Source of the DNA: Sphingomonas sp. IW22
GTDB taxonomy: Bacteria > Pseudomonadota > Alphaproteobacteria > Sphingomonadales > Sphingomonadaceae
Assembly: GCF_041321155.1 (NCBI RefSeq)
Contig: NZ_JBGGWB010000010.1
Location: 1 to 53,460 of the forward strand
DNA length: 53,460 nucleotides
Direction of reading: 5' to 3'
Every line of letters starts with the position of its first letter. The first letter of the stretch is position 1. Under the pieces are notes generated by a model, which was given only the letters and a program-made list of their open reading frames with translations, made no database searches and was not told the origin of the DNA. Below are positions 1-53,460 of this stretch, piece by piece. Made by a program: the position numbers and the translations under genes.

Positions 1-2
1 TC

Positions 3-158
3 ATATTCTGGAACACCATGAAGCTCGGCGAGGTCGTCAATACCCGGGCCGCCAGCGGTACCCATATCGCGCCTGATCTACTCGCCCACGTCTCGCCGTT
101 GGGATGGGAACACATCAATCTAACCGGGGAATATCGCTGGCCCAAATCCTTAGCGTAG
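3..158 (+). CDS. tnpA: Tn3-family transposase, C-terminal fragment (cut by window edge)
   Basis: The reading frame from base 3 to the TAG at 156-158 gives the conserved C-terminal tail of Tn3-family DDE transposases, including KLGEVVNTR, LLAHVSPLGWEHINLTGEY and a final WPKSLA. The catalytic part lies outside the window. The transposase carries out replicative transposition of the flanking element. The last codons overlap the terminal inverted repeat, as is usual for this family. The right-hand copy reads proline where this one reads leucine in HINLTGEY; the leucine form matches what I know of the family. Confidence 0.9.
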   Translation: MFWNTMKLGEVVNTRAASGTHIAPDLLAHVSPLGWEHINLTGEYRWPKSLA

Positions 159-186
159 GATTCCGCCCCCTCCCGCAAACGCCCCC
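149..186 (-). repeat. 38-bp Tn3-family terminal inverted repeat (left copy)
   Basis: Read on the minus strand this begins GGGGGCGTTTGCGG and ends ACGCTAAG, exactly 38 bp. It is an exact inverted match to 53275-53312. The flanking pentamers (TGTGA after 186, TCGTA before 53275) do not match. The two inward ends therefore belong to two separate insertions, not to one transposon spanning the window. Confidence 0.92.
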
Positions 187-2686
187 TGTGATGCTGGCGA
201 TGCGCGATGTGGGGCCGGAGGGGTTCGGGAAGAAAAACCGGGGCTGGAACAGCACCGAGCTGTTGAAGGACTGGCGCGAGGCGTGGAGCGCGCACGTCAA
301 CGAGCGCATGGCCGAGCTGGGGCTTGAAGGGCGGATCGACCATCGCTCCTATGAGGCGCAGGGGATCGCGCTGGAGCCGCAGCACAAGATCGGCCCGGCA
401 GCATCGCGCAGACCGGAGCAGGGGCTTGAGGCCGAGCGGATCGAGGATCACGCGCGCATCGCCCGCGACAATGGCGAGAAGATCATCGCCAACCCGTCGA
501 TCGCGCTGGACGCGATCACCCGGCAGCAGGCGACGTTCACCACCCGCGACCTGGCCGTGTTCGCGTTCCGGCACAGCGACGGCAAGGAGCAGTTCGACCA
601 GGTGATGACCGCGGTGCGCGCCAGCCCCGAGCTGGTCGCGTTGGGGAAGGACGGACGCGACCAGGAGCGGTTCACGTCGCGCGACATGATCGCGGTGGAG
701 GCCCGGCTCGAGCGCAGCGCCGGCGCGCTGGCGGCGCGCGACGGTCACGGCATCGCCGATCGCCAGCGTGACGCCGCGATCGGCGCGGCCCAGGGCAGGG
801 GGCTCGTCTTGTCGGCCGAGCAGCGCGACGCCCTCGACCATATCACCGGCCGCAAGGGGCTGGCGTCGGTCGTCGGCTACGCCGGCAGCGGCAAATCCGC
901 GATGTTGGGCGTCGCGCGCGAGGCTTGGGAGCGGCAGGGCTACCAGGTGCGCGGTGCGGCCTTGTCGGGGATCGCGGCCGAGAACCTTGAGGGCGGGTCC
1001 GGCATCCAGTCCCGCACCCTCGCCAGCCTTGAGCACGCATGGGGGCAGGGGCGCGAGCAGCTAGGCCCGCGTGACGTGCTGGTGGTGGACGAGGCGGGCA
1101 TGATCGGCTCGCGCCAGATGGAGCGGGTGTTGAGCCAGGCGCGTGACGCCGGGGCCAAGGTCGTGATGATCGGCGACCCCGAGCAGTTACAGGCGATCGA
1201 GGCGGGCGCGGCGTTCCGCAGCGTCACCGAGCGGCACGGCGCGGCCGAGATCACCGAGATTCGCCGGCAGCGCGAGGATTGGCAGCGCGACGCCACCCGC
1301 GCGCTGGCGACCGGGCGCACCGGCGAGGCGATCCACGCCTATGACGGCAAGGGCATGGTCCACGCGGCCGACACGCGCGAGCAGGCGCGGGGCGAGCTGG
1401 TCGATGGCTGGGATCGGCAGCGCCAGGCCGAACCGGGCAAATCCCGCATCATCCTCACCCACACCAACGCCGAGGTCCGCGAGCTGAACGAGGAAGCGCG
1501 CGGCCGACTTCGCGCGACCGGCGACCTTGGCGACGACGTGACGTTCAGCGCCGACCGGGGGACGCGCGCGTTCGCGCGCGGCGACCGCCTGATGTTCCTG
1601 CGGAACGAGCGGTCGCTAGGGGTGAAGAACGGCACGCTTGGCACGATCGAGCAGGTATCGGCCGAGGGGATGAAGGTTCGGCTCGACAGCGGCGCGCGGG
1701 TCGCGTTCGACGCAAAGGACTATGCCGCGGTCGATCACGGCTACGCCGCCACTTTCCATAAGGCGCAGGGCGTGACCGTCGATCACGCCCACGTCCTCGC
1801 CACCCCCGGCATGGACCGCCACAGCGCCTATGTCGGCATGTCGCGGCATCGTGATGACGTGCAGCTCCATTACGGGCGCGACGACTTCGCCGACCAGCGT
1901 CAGCTCGTCCGCGCCCTGTCGCGTGATCGGGGCAAGGACATGGCGGGCGACTATGCGCGCCCGGAACAGGACCAGGCCCGCGCGTTCGCCGATCGGCGCG
2001 AGATCCGGTTCCCGGAACTCGCGCGTGAAATAGTGGCGAAGGTCCGCGACAAGGCGCGGGGCATGTTCGCGGGGTTCCGGCCGAAGCCGGCGACCGAGAA
2101 AGCGACGTCGCCGGAGCGTGTCGCGGCCGATCGGCCGCCGGCATCCTCGCAGGCCCGCGCGATCGAGCGCTATGGGCGCGCCGCAGCGGATATAGGCCGG
2201 ATGCGGGACAAGGGGTTGCCGGTGCTGGCGCACCAGGAACAGGCGCTGGCGAAGGCTGGCGACGCGCTCGACCAGGTGCGACCGCTTGGGAGCCGCGACC
2301 TTGCCAGCGCGATCGAGCGCGACCCCCGACTCGCGCGCGACGCGGCCGAGGGGAATACGGGCGGCGCGGTGAAGGCGATGGAGACGGAGCGCCAGGTCCG
2401 CATCGACCCGGAGAAGCGCGCGGACCGGTTCGTGGAGCAGTGGCAGGGCATGAAGGAGGCGCGCGCCAGCATGGAGCGTGCCGGCGACCGTGCGGGCGCT
2501 GATAAGTTGGGCAAGCGCATGGAGAACATGGCGGGCGGATTGCATCGCGATCCGCAGCTCGAATCCGTGTTGCGCGCCCGCGCGTCCGAGCTGGCGTTGC
2601 GCATGGAGCGGGGCCGGTCGATCGGGCAGGAGCTCGCGCAGTCGGTCGGACAAGGCCGCGACCGCGATCGTGGCATGAGCCGGTAA
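187..2686 (+). pseudogene. traA: Ti-type conjugative relaxase TraA, 5' end removed by Tn3-family insertion
   Basis: TraA nicks the transfer origin and unwinds plasmid DNA for conjugation. What remains is the end of the relaxase region (RIDHRSYEAQGI near 330-365) and the whole superfamily-1 helicase part. Walker A GYAGSGKS is coded near 877-897, Walker B VLVVDEAG near 1077-1100, and the late helicase motif GYAATFHKAQGVT near 1741-1775. The basic C-terminal tail runs to the stop at 2686. The N-terminal HUH/MobQ-type nicking domain is missing because the transposon joins at base 187. An open frame continues back into the transposon (possible start at 104), so a fusion protein could be made, but it could not nick oriT. 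DUF6118 follows 9 bases after the stop. Confidence 0.9.
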
Positions 2687-2695
2687 GGGGGACAG

Positions 2696-3400
2696 GTGAC
2701 GGACGAGGACGATAGCCAAGGAGCCGACGCAGCCGAGGCGTTCGAGGCGATGCGCGGCGAGCTTGCGCTGTTGCGCCGCGCCGTGGAGGGCTTGGCGGCC
2801 GAGCGCGGCGGACAAGACATACCCGATTATTCCGAGACGCTGGGGCGGATGCAGCAGGGCGTGGACACGGCGGGCGAGAACATCGCGCGCATCGGCCAGT
2901 TTCTGAAGGCCGCCCCGGCGCTGGCGATGACGCCCGAGCAAATGGCGCAGCGGATCGCGGCGGCGGGCAACGCCGCCCGGCGCGAGGACCAGGCCGCGCT
3001 CGCCAAGGCGGGCGAGGACAAGGCCCGCGTCATGGCCGAGCTTCGCGCCATCGCCGGGTCCGCATGGACACGCGCCGACCAGAGGAACCGGCAACTATGG
3101 TTCGCCCTGGGCGGGGCGGTGGCCGGCATCCTTGCATGGGCGATCGTGCCGGGCCTCGTCGCGCGCGAGATCGCGCCGGCGAGCTGGCAATGGCCCGAGC
3201 GCATGGCGGCGCGGACGCTCGACCTTCCCCGTTGGGAAGCGGGGCAGCGGATGATGCAGAGCGCCAGCCCGGCCGCGTTCCGCGCGATCGTCGGGGCCGA
3301 CAAGATCGTGACGGCCAACCGCGAGACGATCGACCGATGCAGAAAAGCGGCAGGCAAAGCAGACGAGGCGGTACGATGCACGATTAGGATCGCCCCATAG
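2696..3400 (+). CDS. DUF6118 family protein (traA-linked)
   Basis: A 234-residue protein of the family usually found directly after traA in sphingomonad plasmids; its role is unknown. The N-terminal half is charged and helical, probably coiled coil (repeated ALLRRAVEGLAAER-type heptads). One clear membrane helix lies near residues 133-156 (LWFALGGAVAGILAWAI). The conserved tail contains WEAGQRMMQSASP and VTANRETIDRC. The start is GTG at 2696, inside a GGGGACAG ribosome-site context just after the traA stop, so it was probably co-transcribed with traA. Decayed copies of its 3' end recur at 14.3-14.7, 18.54 and 20.7 kb. This is the only full-length copy. Confidence 0.8.
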   Translation: MTDEDDSQGADAAEAFEAMRGELALLRRAVEGLAAERGGQDIPDYSETLGRMQQGVDTAGENIARIGQFLKAAPALAMTPEQMAQRIAAAGNAARREDQAALAKAGEDKARVMAELRAIAGSAWTRADQRNRQLWFALGGAVAGILAWAIVPGLVAREIAPASWQWPERMAARTLDLPRWEAGQRMMQSASPAAFRAIVGADKIVTANRETIDRCRKAAGKADEAVRCTIRIAP

Positions 3401-3590
3401 TAACCGCGTGTCTATTCCGCTAAGTAATTGATAATTATACCATCCGACCATAGCCTAACCGTAGCAGCCTTGCGCGGACCTAATTGCGAGTCGGTGCATG
3501 GCTTCACGAATAGGCAATCAGTACTAAGTTCAGTTAACCGTAACCTAACGGTTTCAATGCGACATGTAGGTGCGCTGAAGGCGCACTGAG
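3401..3590 (+). other. AT-richer spacer before fliE with a small dyad
   Basis: This spacer is visibly more AT-rich than its surroundings and holds no gene. It contains repeats of AACCGTA and a perfect dyad at 3536-3553 (AACCGT, six-base loop, ACGGTT). A second hairpin, TGCGC/GCGCA, lies just before the fliE start. No sigma-54 GG-N10-GC element was found. Confidence 0.5.
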
Positions 3591-3596
3591 GTGAAT

Positions 3597-4049
3597 ATGA
3601 GCAGCATCTCCATCAACGATGTCATGGCCTTGCGGAACGCCGTACTCGACAAGAACGCGGCGCTTCGGAATGTAGCGAGCAACCCGAATTCTGACACCGT
3701 TTCTGGGGCTACGAGAGGAGCGGCTTTTGACGCAGCGATGAACACCGCGCTGGGAAAGGCGGATAGCCCGAATTCCGTCTCAGGAGTGAGCGGAGCGGCG
3801 GGCGTGTCGCAATCAGGACTCGCGGAGCCAGGCGGCTTCGCCACCACTTTTCAGACGCAGCTTCAAAAAATTAACGCGATCAATGCGCGCGCTGGTGCTT
3901 TGACGGTCGCCTACGAACGAGGAGAGGAAACCGACATTGCGAAGGTCATGCTAGCGCGGCAGGAGTCCTCAATCGCCTTCGAGGCGACGTTACAAGTTCG
4001 CAATAAAGTGCTTTCGGCCTACAAGGACATCATGAGTATGCCGGTCTAG
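3597..4049 (+). CDS. fliE: Flagellar hook-basal body protein FliE (isolated)
   Basis: FliE joins the MS ring to the proximal rod of the flagellar basal body. The C-terminal ~65 residues match the FliE core (QLQKINAINARAG, EETDIAKVMLARQESSIAFE, LQVRNKVLSAYKDIM). The N-terminal ~80 residues are a low-complexity Ser/Gly/Ala/Asn stretch, longer than in typical FliE of about 100 residues. ATG at 3597 has TGAGG upstream; GTG at 3591 is the alternative start. No other flagellar gene is present: the neighbours are DUF6118 and an mnmE fragment. The frame is intact, so it may be expressed, but its context is that of a chromosomal scrap or a plasmid-borne orphan. Confidence 0.85.
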   Translation: MSSISINDVMALRNAVLDKNAALRNVASNPNSDTVSGATRGAAFDAAMNTALGKADSPNSVSGVSGAAGVSQSGLAEPGGFATTFQTQLQKINAINARAGALTVAYERGEETDIAKVMLARQESSIAFEATLQVRNKVLSAYKDIMSMPV

Positions 4050-4052
4050 CGC

Positions 4053-4378
4053 AATCTGCCGAAAGCACATCCCTGGATCGGTAATCCGGTGCTGCGAATT
4101 GCCGGCACGACGCGCGATCGGATCGAGGCGCCGGTCGAGCGGGGCGGGCTGGCATGGGTCTTCACAGACACCGCGGGGCGCACCGACACGAGCGATCCGA
4201 TTGAAGCCATCGGGGTGGAGCGTGCGCGCGAGAGCATGGCAGCCGCCGACCTGGTGCTATGGCTGGGGGATGATCCGCCCCCAGCTTCCGGCATGATCGC
4301 CGTCCATGCACGGGCGGACGACCCGGACCGCACGCACGTGCCAAAAACGTTCACGCGACAGTCTCTGCCGGCAATCCG
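4053..4378 (+). pseudogene. mnmE: mnmE (trmE) fragment, part of the G domain
   Basis: MnmE is the tRNA wobble-uridine modification GTPase. Only a middle slice survives. It has the switch-I element AGTTRD, the DTAGR G3 motif, and the following IGVERARESMAAADLVLWLGDD segment. The P-loop (G1), the N-terminal tetrahydrofolate-binding domain and the C-terminal Cys motif are absent. A GTG at 4089 could open a 97-residue frame, but this is not a functional gene. It follows fliE with no gap and ends at the stop of the convergent NTF2-like gene. It is evidence that chromosomal DNA was captured by the mobile region. Confidence 0.85.
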
Positions 4379-4849
4379 TTAGGTGCCCTTCAGTTTCCGA
4401 GCGCTGTTGTGCATGGACACGATCTTCCATCGTCCGTTCATCTTCTTAAGCACGCTTGTGGCGACGCCGAGTCGTTCGACGGCCTCACCGGTTTTTGGCT
4501 CGATCCGGTAACGGTAGGTCTCGGTCGCAAGGGCAACCGACCCTTCGAAGCGGACGTCAACCTTGTAGTCGGAGAAGCGGAACGATTTGAACTGCTTCAG
4601 CTCGGGACCGAGATGATGAGCCAGGTAGGTGGCGTAGCTGCCCTCAGATGCTCCTGTCTCGAAAACCCGCGCGTCGGTCGTGAACAGTTGCTCGGTTCCA
4701 GCAGCGTCAAGCTTTTCGATCGCGTCCTTATACTGTGACAGCGCCGCCGCCACGGCACGTGTGTCAGTGGTGCGGGCGTCTGACTGCGCCCACGCTGCGG
4801 CAGGAAGAGCGATCGACACCGCTATAATCATCTTCACGCAGGTGCTCAT
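4379..4849 (-). CDS. Secreted NTF2-like (SnoaL/DUF4440-type) protein
   Basis: A 156-residue protein with a Sec signal peptide (residues 1-22, ending AAAWAQ) followed by a single NTF2-like/SnoaL fold. Visible features are ALSQYKDAIEKLDAAGTEQLF, a central YKVDVRFEGSVALATETYRY and a terminal KKMNGRWKIVSMHNS, typical of DUF4440-type proteins. It is expected in the periplasm. The ligand or activity is unknown, and many such proteins sit in metal-resistance islands without assigned function. A broken DUF2231 gene lies upstream on the same strand. I see no ECF-type promoter in the 77 bases between them. Confidence 0.7.
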   Translation of the reverse strand: MSTCVKMIIAVSIALPAAAWAQSDARTTDTRAVAAALSQYKDAIEKLDAAGTEQLFTTDARVFETGASEGSYATYLAHHLGPELKQFKSFRFSDYKVDVRFEGSVALATETYRYRIEPKTGEAVERLGVATSVLKKMNGRWKIVSMHNSARKLKGT

Positions 4850-4926
4850 TTATCATCTCCCAAAACAAAATTAGCCGACCTTAGGATATCTCCATTTGAC
4901 GCATCAATATGGAGCAGCGGCTGACG

Positions 4927-5266
4927 TCAGAACGCGAGATGGTCGAGGCCGCCATGCATGAAAGAACCCCCTAGCCAACCCTGGACGGCGATGGCGATGA
5001 TCGCGCCTACCGAGCCGACGACCAGCATGACGCGTGCCGTATCTCGGTAAAGGCTTGCGCCGCCAAAGCCCGAGTAGCTCCACTGCGAACGCACCGATGA
5101 TCAAGGCGATCGGAAAGTGAATCACCACCGTGTGCAGGCAACCGAGCCAGCTTGCTAAGCGCTGTCCGAAGGTCTTGTTTTTGGTTGCGGCCTCATCGTG
5201 CCCACGACCCATCACCATGCCGAGCGCCAGTGCCGCCGCCAGCAAAGTCAGCTTCGAAGTCCGCAT
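4927..5266 (-). pseudogene. DUF2231-type membrane protein, frameshifted and internally deleted
   Basis: The first ~60 residues (KTFGQRLASWLGCLHTVVIHFPIALIIGAF, split here only by reading) match the intact gene at 26601-27326. After LLGLWRR the frame shifts. A second frame then reads YRDTARVMLVVGSVGAI and jumps to the family terminus GWLGGSFMHGGLDHLAF, so the middle transmembrane part is deleted. The stop is at 4927-4929. An ECF-type promoter with a shortened 14-base spacer still lies upstream (5303-5328). It is a relic of a second copy of a copper-regulon membrane gene. Confidence 0.85.
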
Positions 5267-5302
5267 GATTCAGCGCTTCCCGCAAATTTGCTTACTTTGG
5301 TC

Positions 5303-5328
5303 AATACGTAGCGGCGGACGTTCCCCTC
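5303..5328 (-). promoter_or_regulatory. ECF-type promoter, variant spacer (site E)
   Basis: The minus strand reads GAGGGG, 14 bases, CGTATT, ahead of the broken DUF2231 gene. All other copies of this motif in the window have 15 bases, so this one has probably lost a base along with the decay of its gene. Confidence 0.6.
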
Positions 5329-5478
5329 ACGGCTCATCGTGCCACCAAGCGTCTGCACCGTTGCAAAATCGGTACGTTCAGCCCGAGCGAAGTAACGGTC
5401 CACTTAACGGAACGGCTCGACGCTGGCCGACCGGCGGCTTAGGTCTCGCTTTAACGAAGGGGGCATCGCAACGACAAC

Positions 5479-6792
5479 ATGGCCGCGCAACTTGATCAAA
5501 TAACTACCAAAGAGGATCACGACGGCCTTGTGCGTCGGCTCATTACCCGTTGGCGTGACGATCCGGGCGCGACCTATCGAAGCTGGTTCCTGTGGGACGA
5601 GCGGCTGAAGAATTTTCGTTCGATCCGGCGCGGTATCACCCAGGTCGTCGGCGAGATCGAGCGCGGTTCGTTTGGCGTCGCCTATCGCGGATCGTCGCTC
5701 GAAACCGTCGTCCATTCCGTTGCCGAACAGCGCCAAATCTTCAAAGGTGCGGACCATGCGTTCCTCTGGAAACCGAAGCTGCGCATCCCCGACATATACG
5801 AGAGCCCCGAGAACCAGCGCGCGTTCGGCCGCCTGCTAGACGCCTGTTCGTGTTGCGACACGGCCGAGGAGATCATCGGCCATATCCACGCGATCGACCG
5901 CCTGAAGATCAAGGGGCTTGGGCCTGCTGTCGCCAACCTCCTCTACTTCCTTCACCCGACGCTGGTGCCGCCCTTCAACACCGCGATCGTCAAGGGTTAC
6001 AACGCGCTGACGGGGGCGAACGTGAAGCTTGGGAGCTGGGAGCATTTCCTAGCGATGCGAACCGGCATCCTCGACCTCAACGACCGCTTCCGCGACCTTT
6101 TATCGAACGACTTGGGCGCGATCGGCGGCTTGCTGTTCGACATCGGCTCCGATCGCTACCCGGCCCCGCCGCTCGACGTGAGCGGCGCGGCTCTGGCGAG
6201 CTGGGGGCAGCGGCTCGAGGCGGCGCGCGAAGAGGCGCGCACGCTTAGCAAGGCCGCGCAGCGTGAAGGCGAGAACGAGCGCACCCATACCGAAATTCAG
6301 GCATGGCTTCGCGATCTAGGCTTGGCACTCGGCTATGACGTATGGATCGCCGCAAACGATCGCAGCCGAGCCTTCAACGGATCGCCCTTGGGCGCAGGGT
6401 GCCTTGAGCGCTTGCCCGAGACGATCGCGAGGTCGAAGGGCGCTGATTCCATCCGGCTGATCGACGTGCTGTGGCTTGAAAAGGCCGGCGATCACGTCGC
6501 CGCAGCGTTCGAGGTGGAGCATTCGACGTCGATCTATTCGGGCATCGTCAGGATGCTCGACCTGGCCTTGAGCGGTAGCGACCTTCACGCGACCGCGGGA
6601 CTGTTCCTCGTCGCGCCCGACGCGCGCGAGGCGGACGTTCGTGCGCAATTGCAGCGGCCCGCGTTCAGCCGCGTCGCCGACCTCGACATATCCTACCTCC
6701 CTTACGGCGAGCTGGAGAGGAACCGCGAGGCCATCGCGCGGTTCGGATCGGGGCTGAAGGCGATCAAGGCCGTATCCAGCAAGCTCGCCTGA
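5479..6792 (+). CDS. Putative nuclease: helix-hairpin-helix plus PD-(D/E)XK-like domain
   Basis: A 437-residue soluble protein that I do not recognise by name. Residues ~143-165 (LKIKGLGPAVANLLYFLHP) look like a helix-hairpin-helix DNA-binding element. The C-terminal ~170 residues start with ERTHTEIQAWLRDLGLALGYDVWIA. They contain an aspartate (IRLIDVLWLE, near residue 329) followed by AAFEVEHSTSI near 343-353, the D...ExE layout of restriction-endonuclease-like folds. Related C-terminal domains are often annotated as type II restriction endonucleases. No methyltransferase is adjacent. The start ATG at 5479 follows a weak ribosome site. It could be a defence nuclease or an accessory protein of unknown role. 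Confidence 0.55.
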   Translation: MAAQLDQITTKEDHDGLVRRLITRWRDDPGATYRSWFLWDERLKNFRSIRRGITQVVGEIERGSFGVAYRGSSLETVVHSVAEQRQIFKGADHAFLWKPKLRIPDIYESPENQRAFGRLLDACSCCDTAEEIIGHIHAIDRLKIKGLGPAVANLLYFLHPTLVPPFNTAIVKGYNALTGANVKLGSWEHFLAMRTGILDLNDRFRDLLSNDLGAIGGLLFDIGSDRYPAPPLDVSGAALASWGQRLEAAREEARTLSKAAQREGENERTHTEIQAWLRDLGLALGYDVWIAANDRSRAFNGSPLGAGCLERLPETIARSKGADSIRLIDVLWLEKAGDHVAAAFEVEHSTSIYSGIVRMLDLALSGSDLHATAGLFLVAPDAREADVRAQLQRPAFSRVADLDISYLPYGELERNREAIARFGSGLKAIKAVSSKLA

Positions 6793-6796
6793 CACG

Positions 6797-6820
6797 CCCC
6801 GCGCGAGGGCTGGCGCGGGG
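6797..6820. terminator. GC hairpin after the nuclease-like gene
   Basis: CCCCGCGC (6797-6804) pairs with GCGCGGGG (6813-6820) across an 8-base loop, starting a few bases after the stop at 6792. There is no U-tract. It overlaps the ECF-type motif at 6805-6831, so one of the two readings may be coincidental. Confidence 0.4.
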
Positions 6821-6831
6821 AGCCACGTATC
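6805..6831 (+). promoter_or_regulatory. ECF-type promoter upstream of DUF4396 gene (site Q)
   Basis: GAGGGC, 15 bases, CGTATC. The -10 ends 25 bases before the ATG. Immediately downstream CCTCTA/TAGAGG (6831-6836 with 6842-6847) forms a small hairpin that would cover the GAGGAG ribosome site. Confidence 0.6.
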
Positions 6832-6856
6832 CTCTAGCATGTAGAGGAGAGCTGCC

Positions 6857-7741
6857 ATGACGATGCCTTCCCCGGCCCCCTGGCTCGACGCCGTGTTGAT
6901 CGGATGGTTCGTGCTGACCGCGATATCGGTCGCTTACGTCGCGTGGGATGCCTTCACCCGCAACCCCGAGTTGCGGGTGATGAAATGGGGGTGGCTGCTG
7001 GTCACGCTCTACGGCGGCCCGATCATGGCCGCGGCCTATGTCCTGTCCTGCCAGGAACCGGCGAACGAGCGGCACGAGGACTTCGTTCGGCCGCTCTGGA
7101 AGCAGGCGTTCGGGTCGGCCATTCATTGCATGGCGGGTGACGCGACCGGCGTCATCGCCGCGGCCGCGATCACCACGGCACTCGGCCTGCCGATGTGGCA
7201 GGACGTGATTGCGGAATATGTGTTCGGCTTCGCGTTCGGGCTGCTGATTTTCCAGGCGCTGTTCATGCGCGACATGGCGGGCGGTTCCTATTGGGGGGCG
7301 CTTCGCATGTCGTTCATCCCCGAATGGCTTTCGATGAATGCCGTTATGGCCGGCATGATCCCGACGATGGTGGTGTTGATGAGCCGGGACATGGCTGCGA
7401 TGCACGCCAACTCGCTTCGCTTTTGGGGCGTCATGTCGCTTGCGACGCTTGTCGGCTTCGCCGTTGCCTACCCTATCAACCTTTGGCTTGTCGGCGTCCG
7501 GTTGAAGCACGGCATGGGCACGGTGCGCGTACTCGGGCATGGCGGGCACGAGGTCGCCGCGGACCGGCAATCGGCTACGCCGATGCCGGACATGAAGCAC
7601 GATGCGATGGCAGGGATGAGCGGCATGGGGACGGGCCCGCGCGTGACCGGACCGCAGATCGTCGCGATGACGGCGCTGACGCTCCTAATGCTTGGCGCGG
7701 GCATCATAGTTGCAACGCTGTTCGGCCGATGGGCGATGTAG
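6857..7741 (+). CDS. DUF4396 membrane protein with Met/His-rich loop
   Basis: A 294-residue inner-membrane protein of the DUF4396 family, repeatedly found in copper-resistance clusters; its biochemical role is unknown. There are about seven hydrophobic helices. An early pair flanks the cytoplasmic AWDAFTRNPELRVMKWGW segment, followed by the conserved AIHCMAGDATGVI motif and GGSYWGALRMSFIPEWLSMN. Between the penultimate and last helices (residues ~225-260) is a likely metal-binding stretch (HGGHE, MPDMKHDAMAGMSGMG). ATG at 6857 has GAGGAGAG upstream. The ECF-type promoter suggests that it belongs to the copper regulon. Confidence 0.8.
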   Translation: MTMPSPAPWLDAVLIGWFVLTAISVAYVAWDAFTRNPELRVMKWGWLLVTLYGGPIMAAAYVLSCQEPANERHEDFVRPLWKQAFGSAIHCMAGDATGVIAAAAITTALGLPMWQDVIAEYVFGFAFGLLIFQALFMRDMAGGSYWGALRMSFIPEWLSMNAVMAGMIPTMVVLMSRDMAAMHANSLRFWGVMSLATLVGFAVAYPINLWLVGVRLKHGMGTVRVLGHGGHEVAADRQSATPMPDMKHDAMAGMSGMGTGPRVTGPQIVAMTALTLLMLGAGIIVATLFGRWAM

Positions 7742-7769
7742 CATCGCCTCGATCGACGGAGATCGCGAC

Positions 7770-7796
7770 AAGGGGTGATTCCGCGGCGCGCGTATC
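7770..7796 (+). promoter_or_regulatory. ECF-type promoter upstream of broken copper-storage gene (site G)
   Basis: AAGGGG, 15 bases, CGTATC, ending 34 bases before the ATG at 7831. It differs from the GAGGGG consensus at the first base only. Confidence 0.65.
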
Positions 7797-7830
7797 AGGG
7801 GCAGGCGGGGACTCACACGGAGGTAGAGAG

Positions 7831-7935
7831 ATGCACCAGATCAACCCCGACATGAAGGCGTGCATGGACGCCCTGCCACGAATGCCATGTGCCCTGCCTT
7901 CACATGGCGATGAACCATTGCCTTAAATGGGTGGC
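7831..7935 (+). pseudogene. Cys-rich four-helix copper-storage protein, frameshifted N-terminal remnant
   Basis: The start MHQINPDMKACMDA matches the intact gene at 18161 almost residue for residue. One extra C in GACGCCCTGCC (against GACGCCTGCC in the intact copy) shifts the frame. Correcting it restores the CHECH, CLHMAMNHC pattern. The similarity then stops near 7935 and the sequence continues into a sigma-factor remnant. An ECF-type promoter is retained upstream, and AGGTAGAGAG precedes the ATG. Confidence 0.85.
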
Positions 7936-8221
7936 CAGCACGCCGTGCGGCAATTTGTCATTGGCGGTGCCAATTGGCAGGGAGGCCGAGGCTGTCCCGG
8001 GAGACCGAAACGCGATTGAAGACGCCGTAGCCAATCGACAGGAACTGGACCGGGCGACACGTGCCATCGCCGTGTTGCCAACGACCTTGAAGGAATCGCT
8101 GGTCCTCCGGACTATCGAGGGCATCAGCCAAGTCGAAACCGCACTGATACTCGACATAAGCGAGAAGGCGGCCGAAACGCGTCTCTATCGCGCCCGCCAA
8201 CGGGCAGCATCGCTGTCGTAA
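7936..8221 (+). pseudogene. ECF sigma factor, region 4 remnant fused behind copper-storage head
   Basis: The frame open from GTG 7889 to 8221 carries a sigma-70 region 4 (RAIAVLPTTLKESLVLRTIEG, ISQVETALILDISEKAAETRL, read as two adjacent blocks). It is clearly paralogous to the C-terminus of the intact ECF sigma at 31828-32400 (LPATLKETLLLRTVEGLSQ, ISGKAVETRLRRARERL). Region 2, needed for core and -10 recognition, is gone. If the single-base insertion upstream were corrected, the copper-storage N-terminus would be in frame with this region 4. The chimera probably arose by deletion between a copper-storage gene and a second sigma locus. Confidence 0.8.
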
Positions 8222-8265
8222 CAGCTTGGCCCCACCCTGTTCGGCAAAAAAGAAGGCACGAGTTT

Positions 8266-8292
8266 GAGGGGTAAGCGATCTGCCGTCGTATC
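8266..8292 (+). promoter_or_regulatory. ECF-type promoter upstream of acyltransferase (site F)
   Basis: GAGGGG, 15 bases, CGTATC, located 45 bases after the sigma remnant stop. The intact sigma gene likewise has its dependent promoter immediately after its stop. The ATG at 8299 is too close to the -10 to carry a ribosome site, which favours the ATG at 8359. Confidence 0.65.
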
Positions 8293-8358
8293 GTATGCAT
8301 GGGGGATACAACGGATGCGCGCCGCGGAGACGGCTTTTCGACCAAATCTGGGCAAGAC

Positions 8359-9504
8359 ATGGAGCGCGGCGACCAGAAGTCGGGTCAGGGCGCTTTTGCG
8401 GTTATGGATGCCATGCGCTGTGTCCTGGCAGTCGTAGTCGCGTTCGCACATGCTTGGTATCTCCTCATCGAAGATTATTGCGGGCAAGCCTCGGTCGCGG
8501 CTTCGGCCGGCTATTTTTTGGCTGGTTATGCGCATGCAAGCGTCATTCTTTTCTTCGTGCTCAGCGGCTTCTGGATCGCGCGCAGTATCGACAGACGGAT
8601 CGGGGATTGGCATTGGTCAAGCTACCTGATCGACCGCCTTGCGCGATTGCTGGTCGTGCTAGTGCCGGCATTGGTGATCGGTGGAGCGCTCGACGCGGTG
8701 GGCCTCTACGCCCTCGAGTCATCGACCCATCTCGGCACGACCGAGACTTACGTGCTGCGCAAGGATGTCGTCGGCGCGCTCGAGTGGCATGTGCTGCTAG
8801 GCAACATTCTCTTCTTGCAGGGCATCGTGGTTGCGCCGTTCGGCACTAACGGACCACTTTGGAGCCTCGCTTATGAATTCTGGTTTTACATCTGGTTTCC
8901 GGCCATTGTCGTCAGTTGGAGGCAACGTCGCCCGTCAATCTTCTTAATTTTTATCAGTCTGGCCTGGATTACGCCATTCATGCTGATCGGCTTTGCTTGT
9001 TGGCTTTGTGGTGCTGCGCTTCATGGTATGACCAAAACGCATCTGACCGATTTTCCCCGATCACCGATTGGCCGCACCTGGCTGATCATTGCGAGCAGCA
9101 TATTACCGGCAATACTTATCGTTGTGCGGGTTGTCGGACTGGAGGGCCTTGAACTGGCACTGGCGGGCGCATTCGCACTTTTTCTATATATATTGCTACG
9201 AGCGAATCCGCCAACGCCGCGCTGGTTGCGACCGTTCGCCGGTTATGGAGCAAAAGCCAGCTTTTCACTCTATGCCATGCACTTTCCAATCATGGCATTC
9301 GCCGCAGCGTTGTTAGTGGGCTCTGAGCGCTTACCACCAACGGCGGGCAACATCGCACTTGTTGGCGCTACGCTCGCACTTGCAGTTTTTGCCTGTGGTC
9401 TGTTTGCGACTCTCACCGAACGGCACACCGCGCGGGTACGCACCTTCTTCTACGCCAAGCTGTTGACCGTCCAGAAAGCGTGCGCGGGCCGTTTGGTATC
9501 CTAG
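8359..9504 (+). CDS. Acyltransferase family 3 membrane protein (OafA/YrhL-like)
   Basis: A 381-residue polytopic inner-membrane protein. Acyltransferase-3 proteins move acyl groups onto surface sugars or lipids. Features are the opening MDAMRCVLAVVVAFAHAWYLL (conserved early His), the FFVLSGFWIARS motif, and LWSLAYEFWFYIWFPAIV, followed by about eight more helices. The C-terminal helix ends near LTERHTARVRTFFY. Start ATG 8359 was chosen because upstream ATGs fall too near the promoter; 8407 is another option. Its base use is less GC-rich in the middle than that of its neighbours. The ECF-type promoter upstream suggests envelope modification as part of the metal response. Confidence 0.75.
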   Translation: MERGDQKSGQGAFAVMDAMRCVLAVVVAFAHAWYLLIEDYCGQASVAASAGYFLAGYAHASVILFFVLSGFWIARSIDRRIGDWHWSSYLIDRLARLLVVLVPALVIGGALDAVGLYALESSTHLGTTETYVLRKDVVGALEWHVLLGNILFLQGIVVAPFGTNGPLWSLAYEFWFYIWFPAIVVSWRQRRPSIFLIFISLAWITPFMLIGFACWLCGAALHGMTKTHLTDFPRSPIGRTWLIIASSILPAILIVVRVVGLEGLELALAGAFALFLYILLRANPPTPRWLRPFAGYGAKASFSLYAMHFPIMAFAAALLVGSERLPPTAGNIALVGATLALAVFACGLFATLTERHTARVRTFFYAKLLTVQKACAGRLVS

Positions 9505-9531
9505 AACTGCAGCAAGGCTTGTCGAATCGGT

Positions 9532-9558
9532 GAGGGGTGGATGGATTACGCACGTATC
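9532..9558 (+). promoter_or_regulatory. ECF-type promoter cut off from its gene by IS66 (site K)
   Basis: GAGGGG, 15 bases, CGTATC. Before the IS66 insertion (removing 9596-12672 and one target copy) this promoter would have stood about 100 bases upstream of the DUF305 membrane gene at 12742. Confidence 0.65.
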
Positions 9559-9587
9559 ATCCACTGACTGTTATGGATGCGCTAGCC

Positions 9588-9595
9588 TGTCCGGC
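9588..9595. repeat. IS66 target-site duplication, left
   Basis: TGTCCGGC, identical to 12673-12680. Confidence 0.92.
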
Positions 9596-9622
9596 GTAAG
9601 CGTGGTCAGCAGGCCGTCTTGC
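9596..9622 (+). repeat. IS66 terminal inverted repeat, left
   Basis: It starts GTAAGCGTGGTCAGCAG and ends CTTGC. It pairs with 12646-12672 over 27 bases with three mismatches. Confidence 0.92.
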
Positions 9623-9693
9623 GGTAGCGCCGGTAGCAGGGATGCTTGTCGCCTTTGACGAGGGCGCGGCGGTGCGGGAAGTTTTGGGTTCTA

Positions 9694-9727
9694 CGACCAG
9701 TCATACGAGCACTCGTATGACTGGTCG
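9694..9727. promoter_or_regulatory. Perfect 16-bp hairpin over the IS66 tnpA start
   Basis: Left arm CGACCAGTCATACGAG, two-base loop CA, right arm CTCGTATGACTGGTCG. The ATG of tnpA (9717-9719) lies in the right arm. In a transcript started outside the element the start codon would be folded away. This fits the known habit of transposons of blocking read-through translation of transposase; that role is inferred here. Confidence 0.75.
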
Positions 9728-10091
9728 GATGGAGGTGGTTGGCCGGGTGTCAGGCCGGCGCCGATGGTCGGACACGGAGAAGCTGGAGATCCTGGCGGAG
9801 GCGTTCCGACCGGGGGGTCGGGTCTGCGATGTCATCGCGCATCGCGAGGTATCGAGCAGCCTGATCTACACGTGGCGCAAGCAGCTGCGCGAAGGCAAGT
9901 TGGCCGGGGCGATGCCGTCGCTGCCGGTATTTGCCGAGGTACAGGTGGCGGAACTGACGCCGCCAGCGCCACAGCCGGCGCCATATCCATCGGGGCTCAT
10001 CCAGATCGAGTTGCCGGGCGGCGTGCGGGTGAGTGTCGACGCAGGCGTGGATGCAGATGTGCTTGCACGGGTTTTGTCGGTGCTGCGATGA
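9717..10091 (+). CDS. tnpA: IS66 TnpA accessory protein (HTH)
   Basis: A 124-residue protein with an N-terminal helix-turn-helix of the transposase-8/IS3-OrfA type (RRRWSDTEKLEILAEAF, then VSSSLIYTWRKQLREGKL). The variable C-terminal half ends ARVLSVLR. It is one of two small proteins that IS66 elements need besides the DDE transposase. Start ATG 9717 sits in the hairpin; ATG 9642 is possible but gives an untypical N-terminus. The stop overlaps the tnpB start (ATGA), indicating translational coupling. Confidence 0.9.
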   Translation: MTGRMEVVGRVSGRRRWSDTEKLEILAEAFRPGGRVCDVIAHREVSSSLIYTWRKQLREGKLAGAMPSLPVFAEVQVAELTPPAPQPAPYPSGLIQIELPGGVRVSVDAGVDADVLARVLSVLR

Positions 10092-10441
10092 GCCCGGTGC
10101 CAGTGCCGTTGCCGACGCGGGTGTTCCTGGCGTGCGGCGTGACCGACATGCGCAAGGGGTTCGATGGCTTGGCGGTGCTGGTGCAGCAGGTGCTGGCGCA
10201 GAACCCGCATTCGGGTGGCTTGTTCGCGTTCCGTGGCAAGCGGGGGCATCTGGTCAAGCTGCTGTGGTTCGACGGCCAGGGGCTTTGCCTGTTTTCCAAG
10301 AGGCTCGACCGTGGCCGTTTCGTCTGGCCAGTGACAGCGACCGGCACGGTGACGCTGACGCCAGCGCAATTGTCGATGCTGCTGGAAGGCATCGACTGGC
10401 GGCGCCCCGAGCGGACGTTCACGCCGACGCTGGCAGGGTAG
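10088..10441 (+). CDS. tnpB: IS66 TnpB (Orf2) protein
   Basis: A 117-residue IS66 Orf2 protein with the diagnostic TRVFLACGVTDMRKGFDGLA, KRGHLVKLLWFDGQGLCLFSKRL and a terminal LSMLLEGIDWRRPE. Its exact job in transposition is not settled in the family. It starts at ATG 10088 inside the tnpA stop, and tnpC begins 61 bases downstream. Confidence 0.95.
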   Translation: MSPVPVPLPTRVFLACGVTDMRKGFDGLAVLVQQVLAQNPHSGGLFAFRGKRGHLVKLLWFDGQGLCLFSKRLDRGRFVWPVTATGTVTLTPAQLSMLLEGIDWRRPERTFTPTLAG

Positions 10442-10502
10442 GAACGGCGGTTTTGCGCCACTTTCTCTCGCTCGCCGACCTGCAATCTGCTATGGAAACG
10501 GA

Positions 10503-12047
10503 GTGTCGGAAGCGCCTGTTTCCCCTGCTGATGCGACCGCGCGGATCGCCGCGCTGGAGGCTTCGCTCGCCCGGGCCAATGCCGCGCTTGCCGCCCGCGA
10601 CCTGCTCATCGATACGCTGCGCGGACAGATCGCGCGGCTGCGGCGAATGCAGTTCGGCGCGTCGTCCGAAAAGCTGGGGCGCGAGATTGAGCAACTCGAA
10701 CTGGCGCTGGAGGAACTCGAGACCGAGCGCGATGCGCCTGGGCCTGAGATGGTTGACCCTGGCGTGGCGGTTCGGCCGGTGCCCGTCCGCAGTCTGCCCG
10801 GACATCTGCCGCGCGAGGAGGTCGTCCACGAGCCGGCGTCGGGTGCCTGCACCTGCCCGGACTGTGGCGGTGCGTTGCGCGCGCTCGGCTTGGACACACA
10901 CGAGATGCTCGACATTGTGCCGGTGCGCTGGCGCGTCGTGCGCAACGTCCGCCCCAAATACAGTTGCCGGGTATGCGAGAAGATTGTCCAGGCACCCGCA
11001 CCGGTGAGCGCTGTGGCCAGAGGCAAGGCGACCTTCGCGACGCTGGCGCACGTCGTCGTCTCCAAGTTCGACCACCATCTGCCGCTCTACCGCCAGGCCG
11101 AAATGATGGCAGCGCAAGGTATCGACATCGACCGCTCGACATTGGCGAGCTGGACCGGACAGGCCGCAGCACTTCTCGACCCCATCGTCAGCCGCATCCG
11201 CGACGAGGTGCTCAAGGCCGACAAGATCCATGCCGACGACACGCCGGTGCCGGTGCTCGACCCCGGCCGGGGCAAGACCGCGACTGGCCGGTTATGGGTG
11301 TACGCGGCCGACGACCAGGCATCCGGCAGCACGGCGCCGCGCGCGACCTGGTATCGCTTCACGCCAGACCGCACCGCCGCGCACCCGCTGTCTCATCTCG
11401 CCGGCTTCCGCAACTTCCTGCAGGCGGATGCCTATGCCGGTTATGACGGACTGTATCGGGGTGGCGTCACCGAGGTGGCATGCTGGGCACATTTCCGGCG
11501 CAAGGTCTTCGACCTGCACGAACGGTCGCCTACACCGCTGACCACCGATATCCTCGAGCGGATCGGCACGCTTTACGCTGTCGAGGCCGAGGTCCGTGGC
11601 CAACCACCCGACGTGCGATGGCGAGCCCGACAGGAGAAAAGTCGACCGCTGGTCGACGCCTTGCGCGAGGTGCTCGACGCCAGCTTGCGCCGCCTGTCGT
11701 CGAGGTCCGACATGGCAAGGGCCATCGCCTATGGCACGAAACGCTGGCTAGCGCTGTCGCGCTTCCTGGGTGATGGTCGCCTGGAGATCGACAACAATAT
11801 CGCGGAGCGTGCGCTGCGCGGTGTCGCGGTCGGACGCCGCAACTGGCTGTTCGCCGGTTCGCGCGCAGGCGGCGAGCGGGCCGCGGCCATCTACACCATC
11901 ATCCAGACGTGCAAGGCGAACGGCGTCGACCCACCGGCGTATATCGCCGATGTCATCGCCAAGGTGGCCGGTGACTGGCCAGCCAGCCGCTGGGACGAAC
12001 TCATGCCGTGGAACTGGTCCCCCGAACCTGCCAGACTGGCGGCATGA
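10503..12047 (+). CDS. tnpC: IS66 TnpC DDE transposase
   Basis: A 514-residue transposase. The N-terminal coiled coil (RIAALEASLARANAALAARD) is followed by a zinc ribbon (CTCPDCGG and CRVCEK, near residues 115-160). The DDE catalytic domain includes KIHADDTPVPVL, FLQADAYAGYDGLY and IDNNIAERALRG. It starts at GTG 10503; an upstream GGAAACGGAG serves as ribosome site. The stop overlaps the passenger gene start (ATGA). Full length with no frameshift. Confidence 0.95.
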   Translation: MSEAPVSPADATARIAALEASLARANAALAARDLLIDTLRGQIARLRRMQFGASSEKLGREIEQLELALEELETERDAPGPEMVDPGVAVRPVPVRSLPGHLPREEVVHEPASGACTCPDCGGALRALGLDTHEMLDIVPVRWRVVRNVRPKYSCRVCEKIVQAPAPVSAVARGKATFATLAHVVVSKFDHHLPLYRQAEMMAAQGIDIDRSTLASWTGQAAALLDPIVSRIRDEVLKADKIHADDTPVPVLDPGRGKTATGRLWVYAADDQASGSTAPRATWYRFTPDRTAAHPLSHLAGFRNFLQADAYAGYDGLYRGGVTEVACWAHFRRKVFDLHERSPTPLTTDILERIGTLYAVEAEVRGQPPDVRWRARQEKSRPLVDALREVLDASLRRLSSRSDMARAIAYGTKRWLALSRFLGDGRLEIDNNIAERALRGVAVGRRNWLFAGSRAGGERAAAIYTIIQTCKANGVDPPAYIADVIAKVAGDWPASRWDELMPWNWSPEPARLAA

Positions 12048-12646
12048 GCGTCGAGACCATCGCCCGCCTGCATATCATCCTCAACGACATCGAACCCGCC
12101 ATCTGGCGCCGGGTCGACGTGCCGGCCACCGCCAGCCTCAAGATGCTCCACGACATCGTCCAGGCTGCGATGGGTTGGGAGGACTATCATCTGTGGCATT
12201 TCGAGGCCGCCGATCGGCGCTACGGCATCCCCGACCCAATGTGGCCGGAGAGCGGCATGACCGCTGCAAAGAACGTGAAGCTCGCGACGCTCATCAACCG
12301 GGGCGTGCGGGAGTTCGTCTATACCTACGACATGGGCGACGACTGGCGGCACACCATCACCGTCGAGACGGTCGGCCCCGGCGAACCCGACGTCAAATAT
12401 CCGTGCTTCGTCGACGGGGAACGGCGCTGCCCGCCCGAAGATGTCGGCGGCTTGCCCGGGTTCGAGATGTTCCTCGATGCCATGGCCGACCCCGGCCACG
12501 AAGAACACGACCGCTTACGTGAATGGTATGGCGGCCCCTACAACGCCGACGACATCGACGAACGCTTCACCCGCCGCGCCGTCGCCGCCATCGCCATCCG
12601 CCGCCACGCCGGCAAACTCGCCTACCAAAAGAGCCGCACTCAATAG
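12044..12646 (+). CDS. pRiA4b ORF-3 family passenger protein of IS66
   Basis: A 200-residue protein of the pRiA4b ORF-3 family (IS1096 TnpR-like), whose function is unproven. Motifs are LNDIEPAIWRRVDVPATASL, HDIVQAAMGWEDYHLWHFE, the FVYTYDMGDDWRHTI core and the acidic C-terminal DRLREWYGGPYNADDIDE. It starts inside the tnpC stop and its own stop touches the right inverted repeat, so it belongs to the element. GTG 12008 is a possible but unlikely earlier start. Confidence 0.85.
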   Translation: MSVETIARLHIILNDIEPAIWRRVDVPATASLKMLHDIVQAAMGWEDYHLWHFEAADRRYGIPDPMWPESGMTAAKNVKLATLINRGVREFVYTYDMGDDWRHTITVETVGPGEPDVKYPCFVDGERRCPPEDVGGLPGFEMFLDAMADPGHEEHDRLREWYGGPYNADDIDERFTRRAVAAIAIRRHAGKLAYQKSRTQ

Positions 12647-12672
12647 CAAGGCGGTCTGCTGCCCACGCTTAC
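12646..12672 (-). repeat. IS66 terminal inverted repeat, right
   Basis: The minus strand reads GTAAGCGTGGGCAGCAG and then ACCGCCTTGC, matching the left repeat over 27 bases with three differences. Confidence 0.92.
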
Positions 12673-12680
12673 TGTCCGGC
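12673..12680. repeat. IS66 target-site duplication, right
   Basis: TGTCCGGC, identical to 9588-9595. Confidence 0.92.
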
Positions 12681-12741
12681 GACGCGCGACACGGCGCGGC
12701 GCACTTATGCGGGCGGGCGGCATCAACACGGGAGAGTAGCG

Positions 12742-13188
12742 ATGATGAAGAACGCATATGTGAGCTTGGCGGTGCAGACCGTCGTCAGCGGCATCATCAT
12801 GTATTTCGTTATGTTCGTGATGATCGACAGTTTAGGCAGCTTCTACAACAACCTGAATATGTTCTATATGACGCTGATGATGGTCGCGCCGATGGTAGTC
12901 GCGATGATCCTCGCCATGCGCCATATGTTTCCTTCCAGGGCGGCGAACAGCGCACTAATTATCGGCTCGATCGCGGTCTTCCTCGGCAGCTACGCGCTGA
13001 TCCGGACGCAGACGACGATCGGAGACCGGGCGTTCACGCGGTCGATGATTCCGCATCACTCGGGCGCGATCCTGATGTGCCAAGAGGCGTCGCTCCGTGA
13101 TCCCGAGTTGAAAGCGCTATGCGGCGAAATCATCAAGGGGCAGCGCCGCGAGATCGATCAGATGAAGGCCATTCTTCCCCGGCTTTGA
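12742..13188 (+). CDS. DUF305 protein with N-terminal membrane helices
   Basis: A 148-residue protein. Three Met-rich transmembrane helices (IIMYFVMFVMI, MTLMMVAPMVVAMILAM, LIIGSIAVFLGSYALI) precede a short C-terminal DUF305 core (FTRSMIPHHSGAILMCQEA, then the EIIKGQRREIDQMKAIL helix). DUF305 proteins are ferritin-like helical domains common in copper islands; metal binding through the His/Met pairs is likely but unproven. GGGAGAG precedes ATG 12742. Its probable ECF promoter (9532-9558) is now 3.1 kb away beyond IS66. A fragment of a paralogue is at 26284. Confidence 0.8.
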   Translation: MMKNAYVSLAVQTVVSGIIMYFVMFVMIDSLGSFYNNLNMFYMTLMMVAPMVVAMILAMRHMFPSRAANSALIIGSIAVFLGSYALIRTQTTIGDRAFTRSMIPHHSGAILMCQEASLRDPELKALCGEIIKGQRREIDQMKAILPRL

Positions 13189-13241
13189 ACCGAAGCGCGA
13201 CTGATAGGACAAGCCACCCAACGATTATCGCTTCGGCGGAT

Positions 13242-13268
13242 GAGGGGGGCGCGCTTCCGGCGCGTAGA
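13242..13268 (+). promoter_or_regulatory. ECF-type promoter upstream of secreted DUF305 gene (site H)
   Basis: GAGGGG, 15 bases, CGTAGA, about 27 bases before the CTG start. Confidence 0.65.
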
Positions 13269-13295
13269 AAATTGACACGACCCGAGGAGATCGAG

Positions 13296-13676
13296 CTGCG
13301 TATTGTACCCGTGCTGGCGACCCTTGCCTTGCTCGCTACCCCGGCCCTAGCCCAGCAGGCGGGGCATCAGGGCATGAACCATCAAGGCATGGATCATTCC
13401 AAGATGATGCAGCCAACCGCGGCCAACCCCTACGGCCCGGCCGAGATGGACATGCACCAGAAGATGATGGCGGCGAAGGGAGCCGATGCCGGCGAGACGT
13501 GGATTCGCAAGATGATCGAGCATCACCGCGGTGCGGTCGCGATGTCGCAGATCGCGCTTCGCAGTTCCCAGAATGCAGAGGTCCGGGGCGAGGCGCAGAA
13601 AGCCATCACAAGCCAGAACCGCGAAATCGCGACCCTGAATGCGATGCTCCGCAAAATGGGCAAGCCTGCTCAATAA
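13296..13676 (+). CDS. Secreted DUF305 protein
   Basis: A ~126-residue periplasmic DUF305 protein. The signal peptide ends ATPALAQQ, followed by a Met/His cluster (GHQGMNHQGMDHSKMM). The DUF305 core contains ETWIRKMIEHHRGAVAMSQIAL and ends in the NREIATLNAMLRKMGK helix. It is closely similar to 28016-28390. The start is odd: GAGGAG lies six bases before CTG 13296, where an ATG would be expected. GTG 13311 would give a signal peptide without a positive charge. I take CTG as the start, perhaps a mutated ATG. Confidence 0.75.
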   Translation: MRIVPVLATLALLATPALAQQAGHQGMNHQGMDHSKMMQPTAANPYGPAEMDMHQKMMAAKGADAGETWIRKMIEHHRGAVAMSQIALRSSQNAEVRGEAQKAITSQNREIATLNAMLRKMGKPAQ

Positions 13677-13682
13677 CCGCAT

Positions 13683-13707
13683 GGTCCCGCTCCAATCGGA
13701 CGGGACC
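13683..13707. terminator. Hairpin after secreted DUF305 gene
   Basis: GGTCCCG (13683-13689) pairs with CGGGACC (13701-13707), seven bases after the stop; inner TCC/GGA pairing extends it. There is no U-tract. Confidence 0.5.
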
Positions 13708-13769
13708 GCCAACGATGCTTCGACCAAGATCTGTATGCGCTACCTGATCGCCGCGCTGGCGCTGGGCGT

Positions 13770-14261
13770 TCGTCGGACGACCTTGGCGGCGACGTGACGG
13801 TGAAGGCCGAGCGGGGGACACGCCAGTTCGCGACCGGCGACCGCATCATGTTCCTTCGCAACGAACGGGGCATGGGGGTCAAGAACGGCACGCTCGCCCG
13901 ATCGAGCGGGTATCGCCCGAGGGCATGGCGGTGCGCCTCGATGACGGGCGCGGTGTCGCGTTCGACACCAAGGATTATGCCCATGTCGATCATGGCTATG
14001 CCGCCACCATCCATAAATCGCAGGGGGTGACGGTCGATCGCGCCCCTGTCCTCGCCACCCCCGGCATGGACCGGCACAGCGCCTATGTCGGCATGTCGCG
14101 GCATCGCGACGACGTGCATCTCCATTACGGCCGCGCGACTTCGCCGACCAGCGCCAGCTCGTCCGCGCCCTGTCGCGCGACCGGGGCAAGGGACATGGCG
14201 GGCGACCATGCCCGGCCCGAGCAGGACCAGGCCCGCGCGTTCGACCGGTTGCGTGCCGCGA
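13770..14261 (+). pseudogene. traA: traA helicase C-terminal fragment, frameshifted
   Basis: This is a second, divergent copy of the traA 3' part. Blocks matching the gene at 1500-2000 include RGTRQFATGDRIMFLRNERG, VDHGYAATIHKSQGVTVDRA and MDRHSAYVGMSRHRDDVHLHYGR. The frame breaks after KNGTLA and again after HYGR. The 5' junction near 13770 joins it to an unrelated short signal-peptide-like start (ATG at 13735, MRYLIAALALG). The 3' side runs directly into a DUF6118 remnant without the native traA tail, so this copy is itself internally deleted. Confidence 0.85.
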
Positions 14262-14679
14262 TAGAAGGTCAGGACCGTGAGCTGGCATTGCTACGCCGTG
14301 CCGTGGAGGGCTTGGCGGCCGAGCGCGCCGCGCGATCAACGTGCCCGACTACAGCAAGGCGCTTGGCGTGCTTCAGCAGGGCGTGGACACGGCGACCGGC
14401 CGCATCGACCATGTTGTCCATATTCTTTCCAAAGCCCCGGTCATGGCGATGACGCCCAAGCAGATGGCGCAGCGCATCGCGGCGTGAACGCTCGGCCTAC
14501 CACGTTGGGAAGCAGGGCAGCGCCTAATGCAGAGCGCCAGCCCGACCGCGTTCCGTGGGATCGTCGCGGCCGACAGAATCGTGACGGTTAATCGCGAAGC
14601 GATTGAAAGGTGCGTAGAAGCTGCTGCGAAAGCCCGTGAGACGGTGCGATGCACCGTCAAGGTCGCGCCCGCCCCATAA
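14262..14679 (+). pseudogene. DUF6118 remnant, frameshifted and internally deleted
   Basis: It reads ELALLRRAVEGLAAER in one frame, shifts, then MAMTPKQMAQRIAA followed by a stop. Next comes LGLPRWEAGQRLMQSASPTA and the tail VRCTVKVAPAP ending at 14679. The membrane helix of the intact copy (2696-3400) is missing. It lies directly behind the traA fragment, repeating the traA-DUF6118 pairing of the left end. Confidence 0.85.
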
Positions 14680-14752
14680 AGTAACAACGCGGACTTTTGA
14701 GGCTTCAGCCGGTGTCATGACCGTTTCAGGCCGGTGCACTTATGATCGCGAG

Positions 14753-14795
14753 GCGGGCGCGTGCGGATCAACGCACAATCCTTTTACGCGCCCGC
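14753..14795. terminator. Long GC hairpin downstream of the metallochaperone gene
   Basis: GCGGGCGCGT (14753-14762) pairs with ACGCGCCCGC (14786-14795), with an inner GTGCG/CGCAC stem in the loop. It lies 31 bases past the stop of the minus-strand HMA gene. It is a plausible terminator. Confidence 0.5.
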
Positions 14796-14825
14796 CCCGA
14801 AAGCCCTCAGGCAAAATAGGGCTCT

Positions 14826-15020
14826 CTATTGCGTCACCGCGAAGCCGGCCTTCTCTATGGCCCGCTTGAGTTGCTGTACATCGGCCGTCGAGTTTACCGA
14901 AACGGTCTTGCTCGCCAAGTCGACGTTGACGACGGCCTTGGCATCGACGCGCTGAAGCGCGCTGGTCACACCGCGCGCACAGCCTCCGCAGGTCATTCCC
15001 TGAACTTTGAAATCGATCAT
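14826..15020 (-). CDS. copZ: Heavy-metal-associated domain protein (CopZ-like metallochaperone)
   Basis: A 64-residue cytosolic HMA domain with the Cu(I)-binding GMTCGGC loop at residues 7-13 and a compact beta-alpha-beta-beta-alpha-beta pattern ending EKAGFAVTQ. It should carry Cu(I) to the divergently encoded CopA ATPase. ATG 15020 was chosen because it opens directly on IDFKVQG; an upstream in-frame ATG would add a non-HMA leader. It is transcribed away from copA across a shared region with MerR-type dyads. Confidence 0.88.
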   Translation of the reverse strand: MIDFKVQGMTCGGCARGVTSALQRVDAKAVVNVDLASKTVSVNSTADVQQLKRAIEKAGFAVTQ

Positions 15021-15053
15021 CTTCGTTCTTCCATGAGGTGGATGAAGCAGATG

Positions 15054-15084
15054 TGGGGTTTGACACTGTGTCAGGGTCAAGGGG
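15054..15084 (-). promoter_or_regulatory. CueR-type operator/promoter for the metallochaperone
   Basis: On the minus strand TTGACC is followed by a long ~19-base spacer holding the perfect dyad TGACACAGTGTCA (15061-15073). The over-long spacer is the signature of MerR-family promoters. The -10 match is weak. Confidence 0.6.
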
Positions 15085-15096
15085 TGTATTTAGCTG

Positions 15097-15127
15097 TTGA
15101 CCTTGACACGATGTGAGGGACGATAAG
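15097..15127 (+). promoter_or_regulatory. CueR-type operator/promoter for copA
   Basis: TTGACC, 19-base spacer with a partial dyad (CCTTGACAC ... GTGAGGG), then GATAAG. The ATG of copA is 28 bases further on. Confidence 0.65.
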
Positions 15128-15154
15128 GCCATCGACTCAGTAGTGGAGACGACC

Positions 15155-17608
15155 ATGAGCGCCCCGGCGCAGCTGCCAATGCAGACACAGGCGAGAAGCG
15201 AAGACAGGCTGTCGCTGGCCATCGATGGCATGACCTGCGCGACGTGTGTCGGGCGGGTGGAGCGCGCCATCGCCGGGGTGCCGGGCGTCGCCGGCGTCTC
15301 GGTCAATCTCGCGACGGAGCGCGCGAACGTCGAGTTCGTCGATGGACGATCCGATGTCGCTGCCGTAGCCGATGCGGTTCTTGCGGCGGGCTACACCCCG
15401 TTGACGCAAACGACCGAGTTGACGATCACGGGCATGACCTGCGCCTCATGTGTCGGCCGGGTCGAGAAGGCGCTGCTGAAAGTGCCCGGCGTCCGCTCCG
15501 CGAGTGTCAACCTGGCAGCCGAGACGGCGCGGATCGAAACGGTGGGTGGCGTCCCCACTTATGTCTTGGTCGAGGCCGTCGAAAGCGCTGGTTACACCGC
15601 ATTCGCGCGCACCGGATCGGCGGAGGCGGAACGAAGCGCCGAGGACGCCCGCCGCGACGCAGCCGCAACAAGAGAGCTCCGCCACGTGCTGATCGCCGCG
15701 GCGCTGTCGCTGCCGCTGGTCGTTCCGATGCTGCTGGCCCCGTTCGGTATCGAGGTGGCGGTGCCGGGCTGGATCCAGCTGCTGCTCGCGACGCCCGTGC
15801 AGTTCTGGCTGGGCGCGCGCTTCTATCGCGCGGGTTGGAAGGCCGCGCGCGCCCGAACCGGCAACATGGACCTGTTGGTCGCGATCGGCACATCGGCCGC
15901 CTACGGGCTCAGCCTCTACCAGCTGCTGTTCGCGCCGATGCACGGCATGGATGCGCATTATTACTTCGAGGCTTCGGCCGTCGTCATCACCCTTATCCTG
16001 CTCGGCAAATGGCTCGAAGGCCGCGCCAAGCGTCAGACCGGAGAGGCGATCCGCGCGCTGATGGCGCTGCGGCCCGACCAGGCTCGCGTTGTCGGCACCG
16101 ACGGCAGCGAACGAGAGATTGCCCTGGCGGAGGTGCGCTCGGGTGACCGCGTCCGCGTCCGGCCCGGCGAGCGCATCCCCGTCGATGGACGACTGATCGA
16201 GGGAGCAACCCATGTCGATGAATCCATGCTCACCGGAGAGAGCCTTCCGGTCGCCAAGGCCGCTGGAGACCCAGTGACCGGCGGATCGATCAACGCGGAC
16301 GGCCTCATCCTGGTCGAGACGACGGCGGTGGGGGCTGAGACCACCCTCGCTCGCATCGTGCGCCTTGTCGAAAGCGCGCAGGGCGCCAAGGCTCCGATCC
16401 AGCGGCTCGTCGACAAGGTCAGCGCCGTGTTCGTGCCAATCGTCCTCGTCATAGCCGCGCTGACCCTCGCCGGCTGGCTGATCGCCGGCGCCGGAGTGGA
16501 AGTCGCGATCCTGAACGCGGTCGCGGTGCTCGTCATCGCCTGTCCGTGCGCGCTCGGCCTGGCCACGCCGACCGCGATCATGGCCGGCACGGGCGTTGCC
16601 GCGCGGGCCGGTGTCCTCATCAAGGACGCGGAGGCGCTGGAGACCGCGCACCGCATCAACATCGTCGCGTTCGACAAGACCGGCACGCTGACCGAGGGCA
16701 AGCCCTCGCTGCTGGCCGCACTGCCGGCCGAGGGGGCCGAACGCGCCGAGCTGATCGCGCTCGCCGCGGCGCTTCAGGCTGGAAGCGAGCATCCGCTCGC
16801 CCGGGCCGTCTTGGCGTGGGCCAGCTCGGAAGGCGTCGAACCCGCCCGCGCCAACGGGATGCGCGGCCTGCCCGGCCGCGGGGTTGCTGCAGACGTCAAC
16901 GGCCGCAACCTGATCCTCGGCAGCACGCGCTTGATGGACGACGAAGCTATCGTGATGACACCGCTGGCGAGTGAGGCGGCCAGGCTGGAAGCCGAGGGAC
17001 GGACGGTCTCCTGGGTCGCGGAACGCGCGCCCGAACGCCGCCTTCTCGGCCTTCTGGCGTTCGGCGACGAGGTCAAGGCTTCCGCCGCTGCTGCCGTGGC
17101 GGCGCTGCATGGCCGTGGCATACGCAGCGTGATGCTGACCGGAGACAATGCGGGAAGCGCCCGCGCAGCGGCGGCCAAGCTCGGCATCGACGATTTCGTT
17201 GCCAATGTCCTGCCGGAAGGAAAGTCGGATGCGGTAGCAGCATTGCGGGGCGGGGACCGCACGGTCGCGATGGTCGGGGACGGCGTCAACGACGCCCCTG
17301 CCCTCGCTGCAGCAGATGTCGGCATCGCCATGTCAACCGGAACAGACGTTGCGATGCACGCAGCGGGCATCACGCTGATGCGGGGCGATCCGCGCCTGGT
17401 CGCGGACGCGATCGACATCTCCAAACGGACATATTCCAAGATCCGCCAGGGGCTGTTCTGGGCGTTCATCTACAACCTGGTCGGCATCCCGCTGGCAGCG
17501 TTCGGGTATCTAAGCCCGGTGATCGCCGGCGCGGCGATGGCGCTGTCGAGTGTCAGCGTCGTCGCCAATGCTCTGACGCTTCGCCGTTGGCGTCCGACAG
17601 CGGCTTGA
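15155..17608 (+). CDS. copA: Cu(I)-exporting P1B-type ATPase
   Basis: An 817-residue pump that exports Cu(I) from cytosol to periplasm. Two N-terminal HMA domains carry CxxC loops (GMTCATC near residue 28, GMTCASC near 95). The transmembrane metal site CPC is in VIACPCALG near residue 462. Phosphorylation site DKTGT is near 507, with TGES, HPL (SEHPLARA) and the hinge [15 protein letters not shown] 15155 follows GTGGAG and leaves a short leader before HMA1; GTG 15113 would place the start inside the operator. cueR follows 11 bases after the stop, so the two are probably co-transcribed. Confidence 0.95.
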
Positions 17609-17619
17609 GGAGGCGATAC

Positions 17620-18048
17620 GTGAATATAGGACAGGCGGCCAAAGCTTCGGGCGTCAGCCAGCGGATGATCCGCCATTATGAGGCGATCGGCCTCATTCCG
17701 AAGGCCACGCGGCGTGATTCCGGCTACCGCGACTATGACGAACGCGAAGTCCACATGTTGCGCTTCATCGGCCGCGCACGCGATCTGGGCTTTCCAATTT
17801 CGGAGATCGGCCAGCTCGTCGCGCTGTGGCAGGACGGCGATCGGGCGAGTGGTGAGGTCAAGGCCCTCGCGCTTGCACGAGCCGCGGAGATGGAGCGCAA
17901 GGAGCACGAGCTCCGAGCGATGCGCAAGTCGCTCGAAGATCTGGCGCGTCGCTGCGCGGGCGGAGATCGACCGGATTGCCCGATCCTGGACGATCTTGCG
18001 ATCGGAGTGGAACATGTGAGTCTGCGTTGCGTTAAAGAAAAGGGTTGA
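17620..18048 (+). CDS. cueR: CueR-type MerR-family copper regulator
   Basis: A 142-residue regulator. The N-terminal winged helix (IGQAAKASGVSQRMIRHYEAIGL) is followed by the dimerisation helix. The C-terminal metal loop RRCAGGDRPDCPI has two cysteines separated by seven residues, the Cu(I) spacing of CueR. GTG 17620 stands nine bases after a strong GAGGAGG. It should activate copA, the metallochaperone and perhaps the copper-storage gene downstream, whose operator begins inside its stop codon. Confidence 0.92.
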   Translation: MNIGQAAKASGVSQRMIRHYEAIGLIPKATRRDSGYRDYDEREVHMLRFIGRARDLGFPISEIGQLVALWQDGDRASGEVKALALARAAEMERKEHELRAMRKSLEDLARRCAGGDRPDCPILDDLAIGVEHVSLRCVKEKG

Positions 18049-18075
18049 CCTTGGACCATGGTCCGAGCCGCAAGG
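18045..18075 (+). promoter_or_regulatory. CueR-type operator upstream of copper-storage gene
   Basis: TTGACC, a 19-base spacer containing the perfect dyad GGACCATGGTCC, then GCAAGG (a poor -10). The -35 is the same hexamer as at both sites in the copA/copZ region. Confidence 0.5.
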
Positions 18076-18097
18076 ACGGTGAAGTCCCGACCCCGGC

Positions 18098-18124
18098 GAG
18101 GGAAAGCGCCAAGAACCGCGTATA
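18098..18124 (+). promoter_or_regulatory. ECF-type promoter upstream of copper-storage gene (site I)
   Basis: GAGGGA, 15 bases, CGTATA, about 21 bases before the first ATG. Together with the CueR-type site it suggests dual control. Confidence 0.6.
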
Positions 18125-18145
18125 TACAAGGGGAGGGGGGCGCAT

Positions 18146-18493
18146 ATGGAAGGAAAGACAATGCATCAGATCGATCCCGAGATGAAGGCGTGCATGGACG
18201 CCTGCCATGAATGCCACATCACCTGCCTTCACATGGCGATGAATCACTGCCTGGAGGCGGGCGGGCGACACGCCGAGCCTCAGCACATGAAGCTGATGCT
18301 GGACTGTGCTCAGATTTGCAGTGTCGCGATCGACTTCATGGCGCGCAAGTCCGAGCACCACCGGCATATCTGCCGCGAGTGCGCCGAGATTTGCCGGGCG
18401 TGCGCGTCGAGCTGCGAAGGGCTGGACGGCATGGAGGATTGCGTCGCCGCGTGTCGCAAGTGCGCCGACGCTTGCGACAAGATGGCCGCGTAA
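18146..18493 (+). CDS. Four-helix-bundle copper-binding protein (Csp-like)
   Basis: A 115-residue protein with 16 cysteines in CxxxC-type helical patterns (KACMDACHECHITC, HICRECAEICRACASSC, EDCVAACRKCADAC), the hallmark of copper-storage proteins that pack many Cu(I) ions inside a four-helix bundle. There is no signal peptide, so it resembles cytosolic Csp3. ATG 18146 has a weak ribosome site; ATG 18161, after GGAAAGACA and matching the start of the broken copy at 7831, is equally likely. Confidence 0.88.
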   Translation: MEGKTMHQIDPEMKACMDACHECHITCLHMAMNHCLEAGGRHAEPQHMKLMLDCAQICSVAIDFMARKSEHHRHICRECAEICRACASSCEGLDGMEDCVAACRKCADACDKMAA

Positions 18494-18500
18494 ATGGCCC

Positions 18501-18527
18501 GAGGGCGGCGCTTTCCCCGCCGCCCTC
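18501..18527. terminator. Strong hairpin after copper-storage gene
   Basis: Perfect 10-bp stem GAGGGCGGCG / CGCCGCCCTC with a 7-base loop, starting eight bases past the stop. Confidence 0.7.
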
Positions 18528-18537
18528 CCGTTACATT

Positions 18538-18582
18538 GCGAGCCAAGGCGCGTGAGACGGTGCGATGCACGGTCAGGGTTGG
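18538..18582 (+). pseudogene. DUF6118 3'-end scrap
   Basis: About 45 bases reading AKARETVRCTVRV, nearly identical to the tail of the remnant at 14640-14670. It sits between the copper-storage terminator and the convergent FTR1 gene, at a module border. Confidence 0.75.
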
Positions 18583-18620
18583 CAGCAACGCTTTAGAGAG
18601 GGGCGTCACCTGCCCTGCCG

Positions 18621-20573
18621 CTAGGCTAGCGGCCCGCCCGTCCGCGGCTTGGCGCGGCGGTTCCAGGCGAACCCGATCATGATCGCGGCAAGCATCAGGA
18701 GTTGTGCCAGCACCGACTGAAATGTCGGGAACAGGCCCAACATCGAGATACGTGGCACGCTGGCGAGCGGCGCTATGTCGATGATCCCCGCCTCTTGGAG
18801 AGCAGCGACTCCCTTACCGGCCAGCACGACCGTCAGAGCGGCCATCAGCCATGAGCTGTAGCGGAAGAACTGCGTAATCGGCAGCGTCCGGCTGTAGCGG
18901 AGCATTGCCCAGGCGATGACGGCGAGAAGGCTGATCGCTGCGCCGGCCCCGGCCAGCAGCATCGCGGTGTTCCCCTGTGTCGAGAGCGCGGCGTAGAAAA
19001 GGATCGTCTCGAATACCTCCCGATAGACAACCAGGAATGCGAGCCCGAACAGGAACCATCCCGACCCGCCCGATAGCGCCCGTGACATTTTCTCGCGGAT
19101 ATAGCGTTGCCATTGATCAGCTTGTGCCTTGCCGTGCATCCAGATTCCGACCGAGAGCAGGACCACGGCCGCGAACAGCGAGCCGAACCCTTCCGTCAGT
19201 TCCCGGCTCGCGCCGCTTATACCGATCGCATAGGTGGCAACCGCCCAGGTAATCCCGCCGGCGACGAGCGCGCCGACCCAGCCACCATGCACATAGCGCA
19301 TGGCTTCCGGCCGCTCCGCTTTGCGGAGGAACGCAATCATGGCCACCACGATCAAGAGAGCTTCCAGCCCTTCGCGCAGCAGGATCGTGAAGGCTCCCAA
19401 GAAGGTGGACGCCTGCGTCGCGGCGTCGGGCGCGAGCGCGGCCTCGGCATCATCGAACAGGCCGCCCAGCACTGCCACTCGTTCGGTCACGTCATCGGCT
19501 GACGTGCTGCTCTCCACAGCGGCGCGATATTCTCCCATCGCGCCTTCGATCCGGGACATGAGGTTCGGGTCGCGCGCCGAGAGCGTCGGTTCGATCGGCT
19601 CGAACCCGTCGAGGTAGGCGGACAGCGCCAGTTCCTTTGCAGCGCGCCGGTCGCCGCGCTGGAACGCGGCGAGGCTTTGCGCAAGCTTGGCGCGCGCCAC
19701 GGCGAGCGGGCTTGGGGCTTGTTGCATCACCTGATCGGGGTGGCGACGCAGATAGGCGAGCACCGCGTCGGCTTTCACCTGCCCGATGCTGCCCGCAAGC
19801 GCGGCGGGGGTGAGCGCGACCAGGGTTTTCAGGTCGGGAATTCGTGCCCGCAAGCTCGCGTCCGACTTCCACAGCCGCTCACCCTCGACCGCTTGTGCGT
19901 CGGTGGAGGCGAAGCTGCCGGAGCGGAACGCGAGCGCCCAGCGCTGATCGCTAGACAGATCGACGAAGCTCTGCATCGCGGTTCCGTCGATGCCTTGGCT
20001 TATCACCTGATAGAGCGCGAACACGCTGCGCTGGCGCGCTCGCTCGGCATCAGTAAAGGCGATCGGTGGCGGGTCGAGCTTGGCGGCGTCGGGACCGTGC
20101 CCGTTGCCTGTCATGCCGTGGCAGGACGCGCAGGATTGTCGAAAAACCGCTCCTGCTGTGGAGATGTCCGGTGTCTTGTCCGGGGCGAGCGGAACCGGAT
20201 AGGCCTTGAGCAGATCGGCGGCGAGCCCGTAGGCGAGCGCCGCGACCTGTTGGGCCGAGCCCTTGCGGGCAATCACGCCTTGGAGCTGCGAAGCCCGTTG
20301 GATCAGGGATTGCCGCTCAGGTGTCGCAGGGAGCGCGCGCAGGCGGGTGGACACGCCTGCGGCGAACTCCGTCATCTCCGCGTATTCGGACGCACTTGTG
20401 ACCGCGCCGTTGGCGACCGCACCGCCATAATCGACCGCCATATAATCGAGCAGACGCCAAGCGGTTTGCACGTCGCCGGGATCGGCCGTCGCCGCAGCGG
20501 GAATCAACAGCAGCATAAGCGACGCGACCAGCGCGAGTGCAGGCTTAATCAGCGCGACCCGAAGTGACGGCAT
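18621..20573 (-). CDS. Cytochrome c-FTR1 family permease fusion (copy 1)
   Basis: A 650-residue fusion. It has a signal peptide (ending AAATADPG), a periplasmic helical region with a c-type haem site (SCASCHG near residue 148), more helical linker, then a seven-helix FTR1/EfeU-type permease. The two REXXE metal motifs are REGLE near 398 and REVFE near 520. FTR1 proteins import oxidised iron; the fused cytochrome could deliver oxidising equivalents. It may counter copper-induced iron loss, which is inference. ATG 20573 was preferred over TTG 20591. A second copy, with long identical stretches, is inverted at 39088-41055. Confidence 0.85.
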   Translation of the reverse strand: MPSLRVALIKPALALVASLMLLLIPAAATADPGDVQTAWRLLDYMAVDYGGAVANGAVTSASEYAEMTEFAAGVSTRLRALPATPERQSLIQRASQLQGVIARKGSAQQVAALAYGLAADLLKAYPVPLAPDKTPDISTAGAVFRQSCASCHGMTGNGHGPDAAKLDPPPIAFTDAERARQRSVFALYQVISQGIDGTAMQSFVDLSSDQRWALAFRSGSFASTDAQAVEGERLWKSDASLRARIPDLKTLVALTPAALAGSIGQVKADAVLAYLRRHPDQVMQQAPSPLAVARAKLAQSLAAFQRGDRRAAKELALSAYLDGFEPIEPTLSARDPNLMSRIEGAMGEYRAAVESSTSADDVTERVAVLGGLFDDAEAALAPDAATQASTFLGAFTILLREGLEALLIVVAMIAFLRKAERPEAMRYVHGGWVGALVAGGITWAVATYAIGISGASRELTEGFGSLFAAVVLLSVGIWMHGKAQADQWQRYIREKMSRALSGGSGWFLFGLAFLVVYREVFETILFYAALSTQGNTAMLLAGAGAAISLLAVIAWAMLRYSRTLPITQFFRYSSWLMAALTVVLAGKGVAALQEAGIIDIAPLASVPRISMLGLFPTFQSVLAQLLMLAAIMIGFAWNRRAKPRTGGPLA

Positions 20574-20639
20574 ATGGGTGATCGTCTCCAAGCTTTACTC
20601 GTCGCGCACTATGCGAACAGCTCTCATTAGCAGTATTGG

Positions 20640-20820
20640 GCGGAGGGCGCGATCACCAAGGCAGCCGATGATGAACATCGCCGCGTCAACGGGCGATCGT
20701 CGCCGGCGACAGATCGTGACCGTGAACCGGTCCCGATTGAACGACGCAAGAAAGCGGCGACGAAGGCACGCGAGACGGTGCGATGCGCGATCAAGGTCCG
20801 CAATGGAGCCAGCAGTGATC
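20640..20820 (+). pseudogene. DUF6118 C-terminal remnant
   Basis: The bases align with the last third of DUF6118: QIVTVNR, then a frameshift, then the ARETVRC-coding bases at 20769-20790. It lies between the FTR1 start and the end of the SDR fusion gene, another module border. Confidence 0.75.
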
Positions 20821-20830
20821 GAGGATACTT

Positions 20831-23536
20831 TCAGATCACGTACTTGTCCCAGCCTGCATAATGCTCGGCGCTGCGCTTCCCCCTTGGAAAGCTGAGGCCG
20901 ACGAGCGCAATGCCCGCTACGACCGAGGCCACGGCACCAAGGTGACCAACGCCGTCCAGGAGGAAAGGCGCGGCCACGAGCCAGGCTCCGAACGCGACAT
21001 TGATCAGCCGCAGCACGCGGGCAACCTCCGCTGTGGCGATGATCGCGACCGTGATGACCAGCGCACCCACAACGTGATCGCTGTTCGCCATCCCGCCTTC
21101 CGTGCCGAACAATACCCGGGTGAGCATCAGCAGGACGCCGATGACGATGCTCGCAGTCAGCGTCCATGGCAGGGTCAGACCCTTCTTCGCGTCCGCCCAG
21201 AAGGTGCTTGGCGAGGCCATCGCGTCCGAGGTGTCCTCTCCGCCGGCCGCGATCGCGTCGCCTTGGAAGAAGGTGCGGATCAGCGGTTTGCCTTGCCGGC
21301 GCGCCCAGAGAAGGAACTGACCCATCGCAATCACCTCGTCGAGCGCGAACGGGATCATGATCAGCATGGCGAGCGCGGCGATCAGCGCCAGCGTGCTCCA
21401 CGTGCCGATGACGATGGGCTGACTGATGATGAAATAGATGCTGATGACGCCGAGCGGGATGACAAGGATGCCGAAGAAGGTCACCATCCACGGCATGGTC
21501 CGCCAGCGGTCGCGGGTGCCCATTACCGCCATCAGGATCTCGAGGACATAGCTGACCGTGCCGAGCCCACCATCGGGAATCGGCCAGGCCTTGGACATGT
21601 CCGAGGTGATGATCTCCTCGGTGCCGTTGCGTGGATCGCTCAGGGAGCCGGCGAAAAACGGCTCCCAAACGCCGTCAATATGCCCCAGTTGGTAGGCGGT
21701 GAGGATGCGCGAGGTGAGAAGGCCGATCAGACCCATGGCGACGATCGGCAGCCGCTGTGCGTCGGTGGATGGCGAATAGGTCCAGCCGGGCGGGATGTTC
21801 TTGGGGTCCATCATGCCCGCCATGCTCATGCCCGGCATCATCGGCACGAGCACCGACAGGGCGATCACGGCCGAGCCGATGAGCAGGTTGTTGTTGTACT
21901 GAGCGGCGCTCGGGCTCCAGAAGATCAGCGGGGCGAAGAACAGCCAGATGCCGACGAACGCGACCGCCCACTGCGCCCATGTCTTGGTGCGCGGAACGAG
22001 CGACAGCGCGCCGAACAGCACGATGGCGAGGCCGCTGACGACATCGCTGATGGCCAGCGCGTTCGCCCGCCACTCGATCGACGGCAGCCCGCGATCAATA
22101 GTTACGAAGCGCGCCGCCTCGCCGACACTGTGAGTGGTCACGGAGTCGTAGATAAGCGGGCTGGAGGCGAGCCACAGCCCAAGACCGATGTTTGCGTAAA
22201 GAGCCCAGCGCGCACGGCGCTCGTCGCGGTCCATTATGGCCATGTGATCGCCGTGTGCACCGTGACCGGTCATCGCCATGTCCGCCGCGCCAAGTCGGTG
22301 CCCCATGGCAGCATGGTCCATGCTGCTATGGTCCGCAGCCCCGTGATCCATACCGGCCATTCCACCGCCTGCCGCTGCGGGTTGTTGGCCCGGCGCTACA
22401 GGTTCGGCCTTTAGCTTATCGTGCCAGGCAACCAGATTCTCGTTAAGCTTGTTGTTCCGATACCAGGCCCGCGGGTGGCGCTTCAGCGCGGCGACGATCG
22501 TCGGCAGCGTGTCCCGGAGGCGATGCTTCGGTTCCCAACCGAGCAGCAAGCGGGCGCGTGAAATATCGAGGATATAGTGGTCGTTGCTGCTGTCGATCAT
22601 CCAGGGCTGGATGAAGTCGTCGCTGCCGAGCGCTTCGTTCTGCAGGATGATCCCGGCTTTCGCGAGCGGCTGCGGAATCCGGATCGTCTTCCAGCCCTCG
22701 CCGTGGAGCGCCTCGCCGACGATGTCCTGGATCTCGGCATAGCCGGGTGCGTCGGGCTCGCCGATGAGCAGCGGCAGTTCTGACGGCAGTTCGTGCCGCC
22801 GATCGACCAGACGCAGCACGGCGTCAGCCAAGTCGTCGCGGTGCACCGATGACTGCGCCGCACACAGCATGCCGGGATAAAAGTGCGAGATCAGGCGGTG
22901 CTCGTAAATCTGCGATATCTGCTGCGCGAGAAAAGCCGAGCGTCCGTCGTCGTCGTAAACTCCGGCGGCGCGCATATAAACGACGGGGATGTTTCCGTGG
23001 CGCTCATGCAGCAATGTCTCGGCGTCGACCTTGGACTGCGGATAGGCCCAGGACGCGCCGATCGGCGAGTCCTCGTTGATGCGCTCGTAGGGTGTGGGGG
23101 TCGGCTTATGAACGAGCATCGTGCTGGCGAAGACGAATTGTCCGACTTCGAACGATTGCAGCCCGTCAATCAGCCGGCGGGTGCCCTGCACGGTGACCTT
23201 GTCATAAAGCGGATTGGCATCGCCCGTAATATCGTAATAGGCGGCGAGATGGATCACCGAGGCGATGCGGTTGCCATAGCGGGCACGAACCTCATCAAGT
23301 GCAGCGCGCACTGCCTCGTCAGAGCCGAGATCGAAGTCGACTGCTGCGGCGGGCGGCGGCGGATCGGGAGGACCAGCGCGATCGAGGCCGACGACCCTAT
23401 AGCGCTCGCTAAGCTTGGCGATCAACGCGGCCGCGATGAAGCCGCTCGCGCCCGTGATGAGGACGACTTCGCCACCCTGGCCGCTGCCGGCTTCACTGCG
23501 TTTGCCATCGGTCATGACTTTGCCACCCTTGTTCAT
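20831..23536 (-). CDS. SDR epimerase/dehydratase fused to an SPW-repeat membrane domain
   Basis: A 901-residue fusion. Residues ~20-375 are an extended short-chain dehydrogenase: nucleotide-binding VVLITGASGFIAAALI, and the catalytic pair in SWAYPQSKVDAE. Residues ~389-435 form a Met/His linker (GMAGMDHGAADHSSMDHAAM). From ~440 about 14 membrane helices follow, in which SPW-type repeats (GLWLASSPLIYDS, IWLFFAPLIFWSP, GAWLVAAPFLLDG) are visible. Substrate and role are unknown. The linker resembles the copper-binding MDH repeats of CopA/CopB nearby, hinting at periplasmic copper contact. ATG 23515 is an alternative start. Only a weak ECF-like site (GAGGGT, 15, TGTCAG) precedes it. Confidence 0.75.
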   Translation of the reverse strand: MNKGGKVMTDGKRSEAGSGQGGEVVLITGASGFIAAALIAKLSERYRVVGLDRAGPPDPPPPAAAVDFDLGSDEAVRAALDEVRARYGNRIASVIHLAAYYDITGDANPLYDKVTVQGTRRLIDGLQSFEVGQFVFASTMLVHKPTPTPYERINEDSPIGASWAYPQSKVDAETLLHERHGNIPVVYMRAAGVYDDDGRSAFLAQQISQIYEHRLISHFYPGMLCAAQSSVHRDDLADAVLRLVDRRHELPSELPLLIGEPDAPGYAEIQDIVGEALHGEGWKTIRIPQPLAKAGIILQNEALGSDDFIQPWMIDSSNDHYILDISRARLLLGWEPKHRLRDTLPTIVAALKRHPRAWYRNNKLNENLVAWHDKLKAEPVAPGQQPAAAGGGMAGMDHGAADHSSMDHAAMGHRLGAADMAMTGHGAHGDHMAIMDRDERRARWALYANIGLGLWLASSPLIYDSVTTHSVGEAARFVTIDRGLPSIEWRANALAISDVVSGLAIVLFGALSLVPRTKTWAQWAVAFVGIWLFFAPLIFWSPSAAQYNNNLLIGSAVIALSVLVPMMPGMSMAGMMDPKNIPPGWTYSPSTDAQRLPIVAMGLIGLLTSRILTAYQLGHIDGVWEPFFAGSLSDPRNGTEEIITSDMSKAWPIPDGGLGTVSYVLEILMAVMGTRDRWRTMPWMVTFFGILVIPLGVISIYFIISQPIVIGTWSTLALIAALAMLIMIPFALDEVIAMGQFLLWARRQGKPLIRTFFQGDAIAAGGEDTSDAMASPSTFWADAKKGLTLPWTLTASIVIGVLLMLTRVLFGTEGGMANSDHVVGALVITVAIIATAEVARVLRLINVAFGAWLVAAPFLLDGVGHLGAVASVVAGIALVGLSFPRGKRSAEHYAGWDKYVI

Positions 23537-23764
23537 TCATCTCTGAAAACACTGACAGGCCCACCCGGACCAACCCTCTCGCACGCCCAGCTTTGCAGCG
23601 CGACGCGGCCTTCCCGCAAGCGCCTGTGGGCGACTTAGGGCGTCGGACACGTAAGCTCAGTCCAAGCGGGGGGTGTCTTGGGAGGCGAGGGTTAAGCCGC
23701 GTAAGTGGGTAAAAGAAGGTGGAAGGCCTGAGCGGCGCTTGCGTGGACGGTTGGTCCATAGCGC

Positions 23765-24691
23765 TTACATGCCCGACGCGGGTGGCGCGAGGGTGCCTAG
23801 CCATGCCACGAGCGCCAGGATGCCGATCACGCAGGCTGTCTCGACCGCAAGGCTGACCCGCAGCGCCGTAAGCGCCCCGCCATGGTCGTTCATGGCAATC
23901 GAGCGCTCAAAGGCCGGCGTGAGGCGAAACCGATTGAGCGAAGCGAGCCCCAGCATCCCGGCGAACAGGGCTAGCTTGGCGAGCAGCAACAGGCCGTAAA
24001 GTGTCGTTCCCAGAGCCATAAAATTGGTCGGCCCGACGAGCAGCCAACTATTGATCAAACCAGTTACCACCAGGGTAACAACAACGAGCGTACCAACGGA
24101 GCCAAACCCGTGCAGGGCGCGATGGGTCAGCCGAAGGTGCGCAGCATCGATCTCCTCGGCGCGCCGCGCCATCAGGAGAAGCAATCCGAACAGCGCCCCG
24201 ACCCACAGACCGGCAGCAAGGAGATGGAGGATGTCCGCAGTGAGGTGAAGCCATCCCGTGCTTCCCTCGCTCGCGGCACCATGCCCGTTCCACGCGAGTG
24301 TCGCCAATGCCGCGGCTGCCGCAATCATGGCCATAGCCAGCCATGATGCTCTGCCTCGCGCCAGCAGGGCTGCACCGCCGGCGATGACGAGCGCCACCAT
24401 ACGCACCTTCCAGGCGGTGCCAACCGCCGACCCTCCGAGCAGCGCGGCCGCAGCAGCCTGATCGATCGGCCAGAACGGAGATCCGGCCATCGCCGAGGCC
24501 ATGAGGATCAGGCCAGCGGCCGAGAGAAGCAACCCGAGCGCCGCGCTTGCCGTGAGCCAAGGCCGCAGCGCGATTGCATCATCGCGCTCGCCAAGGCGAA
24601 GGCCGTAGAGGCTGAAGGCCGACAGGCCGAACAGCGCCGCCAGGACCAGGTACAACGCCAAGCGGATGGCGACGGTCGGCCAGTCGAGCAT
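23765..24691 (-). CDS. copD: Copper resistance protein CopD
   Basis: A 308-residue inner-membrane protein with eight or nine helices of the CopD/PcoD family, thought to move copper across the inner membrane with CopC. Conserved features are AAGLWVGALFGLLLL in the middle, HLRLTHRALHGFGSVGTLVV, and FMALGTTLYGLLLLAKLALF before KNRFRL-type NRFRLTPAFERS. It follows copC by four bases and shares its ECF promoter. The C-terminal helix ends LGTLAPPASGM. Confidence 0.9.
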   Translation of the reverse strand: MLDWPTVAIRLALYLVLAALFGLSAFSLYGLRLGERDDAIALRPWLTASAALGLLLSAAGLILMASAMAGSPFWPIDQAAAAALLGGSAVGTAWKVRMVALVIAGGAALLARGRASWLAMAMIAAAAALATLAWNGHGAASEGSTGWLHLTADILHLLAAGLWVGALFGLLLLMARRAEEIDAAHLRLTHRALHGFGSVGTLVVVTLVVTGLINSWLLVGPTNFMALGTTLYGLLLLAKLALFAGMLGLASLNRFRLTPAFERSIAMNDHGGALTALRVSLAVETACVIGILALVAWLGTLAPPASGM

Positions 24692-24695
24692 TCGC

Positions 24696-25064
24696 TCACT
24701 TCACCGTGAAATTGTAGCTGCCGGTGATTTTATGTGTGTCGCCAGAGACGACCTGCCAGTCGACGCTGTAGCGTCCACGCGGGAGACGCTGCTTCGGGGT
24801 GATGGTGAGCGTCCGGCCATCGGCGCCGACTGCGGCGCTGCTGGGCATTTTCATGGCCGCCATGCCAGGCATCGCGGCCATGGTAAGGTCGGCCTTGGAG
24901 AAAGCCGGCACGAGCTTCTCGCTGAACTGGAGGCTGATCTTCTCGGGGGTCGCGACCGCCGCGTTGGCAGCGGGACTGGCGGACACCAGCTTCGGATGCG
25001 CGTTCGCCACGCCGCCTACGAAGAACAGGGCGGCGGCGGCAGTCGTGATGAACAAGCGGCGCAT
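24696..25064 (-). CDS. copC: Periplasmic copper-binding protein CopC
   Basis: A 122-residue CopC/YobA protein. The signal peptide ends VGGVANAHPKLV, so the mature N-terminus starts with the Cu(II)-binding histidine. The beta-barrel carries a Met-rich insert (MAAMPGMAAMKMP) that supplies a Cu(I) site, and the conserved VDWQVVSGDTHKITG places the other His/Asp ligands. Expected periplasmic copper carrier for CopD. ATG 25064 follows GGAGAT; the ECF site lies 35 bases upstream. Confidence 0.93.
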   Translation of the reverse strand: MRRLFITTAAAALFFVGGVANAHPKLVSASPAANAAVATPEKISLQFSEKLVPAFSKADLTMAAMPGMAAMKMPSSAAVGADGRTLTITPKQRLPRGRYSVDWQVVSGDTHKITGSYNFTVK

Positions 25065-25098
25065 TTAGGTAATCTCCATTTCAATTGGGCTCACCTGT

Positions 25099-25125
25099 AT
25101 TACGCAGCTGGACGGGTCACCCCTC
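25099..25125 (-). promoter_or_regulatory. ECF-type promoter for copC-copD (site C)
   Basis: The minus strand reads GAGGGG, 15 bases, CGTAAT. It is divergent to site D, 35 bases away. Confidence 0.72.
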
Positions 25126-25160
25126 ACGATCTTTTTTCGTGCCGACGCACCGCTCTCGAT

Positions 25161-25187
25161 GAGGGGTCGGCGGTGGCAGCGCGTATT
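25161..25187 (+). promoter_or_regulatory. ECF-type promoter for flavin oxidoreductase (site D)
   Basis: GAGGGG, 15 bases, CGTATT, leaving a leader of roughly 70 bases. Confidence 0.7.
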
Positions 25188-25260
25188 CAGAAGGGAGCAT
25201 GGAGCGCTTTTTCACTGCGTCTCCCCTTAAACCAACTGTGGCCGAGGGCCTGATAGGCGC

Positions 25261-26271
25261 ATGCGCGGGGTAATGATGAGGTTGCGGTTGACCGATCAGG
25301 GCTGGACTGGAGATCCTGAGGAGGTCATCGACTGTCTGATAGTGGGCGGTGGTCCAGCGGGCCTCATGACCGCGATCTATCTGTCGCGGTTTCTCAGGAG
25401 CTGCGTCGTCTACGATGCGGCGGCAGGGCGCGCCGCGTCCATCCCGCGCTCGCACAACCTGCCAGGATTTCCCGGCGGCATTTCCGGCGTCACGTTTCTT
25501 GCCCGTTTGCAGGCTCAGCTGCGCGAATATGGCGGTACGGTCCAGAGAGGTGAGATTGACGCAATCGTCGCGTCAGGCGACCACTTCTCGGCAAGCTGCG
25601 AACTGAACGTCCTGTATGCGCGGACCGTTGTCCTTGCGACGGGCGTCGTCAACCGGCGTCCCGAGATGCCTGATGCGATGCATGACATCGGCGTGGCGCG
25701 TGGGCTTCTCCGCTATTGCCCGATCTGCGATGGTTATGAGGCCCGGCGCATGAACGTGGCGGTGCTCGGCGGCGATGGTCATGGTGCTGAAGAAGCCGAA
25801 TTCCTGAGGGCTTATGGGGCCAAGGTCACGCTTCTGGCCGAACGCTCGCTCGATCTTGGGCCGACCGAACTTGCCAAGCTGGACCAGCAGGGCATTGATG
25901 TCGCCCCCTCGCCTGTCGGGCAGTTGCGTCTTGGCGAGTGTGTCGAGGTGAGGCTGGCCAATGGCCTGGAGCTACAATTCGACACGCTTTACCCCGCACT
26001 CGGCTCATCACCTCGGACGCGGCTTGCCTCTTTGCTCGGAGCACAGCTCAGCGAATCCGGGTGCGTGCTAACCAATGCCCACCAACAAACCTCGGTTAAG
26101 GGTCTCTACGCAGTCGGCGACGTCGTGGAAGGGCTCGATCAGATCAGCGTCGCAGCCGGACAAGCGGCGATCGCTGCGACCGCAATTCATAACCTGTTGC
26201 GCGACCGCGACAGTGGATTGTCATCCGCCCTCGCCGGGCTGTATTCCGCTCGGAGCGTACCGCCGACGTAG
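25261..26271 (+). CDS. Thioredoxin-reductase-like FAD/NAD(P) oxidoreductase
   Basis: A 336-residue flavoprotein. The FAD motif DCLIVGGGPAGLMTAIYLSR is near residue 24-43, a central redox CPICDGYE near 155-162, the NAD(P) motif VAVLGGDGHGAEEAEFL near 169-185, and the C-terminal LYAVGDVVEGLDQISVAAGQA FAD contact. Most likely it reduces a disulfide partner, here possibly repairing copper-oxidised thiols. No thioredoxin gene is adjacent. ATG 25261 or ATG 25273 could be the start. Its divergent ECF promoter pairs it with copCD. Confidence 0.82.
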   Translation: MRGVMMRLRLTDQGWTGDPEEVIDCLIVGGGPAGLMTAIYLSRFLRSCVVYDAAAGRAASIPRSHNLPGFPGGISGVTFLARLQAQLREYGGTVQRGEIDAIVASGDHFSASCELNVLYARTVVLATGVVNRRPEMPDAMHDIGVARGLLRYCPICDGYEARRMNVAVLGGDGHGAEEAEFLRAYGAKVTLLAERSLDLGPTELAKLDQQGIDVAPSPVGQLRLGECVEVRLANGLELQFDTLYPALGSSPRTRLASLLGAQLSESGCVLTNAHQQTSVKGLYAVGDVVEGLDQISVAAGQAAIAATAIHNLLRDRDSGLSSALAGLYSARSVPPT

Positions 26272-26283
26272 CGGGAGCCACTG

Positions 26284-26430
26284 GCGGTGCGACGAGCGAA
26301 CACCGCCAACAAAGCGCTGATCGCCGGCTCGCTTGTCATCTTCTTCGGCTGCTTCGCGCTTATTCGTATCCACACGACGATCGGCGACACGGCCTTTCTC
26401 CGTTCGATGATCCCGTACCACGATCCCGTG
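26284..26430 (+). pseudogene. DUF305 membrane protein fragment
   Basis: The middle of the 12742 gene family: ALIAGSLVIFFGCFALIRIH, then TTIGDTAFLRSMIPYHD, after which the similarity ends. The first helices and the C-terminal helix are gone. The rest of the space to 26600 has no recognisable gene; one frame ends AAAFSFEPRQHASGY with a stop at about 26588, of unknown origin. Confidence 0.8.
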
Positions 26431-26600
26431 GCTCGCGCGCGAGTGCATCGAGACAGTGTGCTATTATCAGGGTCGGGGTTCCTCGACACGCCCGAGCGGA
26501 GCCGGGATCGCTGGCGGCATCCTACGGCACGAAGGTCGGCGCTGCCGCATTCTCCTTCGAACCGCGCCAACACGCGAGCGGCTACTAAGCGTCGGGCCCC

Positions 26601-27326
26601 TCAGAACGCCAAGTGGTTTATTCCGCCATGCATGAAGGTTCCGCCGAGGAACCCCTGAATTGAGATCGCGAGCGTCATCAGGCCAAGCACCACCCAATAC
26701 AACGACCGCGACCGCTCGGGACCCTTGCGGTGGCGGGCTGCCATCCAAGCCAGCACGACGCCGAAGACCGCGATCGATGTTCCGAGCCAGCGATGCGTCA
26801 TCAGGATAGGGTTGCGGTCGGTCAGGTAGAACCCGCCTGCGAACCAGCCCAGGAACGCCGCTGCGATCGCTCCCAGCGCGCCGACCACCAGCATTATGTG
26901 TGCGACATGCTGATAGTCCCGGTTGCGGCGCCATAACCCGAACAGCTCTAACCCGAACGCGCCGATGAACATGGCGATGGGAAAATGAATGACCATGGTG
27001 TGCAGCCGGCCCAGCCAGCTCACAAGCCGTTCGCCGAAACTCTTGTTCTTGTTGGCGGTCTCCTCGTGCATGCCGCCCATGTCCATGTCGTCGCCGGCGA
27101 TGTCGCGGCCACCCATGTTCATGTCCACAGTCGACATAGAGCCCATGCCCATGTGGCCGTCGCCAGCGTCCGCCCCATCTGCTTTCTGCGTCTCGGCTGC
27201 GCTGTTAGCGACCGGCCCGGGACCCGCCCCGAGCGCATTGTGATCTTCGTGCGCCGATGCCGACGTGCTGACTGATATTGCAACCGCAAGAAGTATAGCG
27301 AAGGTCCCGCCTCGTTTGCCGCCCAT
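26601..27326 (-). CDS. DUF2231-type copper-regulon membrane protein
   Basis: A 241-residue membrane protein with a signal peptide (ending STSASAHEDH) and a periplasmic Met/His-rich segment (DGHMGMGSMSTVDMNMGG, DDMDMGGMHEE). About five helices follow, beginning with the conserved SWLGRLHTMVIHFPIAMFIG and closing with FLGGTFMHGGINHLAF. The family role is unknown, but the segment suggests copper binding. The ECF -10 ends at 27362, too close for ATG 27356; ATG 27326, preceded by AAGGGGTCAGG, is therefore the start. A broken paralogue is at 4927-5266. Confidence 0.8.
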   Translation of the reverse strand: MGGKRGGTFAILLAVAISVSTSASAHEDHNALGAGPGPVANSAAETQKADGADAGDGHMGMGSMSTVDMNMGGRDIAGDDMDMGGMHEETANKNKSFGERLVSWLGRLHTMVIHFPIAMFIGAFGLELFGLWRRNRDYQHVAHIMLVVGALGAIAAAFLGWFAGGFYLTDRNPILMTHRWLGTSIAVFGVVLAWMAARHRKGPERSRSLYWVVLGLMTLAISIQGFLGGTFMHGGINHLAF

Positions 27327-27361
27327 CACCTGACCCCTTGATCCGTGTTCATCCATTCCCG

Positions 27362-27388
27362 TTTACGCACGCCCGGCCTTCTCCCCTC
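27362..27388 (-). promoter_or_regulatory. ECF-type promoter for DUF2231 gene (site B)
   Basis: The minus strand reads GAGGGG, 15 bases, CGTAAA. It decides the start codon of the gene downstream. Confidence 0.72.
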
Positions 27389-27505
27389 ACCCGCCCATTA
27401 GCTCTTTCCGTGAGACTTTTCGTCTGCTTCGACGCGAACTGGATGGAGGAGTCACGCTGGCAGCGGCAGGCGCGTCCTGCCGGCCCTAACCAGCAAAATC
27501 GCCGA

Positions 27506-27955
27506 TCAGCTGCCGTGGCGGGCGAACAAGCGGCGTCCGCCGGTGCCGAAGGCGACCACGTCATAGGCCTGCGCCTTGACGCCCGGCACTTCCATTCCCG
27601 GCGAGCCGAGCGGCATACCGCCGACCGCCAGGCCCCGCACGCCCTTGGGCCGGGTCGCAAGAGCCCGCTTCATGTCGGCGATCGGCACGTGGCCCTCGAA
27701 AGCCATGCCATCGGCGATCGCGGTGTGGCAGGACGAGAGGTCCGCGGGAACGCCCGCGCGCTTCTGCAGCGCCGGGCGGTTAGAATCATCGACGACGCGC
27801 ACCTGCCGGCCGAGCTGCTGCTGCACCTGCGCCGCCCACTTGGCGCAACAGCCGCAGCCGGGGTCGCGGTGCATAACGATCGGGGTAGCCGCGCTGGCGG
27901 CAACCGGAACCAACAAGGCTGCGGCAGTAAGCGCAAATCGCAACGCTGACTTCAT
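27506..27955 (-). CDS. DUF411 metal-binding periplasmic protein
   Basis: A 149-residue DUF411 protein. The signal peptide ends PVAASAATP, and the family core HRDPGCGCCAKWAAQVQQQL has a Cys cluster, followed by SSCHTAIADGMAFEGHVPIAD and GLAVGGMPLGSPGMEVP. It is a known companion of copABCD clusters and is expected to bind copper or other metals in the periplasm; its role is not established. It is the last gene of the copA-copB-DUF305 operon, 60 bases after DUF305. AAGGAG lies before ATG 27955. Confidence 0.88.
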   Translation of the reverse strand: MKSALRFALTAAALLVPVAASAATPIVMHRDPGCGCCAKWAAQVQQQLGRQVRVVDDSNRPALQKRAGVPADLSSCHTAIADGMAFEGHVPIADMKRALATRPKGVRGLAVGGMPLGSPGMEVPGVKAQAYDVVAFGTGGRRLFARHGS

Positions 27956-28015
27956 GGAAAAATCTCCTTGGTCATTCCTCCCGTTGCTCGCTGGGGGCGG
28001 GAGGAATGAGGCTTA

Positions 28016-28390
28016 TTACTGAGGACGCTTGCCCATCGACCGGAGCATCGCCTGGAGTTCACCGATGCTCTTGTTCTGCTCGGCAATCGATTTCTGAGCC
28101 ATTTGCCGGGTCTTCGCATCGGGCGACTCCCGGAGAACGATCTGCGACATGGCGATCGCACCGCGGTGATGCTCGATCATCTTGCGGACCCACGTCTCGC
28201 TCGCATTAGCGCCCTTGGCCTTCATCATCTTTTCATGCATCGCCATTTCGGCGGGCATGAAGGGCGTGTTCATGCCAGGCATGTTGTCGTGGTTCATGCC
28301 TTGCATTTTCGAGTGGTCCATGCCCTGCTGAGCCAAAGCGGGGCTCGCCGACATCGCGGCCAGAGCCAGAAGCGTTACTGCCTTGAACAT
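28016..28390 (-). CDS. Secreted DUF305 protein in the copA operon
   Basis: A 124-residue periplasmic protein with the signal peptide MFKAVTLLALAAMSASPALA, a Met/His cluster (GMDHSKMQGMNHDNMPGM), and a DUF305 core with ETWVRKMIEHHRGAIAMSQI. ATG 28390 stands behind AAGGAGAA; an upstream in-frame start would wreck the signal peptide. It is a close paralogue of 13296-13676. It lies 47 bases after copB in the same direction. Confidence 0.9.
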   Translation of the reverse strand: MFKAVTLLALAAMSASPALAQQGMDHSKMQGMNHDNMPGMNTPFMPAEMAMHEKMMKAKGANASETWVRKMIEHHRGAIAMSQIVLRESPDAKTRQMAQKSIAEQNKSIGELQAMLRSMGKRPQ

Positions 28391-28437
28391 CGATTTCTCC
28401 TTCTTGGCCTTGGCCAACGCAACAAGACTAGTTGGCC

Positions 28438-29736
28438 TTAGAACCATGTGCGAATGCCCAGAACGAGGCTGGTCGACGCCGCGCCCTGGCCTTCGGCGCG
28501 CGCGAAGCGGGCTGTGTCCCCGAAGCTGCGGTCGTACGATATGCCCACATAGGGCGCGAACTCGCGCCTGATCTCGTAGCGGAGACGCAGACCGAGTTCG
28601 GCCGTGGAAAGGCCTGAGCCGATGCCGATTTCCGGCACGTCCTGCGCGGCGAAGTTGAGTTCGGCGCGTGGCTGAAGAACCAGCCGCTGCGTGATCCGCT
28701 GATCGTAATAACCTTCCAGGCGCCCCAGCAGGTCGCCCTTGTTGGACAGGAACAGTGCGCCCTCGACATCGAAGAAGCCGGGTGCCAGCGTTTCGAAGCC
28801 GACCGACGCATAGACGCGCGAGGGGTTGGGCTTGAAATCGTAGCGGACGCCAAGCTGTATATCGGTGTATGGGCCAATGGCGCGCGAATAAAGCGCCTGT
28901 ACCTCCGCCGCTTCCAGACTTCCCCCGATATTCCCTTCGCCCTCGGTCTTGAGCACCAGCCGGTTGATATCACCCCCATACCAGGCACTGCCGTCCCACC
29001 GGTAACCATCGCGACCGTCCCGGATCTGGACTTCAGCCAGATTGAATATGACCTGGGAGAAATTCTGCCCGCCGTGCATCGACCGCAGATGCTGCTGCGA
29101 ATGCGCCATAGCAGCGGCAGAGTAGACCTGGTCCGCGGCCCGATCGGTCGGGATGGGCGGCGGCGGAGCGGTGCCGGCCTGAAGGTTGGTGCCGATCATC
29201 GCCGCGCCCGTGGCTGAGGGCATGCTTCCCATGCCGTGTCCCGGCATGCCTTGCATCGCGCCCGAACTTTGGCCCATTCCCGGCATCGATCCATGGTCCA
29301 TGCCTTGCATAGCACCTGGCTCAGCGGGGTTGGCGCCGCCGGACGCACCTGGCATCGCGGACATGTCGTGCCCCGAACTGGCATCAGGTTTGGCTTCAGG
29401 CATATTCATACCGGGCATGGCGGACATGTCATGACCGGCGTGAGGATCAGCAACAGCCGGTCCACCGACCGGAGGCTTGGCGGACCGACTTGCGGCAGGC
29501 TTGGCCCCCAATCCCGCCTTCGCGCGCGGTGTCGACCTGGCGGCAGGCTTCGCGGACTCCTTGTGCACGGCGGGCTTGGTCGCTGAGGGCTTCTTGGCGG
29601 CAGGCTTTTTTACCGCTGGCGCCTTTGGCGGCGGCATCTTCATGCCGGGCATGTTGGAATGGTCCATCTGCGCGGCCGCCGGCGTTGCGAGGCCAAGCGC
29701 CGCGCCGCCGGCGATCAGGAGGAACTTAGGCTGCAT
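28438..29736 (-). CDS. copB: Outer-membrane copper resistance protein CopB
   Basis: A 432-residue protein. The signal peptide (ending ATPAAAQ) is followed by a long disordered Met/His/Lys/Pro region with repeated MPGM and GHDMSAMPGMN motifs (residues 23-190) that should bind copper. Then comes the CopB beta-barrel: DQVYSAAAMAHSQQHLRSMHGG, VIFNLAEVQIRDGRDGYRWD, and EIRREFAPYVGISYDRSFGD, to a terminal aromatic WF. It overlaps the end of the copA oxidase by 11 bases, so the two are translated together. Confidence 0.93.
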   Translation of the reverse strand: MQPKFLLIAGGAALGLATPAAAQMDHSNMPGMKMPPPKAPAVKKPAAKKPSATKPAVHKESAKPAARSTPRAKAGLGAKPAASRSAKPPVGGPAVADPHAGHDMSAMPGMNMPEAKPDASSGHDMSAMPGASGGANPAEPGAMQGMDHGSMPGMGQSSGAMQGMPGHGMGSMPSATGAAMIGTNLQAGTAPPPPIPTDRAADQVYSAAAMAHSQQHLRSMHGGQNFSQVIFNLAEVQIRDGRDGYRWDGSAWYGGDINRLVLKTEGEGNIGGSLEAAEVQALYSRAIGPYTDIQLGVRYDFKPNPSRVYASVGFETLAPGFFDVEGALFLSNKGDLLGRLEGYYDQRITQRLVLQPRAELNFAAQDVPEIGIGSGLSTAELGLRLRYEIRREFAPYVGISYDRSFGDTARFARAEGQGAASTSLVLGIRTWF

Positions 29737-31732
29737 CGCGATTCTCCTCGCCCATCGGGCGAACCGTCACGACACGCATCATCCCCGCGGTCATGTGATA
29801 GAGATTGTGGCAGTGGAACGCCCAGTCGCCGGGCGCATCGGCCGTTACGTCGAATGTCATCTTACCGCCTGGCGCCACATTCACAGTGTGCTTGCGAGGC
29901 CCAAAGTCGCCATGTCCGGTCACCAACTCGAAGAAGTGGCCGTGCAAATGGATGGGGTGCGGCATCATCGTGTCATTGACCAGGGTAACGCGCGCGCGCT
30001 CGTCCTTGCGGAACGGGATGGGGTCGGCAGGGTCGCTCATCTTCTGGCCGTCAAAGCCCCACATGTAGCGCTCCATATTGCCCGTGAGGTGGATCTCCAA
30101 CTGACGCGACGGGGCGCGAACGTCCGGGTTGCGGTCCAGCGCGACAAGGTCGCGATAGGTGAGCACGCGATGATCCGCATCCTCCAGCCCCTGCGGCGGC
30201 TCGCCCGTGCGGTCCTTCGGCATCGGCGAGATGGTCTGCACTCCCGGCCCCATCTTGACGCCGGGCGCGTTCTTGGGGTTGCGCATGTTCATGTCCATGC
30301 TGCCGCCTGACCCATGATCCATCCCGGCCATGCCGCCGCTGCTCATCTGACCATGGTCCATGCCCGCCATCCCGGCAGCGCCCGCCGCCATTTGGCTATG
30401 GTCCATCCCAGGCATAGCGCCGCTCATCTGGTCGCCCCCCATCCCAGCCATGCTGGCCATCGCAGCGCCTATCGCCTTCGTTCCGTGATCGGTGGGCTCT
30501 TTCCACCCGGTGAGCTTCCACAGGTTGCGCGAGGCATTCTGCATCAACGTGGGATCCGGCCCGCGCTTTGCGACCGGGTTCTCGTCCGCCATACCGGACA
30601 TCCCCTCCATCCCGCTCATGTCCATGCCCATGTCGGTCATGGTCAGCAACGTGCGTGGGCGGAGCGGCGGGACCGGGGCGATCATGCCCTCGCGCGGGGC
30701 CAGTGTCGCGCGCCCCATGCCGGATCGGTCGATCGCCTCGGAAACGAAGCTGTAGGCGCGGTCCTCGGGCGTCACGATCACGTCGAAGGTTTCCGCGACG
30801 CCGATCTGGAATTCGTCCACGGTTACCGGCCGGACGTTCTGGCCGTCGGCCTGCACCACCGTCATCGGCAGGTCAGGGATGCGCACGTTGAAGTTCGTCT
30901 GCGCCGCGGCATTGACGATGCGCAGCCGAACCCGCTCGCCCGGTCGGAAGAGACCCGTCCAGTTGTCGTAAGGTCCAAAGCCATTGACCAGGAAGGTGTA
31001 GGTCGAACCAGTGACGTCCGCGATGTCCGCCGGGTCCATCCGCATCTGCCCCCAATCGAGGCGATCCTTAAGGCGCATTTCGCGGCCGGCCAGCAGCCCA
31101 CTCAGCGTCGGGCGTTGATAGTTGAAATAGGCGCCGCCCATCTGCTTGAGCTTGCGAAAGATTTCCTCGCCCGTCATTTCGCTATGGTCGGAGAGGACGA
31201 TCACATGCTCGCGGTCGAACGCGACTGGGTCGGCACCCGCCGGATCAATCACGATGGGTCCGTAGAGTCCTGCCTGCTCCTGCTCGCCCGAGTGGCTGTG
31301 ATACCAGTAGGTGCCGGACTGCAAGATCGGGAACTCGTACACAAAGGTCGAACGCGCCTTGATGCCGGGGAAGCTGATCCCGGGTACGCCGTCCATTTGG
31401 AACGGCAGAATGAGCCCGTGCCAGTGGATCGAGCTATCTTCGTCGAGGTTGTTGGTCACCGCAAGGCGGACCTTCTGGCCCTCTTTGAGGCGGACGAGTG
31501 GTGCCGGGACCGTGCCGTTTACCCCGATCGCGGGCGTCGTGATCCCGTCCATGACGAGCTTCATCCTGTCGATCGTCAGCGCGATGTTTGTGCCCGACAC
31601 GGTCGGCAGGGGCCTGGCGATGCCGCGCGACACAGGTTGCGCCCAAGCCGGCAGGTAGGCCGACATGGCCAGCGTGCCGCCAAGCATGGCGGTTCCGCGC
31701 ATTACGTCGCGCCGGTTTAGATTGCGGCTCAT
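29726..31732 (-). CDS. copA: Multicopper oxidase CopA (periplasmic)
   Basis: A 668-residue Tat-exported oxidase (NRRDVMRGTAML signal). The four copper motifs are visible: SSIHWHGLILPFQMDG, GTYWYHSHSGEQEQAG, MPHPIHLHGHFFELV and WAFHCHNLYHMTAGMM. A long Met/His region near residues 380-510 (GMDMSGMEGMSGM, MDHSQM, MDHGQM) is typical of CopA/PcoA. It oxidises Cu(I) in the periplasm. ATG 31732 follows GAAGGAAAGG; the upstream in-frame ATG would add a poly-Pro leader translated from a 12-C run. The ECF promoter overlaps the stop of the sigma gene upstream. Confidence 0.95.
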   Translation of the reverse strand: MSRNLNRRDVMRGTAMLGGTLAMSAYLPAWAQPVSRGIARPLPTVSGTNIALTIDRMKLVMDGITTPAIGVNGTVPAPLVRLKEGQKVRLAVTNNLDEDSSIHWHGLILPFQMDGVPGISFPGIKARSTFVYEFPILQSGTYWYHSHSGEQEQAGLYGPIVIDPAGADPVAFDREHVIVLSDHSEMTGEEIFRKLKQMGGAYFNYQRPTLSGLLAGREMRLKDRLDWGQMRMDPADIADVTGSTYTFLVNGFGPYDNWTGLFRPGERVRLRIVNAAAQTNFNVRIPDLPMTVVQADGQNVRPVTVDEFQIGVAETFDVIVTPEDRAYSFVSEAIDRSGMGRATLAPREGMIAPVPPLRPRTLLTMTDMGMDMSGMEGMSGMADENPVAKRGPDPTLMQNASRNLWKLTGWKEPTDHGTKAIGAAMASMAGMGGDQMSGAMPGMDHSQMAAGAAGMAGMDHGQMSSGGMAGMDHGSGGSMDMNMRNPKNAPGVKMGPGVQTISPMPKDRTGEPPQGLEDADHRVLTYRDLVALDRNPDVRAPSRQLEIHLTGNMERYMWGFDGQKMSDPADPIPFRKDERARVTLVNDTMMPHPIHLHGHFFELVTGHGDFGPRKHTVNVAPGGKMTFDVTADAPGDWAFHCHNLYHMTAGMMRVVTVRPMGEENRDAA

Positions 31733-31772
31733 GCCTTTCCTTCGCTCCAGTTCAATGCTTGCGGCCGGCGGC

Positions 31773-31784
31773 GGGGGGGGGGGG
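31773..31784 (+). repeat. 12-base G homopolymer (C on the copA strand) in the copA leader
   Basis: Twelve consecutive G, flanked by GGCGGC/GCCGCC that could pair across it. It lies between the ECF -10 (31803) and the copA ATG (31732). Confidence 0.85.
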
Positions 31785-31802
31785 CCGCCGACCTTATCTT
31801 TC

Positions 31803-31829
31803 ATTACGCGCAAATAGGCTCATCCCCTC
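31803..31829 (-). promoter_or_regulatory. ECF-type promoter of the copA-copB operon (site A)
   Basis: The minus strand reads GAGGGG, 15 bases, CGTAAT. The -35 overlaps the TGA stop of the sigma gene. Confidence 0.75.
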
Positions 31830-32400
31830 ACGCGAAGTCGAGAATTTTCGATAATCTTTCACGCGCACGCCGGAGCCGCGTCTCCACGGCCTTTCCGCTG
31901 ATCCCCAGCGCGGCGGCGGTTTCCGCCTGGGACAAGCCCTCCACGGTCCGCAGCAAAAGCGTCTCCTTGAGCGTGGCCGGCAGCTCGGACACCGCGCGCG
32001 AAAGCCGCGCAAGCTCTGCGCGATCGAAGGTGATGGCGTCGGCACCCGGCGCCTCGTCCCGCTCACTCTCCATGGTGTCGGGCGGCAGCGAAGAGGCGAA
32101 CGATAGTATCTGGCGTATGCGCCGCCGCCTGTGCCAGTCGCGGCTCTTGTTGATCGCCACGCGGGTCAGCCACGCAGCGAGCGGCCGATCTCCGTCATAC
32201 TTTCGCAAGTTCTGAAAGGCGGCCACGAAGCATTCCTGAGTGAGGTCAAGCGCCTCTTCGGCGTCGCCGATATGCGAGCGGATCAGGCGGTAGACCGGTC
32301 TTTGGTGCCGCCGCATGATCTCAGCGAACGCAGCCTGACGTCCGCCGAGCGTCAAGGCGGCGAGTTCGCCGTCCGTGCAGGCCGCGAGATCAAGGCTCAC
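31828..32400 (-). CDS. ECF sigma factor of a CnrH-like metal system
   Basis: A 190-residue sigma-70 family ECF factor. Region 2 has FAEIMRRHQRPVYRLI and DLTQECFVAAFQNLRKYD ahead of PLAAWLTRVAINKSRDWHRR. Region 4 has LPATLKETLLLRTVEGLSQA and ALGISGKAVETRLRRARERL. It overlaps the CnrX-like gene by four bases (ATGA) and is followed by copA. The order small membrane protein, periplasmic sensor, sigma is that of CnrY-CnrX-CnrH. I propose that it recognises GAGGGG-N15-CGTA, found before its own operon and eleven other genes or gene relics. A broken paralogue is at 7936-8221. Confidence 0.9.
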   Translation of the reverse strand: MSLDLAACTDGELAALTLGGRQAAFAEIMRRHQRPVYRLIRSHIGDAEEALDLTQECFVAAFQNLRKYDGDRPLAAWLTRVAINKSRDWHRRRRIRQILSFASSLPPDTMESERDEAPGADAITFDRAELARLSRAVSELPATLKETLLLRTVEGLSQAETAAALGISGKAVETRLRRARERLSKILDFA

Positions 32401-32840
32401 CGCGCGTCTGCGGTCAGCGCCTTCACCACCGCGCGGTCAAACGTCCTCGCCTGGTCGGGCCGCAGGATCTGCCGCATCGCGAACATATGGTTCAACGTCT
32501 CCTTCTGGAGCTCACCCATCGCGCCGTGCGAACGATCGACGGCGGCCGCGACCTGCGGCCCGTTACCATGTTCGGCCTCGATGGCGGCGGCGAGCCGGGC
32601 GTTGTCGGCTCTGAGTTCCAGCTCCAAGGCACGCCTTCGAACGGTGAAGTGAGACTCCAGCATCTGGAGCTTGGTCTGTTGAGCTTCGTCCAGCTCGAGC
32701 CCGTCGTGGAGCAAGCTGTGAAGCTCAACGCCCGGGCTTGGCGGGGAGGGGAATAACTCACGTCCAGCCCAAACGCCTGCGACCGCCGCCACGAACGCGA
32801 TGATGGCGATCAGCATCGCCCTCCGGGCGCCGCTCGTCAC
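32397..32840 (-). CDS. CnrX-like periplasmic metal sensor
   Basis: A 147-residue protein with one N-terminal membrane anchor (AMLIAIIAFVAAVAGVWAG) and a periplasmic helical-hairpin domain of the CnrX/NccX/ZraP type (SLLHDGLELDEAQQTKLQML, then AAAIEAEHGNGPQVAAAVD, ending LRPDQARTFDRAVVKAL). Histidines in HSLLHDG and ESHF resemble the CnrX metal ligands. In the Cnr system this protein senses metal and frees the sigma factor through CnrY. Both neighbouring genes overlap it by four bases. Confidence 0.82.
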   Translation of the reverse strand: MTSGARRAMLIAIIAFVAAVAGVWAGRELFPSPPSPGVELHSLLHDGLELDEAQQTKLQMLESHFTVRRRALELELRADNARLAAAIEAEHGNGPQVAAAVDRSHGAMGELQKETLNHMFAMRQILRPDQARTFDRAVVKALTADAR

Positions 32841-33127
32841 TGGAACGCGAGCAAGGTCGAAGGCGCTAGCGGCATGGCAGGCCCGAAGGGTGTTAGCGTC
32901 GGCACCTGCGCAGTCGCCGCTGTGGACGACAATCCGCCGCCCACCACTCCCAAGGCGACTGCGCCTAGCGCTGCCAGTATGCCGGACCGCAACGTCACTC
33001 CCGCGCCCGCGCGCCGCTCCGCCGTAATCAACCGCATGACCTCGCCTTCCAGTTCAGCGAGCCGGGGATGAAGCGGTTGTTCGCCAAGGCGGCGCAACGC
33101 GCTGTCTAAATCCATGTCCATGGTCAT
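32837..33127 (-). CDS. CnrY-like membrane anti-sigma factor
   Basis: A 96-residue protein. The short cytosolic N-terminus (DLDSALRRLGEQPLHPRLAELEGEV) could bind the sigma factor. It is followed by one membrane helix (ILAALGAVALGVVGGGLSS) and a short periplasmic tail, the architecture of CnrY-type anti-sigma factors. Sequence similarity alone would be weak; the call rests on size, topology and operon order. ATG 33127 follows GGAGGA. The -10 of its promoter is 22 bases upstream, which rules out the longer upstream frame. Confidence 0.72.
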   Translation of the reverse strand: MTMDMDLDSALRRLGEQPLHPRLAELEGEVMRLITAERRAGAGVTLRSGILAALGAVALGVVGGGLSSTAATAQVPTLTPFGPAMPLAPSTLLAFQ

Positions 33128-33148
33128 TCCTCCGCCGTCCTCACATCC

Positions 33149-33175
33149 ATTACGCACGGCCGGCGAACACCCCTC
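33149..33175 (-). promoter_or_regulatory. ECF-type promoter of the sigma operon (site J)
   Basis: The minus strand reads GAGGGG, 15 bases, CGTAAT, implying autoregulation. Confidence 0.75.
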
Positions 33176-33466
33176 CAATCTGAAGTGAACGAATGCCACA
33201 CGCCCCTCGGCGCGACTGCGCACTCTTCCATTGCGTCCAATCGCTCGCAGCTGGCTACGCAGCCGACAATCCACGCGTCCCGCTGTTCAAATTCCTTGGC
33301 AACTCTGTTTGCAGGCCGAGCGCGCCACTGAGCGGACGCCGCGGCGTTAGAAATAGAGGAGCCGGGCGACACCGGTCGGCACGGCTCTTCCGCTGTTTAC
33401 AAATGAATGTGCTATCTCTTGGAAACCCTCGATTGCGGGAGGATCGCGCCGATCGCGCCCGAAGCG
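33176..33466. other. No gene seen between sigma operon and transposon
   Basis: Short frames exist on both strands, but none matches a known family or has a convincing ribosome site. It is probably the truncated remainder of whatever flanked the sigma operon before the transposon arrived. Confidence 0.4.
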
Positions 33467-33513
33467 TGTAAACGCTCGCGCTAAATGGCGGCGTTCTGAT
33501 CGCGCTATTTGTC
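33467..33513 (+). repeat. Transposon terminal inverted repeat, left
   Basis: 47 bp, 45 identical to the reverse complement of 36493-36539. Confidence 0.9.
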
Positions 33514-34390
33514 AGTTGCCGGGTCCGATGACGAGGCAATCGCGCGCGGCCTGAACGATGTCAGCGGTGACCTCCTCGACGCGGTTGAGGGTCATGATCC
33601 GCCGCATCTGCGCGAACAGGCGCTCCATGAGCCGGAAGTTGCCGCGCGTGATGCGGATCACGGCTGCCTGCGCTTCGATCGCGTCGAGTTGGGCCGGGTC
33701 GAAGCTGATCCCGAAATCGCCGGCGTGGGTCGCGAGCAGCAGCCGCATTTCGGTCTCGGTAAGCGGTTTGAACTCGTGGACGAAGCCGATCCGCGAGTAG
33801 AGCTGGGCATAGCGGGCGAGGCGCTTCTCCAAGCCCGGCATACCCATCAGGATCAGCCCGAAGCCGTGGCGATCGGCCATGTCGCGGAGATGTTCGAGCG
33901 ACTTTATGGTCAGGCGGTCGGCCTCGTCGACGATGACGAGGGGGCAGGCGATGCGGGCGGCGTCATGGGTGATTTCGTCCTGCGAGCCGCCCGCGACCGT
34001 CAGCCGGGCATAGCCCAGCTTAATGAGGTTGAGGCCCAACACCGCGTCGATCGTCTTGGGCGTGTTGCTGACCGACACGGTGTAGAAGACGGCGCGGCAG
34101 CGAGCGACCTTTTCGCCAAGGAGCGCGGCAATGGGACGGAGCGCGGCATATTCCCCCAGGTCGGGGAAGCTGGAAAACTCGCGCGCCGATCGCGTCTTTC
34201 CGACGCCCGGCCGGCCATGACACACGCCGATATAGCGGTAGTGCGCGCAGGCTTCGGCAAACTCGACGAACCGGGCATGTTCGCGGGTCGCCAGGAACGG
34301 CTGCTCGACCAGGAACTCAATCGTCAGCGGCGTAGAGCCGGAGCCCTCGGTAGGTGGTGGGCCGGGAAGCCGTATCCTCTTGGTCGCCAT
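33512..34390 (-). CDS. tniB: TniB-like transposition ATPase
   Basis: A ~292-residue AAA ATPase of the TniB/IstB-like group that guides target choice for the partner transposase. Walker A is GRPGVGKTRSAREF, Walker B LVIVDEADRLTIKS, and a sensor-like region follows in LILMGMPGLEKRL. ATG 34390 has GGAGACC upstream and overlaps the transposase end by 74 bases. The stop codon lies within the inner end of the terminal repeat. Confidence 0.87.
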   Translation of the reverse strand: MATKRIRLPGPPPTEGSGSTPLTIEFLVEQPFLATREHARFVEFAEACAHYRYIGVCHGRPGVGKTRSAREFSSFPDLGEYAALRPIAALLGEKVARCRAVFYTVSVSNTPKTIDAVLGLNLIKLGYARLTVAGGSQDEITHDAARIACPLVIVDEADRLTIKSLEHLRDMADRHGFGLILMGMPGLEKRLARYAQLYSRIGFVHEFKPLTETEMRLLLATHAGDFGISFDPAQLDAIEAQAAVIRITRGNFRLMERLFAQMRRIMTLNRVEEVTADIVQAARDCLVIGPGN

Positions 34391-35795
34391 CGAAGGTCTC
34401 CGTGGGGGCAGGCACCTGCTTGTCGCGCTCCTTCGCGCCGCGCCGGGCGCGCTGGATCGCGCGCAACGACGGGTGCCCAGCGTGCTCGGAGCTGAGCGCA
34501 CGGCAGACGAACCGGCCCTGGTGGTAGACGTGGATCTCGGTCAGGTCGCGGGGGTCATAGACCGCCTCGACCTGCTCGCCGACGAAGGCCGCGAGCGTGG
34601 GTTCGACATAGCGCCTGCCCATCAGACGGATGCCGTCGCGCAGCACTTTACGGGGCTTGGGCACGTGCACGAGCAGCATGTCGAGCTGTTCAAGGCTGTC
34701 GGGCATTGCGGGCAGGAACCCGCCCTTCTGCCAGCGCGTGATCGGCGGTTCGCCGGTGCTGCCATGCGGGCGACGATGATAGACGCCGCACACGAACGCC
34801 TCGAAGCGGGCGCGCAGCTCGTCGAGCGTGAGCACTGGCGCCGACAGCGGCTTGCCCGCGATCAGGTGGCCGGGCAGGTCGGGCAGGAACATGTCGTTGA
34901 TGGTGCGGAACAGCCGCTCGATCTTGCCGCGCCCGCGAGGACGCCCCGGCAGCGAATGGATGAGGCGGATTTTGAGGGCGATGCACGCCTGCTCGATATG
35001 CTCGGAGATGAAATCCGAGCCGTTGTCGACGTAAAGCTGTTCGGGAATGCCGCTGACGATCCATTCGGGATTGGGCTTGCGCCAGATCGCCTGCCGCAAG
35101 GCGAGCGCCGTGTTGAGGGCACTGGGGGCATCGAGGCTGAGGAAGTAACCGGCGATGGCTCGGCTGTGATCGTCAACGATGACGGTCAGCCAAGGACGCA
35201 CCGGGGTTCCGGCATCATCGAGCACGAGAATGTCGAGAACGGTATGATCGGCCTGCCACATCTCGTTCGAGGTCGCGGCTTCGCGCCGATGCACTAGCTC
35301 GTGCTGGTCGCGGTAGACGGCCGGATCGGAGGCTGCGGCGATCTGGCTTGCCGGTATCGCCCTGACGACACGCGCGACGGCCGCATAGCTGGGGGTTCGG
35401 TGTCCATGCGCGATGGCGAGTTCCTGCACCTTTCGGTGAATGGCGGCGACCGGGGGTCGCGGGCGCTTGGTGGCGAGAGTGCGGGTCAGTTCGACCAGAT
35501 GTTCCGGCAGGTGCAGCCTGCCCCGATCGTTGCGCGGCAGACGCGCGAGACCGGCAAGTCCTTCGGCACGGTAGCGCCCGAGCCAGCGCTGCAACGTCCG
35601 CTCGCTCAGCGTGCCGGTGCGGGCGAGGTCCGCGAGCGGGATGCCATCGGCGAGGTGCGGTTCAAGGACGCGGTAGCGCTCGATCGCCAGCGGCGGGACA
35701 AGCGCCGGATGCGTCACCGCCGACGGTCCGTGTCGCAGGTAAGGAAAACGGAGATTTGCCTGCCCATCGCCATGCGAGTCCGCTCGCGTTGCCAA
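34317..35795 (-). CDS. tniA: Mu/Tn552-type DDE transposase
   Basis: A 492-residue integrase-core transposase. The N-terminal helix-turn-helix (LADLARTGTLSERTLQRWLGRYRAE, read in two blocks) is followed by the catalytic triad in EMWQADHTVLDIL (D), QLYVDNGSDFIS (D) and RGRGKIERLFRTIND (E). The basic C-terminal domain includes GIRLMGRRYVEPTLAAFVGE. It forms a transposition unit with the ATPase. The start is uncertain: ATG 35795 gives a long leader; GTG near 35717 is possible. Confidence 0.88.
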   Translation of the reverse strand: MATRADSHGDGQANLRFPYLRHGPSAVTHPALVPPLAIERYRVLEPHLADGIPLADLARTGTLSERTLQRWLGRYRAEGLAGLARLPRNDRGRLHLPEHLVELTRTLATKRPRPPVAAIHRKVQELAIAHGHRTPSYAAVARVVRAIPASQIAAASDPAVYRDQHELVHRREAATSNEMWQADHTVLDILVLDDAGTPVRPWLTVIVDDHSRAIAGYFLSLDAPSALNTALALRQAIWRKPNPEWIVSGIPEQLYVDNGSDFISEHIEQACIALKIRLIHSLPGRPRGRGKIERLFRTINDMFLPDLPGHLIAGKPLSAPVLTLDELRARFEAFVCGVYHRRPHGSTGEPPITRWQKGGFLPAMPDSLEQLDMLLVHVPKPRKVLRDGIRLMGRRYVEPTLAAFVGEQVEAVYDPRDLTEIHVYHQGRFVCRALSSEHAGHPSLRAIQRARRGAKERDKQVPAPTETFDGDQEDTASRPTTYRGLRLYAADD

Positions 35796-35908
35796 ACCGG
35801 CCTGTTCGACGTAAATCTACCCGGTAAAGAAAACTAGGGCAACATAGACCTGCCGATGACGACTTTCTTCCCAAACCGCGCCCGATCGGGGCGCCACCGG
35901 CCCTACGC
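35796..35908. promoter_or_regulatory. Divergent spacer, probable resolution (res) region
   Basis: The only non-coding space inside the transposon lies between the divergent transposase and resolvase genes, where elements of this group keep their res site and both promoters. I could not mark individual resolvase sites. Confidence 0.4.
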
Positions 35909-36481
35909 ATGAAAATCGGTTACGCCCGCGTATCGACCGCCGAGCAGAACCTGGACCTCCAGCGTGATGCGCTGAAGGCTGCCGGCTGCGAGAAGGTCAT
36001 CACCGACAAGGCCTCCGGGGCGACTGCCGCTCGCCCTGGATTGGAAAAGGTGAAGGAGCTGCTTCGCGCCGGCGACACACTGGTGGTCTGGCGCCTCGAC
36101 AGGCTCGGCCGCTCGCTCCGTGATCTGATCGGATGGATGACCTACCTCGACGAGGAAAAGGTCGGGCTGCTGAGCCTGCACGAGGCGATCGACACGACCA
36201 CCACGTCGGGCAAGCTTACCTTCCACCTGTTCGGGGCATTGGCGGAGTTCGAGCGCAACCTGATCCGCGAGCGGACCCAGGCCGGTCTCACCGCAGCCCG
36301 CGCTCGCGGCAAGAAGGGTGGCCGGCCGGCCGCACTCGGCAAGGAAAAGCGCGACCTGCCCGTCAGGCTCTACCACGAGAACACGATGCCGATCGCCAAG
36401 ATTTGCTCGATGCTCGGCATCTCCAAGCCAAAACTCTACGCCTATGTGCGATCGGCCGAGACCAAGCCGGTAGCCGCGTAG
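35909..36481 (+). CDS. tniR: Serine recombinase (resolvase) of the transposon
   Basis: A 190-residue small serine recombinase. The catalytic serine is in IGYARVSTAEQNLDLQ (residue 9), the conserved arginines in DTLVVWRLDRLGRSLRDL, and AEFERNLIRERTQAGL starts the long E helix. The C-terminal helix-turn-helix is PIAKICSMLGISKPKLYAYV. It resolves cointegrates made by the element. ATG 35909 opens directly on the conserved MKIGYARVS. Confidence 0.93.
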   Translation: MKIGYARVSTAEQNLDLQRDALKAAGCEKVITDKASGATAARPGLEKVKELLRAGDTLVVWRLDRLGRSLRDLIGWMTYLDEEKVGLLSLHEAIDTTTTSGKLTFHLFGALAEFERNLIRERTQAGLTAARARGKKGGRPAALGKEKRDLPVRLYHENTMPIAKICSMLGISKPKLYAYVRSAETKPVAA

Positions 36482-36492
36482 CGACGCTCGCC

Positions 36493-36539
36493 GACAAATA
36501 GCGCGATCAGAATGCCGCCACTTAGCGCGAGCGTTTACA
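36493..36539 (-). repeat. Transposon terminal inverted repeat, right
   Basis: Partner of 33467-33513. Confidence 0.9.
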
Positions 36540-36672
36540 CCGTTCGCGGTCCCGATCGGCCCAGCGTCCCCCGGAACCGTTCGTTATCGGGAAGGCATCT
36601 AAGCGGTCTGCACCATCCTTCATCTAAAGTTCTCCAAGCGCTTCTGAGGATTTTCGGGCGCACCAAAAGCAC

Positions 36673-36703
36673 TTGCTCCTCCAGTGGCTGGAGCATGTAA
36701 CCG
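36673..36703 (+). promoter_or_regulatory. CadR/ZntR-type operator upstream of aspartic protease
   Basis: TTGCTC, a 19-base spacer with dyad CTCCAGTGGCTGGAG, then TAACCG. It is nearly the same as the site at 38424-38454. Confidence 0.65.
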
Positions 36704-36770
36704 CAATTTGCTCTCCTGCGGACGGGGGGCTGGAGGTGGCTTTTTGACGGCCCGTGTTGAAGCAATCGGT

Positions 36771-37973
36771 ATGTCTCGACGCTCATTAGTGGCGCGGCTG
36801 GTGGCCTGTGGAACCGGCTTGGTGCTCGGTTCTCCAACGCTCGCGCGACAGACTTCCCGGTCTGCGGGCTCGTGGAACTTCGGTGCGGCTCACCTCGAAT
36901 GGGAGCCGCTGGAAGTCGGCACGGGTGATACCCTCCTTGTTTCGGCACAAGTGCGCGGAGTGCCGGTGCGGGCGGTGCTCGACAGTGGCAGCGGCGCGTC
37001 GATCATGAGCACGGCGCTCGCGGCGAAGCTCGGCTTGAACGATGGTGAGCGGCGCATGATTAGCGGGCTGAGCGCCAAGGCCCCGGTGCTGCTGGTCCGC
37101 GACATCGACGTACAGCTCGCCCGCGAAACCCGTCGCTTACCCTTTGCCGTCGTTGGTGATCTGAGTTCAGTGTCGGCGGCCTTCGGACGACCGATCGATA
37201 TCCTCCTCGGTGCCGATATGTTCACGGGTAGCTGCATCGCGCTCGATTTCGCGAAAAGGCGTATGGCGGTCGTCAAGTCAGGCACGTTTCTCGCCGGTCC
37301 CGACTGGCGCGCTGTCGCGCTCGGGCGCGGTGCCAAGCAGGAGCTGTTCATTCGAGCTTCCGTCTCGGGTTTGCCTCCCGTGCCCTTGATGATCGATCTT
37401 GGCAGCTCGGCCGCGCTGATGCTCTCGTCGGCCTATGCCCGCGATCAAGGGCTGTTGAACGGGAAGCTCGTCTCGACCGCGGCGATCGGCGGCGTCGATG
37501 GTGTGCGTATCAACGATGCTTTCACGATCCAGAACATCAACATCGAAGGGCTTGGCGTCTCGAACGTCCCCACACTCGGGATGAGAGCTTGGCTCTCCAC
37601 CAGCACGGTTGGCAATGTCGGCCTACCGCTGATCGCTCAATTCGACGTGGTGTTCGACGTGACCGCCGGATTCGTGTGGCTCCGGCCACTCGGTCCTCGT
37701 CGTCGCCTGCCGATGCTGAAGGACCGTAGCGGCCTTGGCCTCGCAGCCTCACCAACGGCGCTCACCGTTGTTCATGTGGCGGCGAACAGTCCCGCGGAAA
37801 AGGCTGGCTGGGCGGTCGGCGACCGGATCGTGGCGGTGAACGGCCATTCGATCGATGCGAACTATACGCGTGGGGAGCTCTGGCAAGTGCGCTCCCGGCC
37901 TGCTGGCACCCTCGTAAAGCTGACGATGGCCTCGGGTGATGTGCGCGAGCTCAGGCTGGCCGATTATTATTGA
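36771..37973 (+). CDS. Exported retropepsin-like aspartic protease with PDZ domain
   Basis: A 400-residue protein. A signal sequence beginning SRRSLVARLVACGTG (possibly Tat) leads to two pepsin-like lobes. The first has the active-site-like VRAVLDSGSGASIMS (DSGSG), the second PLMIDLGSSAALML where the canonical DTG is DLG. Residues ~335-395 form a PDZ domain (GLGLAASPTALTVVHVAANSP, then KAGWAVGDRIVAVNG). Probably a periplasmic protease or a binding-only relative; the substrate is unknown. ATG 36771 was chosen for its signal peptide. Its end overlaps the convergent regulator by 7 bases. Confidence 0.72.
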   Translation: MSRRSLVARLVACGTGLVLGSPTLARQTSRSAGSWNFGAAHLEWEPLEVGTGDTLLVSAQVRGVPVRAVLDSGSGASIMSTALAAKLGLNDGERRMISGLSAKAPVLLVRDIDVQLARETRRLPFAVVGDLSSVSAAFGRPIDILLGADMFTGSCIALDFAKRRMAVVKSGTFLAGPDWRAVALGRGAKQELFIRASVSGLPPVPLMIDLGSSAALMLSSAYARDQGLLNGKLVSTAAIGGVDGVRINDAFTIQNINIEGLGVSNVPTLGMRAWLSTSTVGNVGLPLIAQFDVVFDVTAGFVWLRPLGPRRRLPMLKDRSGLGLAASPTALTVVHVAANSPAEKAGWAVGDRIVAVNGHSIDANYTRGELWQVRSRPAGTLVKLTMASGDVRELRLADYY

Positions 37974-38386
37974 TCGGCTTGAGGGTGGCCTTTGCCGATC
38001 GCCTTCATGATCCGACAATCGGCCATGCGCGCCTTGGTGCAGCTCTGGCTGAGCATTGCCAACTCATCCCGCAACACCGCGAGTTGCGCCAGTCTCTCCT
38101 CCACATCCTTGAGGTGCTGAGCAGCGATAGCTGAGGCGGCACCACAATCCTGGTCCGGGTTCTGCGCCAGCCCCATCAACGAACGGATCTCGTCGACGGA
38201 GAAGCCAAGCCGGCGACCGTTGCGGATGAAGTGCAAACGCTCAATGTCACTGGCATCGTAGGTTCTGCGACCCGACGCCGTGCGAGGGGCGGATCGGAGC
38301 AACCCGATCGACTCATAAAAGCGGATCGTCGTCACCTTCGTCGAGGTCTCGCTGGCGAGCTGCCCAATCATCACCGGCTTCATCAT
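37967..38386 (-). CDS. MerR-family Cd/Zn/Pb-type regulator (CadR/ZntR/PbrR-like)
   Basis: A 139-residue regulator. The winged helix is IGQLASETSTKVTTIRFYES, and the ligand set is DCGAASAIA in the dimer helix plus SCTKARMADCRIM in the C-terminal loop, matching the three-cysteine pattern of divalent-metal MerR proteins, not that of CueR. Overlapping ATGs at 38386 and 38383 begin MMKPVMIG. It is divergent to the CDF gene, with the operator between them. A twin operator lies upstream of the aspartic protease, so it probably controls both. Confidence 0.87.
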   Translation of the reverse strand: MMKPVMIGQLASETSTKVTTIRFYESIGLLRSAPRTASGRRTYDASDIERLHFIRNGRRLGFSVDEIRSLMGLAQNPDQDCGAASAIAAQHLKDVEERLAQLAVLRDELAMLSQSCTKARMADCRIMKAIGKGHPQADQ

Positions 38387-38423
38387 GCCATCCTTGCTTA
38401 TGCGAACGTGTCGCACATTTCGC

Positions 38424-38454
38424 TTGCTTCTACAGCGACTGGAGGTGGTAAGGA
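38424..38454 (+). promoter_or_regulatory. CadR/ZntR-type operator upstream of CDF exporter
   Basis: TTGCTT, 19-base spacer containing CTACAGCGACTGGAG, then TAAGGA, eight bases before the CDF ATG region. Confidence 0.7.
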
Positions 38455-38461
38455 AGGCCGC

Positions 38462-39088
38462 ATGAATGCTTCTACCGAAAGCTGCGGGTGCCACGGGGAG
38501 CCCGCGCGCGCGCAAACCGATCCGGCCTATCGCCGTGCGCTGCTGACCGTCGTGGTGCTCAACCTCGGCTTCGGAGTCGCCGAGCTGTTCGGCGGGTTCA
38601 TCGCCGATAGCCAAGCGCTGAAAGCGGATTCCCTCGATTTTCTCGGGGACGGGTCGATCAGCCTTATCGGTCTTCTCGCGCTTGCCTGGTCCGCACGGGC
38701 GAGGGCAAAGGTCGCGCTGACGCAGGGGTTGTTTCTCGGTGCGCTTGGCGTGGGCGTAATCGGTTTCGCGATTTGGCGCGCCCTGAACGCAACCGCGCCC
38801 GATGCCGAACTGATGGGCACAATCGGCGTTGTCGCGCTCGCGATCAATGTCGTGTCCGCCTTGGTGCTTGCGCGTTTCCGGGAAGGGGACGCCAATGTTC
38901 GCGCGATCTGGCTGTTCAGCCGCAACGACGCGCTCGCCAACGTGGCGGTGATCGCCGCGGCCGGTCTGGTGGCGTGGACAGGAAGCGCCTGGCCGGACCT
39001 CGCCGTCGCCGGCCTCATCGCCCTCCTGTTCCTCCACTCCGCTTATGAAATCGTCACTGGCGCTCGGCGCGAATTGGGAGAGCGGTAG
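38462..39088 (+). CDS. Cation diffusion facilitator, short form
   Basis: A 208-residue CDF-type exporter with six helices. The N-terminal CGCHGEP may bind metal. The family sites appear as FGGFIADSQALKADSLDFLGD (helix 2, with Asp/Asp pair) and FSRNDALANVAVI (helix 5, N-D pair in place of the usual H-D). The cytoplasmic C-terminal domain is absent, as in other short CDFs of metal islands. It is likely a Zn/Cd/Co exporter under the divergent MerR regulator. The stop overlaps the GTG of the next gene. Confidence 0.85.
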   Translation: MNASTESCGCHGEPARAQTDPAYRRALLTVVVLNLGFGVAELFGGFIADSQALKADSLDFLGDGSISLIGLLALAWSARARAKVALTQGLFLGALGVGVIGFAIWRALNATAPDAELMGTIGVVALAINVVSALVLARFREGDANVRAIWLFSRNDALANVAVIAAAGLVAWTGSAWPDLAVAGLIALLFLHSAYEIVTGARRELGER

Positions 39089-41055
39089 TGCGTCTGCTCG
39101 CGTTGATCCGGGCAATGCTCTCGTTGCGGCTGCTCTCCGCGCTCGCGGCGCTGCTGATCCCTGCTGCGGCAATCGCCGAACCCGGCGACGTGCAAACCGC
39201 ATGGCGGCTGCTCGACTATATGGCCGTCGATTATGGCGGCGCGGTCGCCAACGGTCGGATCAAGAGCACGTCGGAATATGCCGAGATGACGGAGTTCGCC
39301 GCGTCGGTCTCGACACGGCTTCAGGGCCTGCCGGCGAAGCCGGAGCGTCAAGCCCTCATCCAGCGGGCTGCCAACCTCCAGGCGGTGATCGCGGAAAAGG
39401 GACCGACTGAACAGGTGGCAACATTGGCGCACGGGCTCGCGGCCGATCTGTTGCGCGCCTACCCGGTGCCGCTCGCGCCCGATAAGGCTCCGAACCTCGT
39501 CTCCAGCGATGCCCTGTTCCGACAATCCTGCGCGTCCTGCCACGGGATGACGGGCAACGGCCGTGGCCCTGACGCCGCCAAGCTCGCTACGCCCCCGATT
39601 GCTTTCACCGATGCCGAGCGCGCGCGCCAGCGCAGCGTGTTCGCGCTCTATCAGGTGGTGACGCAAGGCATCGACGGGACCGCGATGCAGAGCTTCGCCG
39701 ATCTGCCCAACGATCAGCGCTGGGCGTTAGCATTCCGAGCCGGGAGCTTCGCCTTCACGGATGCGCAGGCGCGCGAAGGCGAGCGGCTTTGGAAATCCGA
39801 CCCGACCCTTCGCCGGCGCATTCCGGACCTGAAAACCCTGGTCGCGCTCACCCCGGCCGCGCTCGGCGCGGCGATCGGCGACGCCAAGGCTGACCCAGTG
39901 CTCGCGTTCCTGCGTCGTCATCCCGAACAGGTGATACAACAGGCTCCCGGCTCGCTCGCGGTCGCCCGCGCCAAACTCGCCGAAAGCGTGGCGGCTGCGC
40001 GGCGCGGCGATGCGCGCATGGCGAAAGAGCTGGCGCTGTCGGCCTATCTCGATGGGTTCGAGCCGATCGAGCCAACACTCACCGCGCGCGACGCGACGCT
40101 GATGGGTCGAATCGAGGGCGCGATGGGGGAGTTCCGCGCCTCGATCGACCGGGGCGCGTCGCCCGATGATCTCGCGGAGAAGGTCGCAGTACTGGGCGGC
40201 CTTTTCGACGATGCGGAAGCGGCGCTCGCGCCTGATGCCGCCACCGAAGCGTCCACGTTCCTGGGCGCGTTCACGATCCTGCTGCGTGAAGGGCTCGAAG
40301 CCCTGCTCATCGTTGTCGCCATGATCGCGTTCCTGCGTAAAGCCGAGCGCGGCGAGGCGCTGCGGTACGTGCATGGCGGCTGGGTCAGCGCGATCATCGC
40401 GGGCGGGATCACCTGGGCGGTCGCCACCTATGCGATCGGGATCAGCGGTGCGAGCCGGGAGCTGACGGAAGGGTTTGGCTCGCTGTTCGCCGCGGTCGTG
40501 CTGCTCTCGGTCGGGATTTGGATGCACGGCAAGGCGCAGGCCGATCAGTGGCAGCGCTATATTCGCGAGAAGATGTCGCGGGCGCTCTCGGGCGGGTCGG
40601 GCTGGTTCCTGTTCGGGCTGGCGTTCGTCGTAGTTTATCGCGAGGTCTTCGAGACGATCCTGTTCTATGCCGCGCTTTCGGCGCAAGGTGACAACGGGAT
40701 GCTTCTCGCGGGGGCCGGGTCGGCGATTGGACTGCTCAGCCTGATCGCTTGGGCCATGCTTCGCTACAGTCGCAAGCTGCCGATCGCGCAGTTCTTCCGC
40801 TATAGCTCCTGGCTCATGGCGGTCCTGACCGTCGTGCTGGCGGGTAAAGGCGTCGCCGCGCTCCAGGAAGCCGGCCTTATCAACATCGCACCGCTCGCGG
40901 ACGTGCCACGGCTGTCGATGCTCGGCGTGTTTCCCACTTGGCAATCGGTGCTGGCGCAACTCCTGATGGCGGTCGCCATTGCGGTCGGGTTCGCCTGGAA
41001 CGGGCGCGACCGATCCCGCTCGGGTTCCGGCTCAGTGACCCTTGGTTCGAATTAG
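39088..41055 (+). CDS. Cytochrome c-FTR1 family permease fusion (copy 2)
   Basis: A 655-residue paralogue of 18621-20573 with the same order: signal peptide (ending AAAIAEPG), haem site SCASCHGMTGNG, linker, then the permease with REGLE and REVFE motifs. A stretch of roughly 60 residues in the permease is almost unchanged between the copies, while the cytochrome linkers differ more. GTG 39088 lies in the CDF stop and has GGGAGAGCGG upstream, so CDF and this gene are coupled. An iron role in a Zn/Cd/Co island could offset iron displacement; that is inference. Confidence 0.85.
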   Translation: MRLLALIRAMLSLRLLSALAALLIPAAAIAEPGDVQTAWRLLDYMAVDYGGAVANGRIKSTSEYAEMTEFAASVSTRLQGLPAKPERQALIQRAANLQAVIAEKGPTEQVATLAHGLAADLLRAYPVPLAPDKAPNLVSSDALFRQSCASCHGMTGNGRGPDAAKLATPPIAFTDAERARQRSVFALYQVVTQGIDGTAMQSFADLPNDQRWALAFRAGSFAFTDAQAREGERLWKSDPTLRRRIPDLKTLVALTPAALGAAIGDAKADPVLAFLRRHPEQVIQQAPGSLAVARAKLAESVAAARRGDARMAKELALSAYLDGFEPIEPTLTARDATLMGRIEGAMGEFRASIDRGASPDDLAEKVAVLGGLFDDAEAALAPDAATEASTFLGAFTILLREGLEALLIVVAMIAFLRKAERGEALRYVHGGWVSAIIAGGITWAVATYAIGISGASRELTEGFGSLFAAVVLLSVGIWMHGKAQADQWQRYIREKMSRALSGGSGWFLFGLAFVVVYREVFETILFYAALSAQGDNGMLLAGAGSAIGLLSLIAWAMLRYSRKLPIAQFFRYSSWLMAVLTVVLAGKGVAALQEAGLINIAPLADVPRLSMLGVFPTWQSVLAQLLMAVAIAVGFAWNGRDRSRSGSGSVTLGSN

Positions 41056-41095
41056 TGCAATGACATGAAAACCCTTCCGTGATAGAGGCAAGCTA

Positions 41096-41425
41096 GTGCG
41101 AGCCTTTTTGCCTTTCCTGACATGCCTGATGCTGGTCCTGACCAGCTTCTCCGGCATGGCCCATGCCGCCGATCTGGCGGGGGGAAGCATCGCGGGCGTT
41201 GAGTTCACGGTCCATACCGCCGGTGACATCGATCAGGTGCCATCGGACTCGGACAAGAATGTCCCGCATCATCACAATTATTGTCACGGACACGACGTCG
41301 GCGCGCCTGCGCGCACGACGATGGAATATACCCCCGTCCTCACAGTGCCCAAGCCGACAATCTCCGCCTCTGCGTCGCTCGACGGCCGCACCGGCATGGT
41401 CCATTTGAGGCCCCCCCAAGCCTGA
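41096..41425 (+). CDS. Small periplasmic His-containing protein before czcC
   Basis: A 109-residue protein with a signal peptide (ending GMAHAADL), a central VPHHHNYCHGHDVG motif that could bind a divalent metal, and a Pro-rich tail. I recognise the position (just before czcCBA), not a named family. The start is GTG 41096 and the upstream ribosome site is weak (AGAGGCAAG). A CzcE/CzcI-like accessory role is possible. Confidence 0.6.
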   Translation: MRAFLPFLTCLMLVLTSFSGMAHAADLAGGSIAGVEFTVHTAGDIDQVPSDSDKNVPHHHNYCHGHDVGAPARTTMEYTPVLTVPKPTISASASLDGRTGMVHLRPPQA

Positions 41426-41485
41426 CGTCCGATTTGGGCGTGCGTTGGCGCGCCCCTGTCGATCATCGTCAGGAGTCCTATTTTC

Positions 41486-42763
41486 ATGAATCGTATCCTC
41501 GCGGCCATGCTGGCCGCAGCGTCTTGCGCCACGATGGCGCAGGCGCAGGTCGGACCGTCCGCGCCTGTTGCGCAGGATGCGCCGGTCTACACGCTTGACC
41601 AAGCGGTCAGTGCAGCGGGCGGTTCGGCCCCTGCTGCGGAAGCGGCGACAGCTGGAATCGACGCGGCCCGTGCAGGTCGCACAGTCGCCGGCTTGCGGCC
41701 CAATCCGGTGGTTCAAGGCCAAGTCGAGAATGTCATCGGCTCCGGGCCGTATCGGGGGGTCCGCAGCGCGGAAACCACGGTCGGCTTTGCGATCCCGATC
41801 GAGCTAGGCGGCAAGCGCGGCGCCCGCGTCGCGGTCGCCAATGCGCAATTGTCCCGGGCCGAGATCCAGGCCGCGATCATCGCGGCGGATGTCCGGCTTC
41901 AGGTAACGCAGCTCTATGTCGAAGCGGTCGCGGCCGATCGCCGGGTAATGACAGCCCGCGATCAGGCCCGGATCGCCAGCGATGCGCTGCGGGCCGCGAG
42001 CGTTCGCGTGCAGGCAGGGCGGGCATCGCCACTCGAGCAACAGCGCGCGGATGTCGCGCGTATCAATGCCGACGCCAATGTGGAGCGGCAGCTTCGCTTG
42101 GCCGAGGCGGCCCGCGCCAATCTGGCGCGTCGGATCGGACGGCCGATCGACGGCCTGCTCGATGACACGCTGCTCGATCGCCTTCCCGGTGTGAACGTCT
42201 ATGGGCCGTTGGCACCGGTCAACACGACCGGCACACTCGCGCTGGCGGCAGCCAACGCGGATTTCTCCATTGCCGAAGCCGGCGTGCGGCTCGCGCGCGC
42301 CAATCGCGTGCCTGACCTGAACGTCGGGCCGTCGATCCGCCGCCTGGAAGCGACCAACGACATGGCGGCGGTGTTCAGCGTGTCGATCCCGATCCCGGTG
42401 TTCAACAATGGTCGCGCCGCGATTGCGCAGGCGACCGCGCAGCGGACCCAGGCGGATGCGCAGCGCCGCGTGACCGCGCTCGACATCGAACAGGCGATCA
42501 CGGACGCGCAGGCGCAGGCGGCCAATGCCGCAACGACGGCTCGTGCGGCGTCGGGGCCGGCGCTGGCGGCTGCACAGGAGGCCGCCCGCATCGCGCGGAT
42601 CGGCTATCGCGAGGGCAAGTTCGGCCAGCTCGAATTGCTCGATGCTGAACGCACGCTCGCCGAAACGCGGGTCGCCGCGATCGACGCGCTTGCCAATTAC
42701 CAGAATGCCCGCGCGCAAGTGGAGCGACTGACCGCTCGTGCGCCCAATGGGGGGAATCAGTGA
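41486..42763 (+). CDS. czcC: CzcC-type outer-membrane efflux channel
   Basis: A 425-residue TolC-family protein with a signal peptide (ending MAQAQ) and two repeats of long helices. Markers are YTLDQAVSAAGGSAPAAEAA, GLRPNPVVQGQVENVIG, TTVGFAIPIELGGKRGARVA and the second-repeat VFSVSIPIPVFNNGRAAIAQ, with EGKFGQLELLDAERTLAETR near the end. It is the exit duct of the tripartite divalent-cation pump. Its stop overlaps the czcB start. Confidence 0.92.
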   Translation: MNRILAAMLAAASCATMAQAQVGPSAPVAQDAPVYTLDQAVSAAGGSAPAAEAATAGIDAARAGRTVAGLRPNPVVQGQVENVIGSGPYRGVRSAETTVGFAIPIELGGKRGARVAVANAQLSRAEIQAAIIAADVRLQVTQLYVEAVAADRRVMTARDQARIASDALRAASVRVQAGRASPLEQQRADVARINADANVERQLRLAEAARANLARRIGRPIDGLLDDTLLDRLPGVNVYGPLAPVNTTGTLALAAANADFSIAEAGVRLARANRVPDLNVGPSIRRLEATNDMAAVFSVSIPIPVFNNGRAAIAQATAQRTQADAQRRVTALDIEQAITDAQAQAANAATTARAASGPALAAAQEAARIARIGYREGKFGQLELLDAERTLAETRVAAIDALANYQNARAQVERLTARAPNGGNQ

Positions 42764-43941
42764 TGAAGAGCTTTTATCTCGCGGGCGCGGCGTCGCTCGC
42801 CCTGCTCTTGGCTGCCTGCGGCGGCAAGGATGGCGGAAACGAGGCAACTGCCGAAGGCGCAGCTGCCAATGAGACGGCAGCGGGCACGGAAAAGGGCGGT
42901 GCTGAAGGCGGTCATGCCGGTGAAGGCGTCGTCACATTGGGTGCCGACCAGATCGCCACAGCGGGCGTCCAGGTCGGACGGCCGATCATCGGCGGGGCCG
43001 GGACGATCGAGCTGCCCGCGATCATCGAGGGCGACCCACAGGGAACGCAGGTCGTCTCGGCCGCAATTGCGGGACGCGTGGTCGCGCTCACCCGTAACCT
43101 CGGCCAATCGGTCGGACGCGGCCAGACCATTGCGGTCATCGAAAGCCGCGAGGCGGCGCAGATCAAGGGCGAGGTCGAGGCGGCGCGGGCGCGGCTTCAG
43201 CTCGCTAATTCGAACCTCGCGCGCGAACAGCGGCTGTTCGCGCAGAGAGTCTCCCCTGAACAGGATCTGATCGCCGCCCGCACAGCGGCGACGGAGGCGC
43301 GGATCGCCCTGACGCAGGCGCAGAGCATGGTTTCGGCGGCGGGTGTCGGCGGCGGCGGGCTCAACCGGCTCGGCATTGCCGCGCCGATCTCGGGCCAGAT
43401 CATTGCGCGCCCCGTGACGCTGGGACAAACGGTCGCGGCGGATGCCGAACTCTATCGCATCGCCAACCTGAGCCAGGTGTCGATCGCGCTTAATCTCAAG
43501 CCCGAGGATGCGGGCCGGGTGCGTCCCGGCAATACGGTGCTGGTGAAGGCGGCAGGCCGTCAGGCGACCGCCCGCGTGACCTTCGTGTCGCCGGCGCTTG
43601 ATCCGCAGACGCGGCTCGTGCCTGCGCTCGCCACCCTCGACAATCGCGGTGGCGAATGGCGGGTCGGCGAGCCTGTGACGGCAGCCGTGCAGCTCACGGG
43701 CAGCGGCGGGAGCGGGGCGGTCCGCGTGCCGACGACGGCGGTCCAGAGTTTCGAGGGCAAGTCGGTCGTGTTCGTGCGCACGCCCACCGGCTTCAAGGCG
43801 ACCCCGGTCCAGCTCGGCGATGCGTCGGGCGACACGGTGATCGTCCGGTCGGGCCTGACCGGCAACGAACAGATCGCCACCACCGGAAGTTTCACGCTCA
43901 AGGCCGAGATCGGCAAGGGCGAAGCGAGCCACGAGGATTAA
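42763..43941 (+). CDS. czcB: CzcB-type periplasmic adaptor (membrane fusion protein)
   Basis: A 392-residue HlyD/RND adaptor lipoprotein (LLLAACGG lipobox). The hairpin domain contains LGQSVGRGQTIAVIESREAA and ARARLQLANSNLAREQRLFA; the barrel and lipoyl halves contain IAAPISGQIIARPVTLGQTV and GFKATPVQLGDASGDTVIV. GGHAGEG near residue 50 may be a metal site. ATG 42763 (overlapping TGA of czcC) or GTG 42760 is the start. czcA begins four bases after its stop. Confidence 0.92.
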   Translation: MKSFYLAGAASLALLLAACGGKDGGNEATAEGAAANETAAGTEKGGAEGGHAGEGVVTLGADQIATAGVQVGRPIIGGAGTIELPAIIEGDPQGTQVVSAAIAGRVVALTRNLGQSVGRGQTIAVIESREAAQIKGEVEAARARLQLANSNLAREQRLFAQRVSPEQDLIAARTAATEARIALTQAQSMVSAAGVGGGGLNRLGIAAPISGQIIARPVTLGQTVAADAELYRIANLSQVSIALNLKPEDAGRVRPGNTVLVKAAGRQATARVTFVSPALDPQTRLVPALATLDNRGGEWRVGEPVTAAVQLTGSGGSGAVRVPTTAVQSFEGKSVVFVRTPTGFKATPVQLGDASGDTVIVRSGLTGNEQIATTGSFTLKAEIGKGEASHED

Positions 43942-43944
43942 GCC

Positions 43945-46900
43945 ATGATCGCCCGTATCGTAACCTGGGCGGTCGAGAAGCGCTGGCTAGTCCTGCTCCT
44001 CACCGTCATCGTCGCCGCCATCGGCGCCTTTTCCCTCTACCGGCTACCGATCGACGCGGTGCCGGACATCACCAACAATCAGGTCCAGATCAACGTCCGC
44101 GCGCCTGCCCTCTCGCCCGAGCTGGTCGAGAAGCAGGTGTCGTTTCCAATCGAAACCGCGCTCGCCGGCACCCCCGGCCTGGAATATACGCGCTCGTTGA
44201 GCCGCAACGGCTTCGCGCAGATCACGGCGGTCTTTTCGGACGCGACGGACATCTATTTCGCCCGCCAGCAGGTGGGCGAGCGTCTGCGGGGCGTGCAAGA
44301 GAATCTGCCCGACGGCGTGAACCCTGAAATGGGTCCGATCGCGACAGGCCTGGGCGAGGTGTACATGTACACCGTTCGTCTCGATCATCGCGAGGACGAC
44401 AAGCACAAGCCCGGTGAACCGGGCCAACAGCCCGATGGCAGCTACATCACGCCAGAGGGCGAGCGACTGACGACCGAAGAGGACAAGGCGACCTACCTGC
44501 GCACCGCGCAGGACTGGATCGTGACGCCGCTTCTGAAGACCACACCGGGCCTCGCCGGTGTCGACTCGATTGGCGGTTACGCCAAGCAGTTCCTCGTCGT
44601 GCCCGACGTGCAGAAGCTGGCCTCGCTCGGCATCACGCTGACGGACCTGGGAAATGCGCTGGAGCGCAATAACACCAGCGTCGGCGGTGGCTTCGTCAAT
44701 CGCAATGGCGAAGGTCTGGCTGTTCGCTCGGATGCGCTCGTTCGCAATGCCAGCGAGTTGGCCAGGACCGTGATCGCGACACGTAACGGCGTGCCGATCA
44801 CGGTCGAACAAGTTGCGACTGTGAAGACGGGTCAGGCGATCCGCATGGGTTCGGCATCGGAGAACGGTACCGAAGTCGTCGTCGGCACGGCGATCATGCG
44901 GATCGGCGAGAACAGCCGCATCGTGTCGACCGCGGTCGCTGAGAAACTGAAGACGATCAACGCTTCGCTGCCTCCTGACGTCGTAATTCAGCCGGTGCTG
45001 AACCGCACCGAGCTGGTCAATTCGACGATCAAGACGGTCGCGAAAAACCTGTCCGAAGGCGCGGTGCTGGTCATCGTCGTGCTCTTCCTGCTGCTCGGCA
45101 ACTTCCGTGCGGCCCTGATCGCGGCGTTGGTCATCCCGATCACCATGATGCTGACAGGCTTTGGTATGCTGCGCGCTGGGGTCTCGGCCAATCTGATGAG
45201 CCTTGGGGCTTTGGACTTCGGTCTGATCGTCGACGGCGCCGTCATCATTGTCGAAAACGCGCTGCGCCGGCTTGCCGAGCAACAGCATCATGAAGGCCGA
45301 TTGCTCAGCGTCAAGGAACGGCTCGCGACCGTGGCAGCCGCTGCGCGTGAGATGATCCGTCCCTCTGTGTACGGGCAGGCAATCATCATCCTCGTCTACG
45401 TACCGCTGCTCACGCTGACCGGCGTGGAGGGTAAAACGTTCGGACCGATGGCGCTGACCGTCATCATCGCGCTCGCCTTCGCCTTCATCCTCTCTCTCAC
45501 CTTCGTGCCGGCGATGATTGCGATCTGGCTGTCGAAGAAGGTCGAGGAGAAGGACGGCCGCATCATCACGTGGCTGAAGAAGCGCTACGAACCCGGTCTC
45601 GACCGGGCCATGAAGCGCCCGACGCTGACGATCGGTGCGGGTGTGGGAAGCCTTGTGGTGGCGGCGCTTGCTTTCACTACGCTCGGCTCGGTGTTCCTGC
45701 CGCAGCTCGACGAAGGCGATTTGCTGATCCAGTCGCTCCGCATTCCGGCAACGTCGGTCCAGCAGAGCCAGGCGATGCAGGTGCCGATCGAGCGGATGAT
45801 GTCGAAGCAGCCGGAGGTGCAATTCGTCTATTCCAAGACGGGCACCGCCGAGCTGGCGGCCGACCCGATGCCGCCGAACGCGACCGACATGTTCGTCATC
45901 CTGAAGCCGCGCAAGGATTGGCCGGATCCTGAGCTTCCCAAGGAGGAGCTGGTCAGCCGGATCGAGGGTAATCTCGCGAAGATTCCGGGAAATGCCTACG
46001 AGATCACCCAGCCCATCCAGATGCGCTTCAACGAGCTGATCGCCGGCGTGCGCGGCGACATCGCGGTGAAGGTGTTCGGGGACGACTTCAACCAGATGAA
46101 CCGGACGGCCGAGCAAATCGCGGCGGTGCTGCGCAGAACGCAAGGCGCAGCGGACGTGAAGGTGGAGCAGACGACCGGTCTTCCCATGCTCGACATTCGC
46201 GTCAACCGCGACGCGATGGCGCGGTTGGGCGTTACGGCTCAGGATGTGCAGGACACCGTGACTGCGACGATCGGCGGGCGAACATCGGGCCAGATCTTCG
46301 AGGGCGACCGTCGCTTCCCCGTGGTGATCCGCCTGTCGGAGGCGCAGCGTGCCGACATCGGCCTGCTCCAACAGGTGCAGGTGCCGGTGGCAGGCGGCGG
46401 CTATGTACCGCTGTCCAGCGTCGCCGAGATCAAGGTGGTCGATGGTCCGAACCAGATCAGCCGCGAGAACGGCAAGCGGCGCGTGGTGGTGCAAGCCAAC
46501 GTGCGTGGCCGCGACGTCGGATCCGTCGTGGCGGATGCGCAGGCGGCGATCGGCAGCCAACTCCGGCTGCCTGCCGGCACCTATCTCGAATGGGGCGGCC
46601 AGTTCGAGAACCTCCAATCGGCAAGCGAACGGCTGAAGCTGGTCATTCCGGCTTGCTTCATCTTGATCCTGCTGCTCCTCTACGGGGCGTTGGGATCGGT
46701 CCGCGACGCCGCGATCGTGTTCACCGGCGTGCCTTTCGCGCTGGTGGGCGGCGTCCTGTTGCTGTTCCTGCGGGGCATGGACTTCTCGATCTCGGCGGCA
46801 GTGGGCTTCATCGCCCTCTCGGGCATCGCGGTCCTCAACGGCCTCGTCATGGTCAGCTCGATCCAAGATCTGATCCGATCAGGGATGAGCCGCGAGGAAG

Positions 46901-47190
46901 CCGCGCATGTTGGCGCGATGCAGCGTCTGCGACCCGTCATCATGACCGCGCTAGTCGCCAGCCTCGGCTTCGTGCCGATGGCGCTGGGCGAAGGCGCCGG
47001 CGCAGAGGTTCAAAAGCCTTTGGCGACGGTCGTCATCGGCGGTCTGATCTCGGCGACGCTTCTTACGCTGTTCGTGCTGCCGACACTCTATGCCCGGTTC
47101 GGGCAGAAAGTGATCGAGAAACCCGAGCACTACAATGAGGAGCATGAAGGGGACGACCACGGTCAGACCTTCGTGAACAACTTGGCCTGA
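43945..47190 (+). CDS. czcA: CzcA-type RND heavy-metal efflux pump
   Basis: A 1081-residue RND transporter of the heavy-metal-efflux group. The proton-relay helix reads LDFGLIVDGAVIIVENALRR, the DFG...VDGA...VEN signature of Zn/Co/Cd-exporting members. Other landmarks are PDITNNQVQINVRAPALSP at the N-terminus, FLPQLDEGDLLIQ at the start of the second half and MTALVASLGFVPMALGEGAG near the end. An insertion in the first periplasmic loop (DDKHKPGEPGQQPDG, then YITPEGERLTTEEDKATYLR) is longer than usual and charged. The gene is followed by a strong hairpin. Confidence 0.95.
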   Translation: MIARIVTWAVEKRWLVLLLTVIVAAIGAFSLYRLPIDAVPDITNNQVQINVRAPALSPELVEKQVSFPIETALAGTPGLEYTRSLSRNGFAQITAVFSDATDIYFARQQVGERLRGVQENLPDGVNPEMGPIATGLGEVYMYTVRLDHREDDKHKPGEPGQQPDGSYITPEGERLTTEEDKATYLRTAQDWIVTPLLKTTPGLAGVDSIGGYAKQFLVVPDVQKLASLGITLTDLGNALERNNTSVGGGFVNRNGEGLAVRSDALVRNASELARTVIATRNGVPITVEQVATVKTGQAIRMGSASENGTEVVVGTAIMRIGENSRIVSTAVAEKLKTINASLPPDVVIQPVLNRTELVNSTIKTVAKNLSEGAVLVIVVLFLLLGNFRAALIAALVIPITMMLTGFGMLRAGVSANLMSLGALDFGLIVDGAVIIVENALRRLAEQQHHEGRLLSVKERLATVAAAAREMIRPSVYGQAIIILVYVPLLTLTGVEGKTFGPMALTVIIALAFAFILSLTFVPAMIAIWLSKKVEEKDGRIITWLKKRYEPGLDRAMKRPTLTIGAGVGSLVVAALAFTTLGSVFLPQLDEGDLLIQSLRIPATSVQQSQAMQVPIERMMSKQPEVQFVYSKTGTAELAADPMPPNATDMFVILKPRKDWPDPELPKEELVSRIEGNLAKIPGNAYEITQPIQMRFNELIAGVRGDIAVKVFGDDFNQMNRTAEQIAAVLRRTQGAADVKVEQTTGLPMLDIRVNRDAMARLGVTAQDVQDTVTATIGGRTSGQIFEGDRRFPVVIRLSEAQRADIGLLQQVQVPVAGGGYVPLSSVAEIKVVDGPNQISRENGKRRVVVQANVRGRDVGSVVADAQAAIGSQLRLPAGTYLEWGGQFENLQSASERLKLVIPACFILILLLLYGALGSVRDAAIVFTGVPFALVGGVLLLFLRGMDFSISAAVGFIALSGIAVLNGLVMVSSIQDLIRSGMSREEAAHVGAMQRLRPVIMTALVASLGFVPMALGEGAGAEVQKPLATVVIGGLISATLLTLFVLPTLYARFGQKVIEKPEHYNEEHEGDDHGQTFVNNLA

Positions 47191-47192
47191 TG

Positions 47193-47227
47193 GATGGGCG
47201 GGGCGATCCGCGATCGCCCCGCCCATC
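47193..47227. terminator. Perfect 16-bp hairpin after czcA
   Basis: GATGGGCGGGGCGATC pairs with GATCGCCCCGCCCATC around a three-base loop, starting just after the czcA stop. It has no U-tract; it may terminate part of the transcripts or protect czcCBA mRNA, since the downstream genes look co-transcribed. Confidence 0.75.
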
Positions 47228-47243
47228 TCTGGGAGATGGGGAT

Positions 47244-47732
47244 ATGCCTCGCACCATAACCAGCTCGATGCTTCACGGCGGGCCACTGCGCATCTGGTCG
47301 GCACTCACCGATCCGGATCATCGCCGGGCGTGGAGTCCGCTCGTATTTCTCGATGATCCGTCCCGGCTCGGCGACACAGAATGCACCTTTGCGATCCAGG
47401 GCATCACCCGGCCAATTCGGACGCCAGCACGGATTGATCGATTCGATAAACCGCACGCCTTCGCTTGGTCCTGCGGCATCCCCTATCTGTTCACGCTCGA
47501 AGAGCGGTACGAGCTGGCGGGGGACGATGGCGGCACCAGGCTAACGCATAGCTGCACGCTGCGCGGGGCGCTCTCCCTGCCGTTCGCGGCGATGATGTTG
47601 CGCCGCCTGCGATCCCTGATGGTCGAATCTGACGATCGCCTCGCAACCTATCTCCGCTGGCGGGTAGGTCAGCCTGCCCGGGCTATCAATCGTCAGCGCG
47701 TCCCCTTCCGCTACAGGAGGAAGGCGCGATGA
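47244..47732 (+). CDS. SRPBCC (START-like) domain protein
   Basis: A 162-residue cytosolic protein with the SRPBCC pocket pattern: ITSSMLHGGPLRIWSALTDP at the N-terminus, PARIDRFDKPHAFAWSCGIP, then GGTRLTHSCTLRGALSLPF and a C-terminal amphipathic helix. The ligand is unknown. GGGAGATGGGG precedes ATG 47244. It overlaps the next gene by four bases (ATGA), beginning a chain of coupled genes that runs to the ATPase and phosphatase. Confidence 0.75.
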   Translation: MPRTITSSMLHGGPLRIWSALTDPDHRRAWSPLVFLDDPSRLGDTECTFAIQGITRPIRTPARIDRFDKPHAFAWSCGIPYLFTLEERYELAGDDGGTRLTHSCTLRGALSLPFAAMMLRRLRSLMVESDDRLATYLRWRVGQPARAINRQRVPFRYRRKAR

Positions 47733-48106
47733 TGATGCACTGTAAGCGGGTGCTGCCCGCCGTCATCCTCGTTGTCGGGCTCGCGGCGTGCTCGGAAAGA
47801 AAGCCGCCAGCCCCGCCAACGGAGCAGCAGATCCATTCGTCCGACAGCGCCGTGGCGACCGGGGAAATGGGGCGGCATAGATATCGCTGTTCCGACGGGG
47901 AACCGCTGTTCGTCGATTACAAGGACAACGGCCTGCAGATCGATTTGCGGCGCTCCAACGGGGGACCGCCGATGATGCTGACCGCGCCAGCGCAGGGCCT
48001 GCAATATGTCGGCGAAACAGCCACCGCGACCTTCAAGGGGTCGCAGCTCACCATCGTGGAAGGCGATGGCCGTACCCGGATCTGCGAGCGGGAAGGCACG
48101 CGATGA
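47729..48106 (+). CDS. Small lipoprotein with MliC-like fold (first of a pair)
   Basis: A 125-residue lipoprotein (lipobox VGLAAC). The mature part, with RYRCSDGEPLFVDYKDNGLQ and a final cysteine in RTRICE, looks like the two-cysteine beta-barrel of MliC/C-type lysozyme inhibitors. This family call is by pattern only. A metal-related role is suggested by position alone. ATGA overlaps link it to both neighbours, and the next gene is a diverged copy of it. Confidence 0.55.
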   Translation: MMMHCKRVLPAVILVVGLAACSERKPPAPPTEQQIHSSDSAVATGEMGRHRYRCSDGEPLFVDYKDNGLQIDLRRSNGGPPMMLTAPAQGLQYVGETATATFKGSQLTIVEGDGRTRICEREGTR

Positions 48107-48567
48107 ACTGCCCTGCCTTCGAACGCCACAGGGCGCTTCGTCGGAAGAGACCGATGTCTGACACGTCGATTTCAAATGTGACAACCTTGTGCGGCCTGAA
48201 TCGGGCCGGTCTGGCGATCGCGCGCCTCGGCGTCGTTCTCGTCTCCGGGGCGGTTATAGGGGCGTGTAATCCAGCGCCGACCCAGCCTACCGAGCCGGCG
48301 CATGAAAAGCATCTGACGTCGAAACTAATCGCGCAGCGCATCATGTACTGCGACGACGGCACACGCGCCGATGTCGACTTCATCGATGACGGCTTGAAAA
48401 TGGCCGTCACCTGGCTGCCGAAGGGCAGGACCGAGATCCTGCGCGCGCAGCGAACCGGTGACGAGTTTCGCGGCGACCATTCGCGGGCTGTCGTGGCGGG
48501 CGGATCGATCGCGTTCACGCGACGCGGGAAGATCCGCGTCTGCCACCGAACCCCGGAGGAGTCCTAG
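48103..48567 (+). CDS. Small lipoprotein with MliC-like fold (second of a pair)
   Basis: A 154-residue lipoprotein (lipobox SGAVIGAC near residue 54). The mature region repeats the plan of the previous gene: an early cysteine in IMYCDDGTRADVDFIDDGLK and a closing one in KIRVCHR, with a beta-rich middle. ATG 48154 would give a shorter leader than ATG 48103. It is probably a tandem duplicate that diverged. The ZIP-type gene starts three bases after its stop. Confidence 0.55.
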   Translation: MNCPAFERHRALRRKRPMSDTSISNVTTLCGLNRAGLAIARLGVVLVSGAVIGACNPAPTQPTEPAHEKHLTSKLIAQRIMYCDDGTRADVDFIDDGLKMAVTWLPKGRTEILRAQRTGDEFRGDHSRAVVAGGSIAFTRRGKIRVCHRTPEES

Positions 48568-48570
48568 GAA

Positions 48571-49257
48571 ATGCAGGCACTGCTCTATACGCTTGCGCCT
48601 GTGCTGGCGGTCGTGCTCGGCGCGATTGTCGCGAGCCGCACCAAGTTGAAACCTGGCCTCGTGGCGGGCCTACAGCATCTCGCTGCCGGCGTCGTGTTCG
48701 CGGCGGCAGCGACCGAAATCCTGCCGCAGGTCAAGCATGAGGCATCGCCCAGCGCGACGTTGATCGGCGGGGCGGCGGGCGTCGCGACCATGCTGGGGCT
48801 CAAGGCTCTTGAGGCCCGCTTCAAGGGGCCGATGGCGCTACTCGCCGCGATCGGCATCGACATTCTGGTCGACGGCCTGGTGCTCGGCCTCGCTTTCGTG
48901 GCGGGCGAGAAGGCAGGTCTCCTGCTGACGATCGCGCTCACTCTGGAAGTGTTATTTCTGGGACTGACGCTGACCGACGAGCTGGCGGAAACCTATCGCT
49001 CGCGCTTGCGCATCATCGTGATCGTCTCGGCATTGGCCCTGCTGCTGCCGATCGGCGCGCTCGCTGCCGTGCCGGTCGCCGCGCTGTCGCCGGTGATGAT
49101 CGCCGGCTTCCTCAGCTTCGGGCTGATGGCGCTGCTCTACCTCGTCACGGAGGAGTTGCTGGTCGAGGCGCACGAGAAACCCGACACCCCGCTCATCAGC
49201 TCGATGTTTTTCGTCGGCTTCCTGGCCCTGCTGACACTTGAGGAGATGATGGGATGA
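48571..49257 (+). CDS. ZIP-family-like metal transporter
   Basis: A 228-residue protein with eight predicted helices and ZIP features: QHLAAGVVFAAAATEILPQV in helix 2 and AIGIDILVDGLVLGLAF followed by TLEVLFLGLTLTDEL, where D/E replace the canonical His pairs. The short variable loop lacks a His-rich stretch. ZIP proteins usually import divalent metals, but relatives in efflux islands may export; the direction is open. GAGGAGT precedes ATG 48571, and the stop overlaps the CDF start (ATGA). Confidence 0.75.
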   Translation: MQALLYTLAPVLAVVLGAIVASRTKLKPGLVAGLQHLAAGVVFAAAATEILPQVKHEASPSATLIGGAAGVATMLGLKALEARFKGPMALLAAIGIDILVDGLVLGLAFVAGEKAGLLLTIALTLEVLFLGLTLTDELAETYRSRLRIIVIVSALALLLPIGALAAVPVAALSPVMIAGFLSFGLMALLYLVTEELLVEAHEKPDTPLISSMFFVGFLALLTLEEMMG

Positions 49258-49862
49258 TCCCGGGCAACGACAACAATGGCGGGCAGGAGCGCCGCACACT
49301 GTGGATCGTCCTGCTGCTGAACGCGGCGATCGCTGCGGGCTTCTTCGTTTCCGGCTTCTTCGCGGACTCGAGCGCGCTGATCGCCAACGGCGTCGACAAC
49401 CTGTCCGATACGGCTGTGTATGCGCTGAGCCTTGTGGCGCTCACCCGGGGCCAGACATGGAAGACACGCGCCGCGGTCGCTTCGGGCGTCATGCTGCTGA
49501 TCTTCGCGGGCGGCATCTTGATCGATGTCGGACGGCGCTACGTGCAGGGCAGCGAGCCCATCGGACCTACCATGATGGTCATGTCCGCGATCGCCGGCGT
49601 CGTGAATTACCTCTGCCTGCGGCTGCTCCAGCGCCTCAAGGATCCGGACGTCAATCTCCGGGCCGCAACCACCTTCAGCTTCAACGACTTCATTTCCAAC
49701 GGCGGCATCCTGATCGCCGGCGTGCTGGTGCTGTGGTTGGGTACCAATTGGCCGGACCTGCTGGTCGGCTTCGCCACCGCCATCATCGCCATCAAGGGCG
49801 GTGTCGAAATCCTGCGCGACGCGCGCGCCGAAACCAAGAAAAGCGAAAGGAGGTCGTCATGA
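49254..49862 (+). CDS. Cation diffusion facilitator, short form (second)
   Basis: A 202-residue CDF-type membrane protein: SGFFADSSALIANGVDNLSDTAVYALSLVA holds the helix-2 Asp pair (cited only as landmarks SSALIANG and DNLSD), and TTFSFNDFISNGGIL corresponds to helix 5 with N-D. It lacks the C-terminal cytosolic domain, like the CDF at 38462. Likely substrates are Zn, Co or Cd. Its stop overlaps the ATPase start, and AAAGGAGGT lies inside its 3' end. Confidence 0.85.
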   Translation: MIPGNDNNGGQERRTLWIVLLLNAAIAAGFFVSGFFADSSALIANGVDNLSDTAVYALSLVALTRGQTWKTRAAVASGVMLLIFAGGILIDVGRRYVQGSEPIGPTMMVMSAIAGVVNYLCLRLLQRLKDPDVNLRAATTFSFNDFISNGGILIAGVLVLWLGTNWPDLLVGFATAIIAIKGGVEILRDARAETKKSERRSS

Positions 49863-52360
49863 ACGACAAGCTCGAACTCGACATTCCAGTGTTGTTGCCG
49901 GACCTTCCTGACGCGGCCGATGCCTGCCTGGACCGTCTCGTATCAACCCTGTCAAAGCGCGAAGGTGTCGAGCGGGCGCATGTGATCTGTCTCGACGGCA
50001 ACACGCCAGCGGCGCTGTGCATCCATTTCGATGCCGCCAAGCTGCCGCTGCCACGGTTGCGCGAAATGGTGCGCGCCGCAGGTGCCGAAATCACCGAGCG
50101 CTACGGCCATGCGATCTGGCAGGTGACGGGGATCAACCACGAACGTCGGGCGCGCACGGTCAGCGATGCGCTGTGCGCCTTGCCCGGCGTGGTCCAGGCA
50201 AGCGCCAGCACCAGCGGGTCTGTCCGGGTCGAATATGATCGCCGCGAAACCACCGAAGAGGAGGTGCGCGCTGCGCTTCGCAAGCTGAAGGTGAGGGTGG
50301 GCAAGCGGGTCGCTGCCGATGAACATGCCGGCCACGACCACGGCCCCGGGGGCCACGGCGCGGGCGAAGAGAAGCACGGCCCCGGCGATGGCCACGACCA
50401 TAGCCACGCCGAATTTCTCGGCCCCAATACCGAGCTGATCTTCGCGCTCGCCTGTGGCGCGCTGCTGGGGATCGGCTACGCGATCGAGAGGCTGGTCGCT
50501 GGCGCGCCCGAATGGCTGCCGACCGCCTGCTATATCGCAGCCTATTTCTTCGGCGGATTCTTCACGCTGCGCGAGGCGATCGACAACCTCCGGATGAAGA
50601 AGTTCGAGATCGACACGCTGATGTTGGTCGCTGCGGCCGGCGCCGCTGCGCTGGGCGCATGGGCCGAAGGTGCGCTGCTGCTGTTCCTGTTCAGCCTCGG
50701 CCATGCGCTTGAGCATTATGCAATGGGCCGCGCCAAGAAGGCGATCGAGGCGCTGGCGAAGCTCGCGCCCGAAACCGCGACCGTGCGACGCGGCGGGCAG
50801 ACCAGCGAAATCCCGGTCGAGCAGATGGTCGTCGGGGACATTGCCATCGTCCGCCCGAACGAGCGCCTGCCTGCCGACGGCTTCGTCATCAAGGGCACCA
50901 GCGCGATCAACCAGGCCCCGGTCACGGGTGAAAGCATCCCGGTCGACAAGGTGCCGGTCGCAGATGCCGCAGCGGCACGCGCCAAGCCCGATGCAGTCGA
51001 CGCGGAAAGCCGGGTTTTTGCTGGTACGATCAACGGCGGCGGCGCGATCGAGATCGAGGTGACACGCCGTTCCAATGAAAGCGCGCTTGCCAAGGTCGTG
51101 AAGATGGTGAGCGAAGCGGAGACGCAGAAGTCGCCGACGCAGCGCTTCACCGACCGGTTCGAACGGATCTTCGTGCCCGCCGTCCTGGTCCTGTCAGTGC
51201 TCCTGCTGTTCGCATGGGTGGTCGTCGACGAGCCGTTCCGCGACAGCTTCTATCGCGCGATGGCGGTGCTGGTGGCGGCAAGCCCGTGCGCGCTCGCGAT
51301 CGCAACGCCGAGCGCGGTCCTGTCGGGCGTTGCCCGTGCAGCGCGGGGCGGCGTGCTCGTGAAGGGCGGTGCACCGCTCGAAAACCTCGGGTCGCTCAAA
51401 GCGATCGCTTTCGACAAGACGGGCACGCTGACCGAAGGTCGTCCGCGCATCACTGATGTCGTGCCCGTCGATGGCGCCGATGAAGGCGAGTTGCTGGCGC
51501 TGGCTGTCGCCGTCGAAGCGTTGAGCGACCATCCCCTGGCCCAAGCGATCGTCAAGGACGGCCGCGAACGTCTGAACGATCGTGCCGTGCCGACTGCCGG
51601 CGACCTCAAGAGCCTGACCGGTCGGGGCGTCACCGCGAGCGTGGATGGCGAGACGGTGTGGATCGGCAAGGCCGAGATGTTCGGAAGTGAGGGCATTCCG
51701 GCGCTGGGGCAGGGCGCGCAGGACGCAATCGCGAAGCTGCGCGAGAACGGCCGCACGACAATGGTGGTCCGCAAGGGGGACCGCGACCTGGGCGCGATCG
51801 GCCTGATGGACACGCCTCGCGAAGCTGCCAAGACCGCGTTGCGTCGGCTGCACGAGATGGGCGTGTCGCGGATGATAATGATCTCCGGCGATCACCAGAA
51901 AGTCGCCGAAGCGATCGCCGACGAAGTCGGGATCGACGAAGCGTGGGGCGACCTCATGCCCGAAGACAAGGTTGCCGCGATCAAGAAGCTCGCCGGCGAA
52001 GACAAGGTCGCGATGGTGGGCGACGGCGTGAACGATGCGCCGGCGATGGCAAGCGCCACGGTCGGCATCGCGATGGGCGCGGCGGGGTCGGACGTTGCGC
52101 TGGAGACAGCCGACGTGGCGCTGATGGCCGACGATCTGGCGCACCTGCCATTCGCAGTCGGTCTTAGCCGCCATACCCGTGGAATCATCCGGCAGAACGT
52201 CTTCGTCAGCCTGGGTGTCGTCGCCTTCCTGGTGCCTGCTACCATCCTCGGCCTCGGCATTGGGCCAGCGGTGGCGGTTCATGAGGGATCGACGCTGCTC
52301 GTCGTCATCAATGCGCTCAGGCTGCTCGCCTACCGCGATCCGGCAGGGAAGGCGGCATGA
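49859..52360 (+). CDS. P1B-4-type heavy-metal ATPase (Co/Zn class)
   Basis: An 833-residue efflux ATPase. The transmembrane site is SPC (AVLVAASPCALAIATPS, near residue 472), not CPC, and the last helix has HEGSTLLVVINALRL. SPC plus HEGxT marks the P1B-4 group (CoaT, CzcP). DKTGT is near 519 and [12 protein letters not shown] near 720. Two N-terminal HMA-like folds lack CxxC. They are followed by a His-rich linker (HAGHDHGPGGHGAGEEKHG, then GHDHSHAEF, residues ~155-182). ATG 49859 has a perfect AAAGGAGG ribosome site. The family spans Co, Zn and sometimes Cd or Fe, so the substrate is inferred. Confidence 0.9.
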   Translation: MNDKLELDIPVLLPDLPDAADACLDRLVSTLSKREGVERAHVICLDGNTPAALCIHFDAAKLPLPRLREMVRAAGAEITERYGHAIWQVTGINHERRARTVSDALCALPGVVQASASTSGSVRVEYDRRETTEEEVRAALRKLKVRVGKRVAADEHAGHDHGPGGHGAGEEKHGPGDGHDHSHAEFLGPNTELIFALACGALLGIGYAIERLVAGAPEWLPTACYIAAYFFGGFFTLREAIDNLRMKKFEIDTLMLVAAAGAAALGAWAEGALLLFLFSLGHALEHYAMGRAKKAIEALAKLAPETATVRRGGQTSEIPVEQMVVGDIAIVRPNERLPADGFVIKGTSAINQAPVTGESIPVDKVPVADAAAARAKPDAVDAESRVFAGTINGGGAIEIEVTRRSNESALAKVVKMVSEAETQKSPTQRFTDRFERIFVPAVLVLSVLLLFAWVVVDEPFRDSFYRAMAVLVAASPCALAIATPSAVLSGVARAARGGVLVKGGAPLENLGSLKAIAFDKTGTLTEGRPRITDVVPVDGADEGELLALAVAVEALSDHPLAQAIVKDGRERLNDRAVPTAGDLKSLTGRGVTASVDGETVWIGKAEMFGSEGIPALGQGAQDAIAKLRENGRTTMVVRKGDRDLGAIGLMDTPREAAKTALRRLHEMGVSRMIMISGDHQKVAEAIADEVGIDEAWGDLMPEDKVAAIKKLAGEDKVAMVGDGVNDAPAMASATVGIAMGAAGSDVALETADVALMADDLAHLPFAVGLSRHTRGIIRQNVFVSLGVVAFLVPATILGLGIGPAVAVHEGSTLLVVINALRLLAYRDPAGKAA

Positions 52361-53106
52361 AGTGGCTGATCGCCTTCGACCTCGACGGCACGCTTGCCGA
52401 GAGCAAGCGGCCGTTATCGGAGGATATGGCCGCAATCCTCGCCCGATTGCTCGCCATCACGGATGTGGCGGTGATCTCGGGCGGGGACTGGCCGCAGTTC
52501 GAAAAGCAGATCGCCTCGCGCCTTCCTGCCGGCGTCGCGCTCGACCGTCTCTGGTTGATGCCGACCACAGGCACGAAACTCTATCGGTTCATCAATGGCG
52601 CTTGGCGCGCGGTCTATGCCGAACTGTTCGACGACGCGGAGAAGGCGAAGATCCGCACGGCCTTCGATCAGGCGCTGACCGATGCCGGTCTCGCCGACGA
52701 ACGTATCTGGGGCGAACGGATCGAGGACCGGGGCAGCCAGATCACCTTTTCGGGCCTGGGGCAGGCAGCGCCGCTGAAGGAAAAGGGAGCGTGGGATCCT
52801 GACCGAAAGAAGAGGACCGCGTTGCAGGCCACGTTGCGCGCGAAGCTGCCGGAGCTCTCGATCAATCTCGGTGGCACGACATCGATCGACGTGACCAGAG
52901 CAGGGATCGACAAGGGCTATGGCCTGAAGCGCCTGAGTGCCGAGAGCGGTGTCCCGCTCGACGGGATGCTGTTCATTGGGGATGCGATATTCCCCGGTGG
53001 GAATGACTATCCCGCTGCTGAAATCGGCCTCGACACAGTGAGGGTGCGCGACGTCGCGGAAACCACCGCCGTCGTGACCGCCATCATCGCGTGTCTGCAC
53101 CGATAG
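52357..53106 (+). CDS. HAD-IIB family phosphatase
   Basis: A 249-residue HAD-superfamily IIB hydrolase. Motif I is IAFDLDGTLAESK (both aspartates), motif II VAVISGGDW, a lysine lies in the DKGYGLKRL region, and motif IV is LFIGDAIFPGGNDYP. It is related to phosphomannomutase/sugar phosphatases of this class. It overlaps the ATPase stop (ATGA) and is the last gene of the chain. A link to metal resistance is unclear; it could be a plain metabolic passenger. Confidence 0.8.
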   Translation: MKWLIAFDLDGTLAESKRPLSEDMAAILARLLAITDVAVISGGDWPQFEKQIASRLPAGVALDRLWLMPTTGTKLYRFINGAWRAVYAELFDDAEKAKIRTAFDQALTDAGLADERIWGERIEDRGSQITFSGLGQAAPLKEKGAWDPDRKKRTALQATLRAKLPELSINLGGTTSIDVTRAGIDKGYGLKRLSAESGVPLDGMLFIGDAIFPGGNDYPAAEIGLDTVRVRDVAETTAVVTAIIACLHR

Positions 53107-53274
53107 GATCAAGATACATGGTCGGCTCCATCGCGGAATGCCGCATTGTCAAAGCTCTGGCTTCTGTCGCTTAGGGCAGCGCTTCCTAAAACGAAAAGAA
53201 GGCAATGTGCGCGTCTCCGCGAACAAAGCCTCCAGCGATCAATCTAAGAGATTCCGCCGCGCTTCTCAATCGTA
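53107..53274. other. Non-coding tail up to the right Tn3-family end
   Basis: No gene is recognised. It is slightly richer in A/T than its surroundings. Confidence 0.4.
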
Positions 53275-53312
53275 GGGGGCGTTTGCGGGAGGGGGCGGAA
53301 TCCTACGCTAAG
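53275..53312 (+). repeat. 38-bp Tn3-family terminal inverted repeat (right copy)
   Basis: Starts GGGGGCGTTTGCGG, ends ACGCTAAG. Exact inverted match to 149-186. Confidence 0.92.
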
Positions 53313-53458
53313 GATTTGGGCCAGCGATATTCCCCGGTTGGATTGATGTGTTCCCATCCCAACGGCGAGACGTGGGCGAGTAGATCAGGCGCGATATGGG
53401 TACCGCTGGCGGCCCGGGTATTGACGACCTCGCCGAGCTTCATGGTGTTCCAGAATAT
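53303..53458 (-). CDS. tnpA: Tn3-family transposase, C-terminal fragment (cut by window edge)
   Basis: The same 51 C-terminal codons as at 3-158, with HINPTGEY in place of HINLTGEY. The gene runs out of the window to the right on the minus strand. Confidence 0.9.
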   Translation of the reverse strand: MFWNTMKLGEVVNTRAASGTHIAPDLLAHVSPLGWEHINPTGEYRWPKSLA

Positions 53459-53460
53459 GA

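What the first reader, a model, noticed from the sequence alone, without database searches (positions are those of the whole stretch)
5303..33175. A dispersed copper regulon defined by one ECF promoter, GAGGGG-N15-CGTA, seen twelve times
Sites (strand): 5303-5328 (-, spacer 14), 6805-6831 (+), 7770-7796 (+), 8266-8292 (+), 9532-9558 (+), 13242-13268 (+), 18098-18124 (+), 25099-25125 (-), 25161-25187 (+), 27362-27388 (-), 31803-31829 (-), 33149-33175 (-). Eleven have exactly 15 bases between the hexamers, and all point at the nearest downstream copper-type gene. Other GAGGGG hexamers inside genes (for example 1664 and 2348) lack CGTA at that distance. Only one intact ECF sigma gene is present (31828-32400), and its own operon has the site. 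Known: ECF factors read short bipartite promoters and usually their own. Inference: this sigma controls the whole set, including genes of unknown function (DUF4396, DUF2231, DUF305, acyltransferase, flavoprotein).
Basis: partly seen in the sequence, partly recalled or inferred. Interest (0 to 1): 0.88.

Follow-up and report, generated by a model that had tools for sequence, protein, structure and literature searches.

The report
CnrH-type sigma-factor promoters for copper genes
A plasmid-like copper-resistance island carries one repeated start signal read by a membrane-controlled sigma factor of the cobalt/nickel CnrYXH type, apparently turned to copper, and the host genome holds two more copies of the same switch that use the same signal.

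Summary
The motif is real and is an ECF promoter. All twelve sites exist, but only eight are exact GAGGGG-N15-CGTA; three have one mismatch and one a 14-base spacer. A matrix trained on other records ranks ten of the twelve as the ten best spacer-15 hits of the window. In 298 family genomes, all 102 copies of an extended motif lie in genomes with this sigma gene, none in the 169 without it.

The CnrH-dependent promoters of Cupriavidus metallidurans, with mapped starts, carry nearly the same motif with a 16-base spacer. Here the switch sits on copper genes: a multicopper oxidase follows the sigma gene in 44 of 47 loci.

"One sigma controls all" is not supported: the genome has two more complete cassettes with the same motif, plus two relics. 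Five sites are weak on sequence; one is cut from its gene by an IS66 element and one faces a broken gene. The X sensors keep CnrX's metal-site residues, so copper as the signal is inferred from gene company, not shown.

The parts
32837..33127 (-). Y: 96-aa protein with one hydrophobic segment (judged by eye); anti-sigma candidate in the CnrY slot
   Evidence: translation; same slot in relatives; similarity to CnrY only 5.9 bits
32397..32840 (-). X: periplasmic metal sensor, Metal_resist PF13801, CnrX/NccX-like
   Evidence: five CnrX metal-site residues kept (four of the five recalled)
31828..32400 (-). ECF sigma factor, CnrH-like
   Evidence: 4cxf CnrH, E 4e-31; CnrH as query finds it first in the genome
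33149..33175 (-). promoter of the Y-X-sigma operon, matrix score 23.5
31803..31829 (-). promoter overlapping the sigma stop codon, facing the multicopper oxidase, 22.3
   Evidence: same topology as cnrCp
29726..31813 (-). multicopper oxidase CopA/PcoA (longest ORF; the S. cloacae start lies about 100 nt after the site)
28438..29736 (-). CopB outer-membrane protein
28016..28447 (-). DUF305 protein, same direction behind CopB
27506..27955 (-). DUF411 protein
27362..27388 (-). promoter of the DUF2231 gene, 23.9
26601..27356 (-). DUF2231 membrane protein (longest ORF; start uncertain)
   Evidence: sites also before DUF2231 genes in other loci
25161..25187 (+). promoter of the FAD oxidoreductase gene, 22.8
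25261..26271 (+). NAD(P)/FAD oxidoreductase
25099..25125 (-). promoter of copC-copD, 28.0 (best in the window)
24696..25064 (-). CopC
23765..24691 (-). CopD
18098..18124 (+). promoter of a four-helix-bundle copper-binding protein gene, weak here (14.6), 17.6 in S. cloacae
18146..18493 (+). DUF326 protein, annotated in relatives as four-helix bundle copper-binding protein
13242..13268 (+). promoter of a DUF305 gene, 20.4
13272..13676 (+). DUF305 protein (start uncertain)
9532..9558 (+). promoter-like site, 15.6, separated from its DUF305 gene by an IS66-family insertion
   Evidence: in S. cloacae pSCLO_2 the site stands directly before DUF305
9597..12672 (.). inserted IS66-family element with an extra ORF, absent at this place in pSCLO_2
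8266..8292 (+). candidate promoter before the acyltransferase gene, weak (13.5)
   Evidence: no other acyltransferase among the 219 sites
7770..7796 (+). promoter, 20.3, before a frameshifted copper-binding-protein relic that begins at 7831
7904..8221 (+). relic of a second CnrH-like sigma gene (C-terminal part)
   Evidence: 63% over 101 residues to the S. naphthae plasmid sigma
6805..6831 (+). degenerate site before the DUF4396 gene (10.0); the aligned S. naphthae site scores 19.3, the S. cloacae one 2.5
6857..7741 (+). DUF4396 protein
5303..5328 (-). doubtful site, spacer 14, score 12.0
   Evidence: 0 of 84 cassette sites have spacer 14

Best explanation
GAGGGG-N15-CGTA is the promoter of a CnrYXH-type transmembrane sigma switch used by Sphingomonadaceae (family name inferred from named relatives) for copper resistance. 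Without metal, the small membrane protein Y holds the CnrH-like sigma at the membrane. When the periplasmic CnrX-like sensor X binds metal (most likely copper), Y lets go and the sigma takes RNA polymerase to this promoter. Targets are its own Y-X-sigma operon (autoinduction), the oxidase-CopB operon whose promoter overlaps the sigma stop codon, copC-copD and satellite genes (flavoprotein, DUF2231, DUF305, copper-binding four-helix protein). Because the genome holds three such cassettes with one motif, the island's promoters are probably read by more than one sigma. Shown by computation: the motif, its fixed spacer, its co-occurrence with the sigma gene, the gene content, the CnrX and CnrH kinship. 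Inferred: anti-sigma action of Y, copper as signal, shared use by paralogues, start site about 9 nt after CGTA.
For: 219 sites against 0 reversed in 58 loci (training sites included). 201 of 219 precede relatives of island genes. Spacer 15 in 84 of 84 cassette sites, spacers 12-18 tested. Extended motif: 102 of 102 hits in sigma-positive genomes, 0 in 169 negative ones. Exact motif mean 3.57 with and 1.04 without the sigma. X best matches NccX/CnrX, the sigma best matches CnrH, and CnrH as query finds the three cassettes first. cnrCp GAGGGG-N16-CGTATA and cnrYp AAGGGG-N16-CGTATA, start on the ninth base after CGTA.
Against: With one mismatch the pattern is at background in G000. The best of 12 shuffled windows scores 15.5, so 9532, 18098, 8266, 6805 and 5303 are not distinguished by score alone; S. 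cloacae's counterpart of 6805 scores 2.5. Y has no significant similarity to CnrY. X keeps all five CnrX residues, which fits Co/Ni as well as Cu. Some window metal genes lack the site: CopA ATPase, CueR, RND trio, second P-type ATPase. Of five loci L131-L135, L135 has neither site nor oxidase. Outside the family the extended motif is at background: 4 hits, all in sigma-negative genomes, control 3. No expression data.
Confidence: 0.84

Rival explanations
1. One reading: the window's sigma alone reads all twelve sites, and the paralogues have private promoters.
For: Its own cassette sites and the copC, DUF2231 and flavoprotein sites share GAGGGG and mostly CGTAAT or CGTATT.
Against: C13 and C2 cassette promoters fit the same matrix (16.8-19.1 and 13.0-17.6); motif subtypes of the sigma clades overlap; the sigmas are alike in the region-2 and region-4 stretches aligned. 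Sites 6805, 7770, 8266 and 9532 end CGTATC, as do three sites of the S. naphthae plasmid whose sigma is nearest to the relic.
Confidence: 0.2
2. The switch still senses cobalt/nickel (or several metals), and the copper genes are induced by those or as a general periplasmic metal response.
For: CnrX metal-site residues are kept: H42 34 of 34, H46 34 of 34, E63 34 of 34, H119 33 of 34, M123 32 of 34.
Against: Genes served are copper-type: oxidase after the sigma in 44 of 47 loci; matches to the two RND pumps used as queries in only 3 of 47.
Confidence: 0.2
3. The motif is a binding site of an activator or repressor (CopR- or CueR-like), not a sigma promoter.
For: CueR lies in the window and two-component genes lie near the two other cassettes.
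Against: Asymmetric, fixed spacer, overlap with the sigma stop codon, mapped starts in the homologous cnr promoters; no site before CueR or the CopA ATPase in the window.
Confidence: 0.04

Closest known systems
CnrYXH of Cupriavidus metallidurans pMOL28 (cobalt/nickel)
   Same: Gene order Y-X-H, one promoter before Y and another just after H, X with the HHEHM residues, CnrH as best PDB match, promoter GAGGGG/AAGGGG-N16-CGTATA
   Different: Targets are copper oxidase, CopB, CopC-CopD and satellites instead of the CnrCBA pump; spacer 15 instead of 16; three cassettes in this genome; several dispersed targets
NccX (nickel-cobalt-cadmium resistance)
   Same: X best PDB match is NccX (4clv)
   Different: Target genes as above; ncc promoters not examined here
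CorE-type copper ECF of Myxococcus
   Same: ECF sigma that activates copper oxidase and copper ATPase genes (PMC10141476, passages)
   Different: CorE is regulated by its own Cys-rich C-terminal extension; here separate Y and X
SigAb-AabA-AabB of Acinetobacter
   Same: copper-responsive ECF with a small membrane anti-sigma whose model its authors compare with CnrY (PMC12153292, passages)
   Different: direct regulon is small (sigAb, relA, a small RNA); metal-resistance genes are indirect there

Membership tests
CnrYXH-type sigma switch | CnrH-like ECF sigma | tested here: met
   best PDB hit CnrH, E 4e-31; CnrH query ranks the three cassettes first at 111, 110 and 105 bits, next 53
CnrYXH-type sigma switch | CnrX-like periplasmic sensor with five metal-site residues (four recalled; M123 in PMC7689651, passages) | tested here: met
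CnrYXH-type sigma switch | CnrY anti-sigma in first position | tested here: inconclusive
   same slot, 96 against 95 aa, one hydrophobic segment by eye, but 5.9 bits only
CnrYXH-type sigma switch | promoters before Y and directly after H, of CnrH type | tested here: met
   spacer differs by one base
CnrYXH-type sigma switch | response to cobalt/nickel | not testable with these tools
   no expression data
Copper regulon | target genes are copper genes | tested here: met
   for most targets; not for the acyltransferase and the 120-aa protein
Copper regulon | induced by copper | not testable with these tools
   no expression data
CorE-type ECF | Cys-rich C-terminal extension | tested here: not met
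   sigma ends ...LSKILDFA, no cysteine in its C-terminal part

The most novel reading that the evidence does not exclude
A cobalt/nickel CnrX-type sensor was turned to copper without changing its first-shell metal ligands, and in sphingomonads the CnrH promoter became a family-wide currency: plasmid islands carry the promoters from gene to gene, three sigma paralogues share them, and promoters left by a deleted cassette stay in use, read in trans by the surviving sigmas.
Probability: 0.4. Interest if true: 0.75.

Novelty: new variant of a known kind. Interest (0 to 1): 0.6.

Why it matters
It ties a widespread copper-linked switch of sphingomonads, for which ten searches of the held library found no description, to the well-studied CnrYXH metal sigma system and to promoters with mapped starts. 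It assigns DUF2231, DUF305, DUF411 and a flavoprotein (and, on one case, DUF4396) to copper handling. It also poses a sharp question on metal choice: how does a sensor with CnrX's Co/Ni ligands serve copper genes?

Tried and rejected
Chance: rejected by shuffles, reversed controls and sigma-negative genomes. Activator site: rejected as above. 5303: not accepted. 14808(-), spacer 14, score 22.5: first taken as a missed site; it overlaps an 11-base inverted repeat, while homologous places with spacer 15 lie at L116 14055, before a 913-aa ORF that is 88% identical to the window's epimerase-VKOR protein, and at L118 12862, before a 123-aa hypothetical protein; left as a remnant candidate. 23687(+), 12.6: points away from its neighbours' strand, not accepted. 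Literature: searches gave no paper on a CnrYXH-type copper switch in sphingomonads; Grass 2000, the metal-ECF review and the ECF classification paper are not held, so this is no proof of absence. No structure was predicted.

Rows dropped: of 62 loci, matrix training used 53 (dropped L068, L104, L108 as partial and L109-L114 as unrelated sigmas, which hold 0 exact motifs). The downstream-gene count used 47 (also dropped L055, L059, L060, L061, L064, L066, whose contigs end just after the sigma). The spacer count used 46 (dropped L055, L059, L060, L074, L075, L105, L107; L105 has no site at the usual places). The X alignment used 31 loci plus three own cassettes. The nine loci were chosen because one search showed a motif beside the sigma, so their 9 of 9 with X, sigma, site and oxidase is biased. 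L131-L135 were the tool's own best matches; 4 of 5 have sites and oxidase. The extended pattern was made, whose records may include some of the 298 genomes.
Full report
Observation. All twelve stretches exist as given. Eight are exact GAGGGG-N15-CGTA; 6805, 7770 and 18098 have one mismatch in the first hexamer, and 5303 has a 14-base spacer. The window holds 14 matches at up to one mismatch, against a shuffle mean of 2.62 and a largest value of 7 in 100. The window is the whole of contig C10 of G000 (4.0 Mb). The exact pattern occurs 13 times in G000: 8 in the window, 2 on C2, 2 on C13, 1 on C1 (control 5). RAGGGR-N13-YGCGTA occurs 15 times: 8, 2, 3 and 2 (control 4). With one mismatch and a trailing W the pattern is at background (77 against 80).

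What sits there. On the minus strand, 33127-31828 encodes Y (96 aa), X (Metal_resist, PF13801) and an ECF sigma. X is nearest to NccX/CnrX in the PDB and the sigma to CnrH. The reverse test holds: CnrH finds the three G000 cassettes first at 111, 110 and 105 bits, next 53. One site precedes Y; the next overlaps the sigma stop codon and faces oxidase-CopB-DUF305. [quoted passage not shown] I took pMOL28 and that paper's start positions: cnrCp reads GAGGGG-N16-CGTATA and cnrYp AAGGGG-N16-CGTATA, the start being the ninth base after CGTA in both.

Other species. 62 loci came back for the sigma. In 880 kb they hold 148 exact motifs against 1 reversed. Of 53 loci used, 51 have a site right after the sigma gene and 39 have one 650-900 bases before it; of the other 14, 13 are the clade L069-L081, where the upstream sites lie about 1.5 kb away, and one is L105. 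In 84 of 84 such sites the spacer is 15 (spacers 12-18 tested, 46 loci). So seven of the twelve are strong and five weak on sequence. Caveat: loci L053-L055 carry nearly the same sigma as the window, so its own cassette sites are not independent of the training set.

Regulon. At score 15 or more the 58 loci give 219 sites against 0 reversed (training sites are among them). 201 of 219 precede relatives of island genes used as references: oxidase 46, CopC 42, Y 34, FAD oxidoreductase 20, cytochrome c 12, FliQ-annotated protein 11 (median 214 bases away), DUF305 11, DUF2231 8, DUF411 5, X 5, four-helix copper-binding protein 2, CopA ATPase 2, DUF4396 1, two others 1 each; 18 unassigned, several of them at contig ends. 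The loci were centred on the sigma, so copper company is partly built in. An oxidase starts within 900 bases after the sigma in 44 of 47 loci. In the window, CopA ATPase, CueR, the RND trio and the second P-type ATPase have no site within 400 bases upstream.

Genome-scale test. Of 298 family genomes, 129 have the sigma at E 1e-20. Exact motif: mean 3.57 with, 1.04 without (Mann-Whitney 2e-27; the reversed control is also higher with, 4.06 against 3.29), rising with copy number. Extended motif TGAGGGGT-N12-YGCGTA: 102 hits in 67 genomes, all sigma-positive; control 2. So about half of the sigma-positive genomes (62 of 129) lack this strict form. In a class sample the sigma is in 11 of 289 genomes, own and same genus included; the extended motif has 4 hits outside the own genome, all in sigma-negative genomes, control 3, that is background. 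Of five further loci, three from other families (L132-L134) show X, sigma and oxidase with one to three sites, one of the same genus (L131) shows three sites, and one (L135) shows neither site nor oxidase.

More than one sigma. G000 has complete cassettes on C13 (sigma 55%) and C2 (53%) with Y, X, oxidase, CopB, divergent CopC and the same motif. Two relics exist: a region-2 piece on C1 and the window piece at 7904-8221. Window 5515-7948 is 91% identical to the S. naphthae plasmid block of a hypothetical protein, DUF4396 and the four-helix protein, and the relic is 63% identical to that plasmid's sigma. So the left block looks like a second island of another clade that lost FliQ, CopD, CopC, Y, X and half its sigma (inferred by comparison with that plasmid) but kept sites 6805 and 7770. 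The S. naphthae sites aligned to them score 19.3 and 20.0; S. cloacae has lost the 6805 site (2.5) and keeps 7770 (20.3). In S. cloacae, the counterpart of 9532 stands directly before DUF305; in the window an IS66-family element of about 3.1 kb lies between.

Signal. CnrX's ligands (H42, H46, E63, H119 recalled; M123 in PMC7689651, passages) are kept in 34, 34, 34, 33 and 32 of 34 X proteins. Copper as the signal therefore rests on the company of genes, not on the site. Y resembles CnrY in place and size but not measurably in sequence; most Y proteins printed and the C2 one end in a LAPSTLL-like motif.

Verdict. A real ECF promoter set, a copper-linked variant of the CnrYXH kind, with three complete sigma cassettes in this genome. 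New variant of a known kind as far as the ten searches of the held library show.

Noticed in passing
7831-8221: Frameshifted copy of the four-helix copper-binding gene fused by deletion to the C-terminal part of a CnrH-like sigma gene; in S. cloacae pSCLO_2 the sigma part is annotated as a gene.
   Followed up: yes
9597-12672: IS66-family element with a passenger ORF (relatives annotated pRiA4b ORF-3) inserted between a promoter-like site and its DUF305 gene; absent at this place in pSCLO_2.
   Followed up: partly
14808 (-): Motif-like remnant with spacer 14 over an 11-base inverted repeat; a spacer-15 homologue on C1 (L116 14055) stands before a gene 88% identical to the window's epimerase-VKOR protein (20831-23536).
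   Followed up: partly
41486-47190 and 49301-52360: RND efflux trio and a second P-type ATPase without the motif upstream.
   Followed up: partly
L116 6357-6566 (-): Region-2 fragment of the same sigma kind on contig C1 (75% to the window's over 69 residues).
   Followed up: no
32849-32869 (-): Y proteins mostly end in a LAPSTLL-like motif, a candidate contact with X.
   Followed up: no
15113-18048: CopA-type ATPase and CueR: a parallel Cu(I) circuit inside the island.
   Followed up: no
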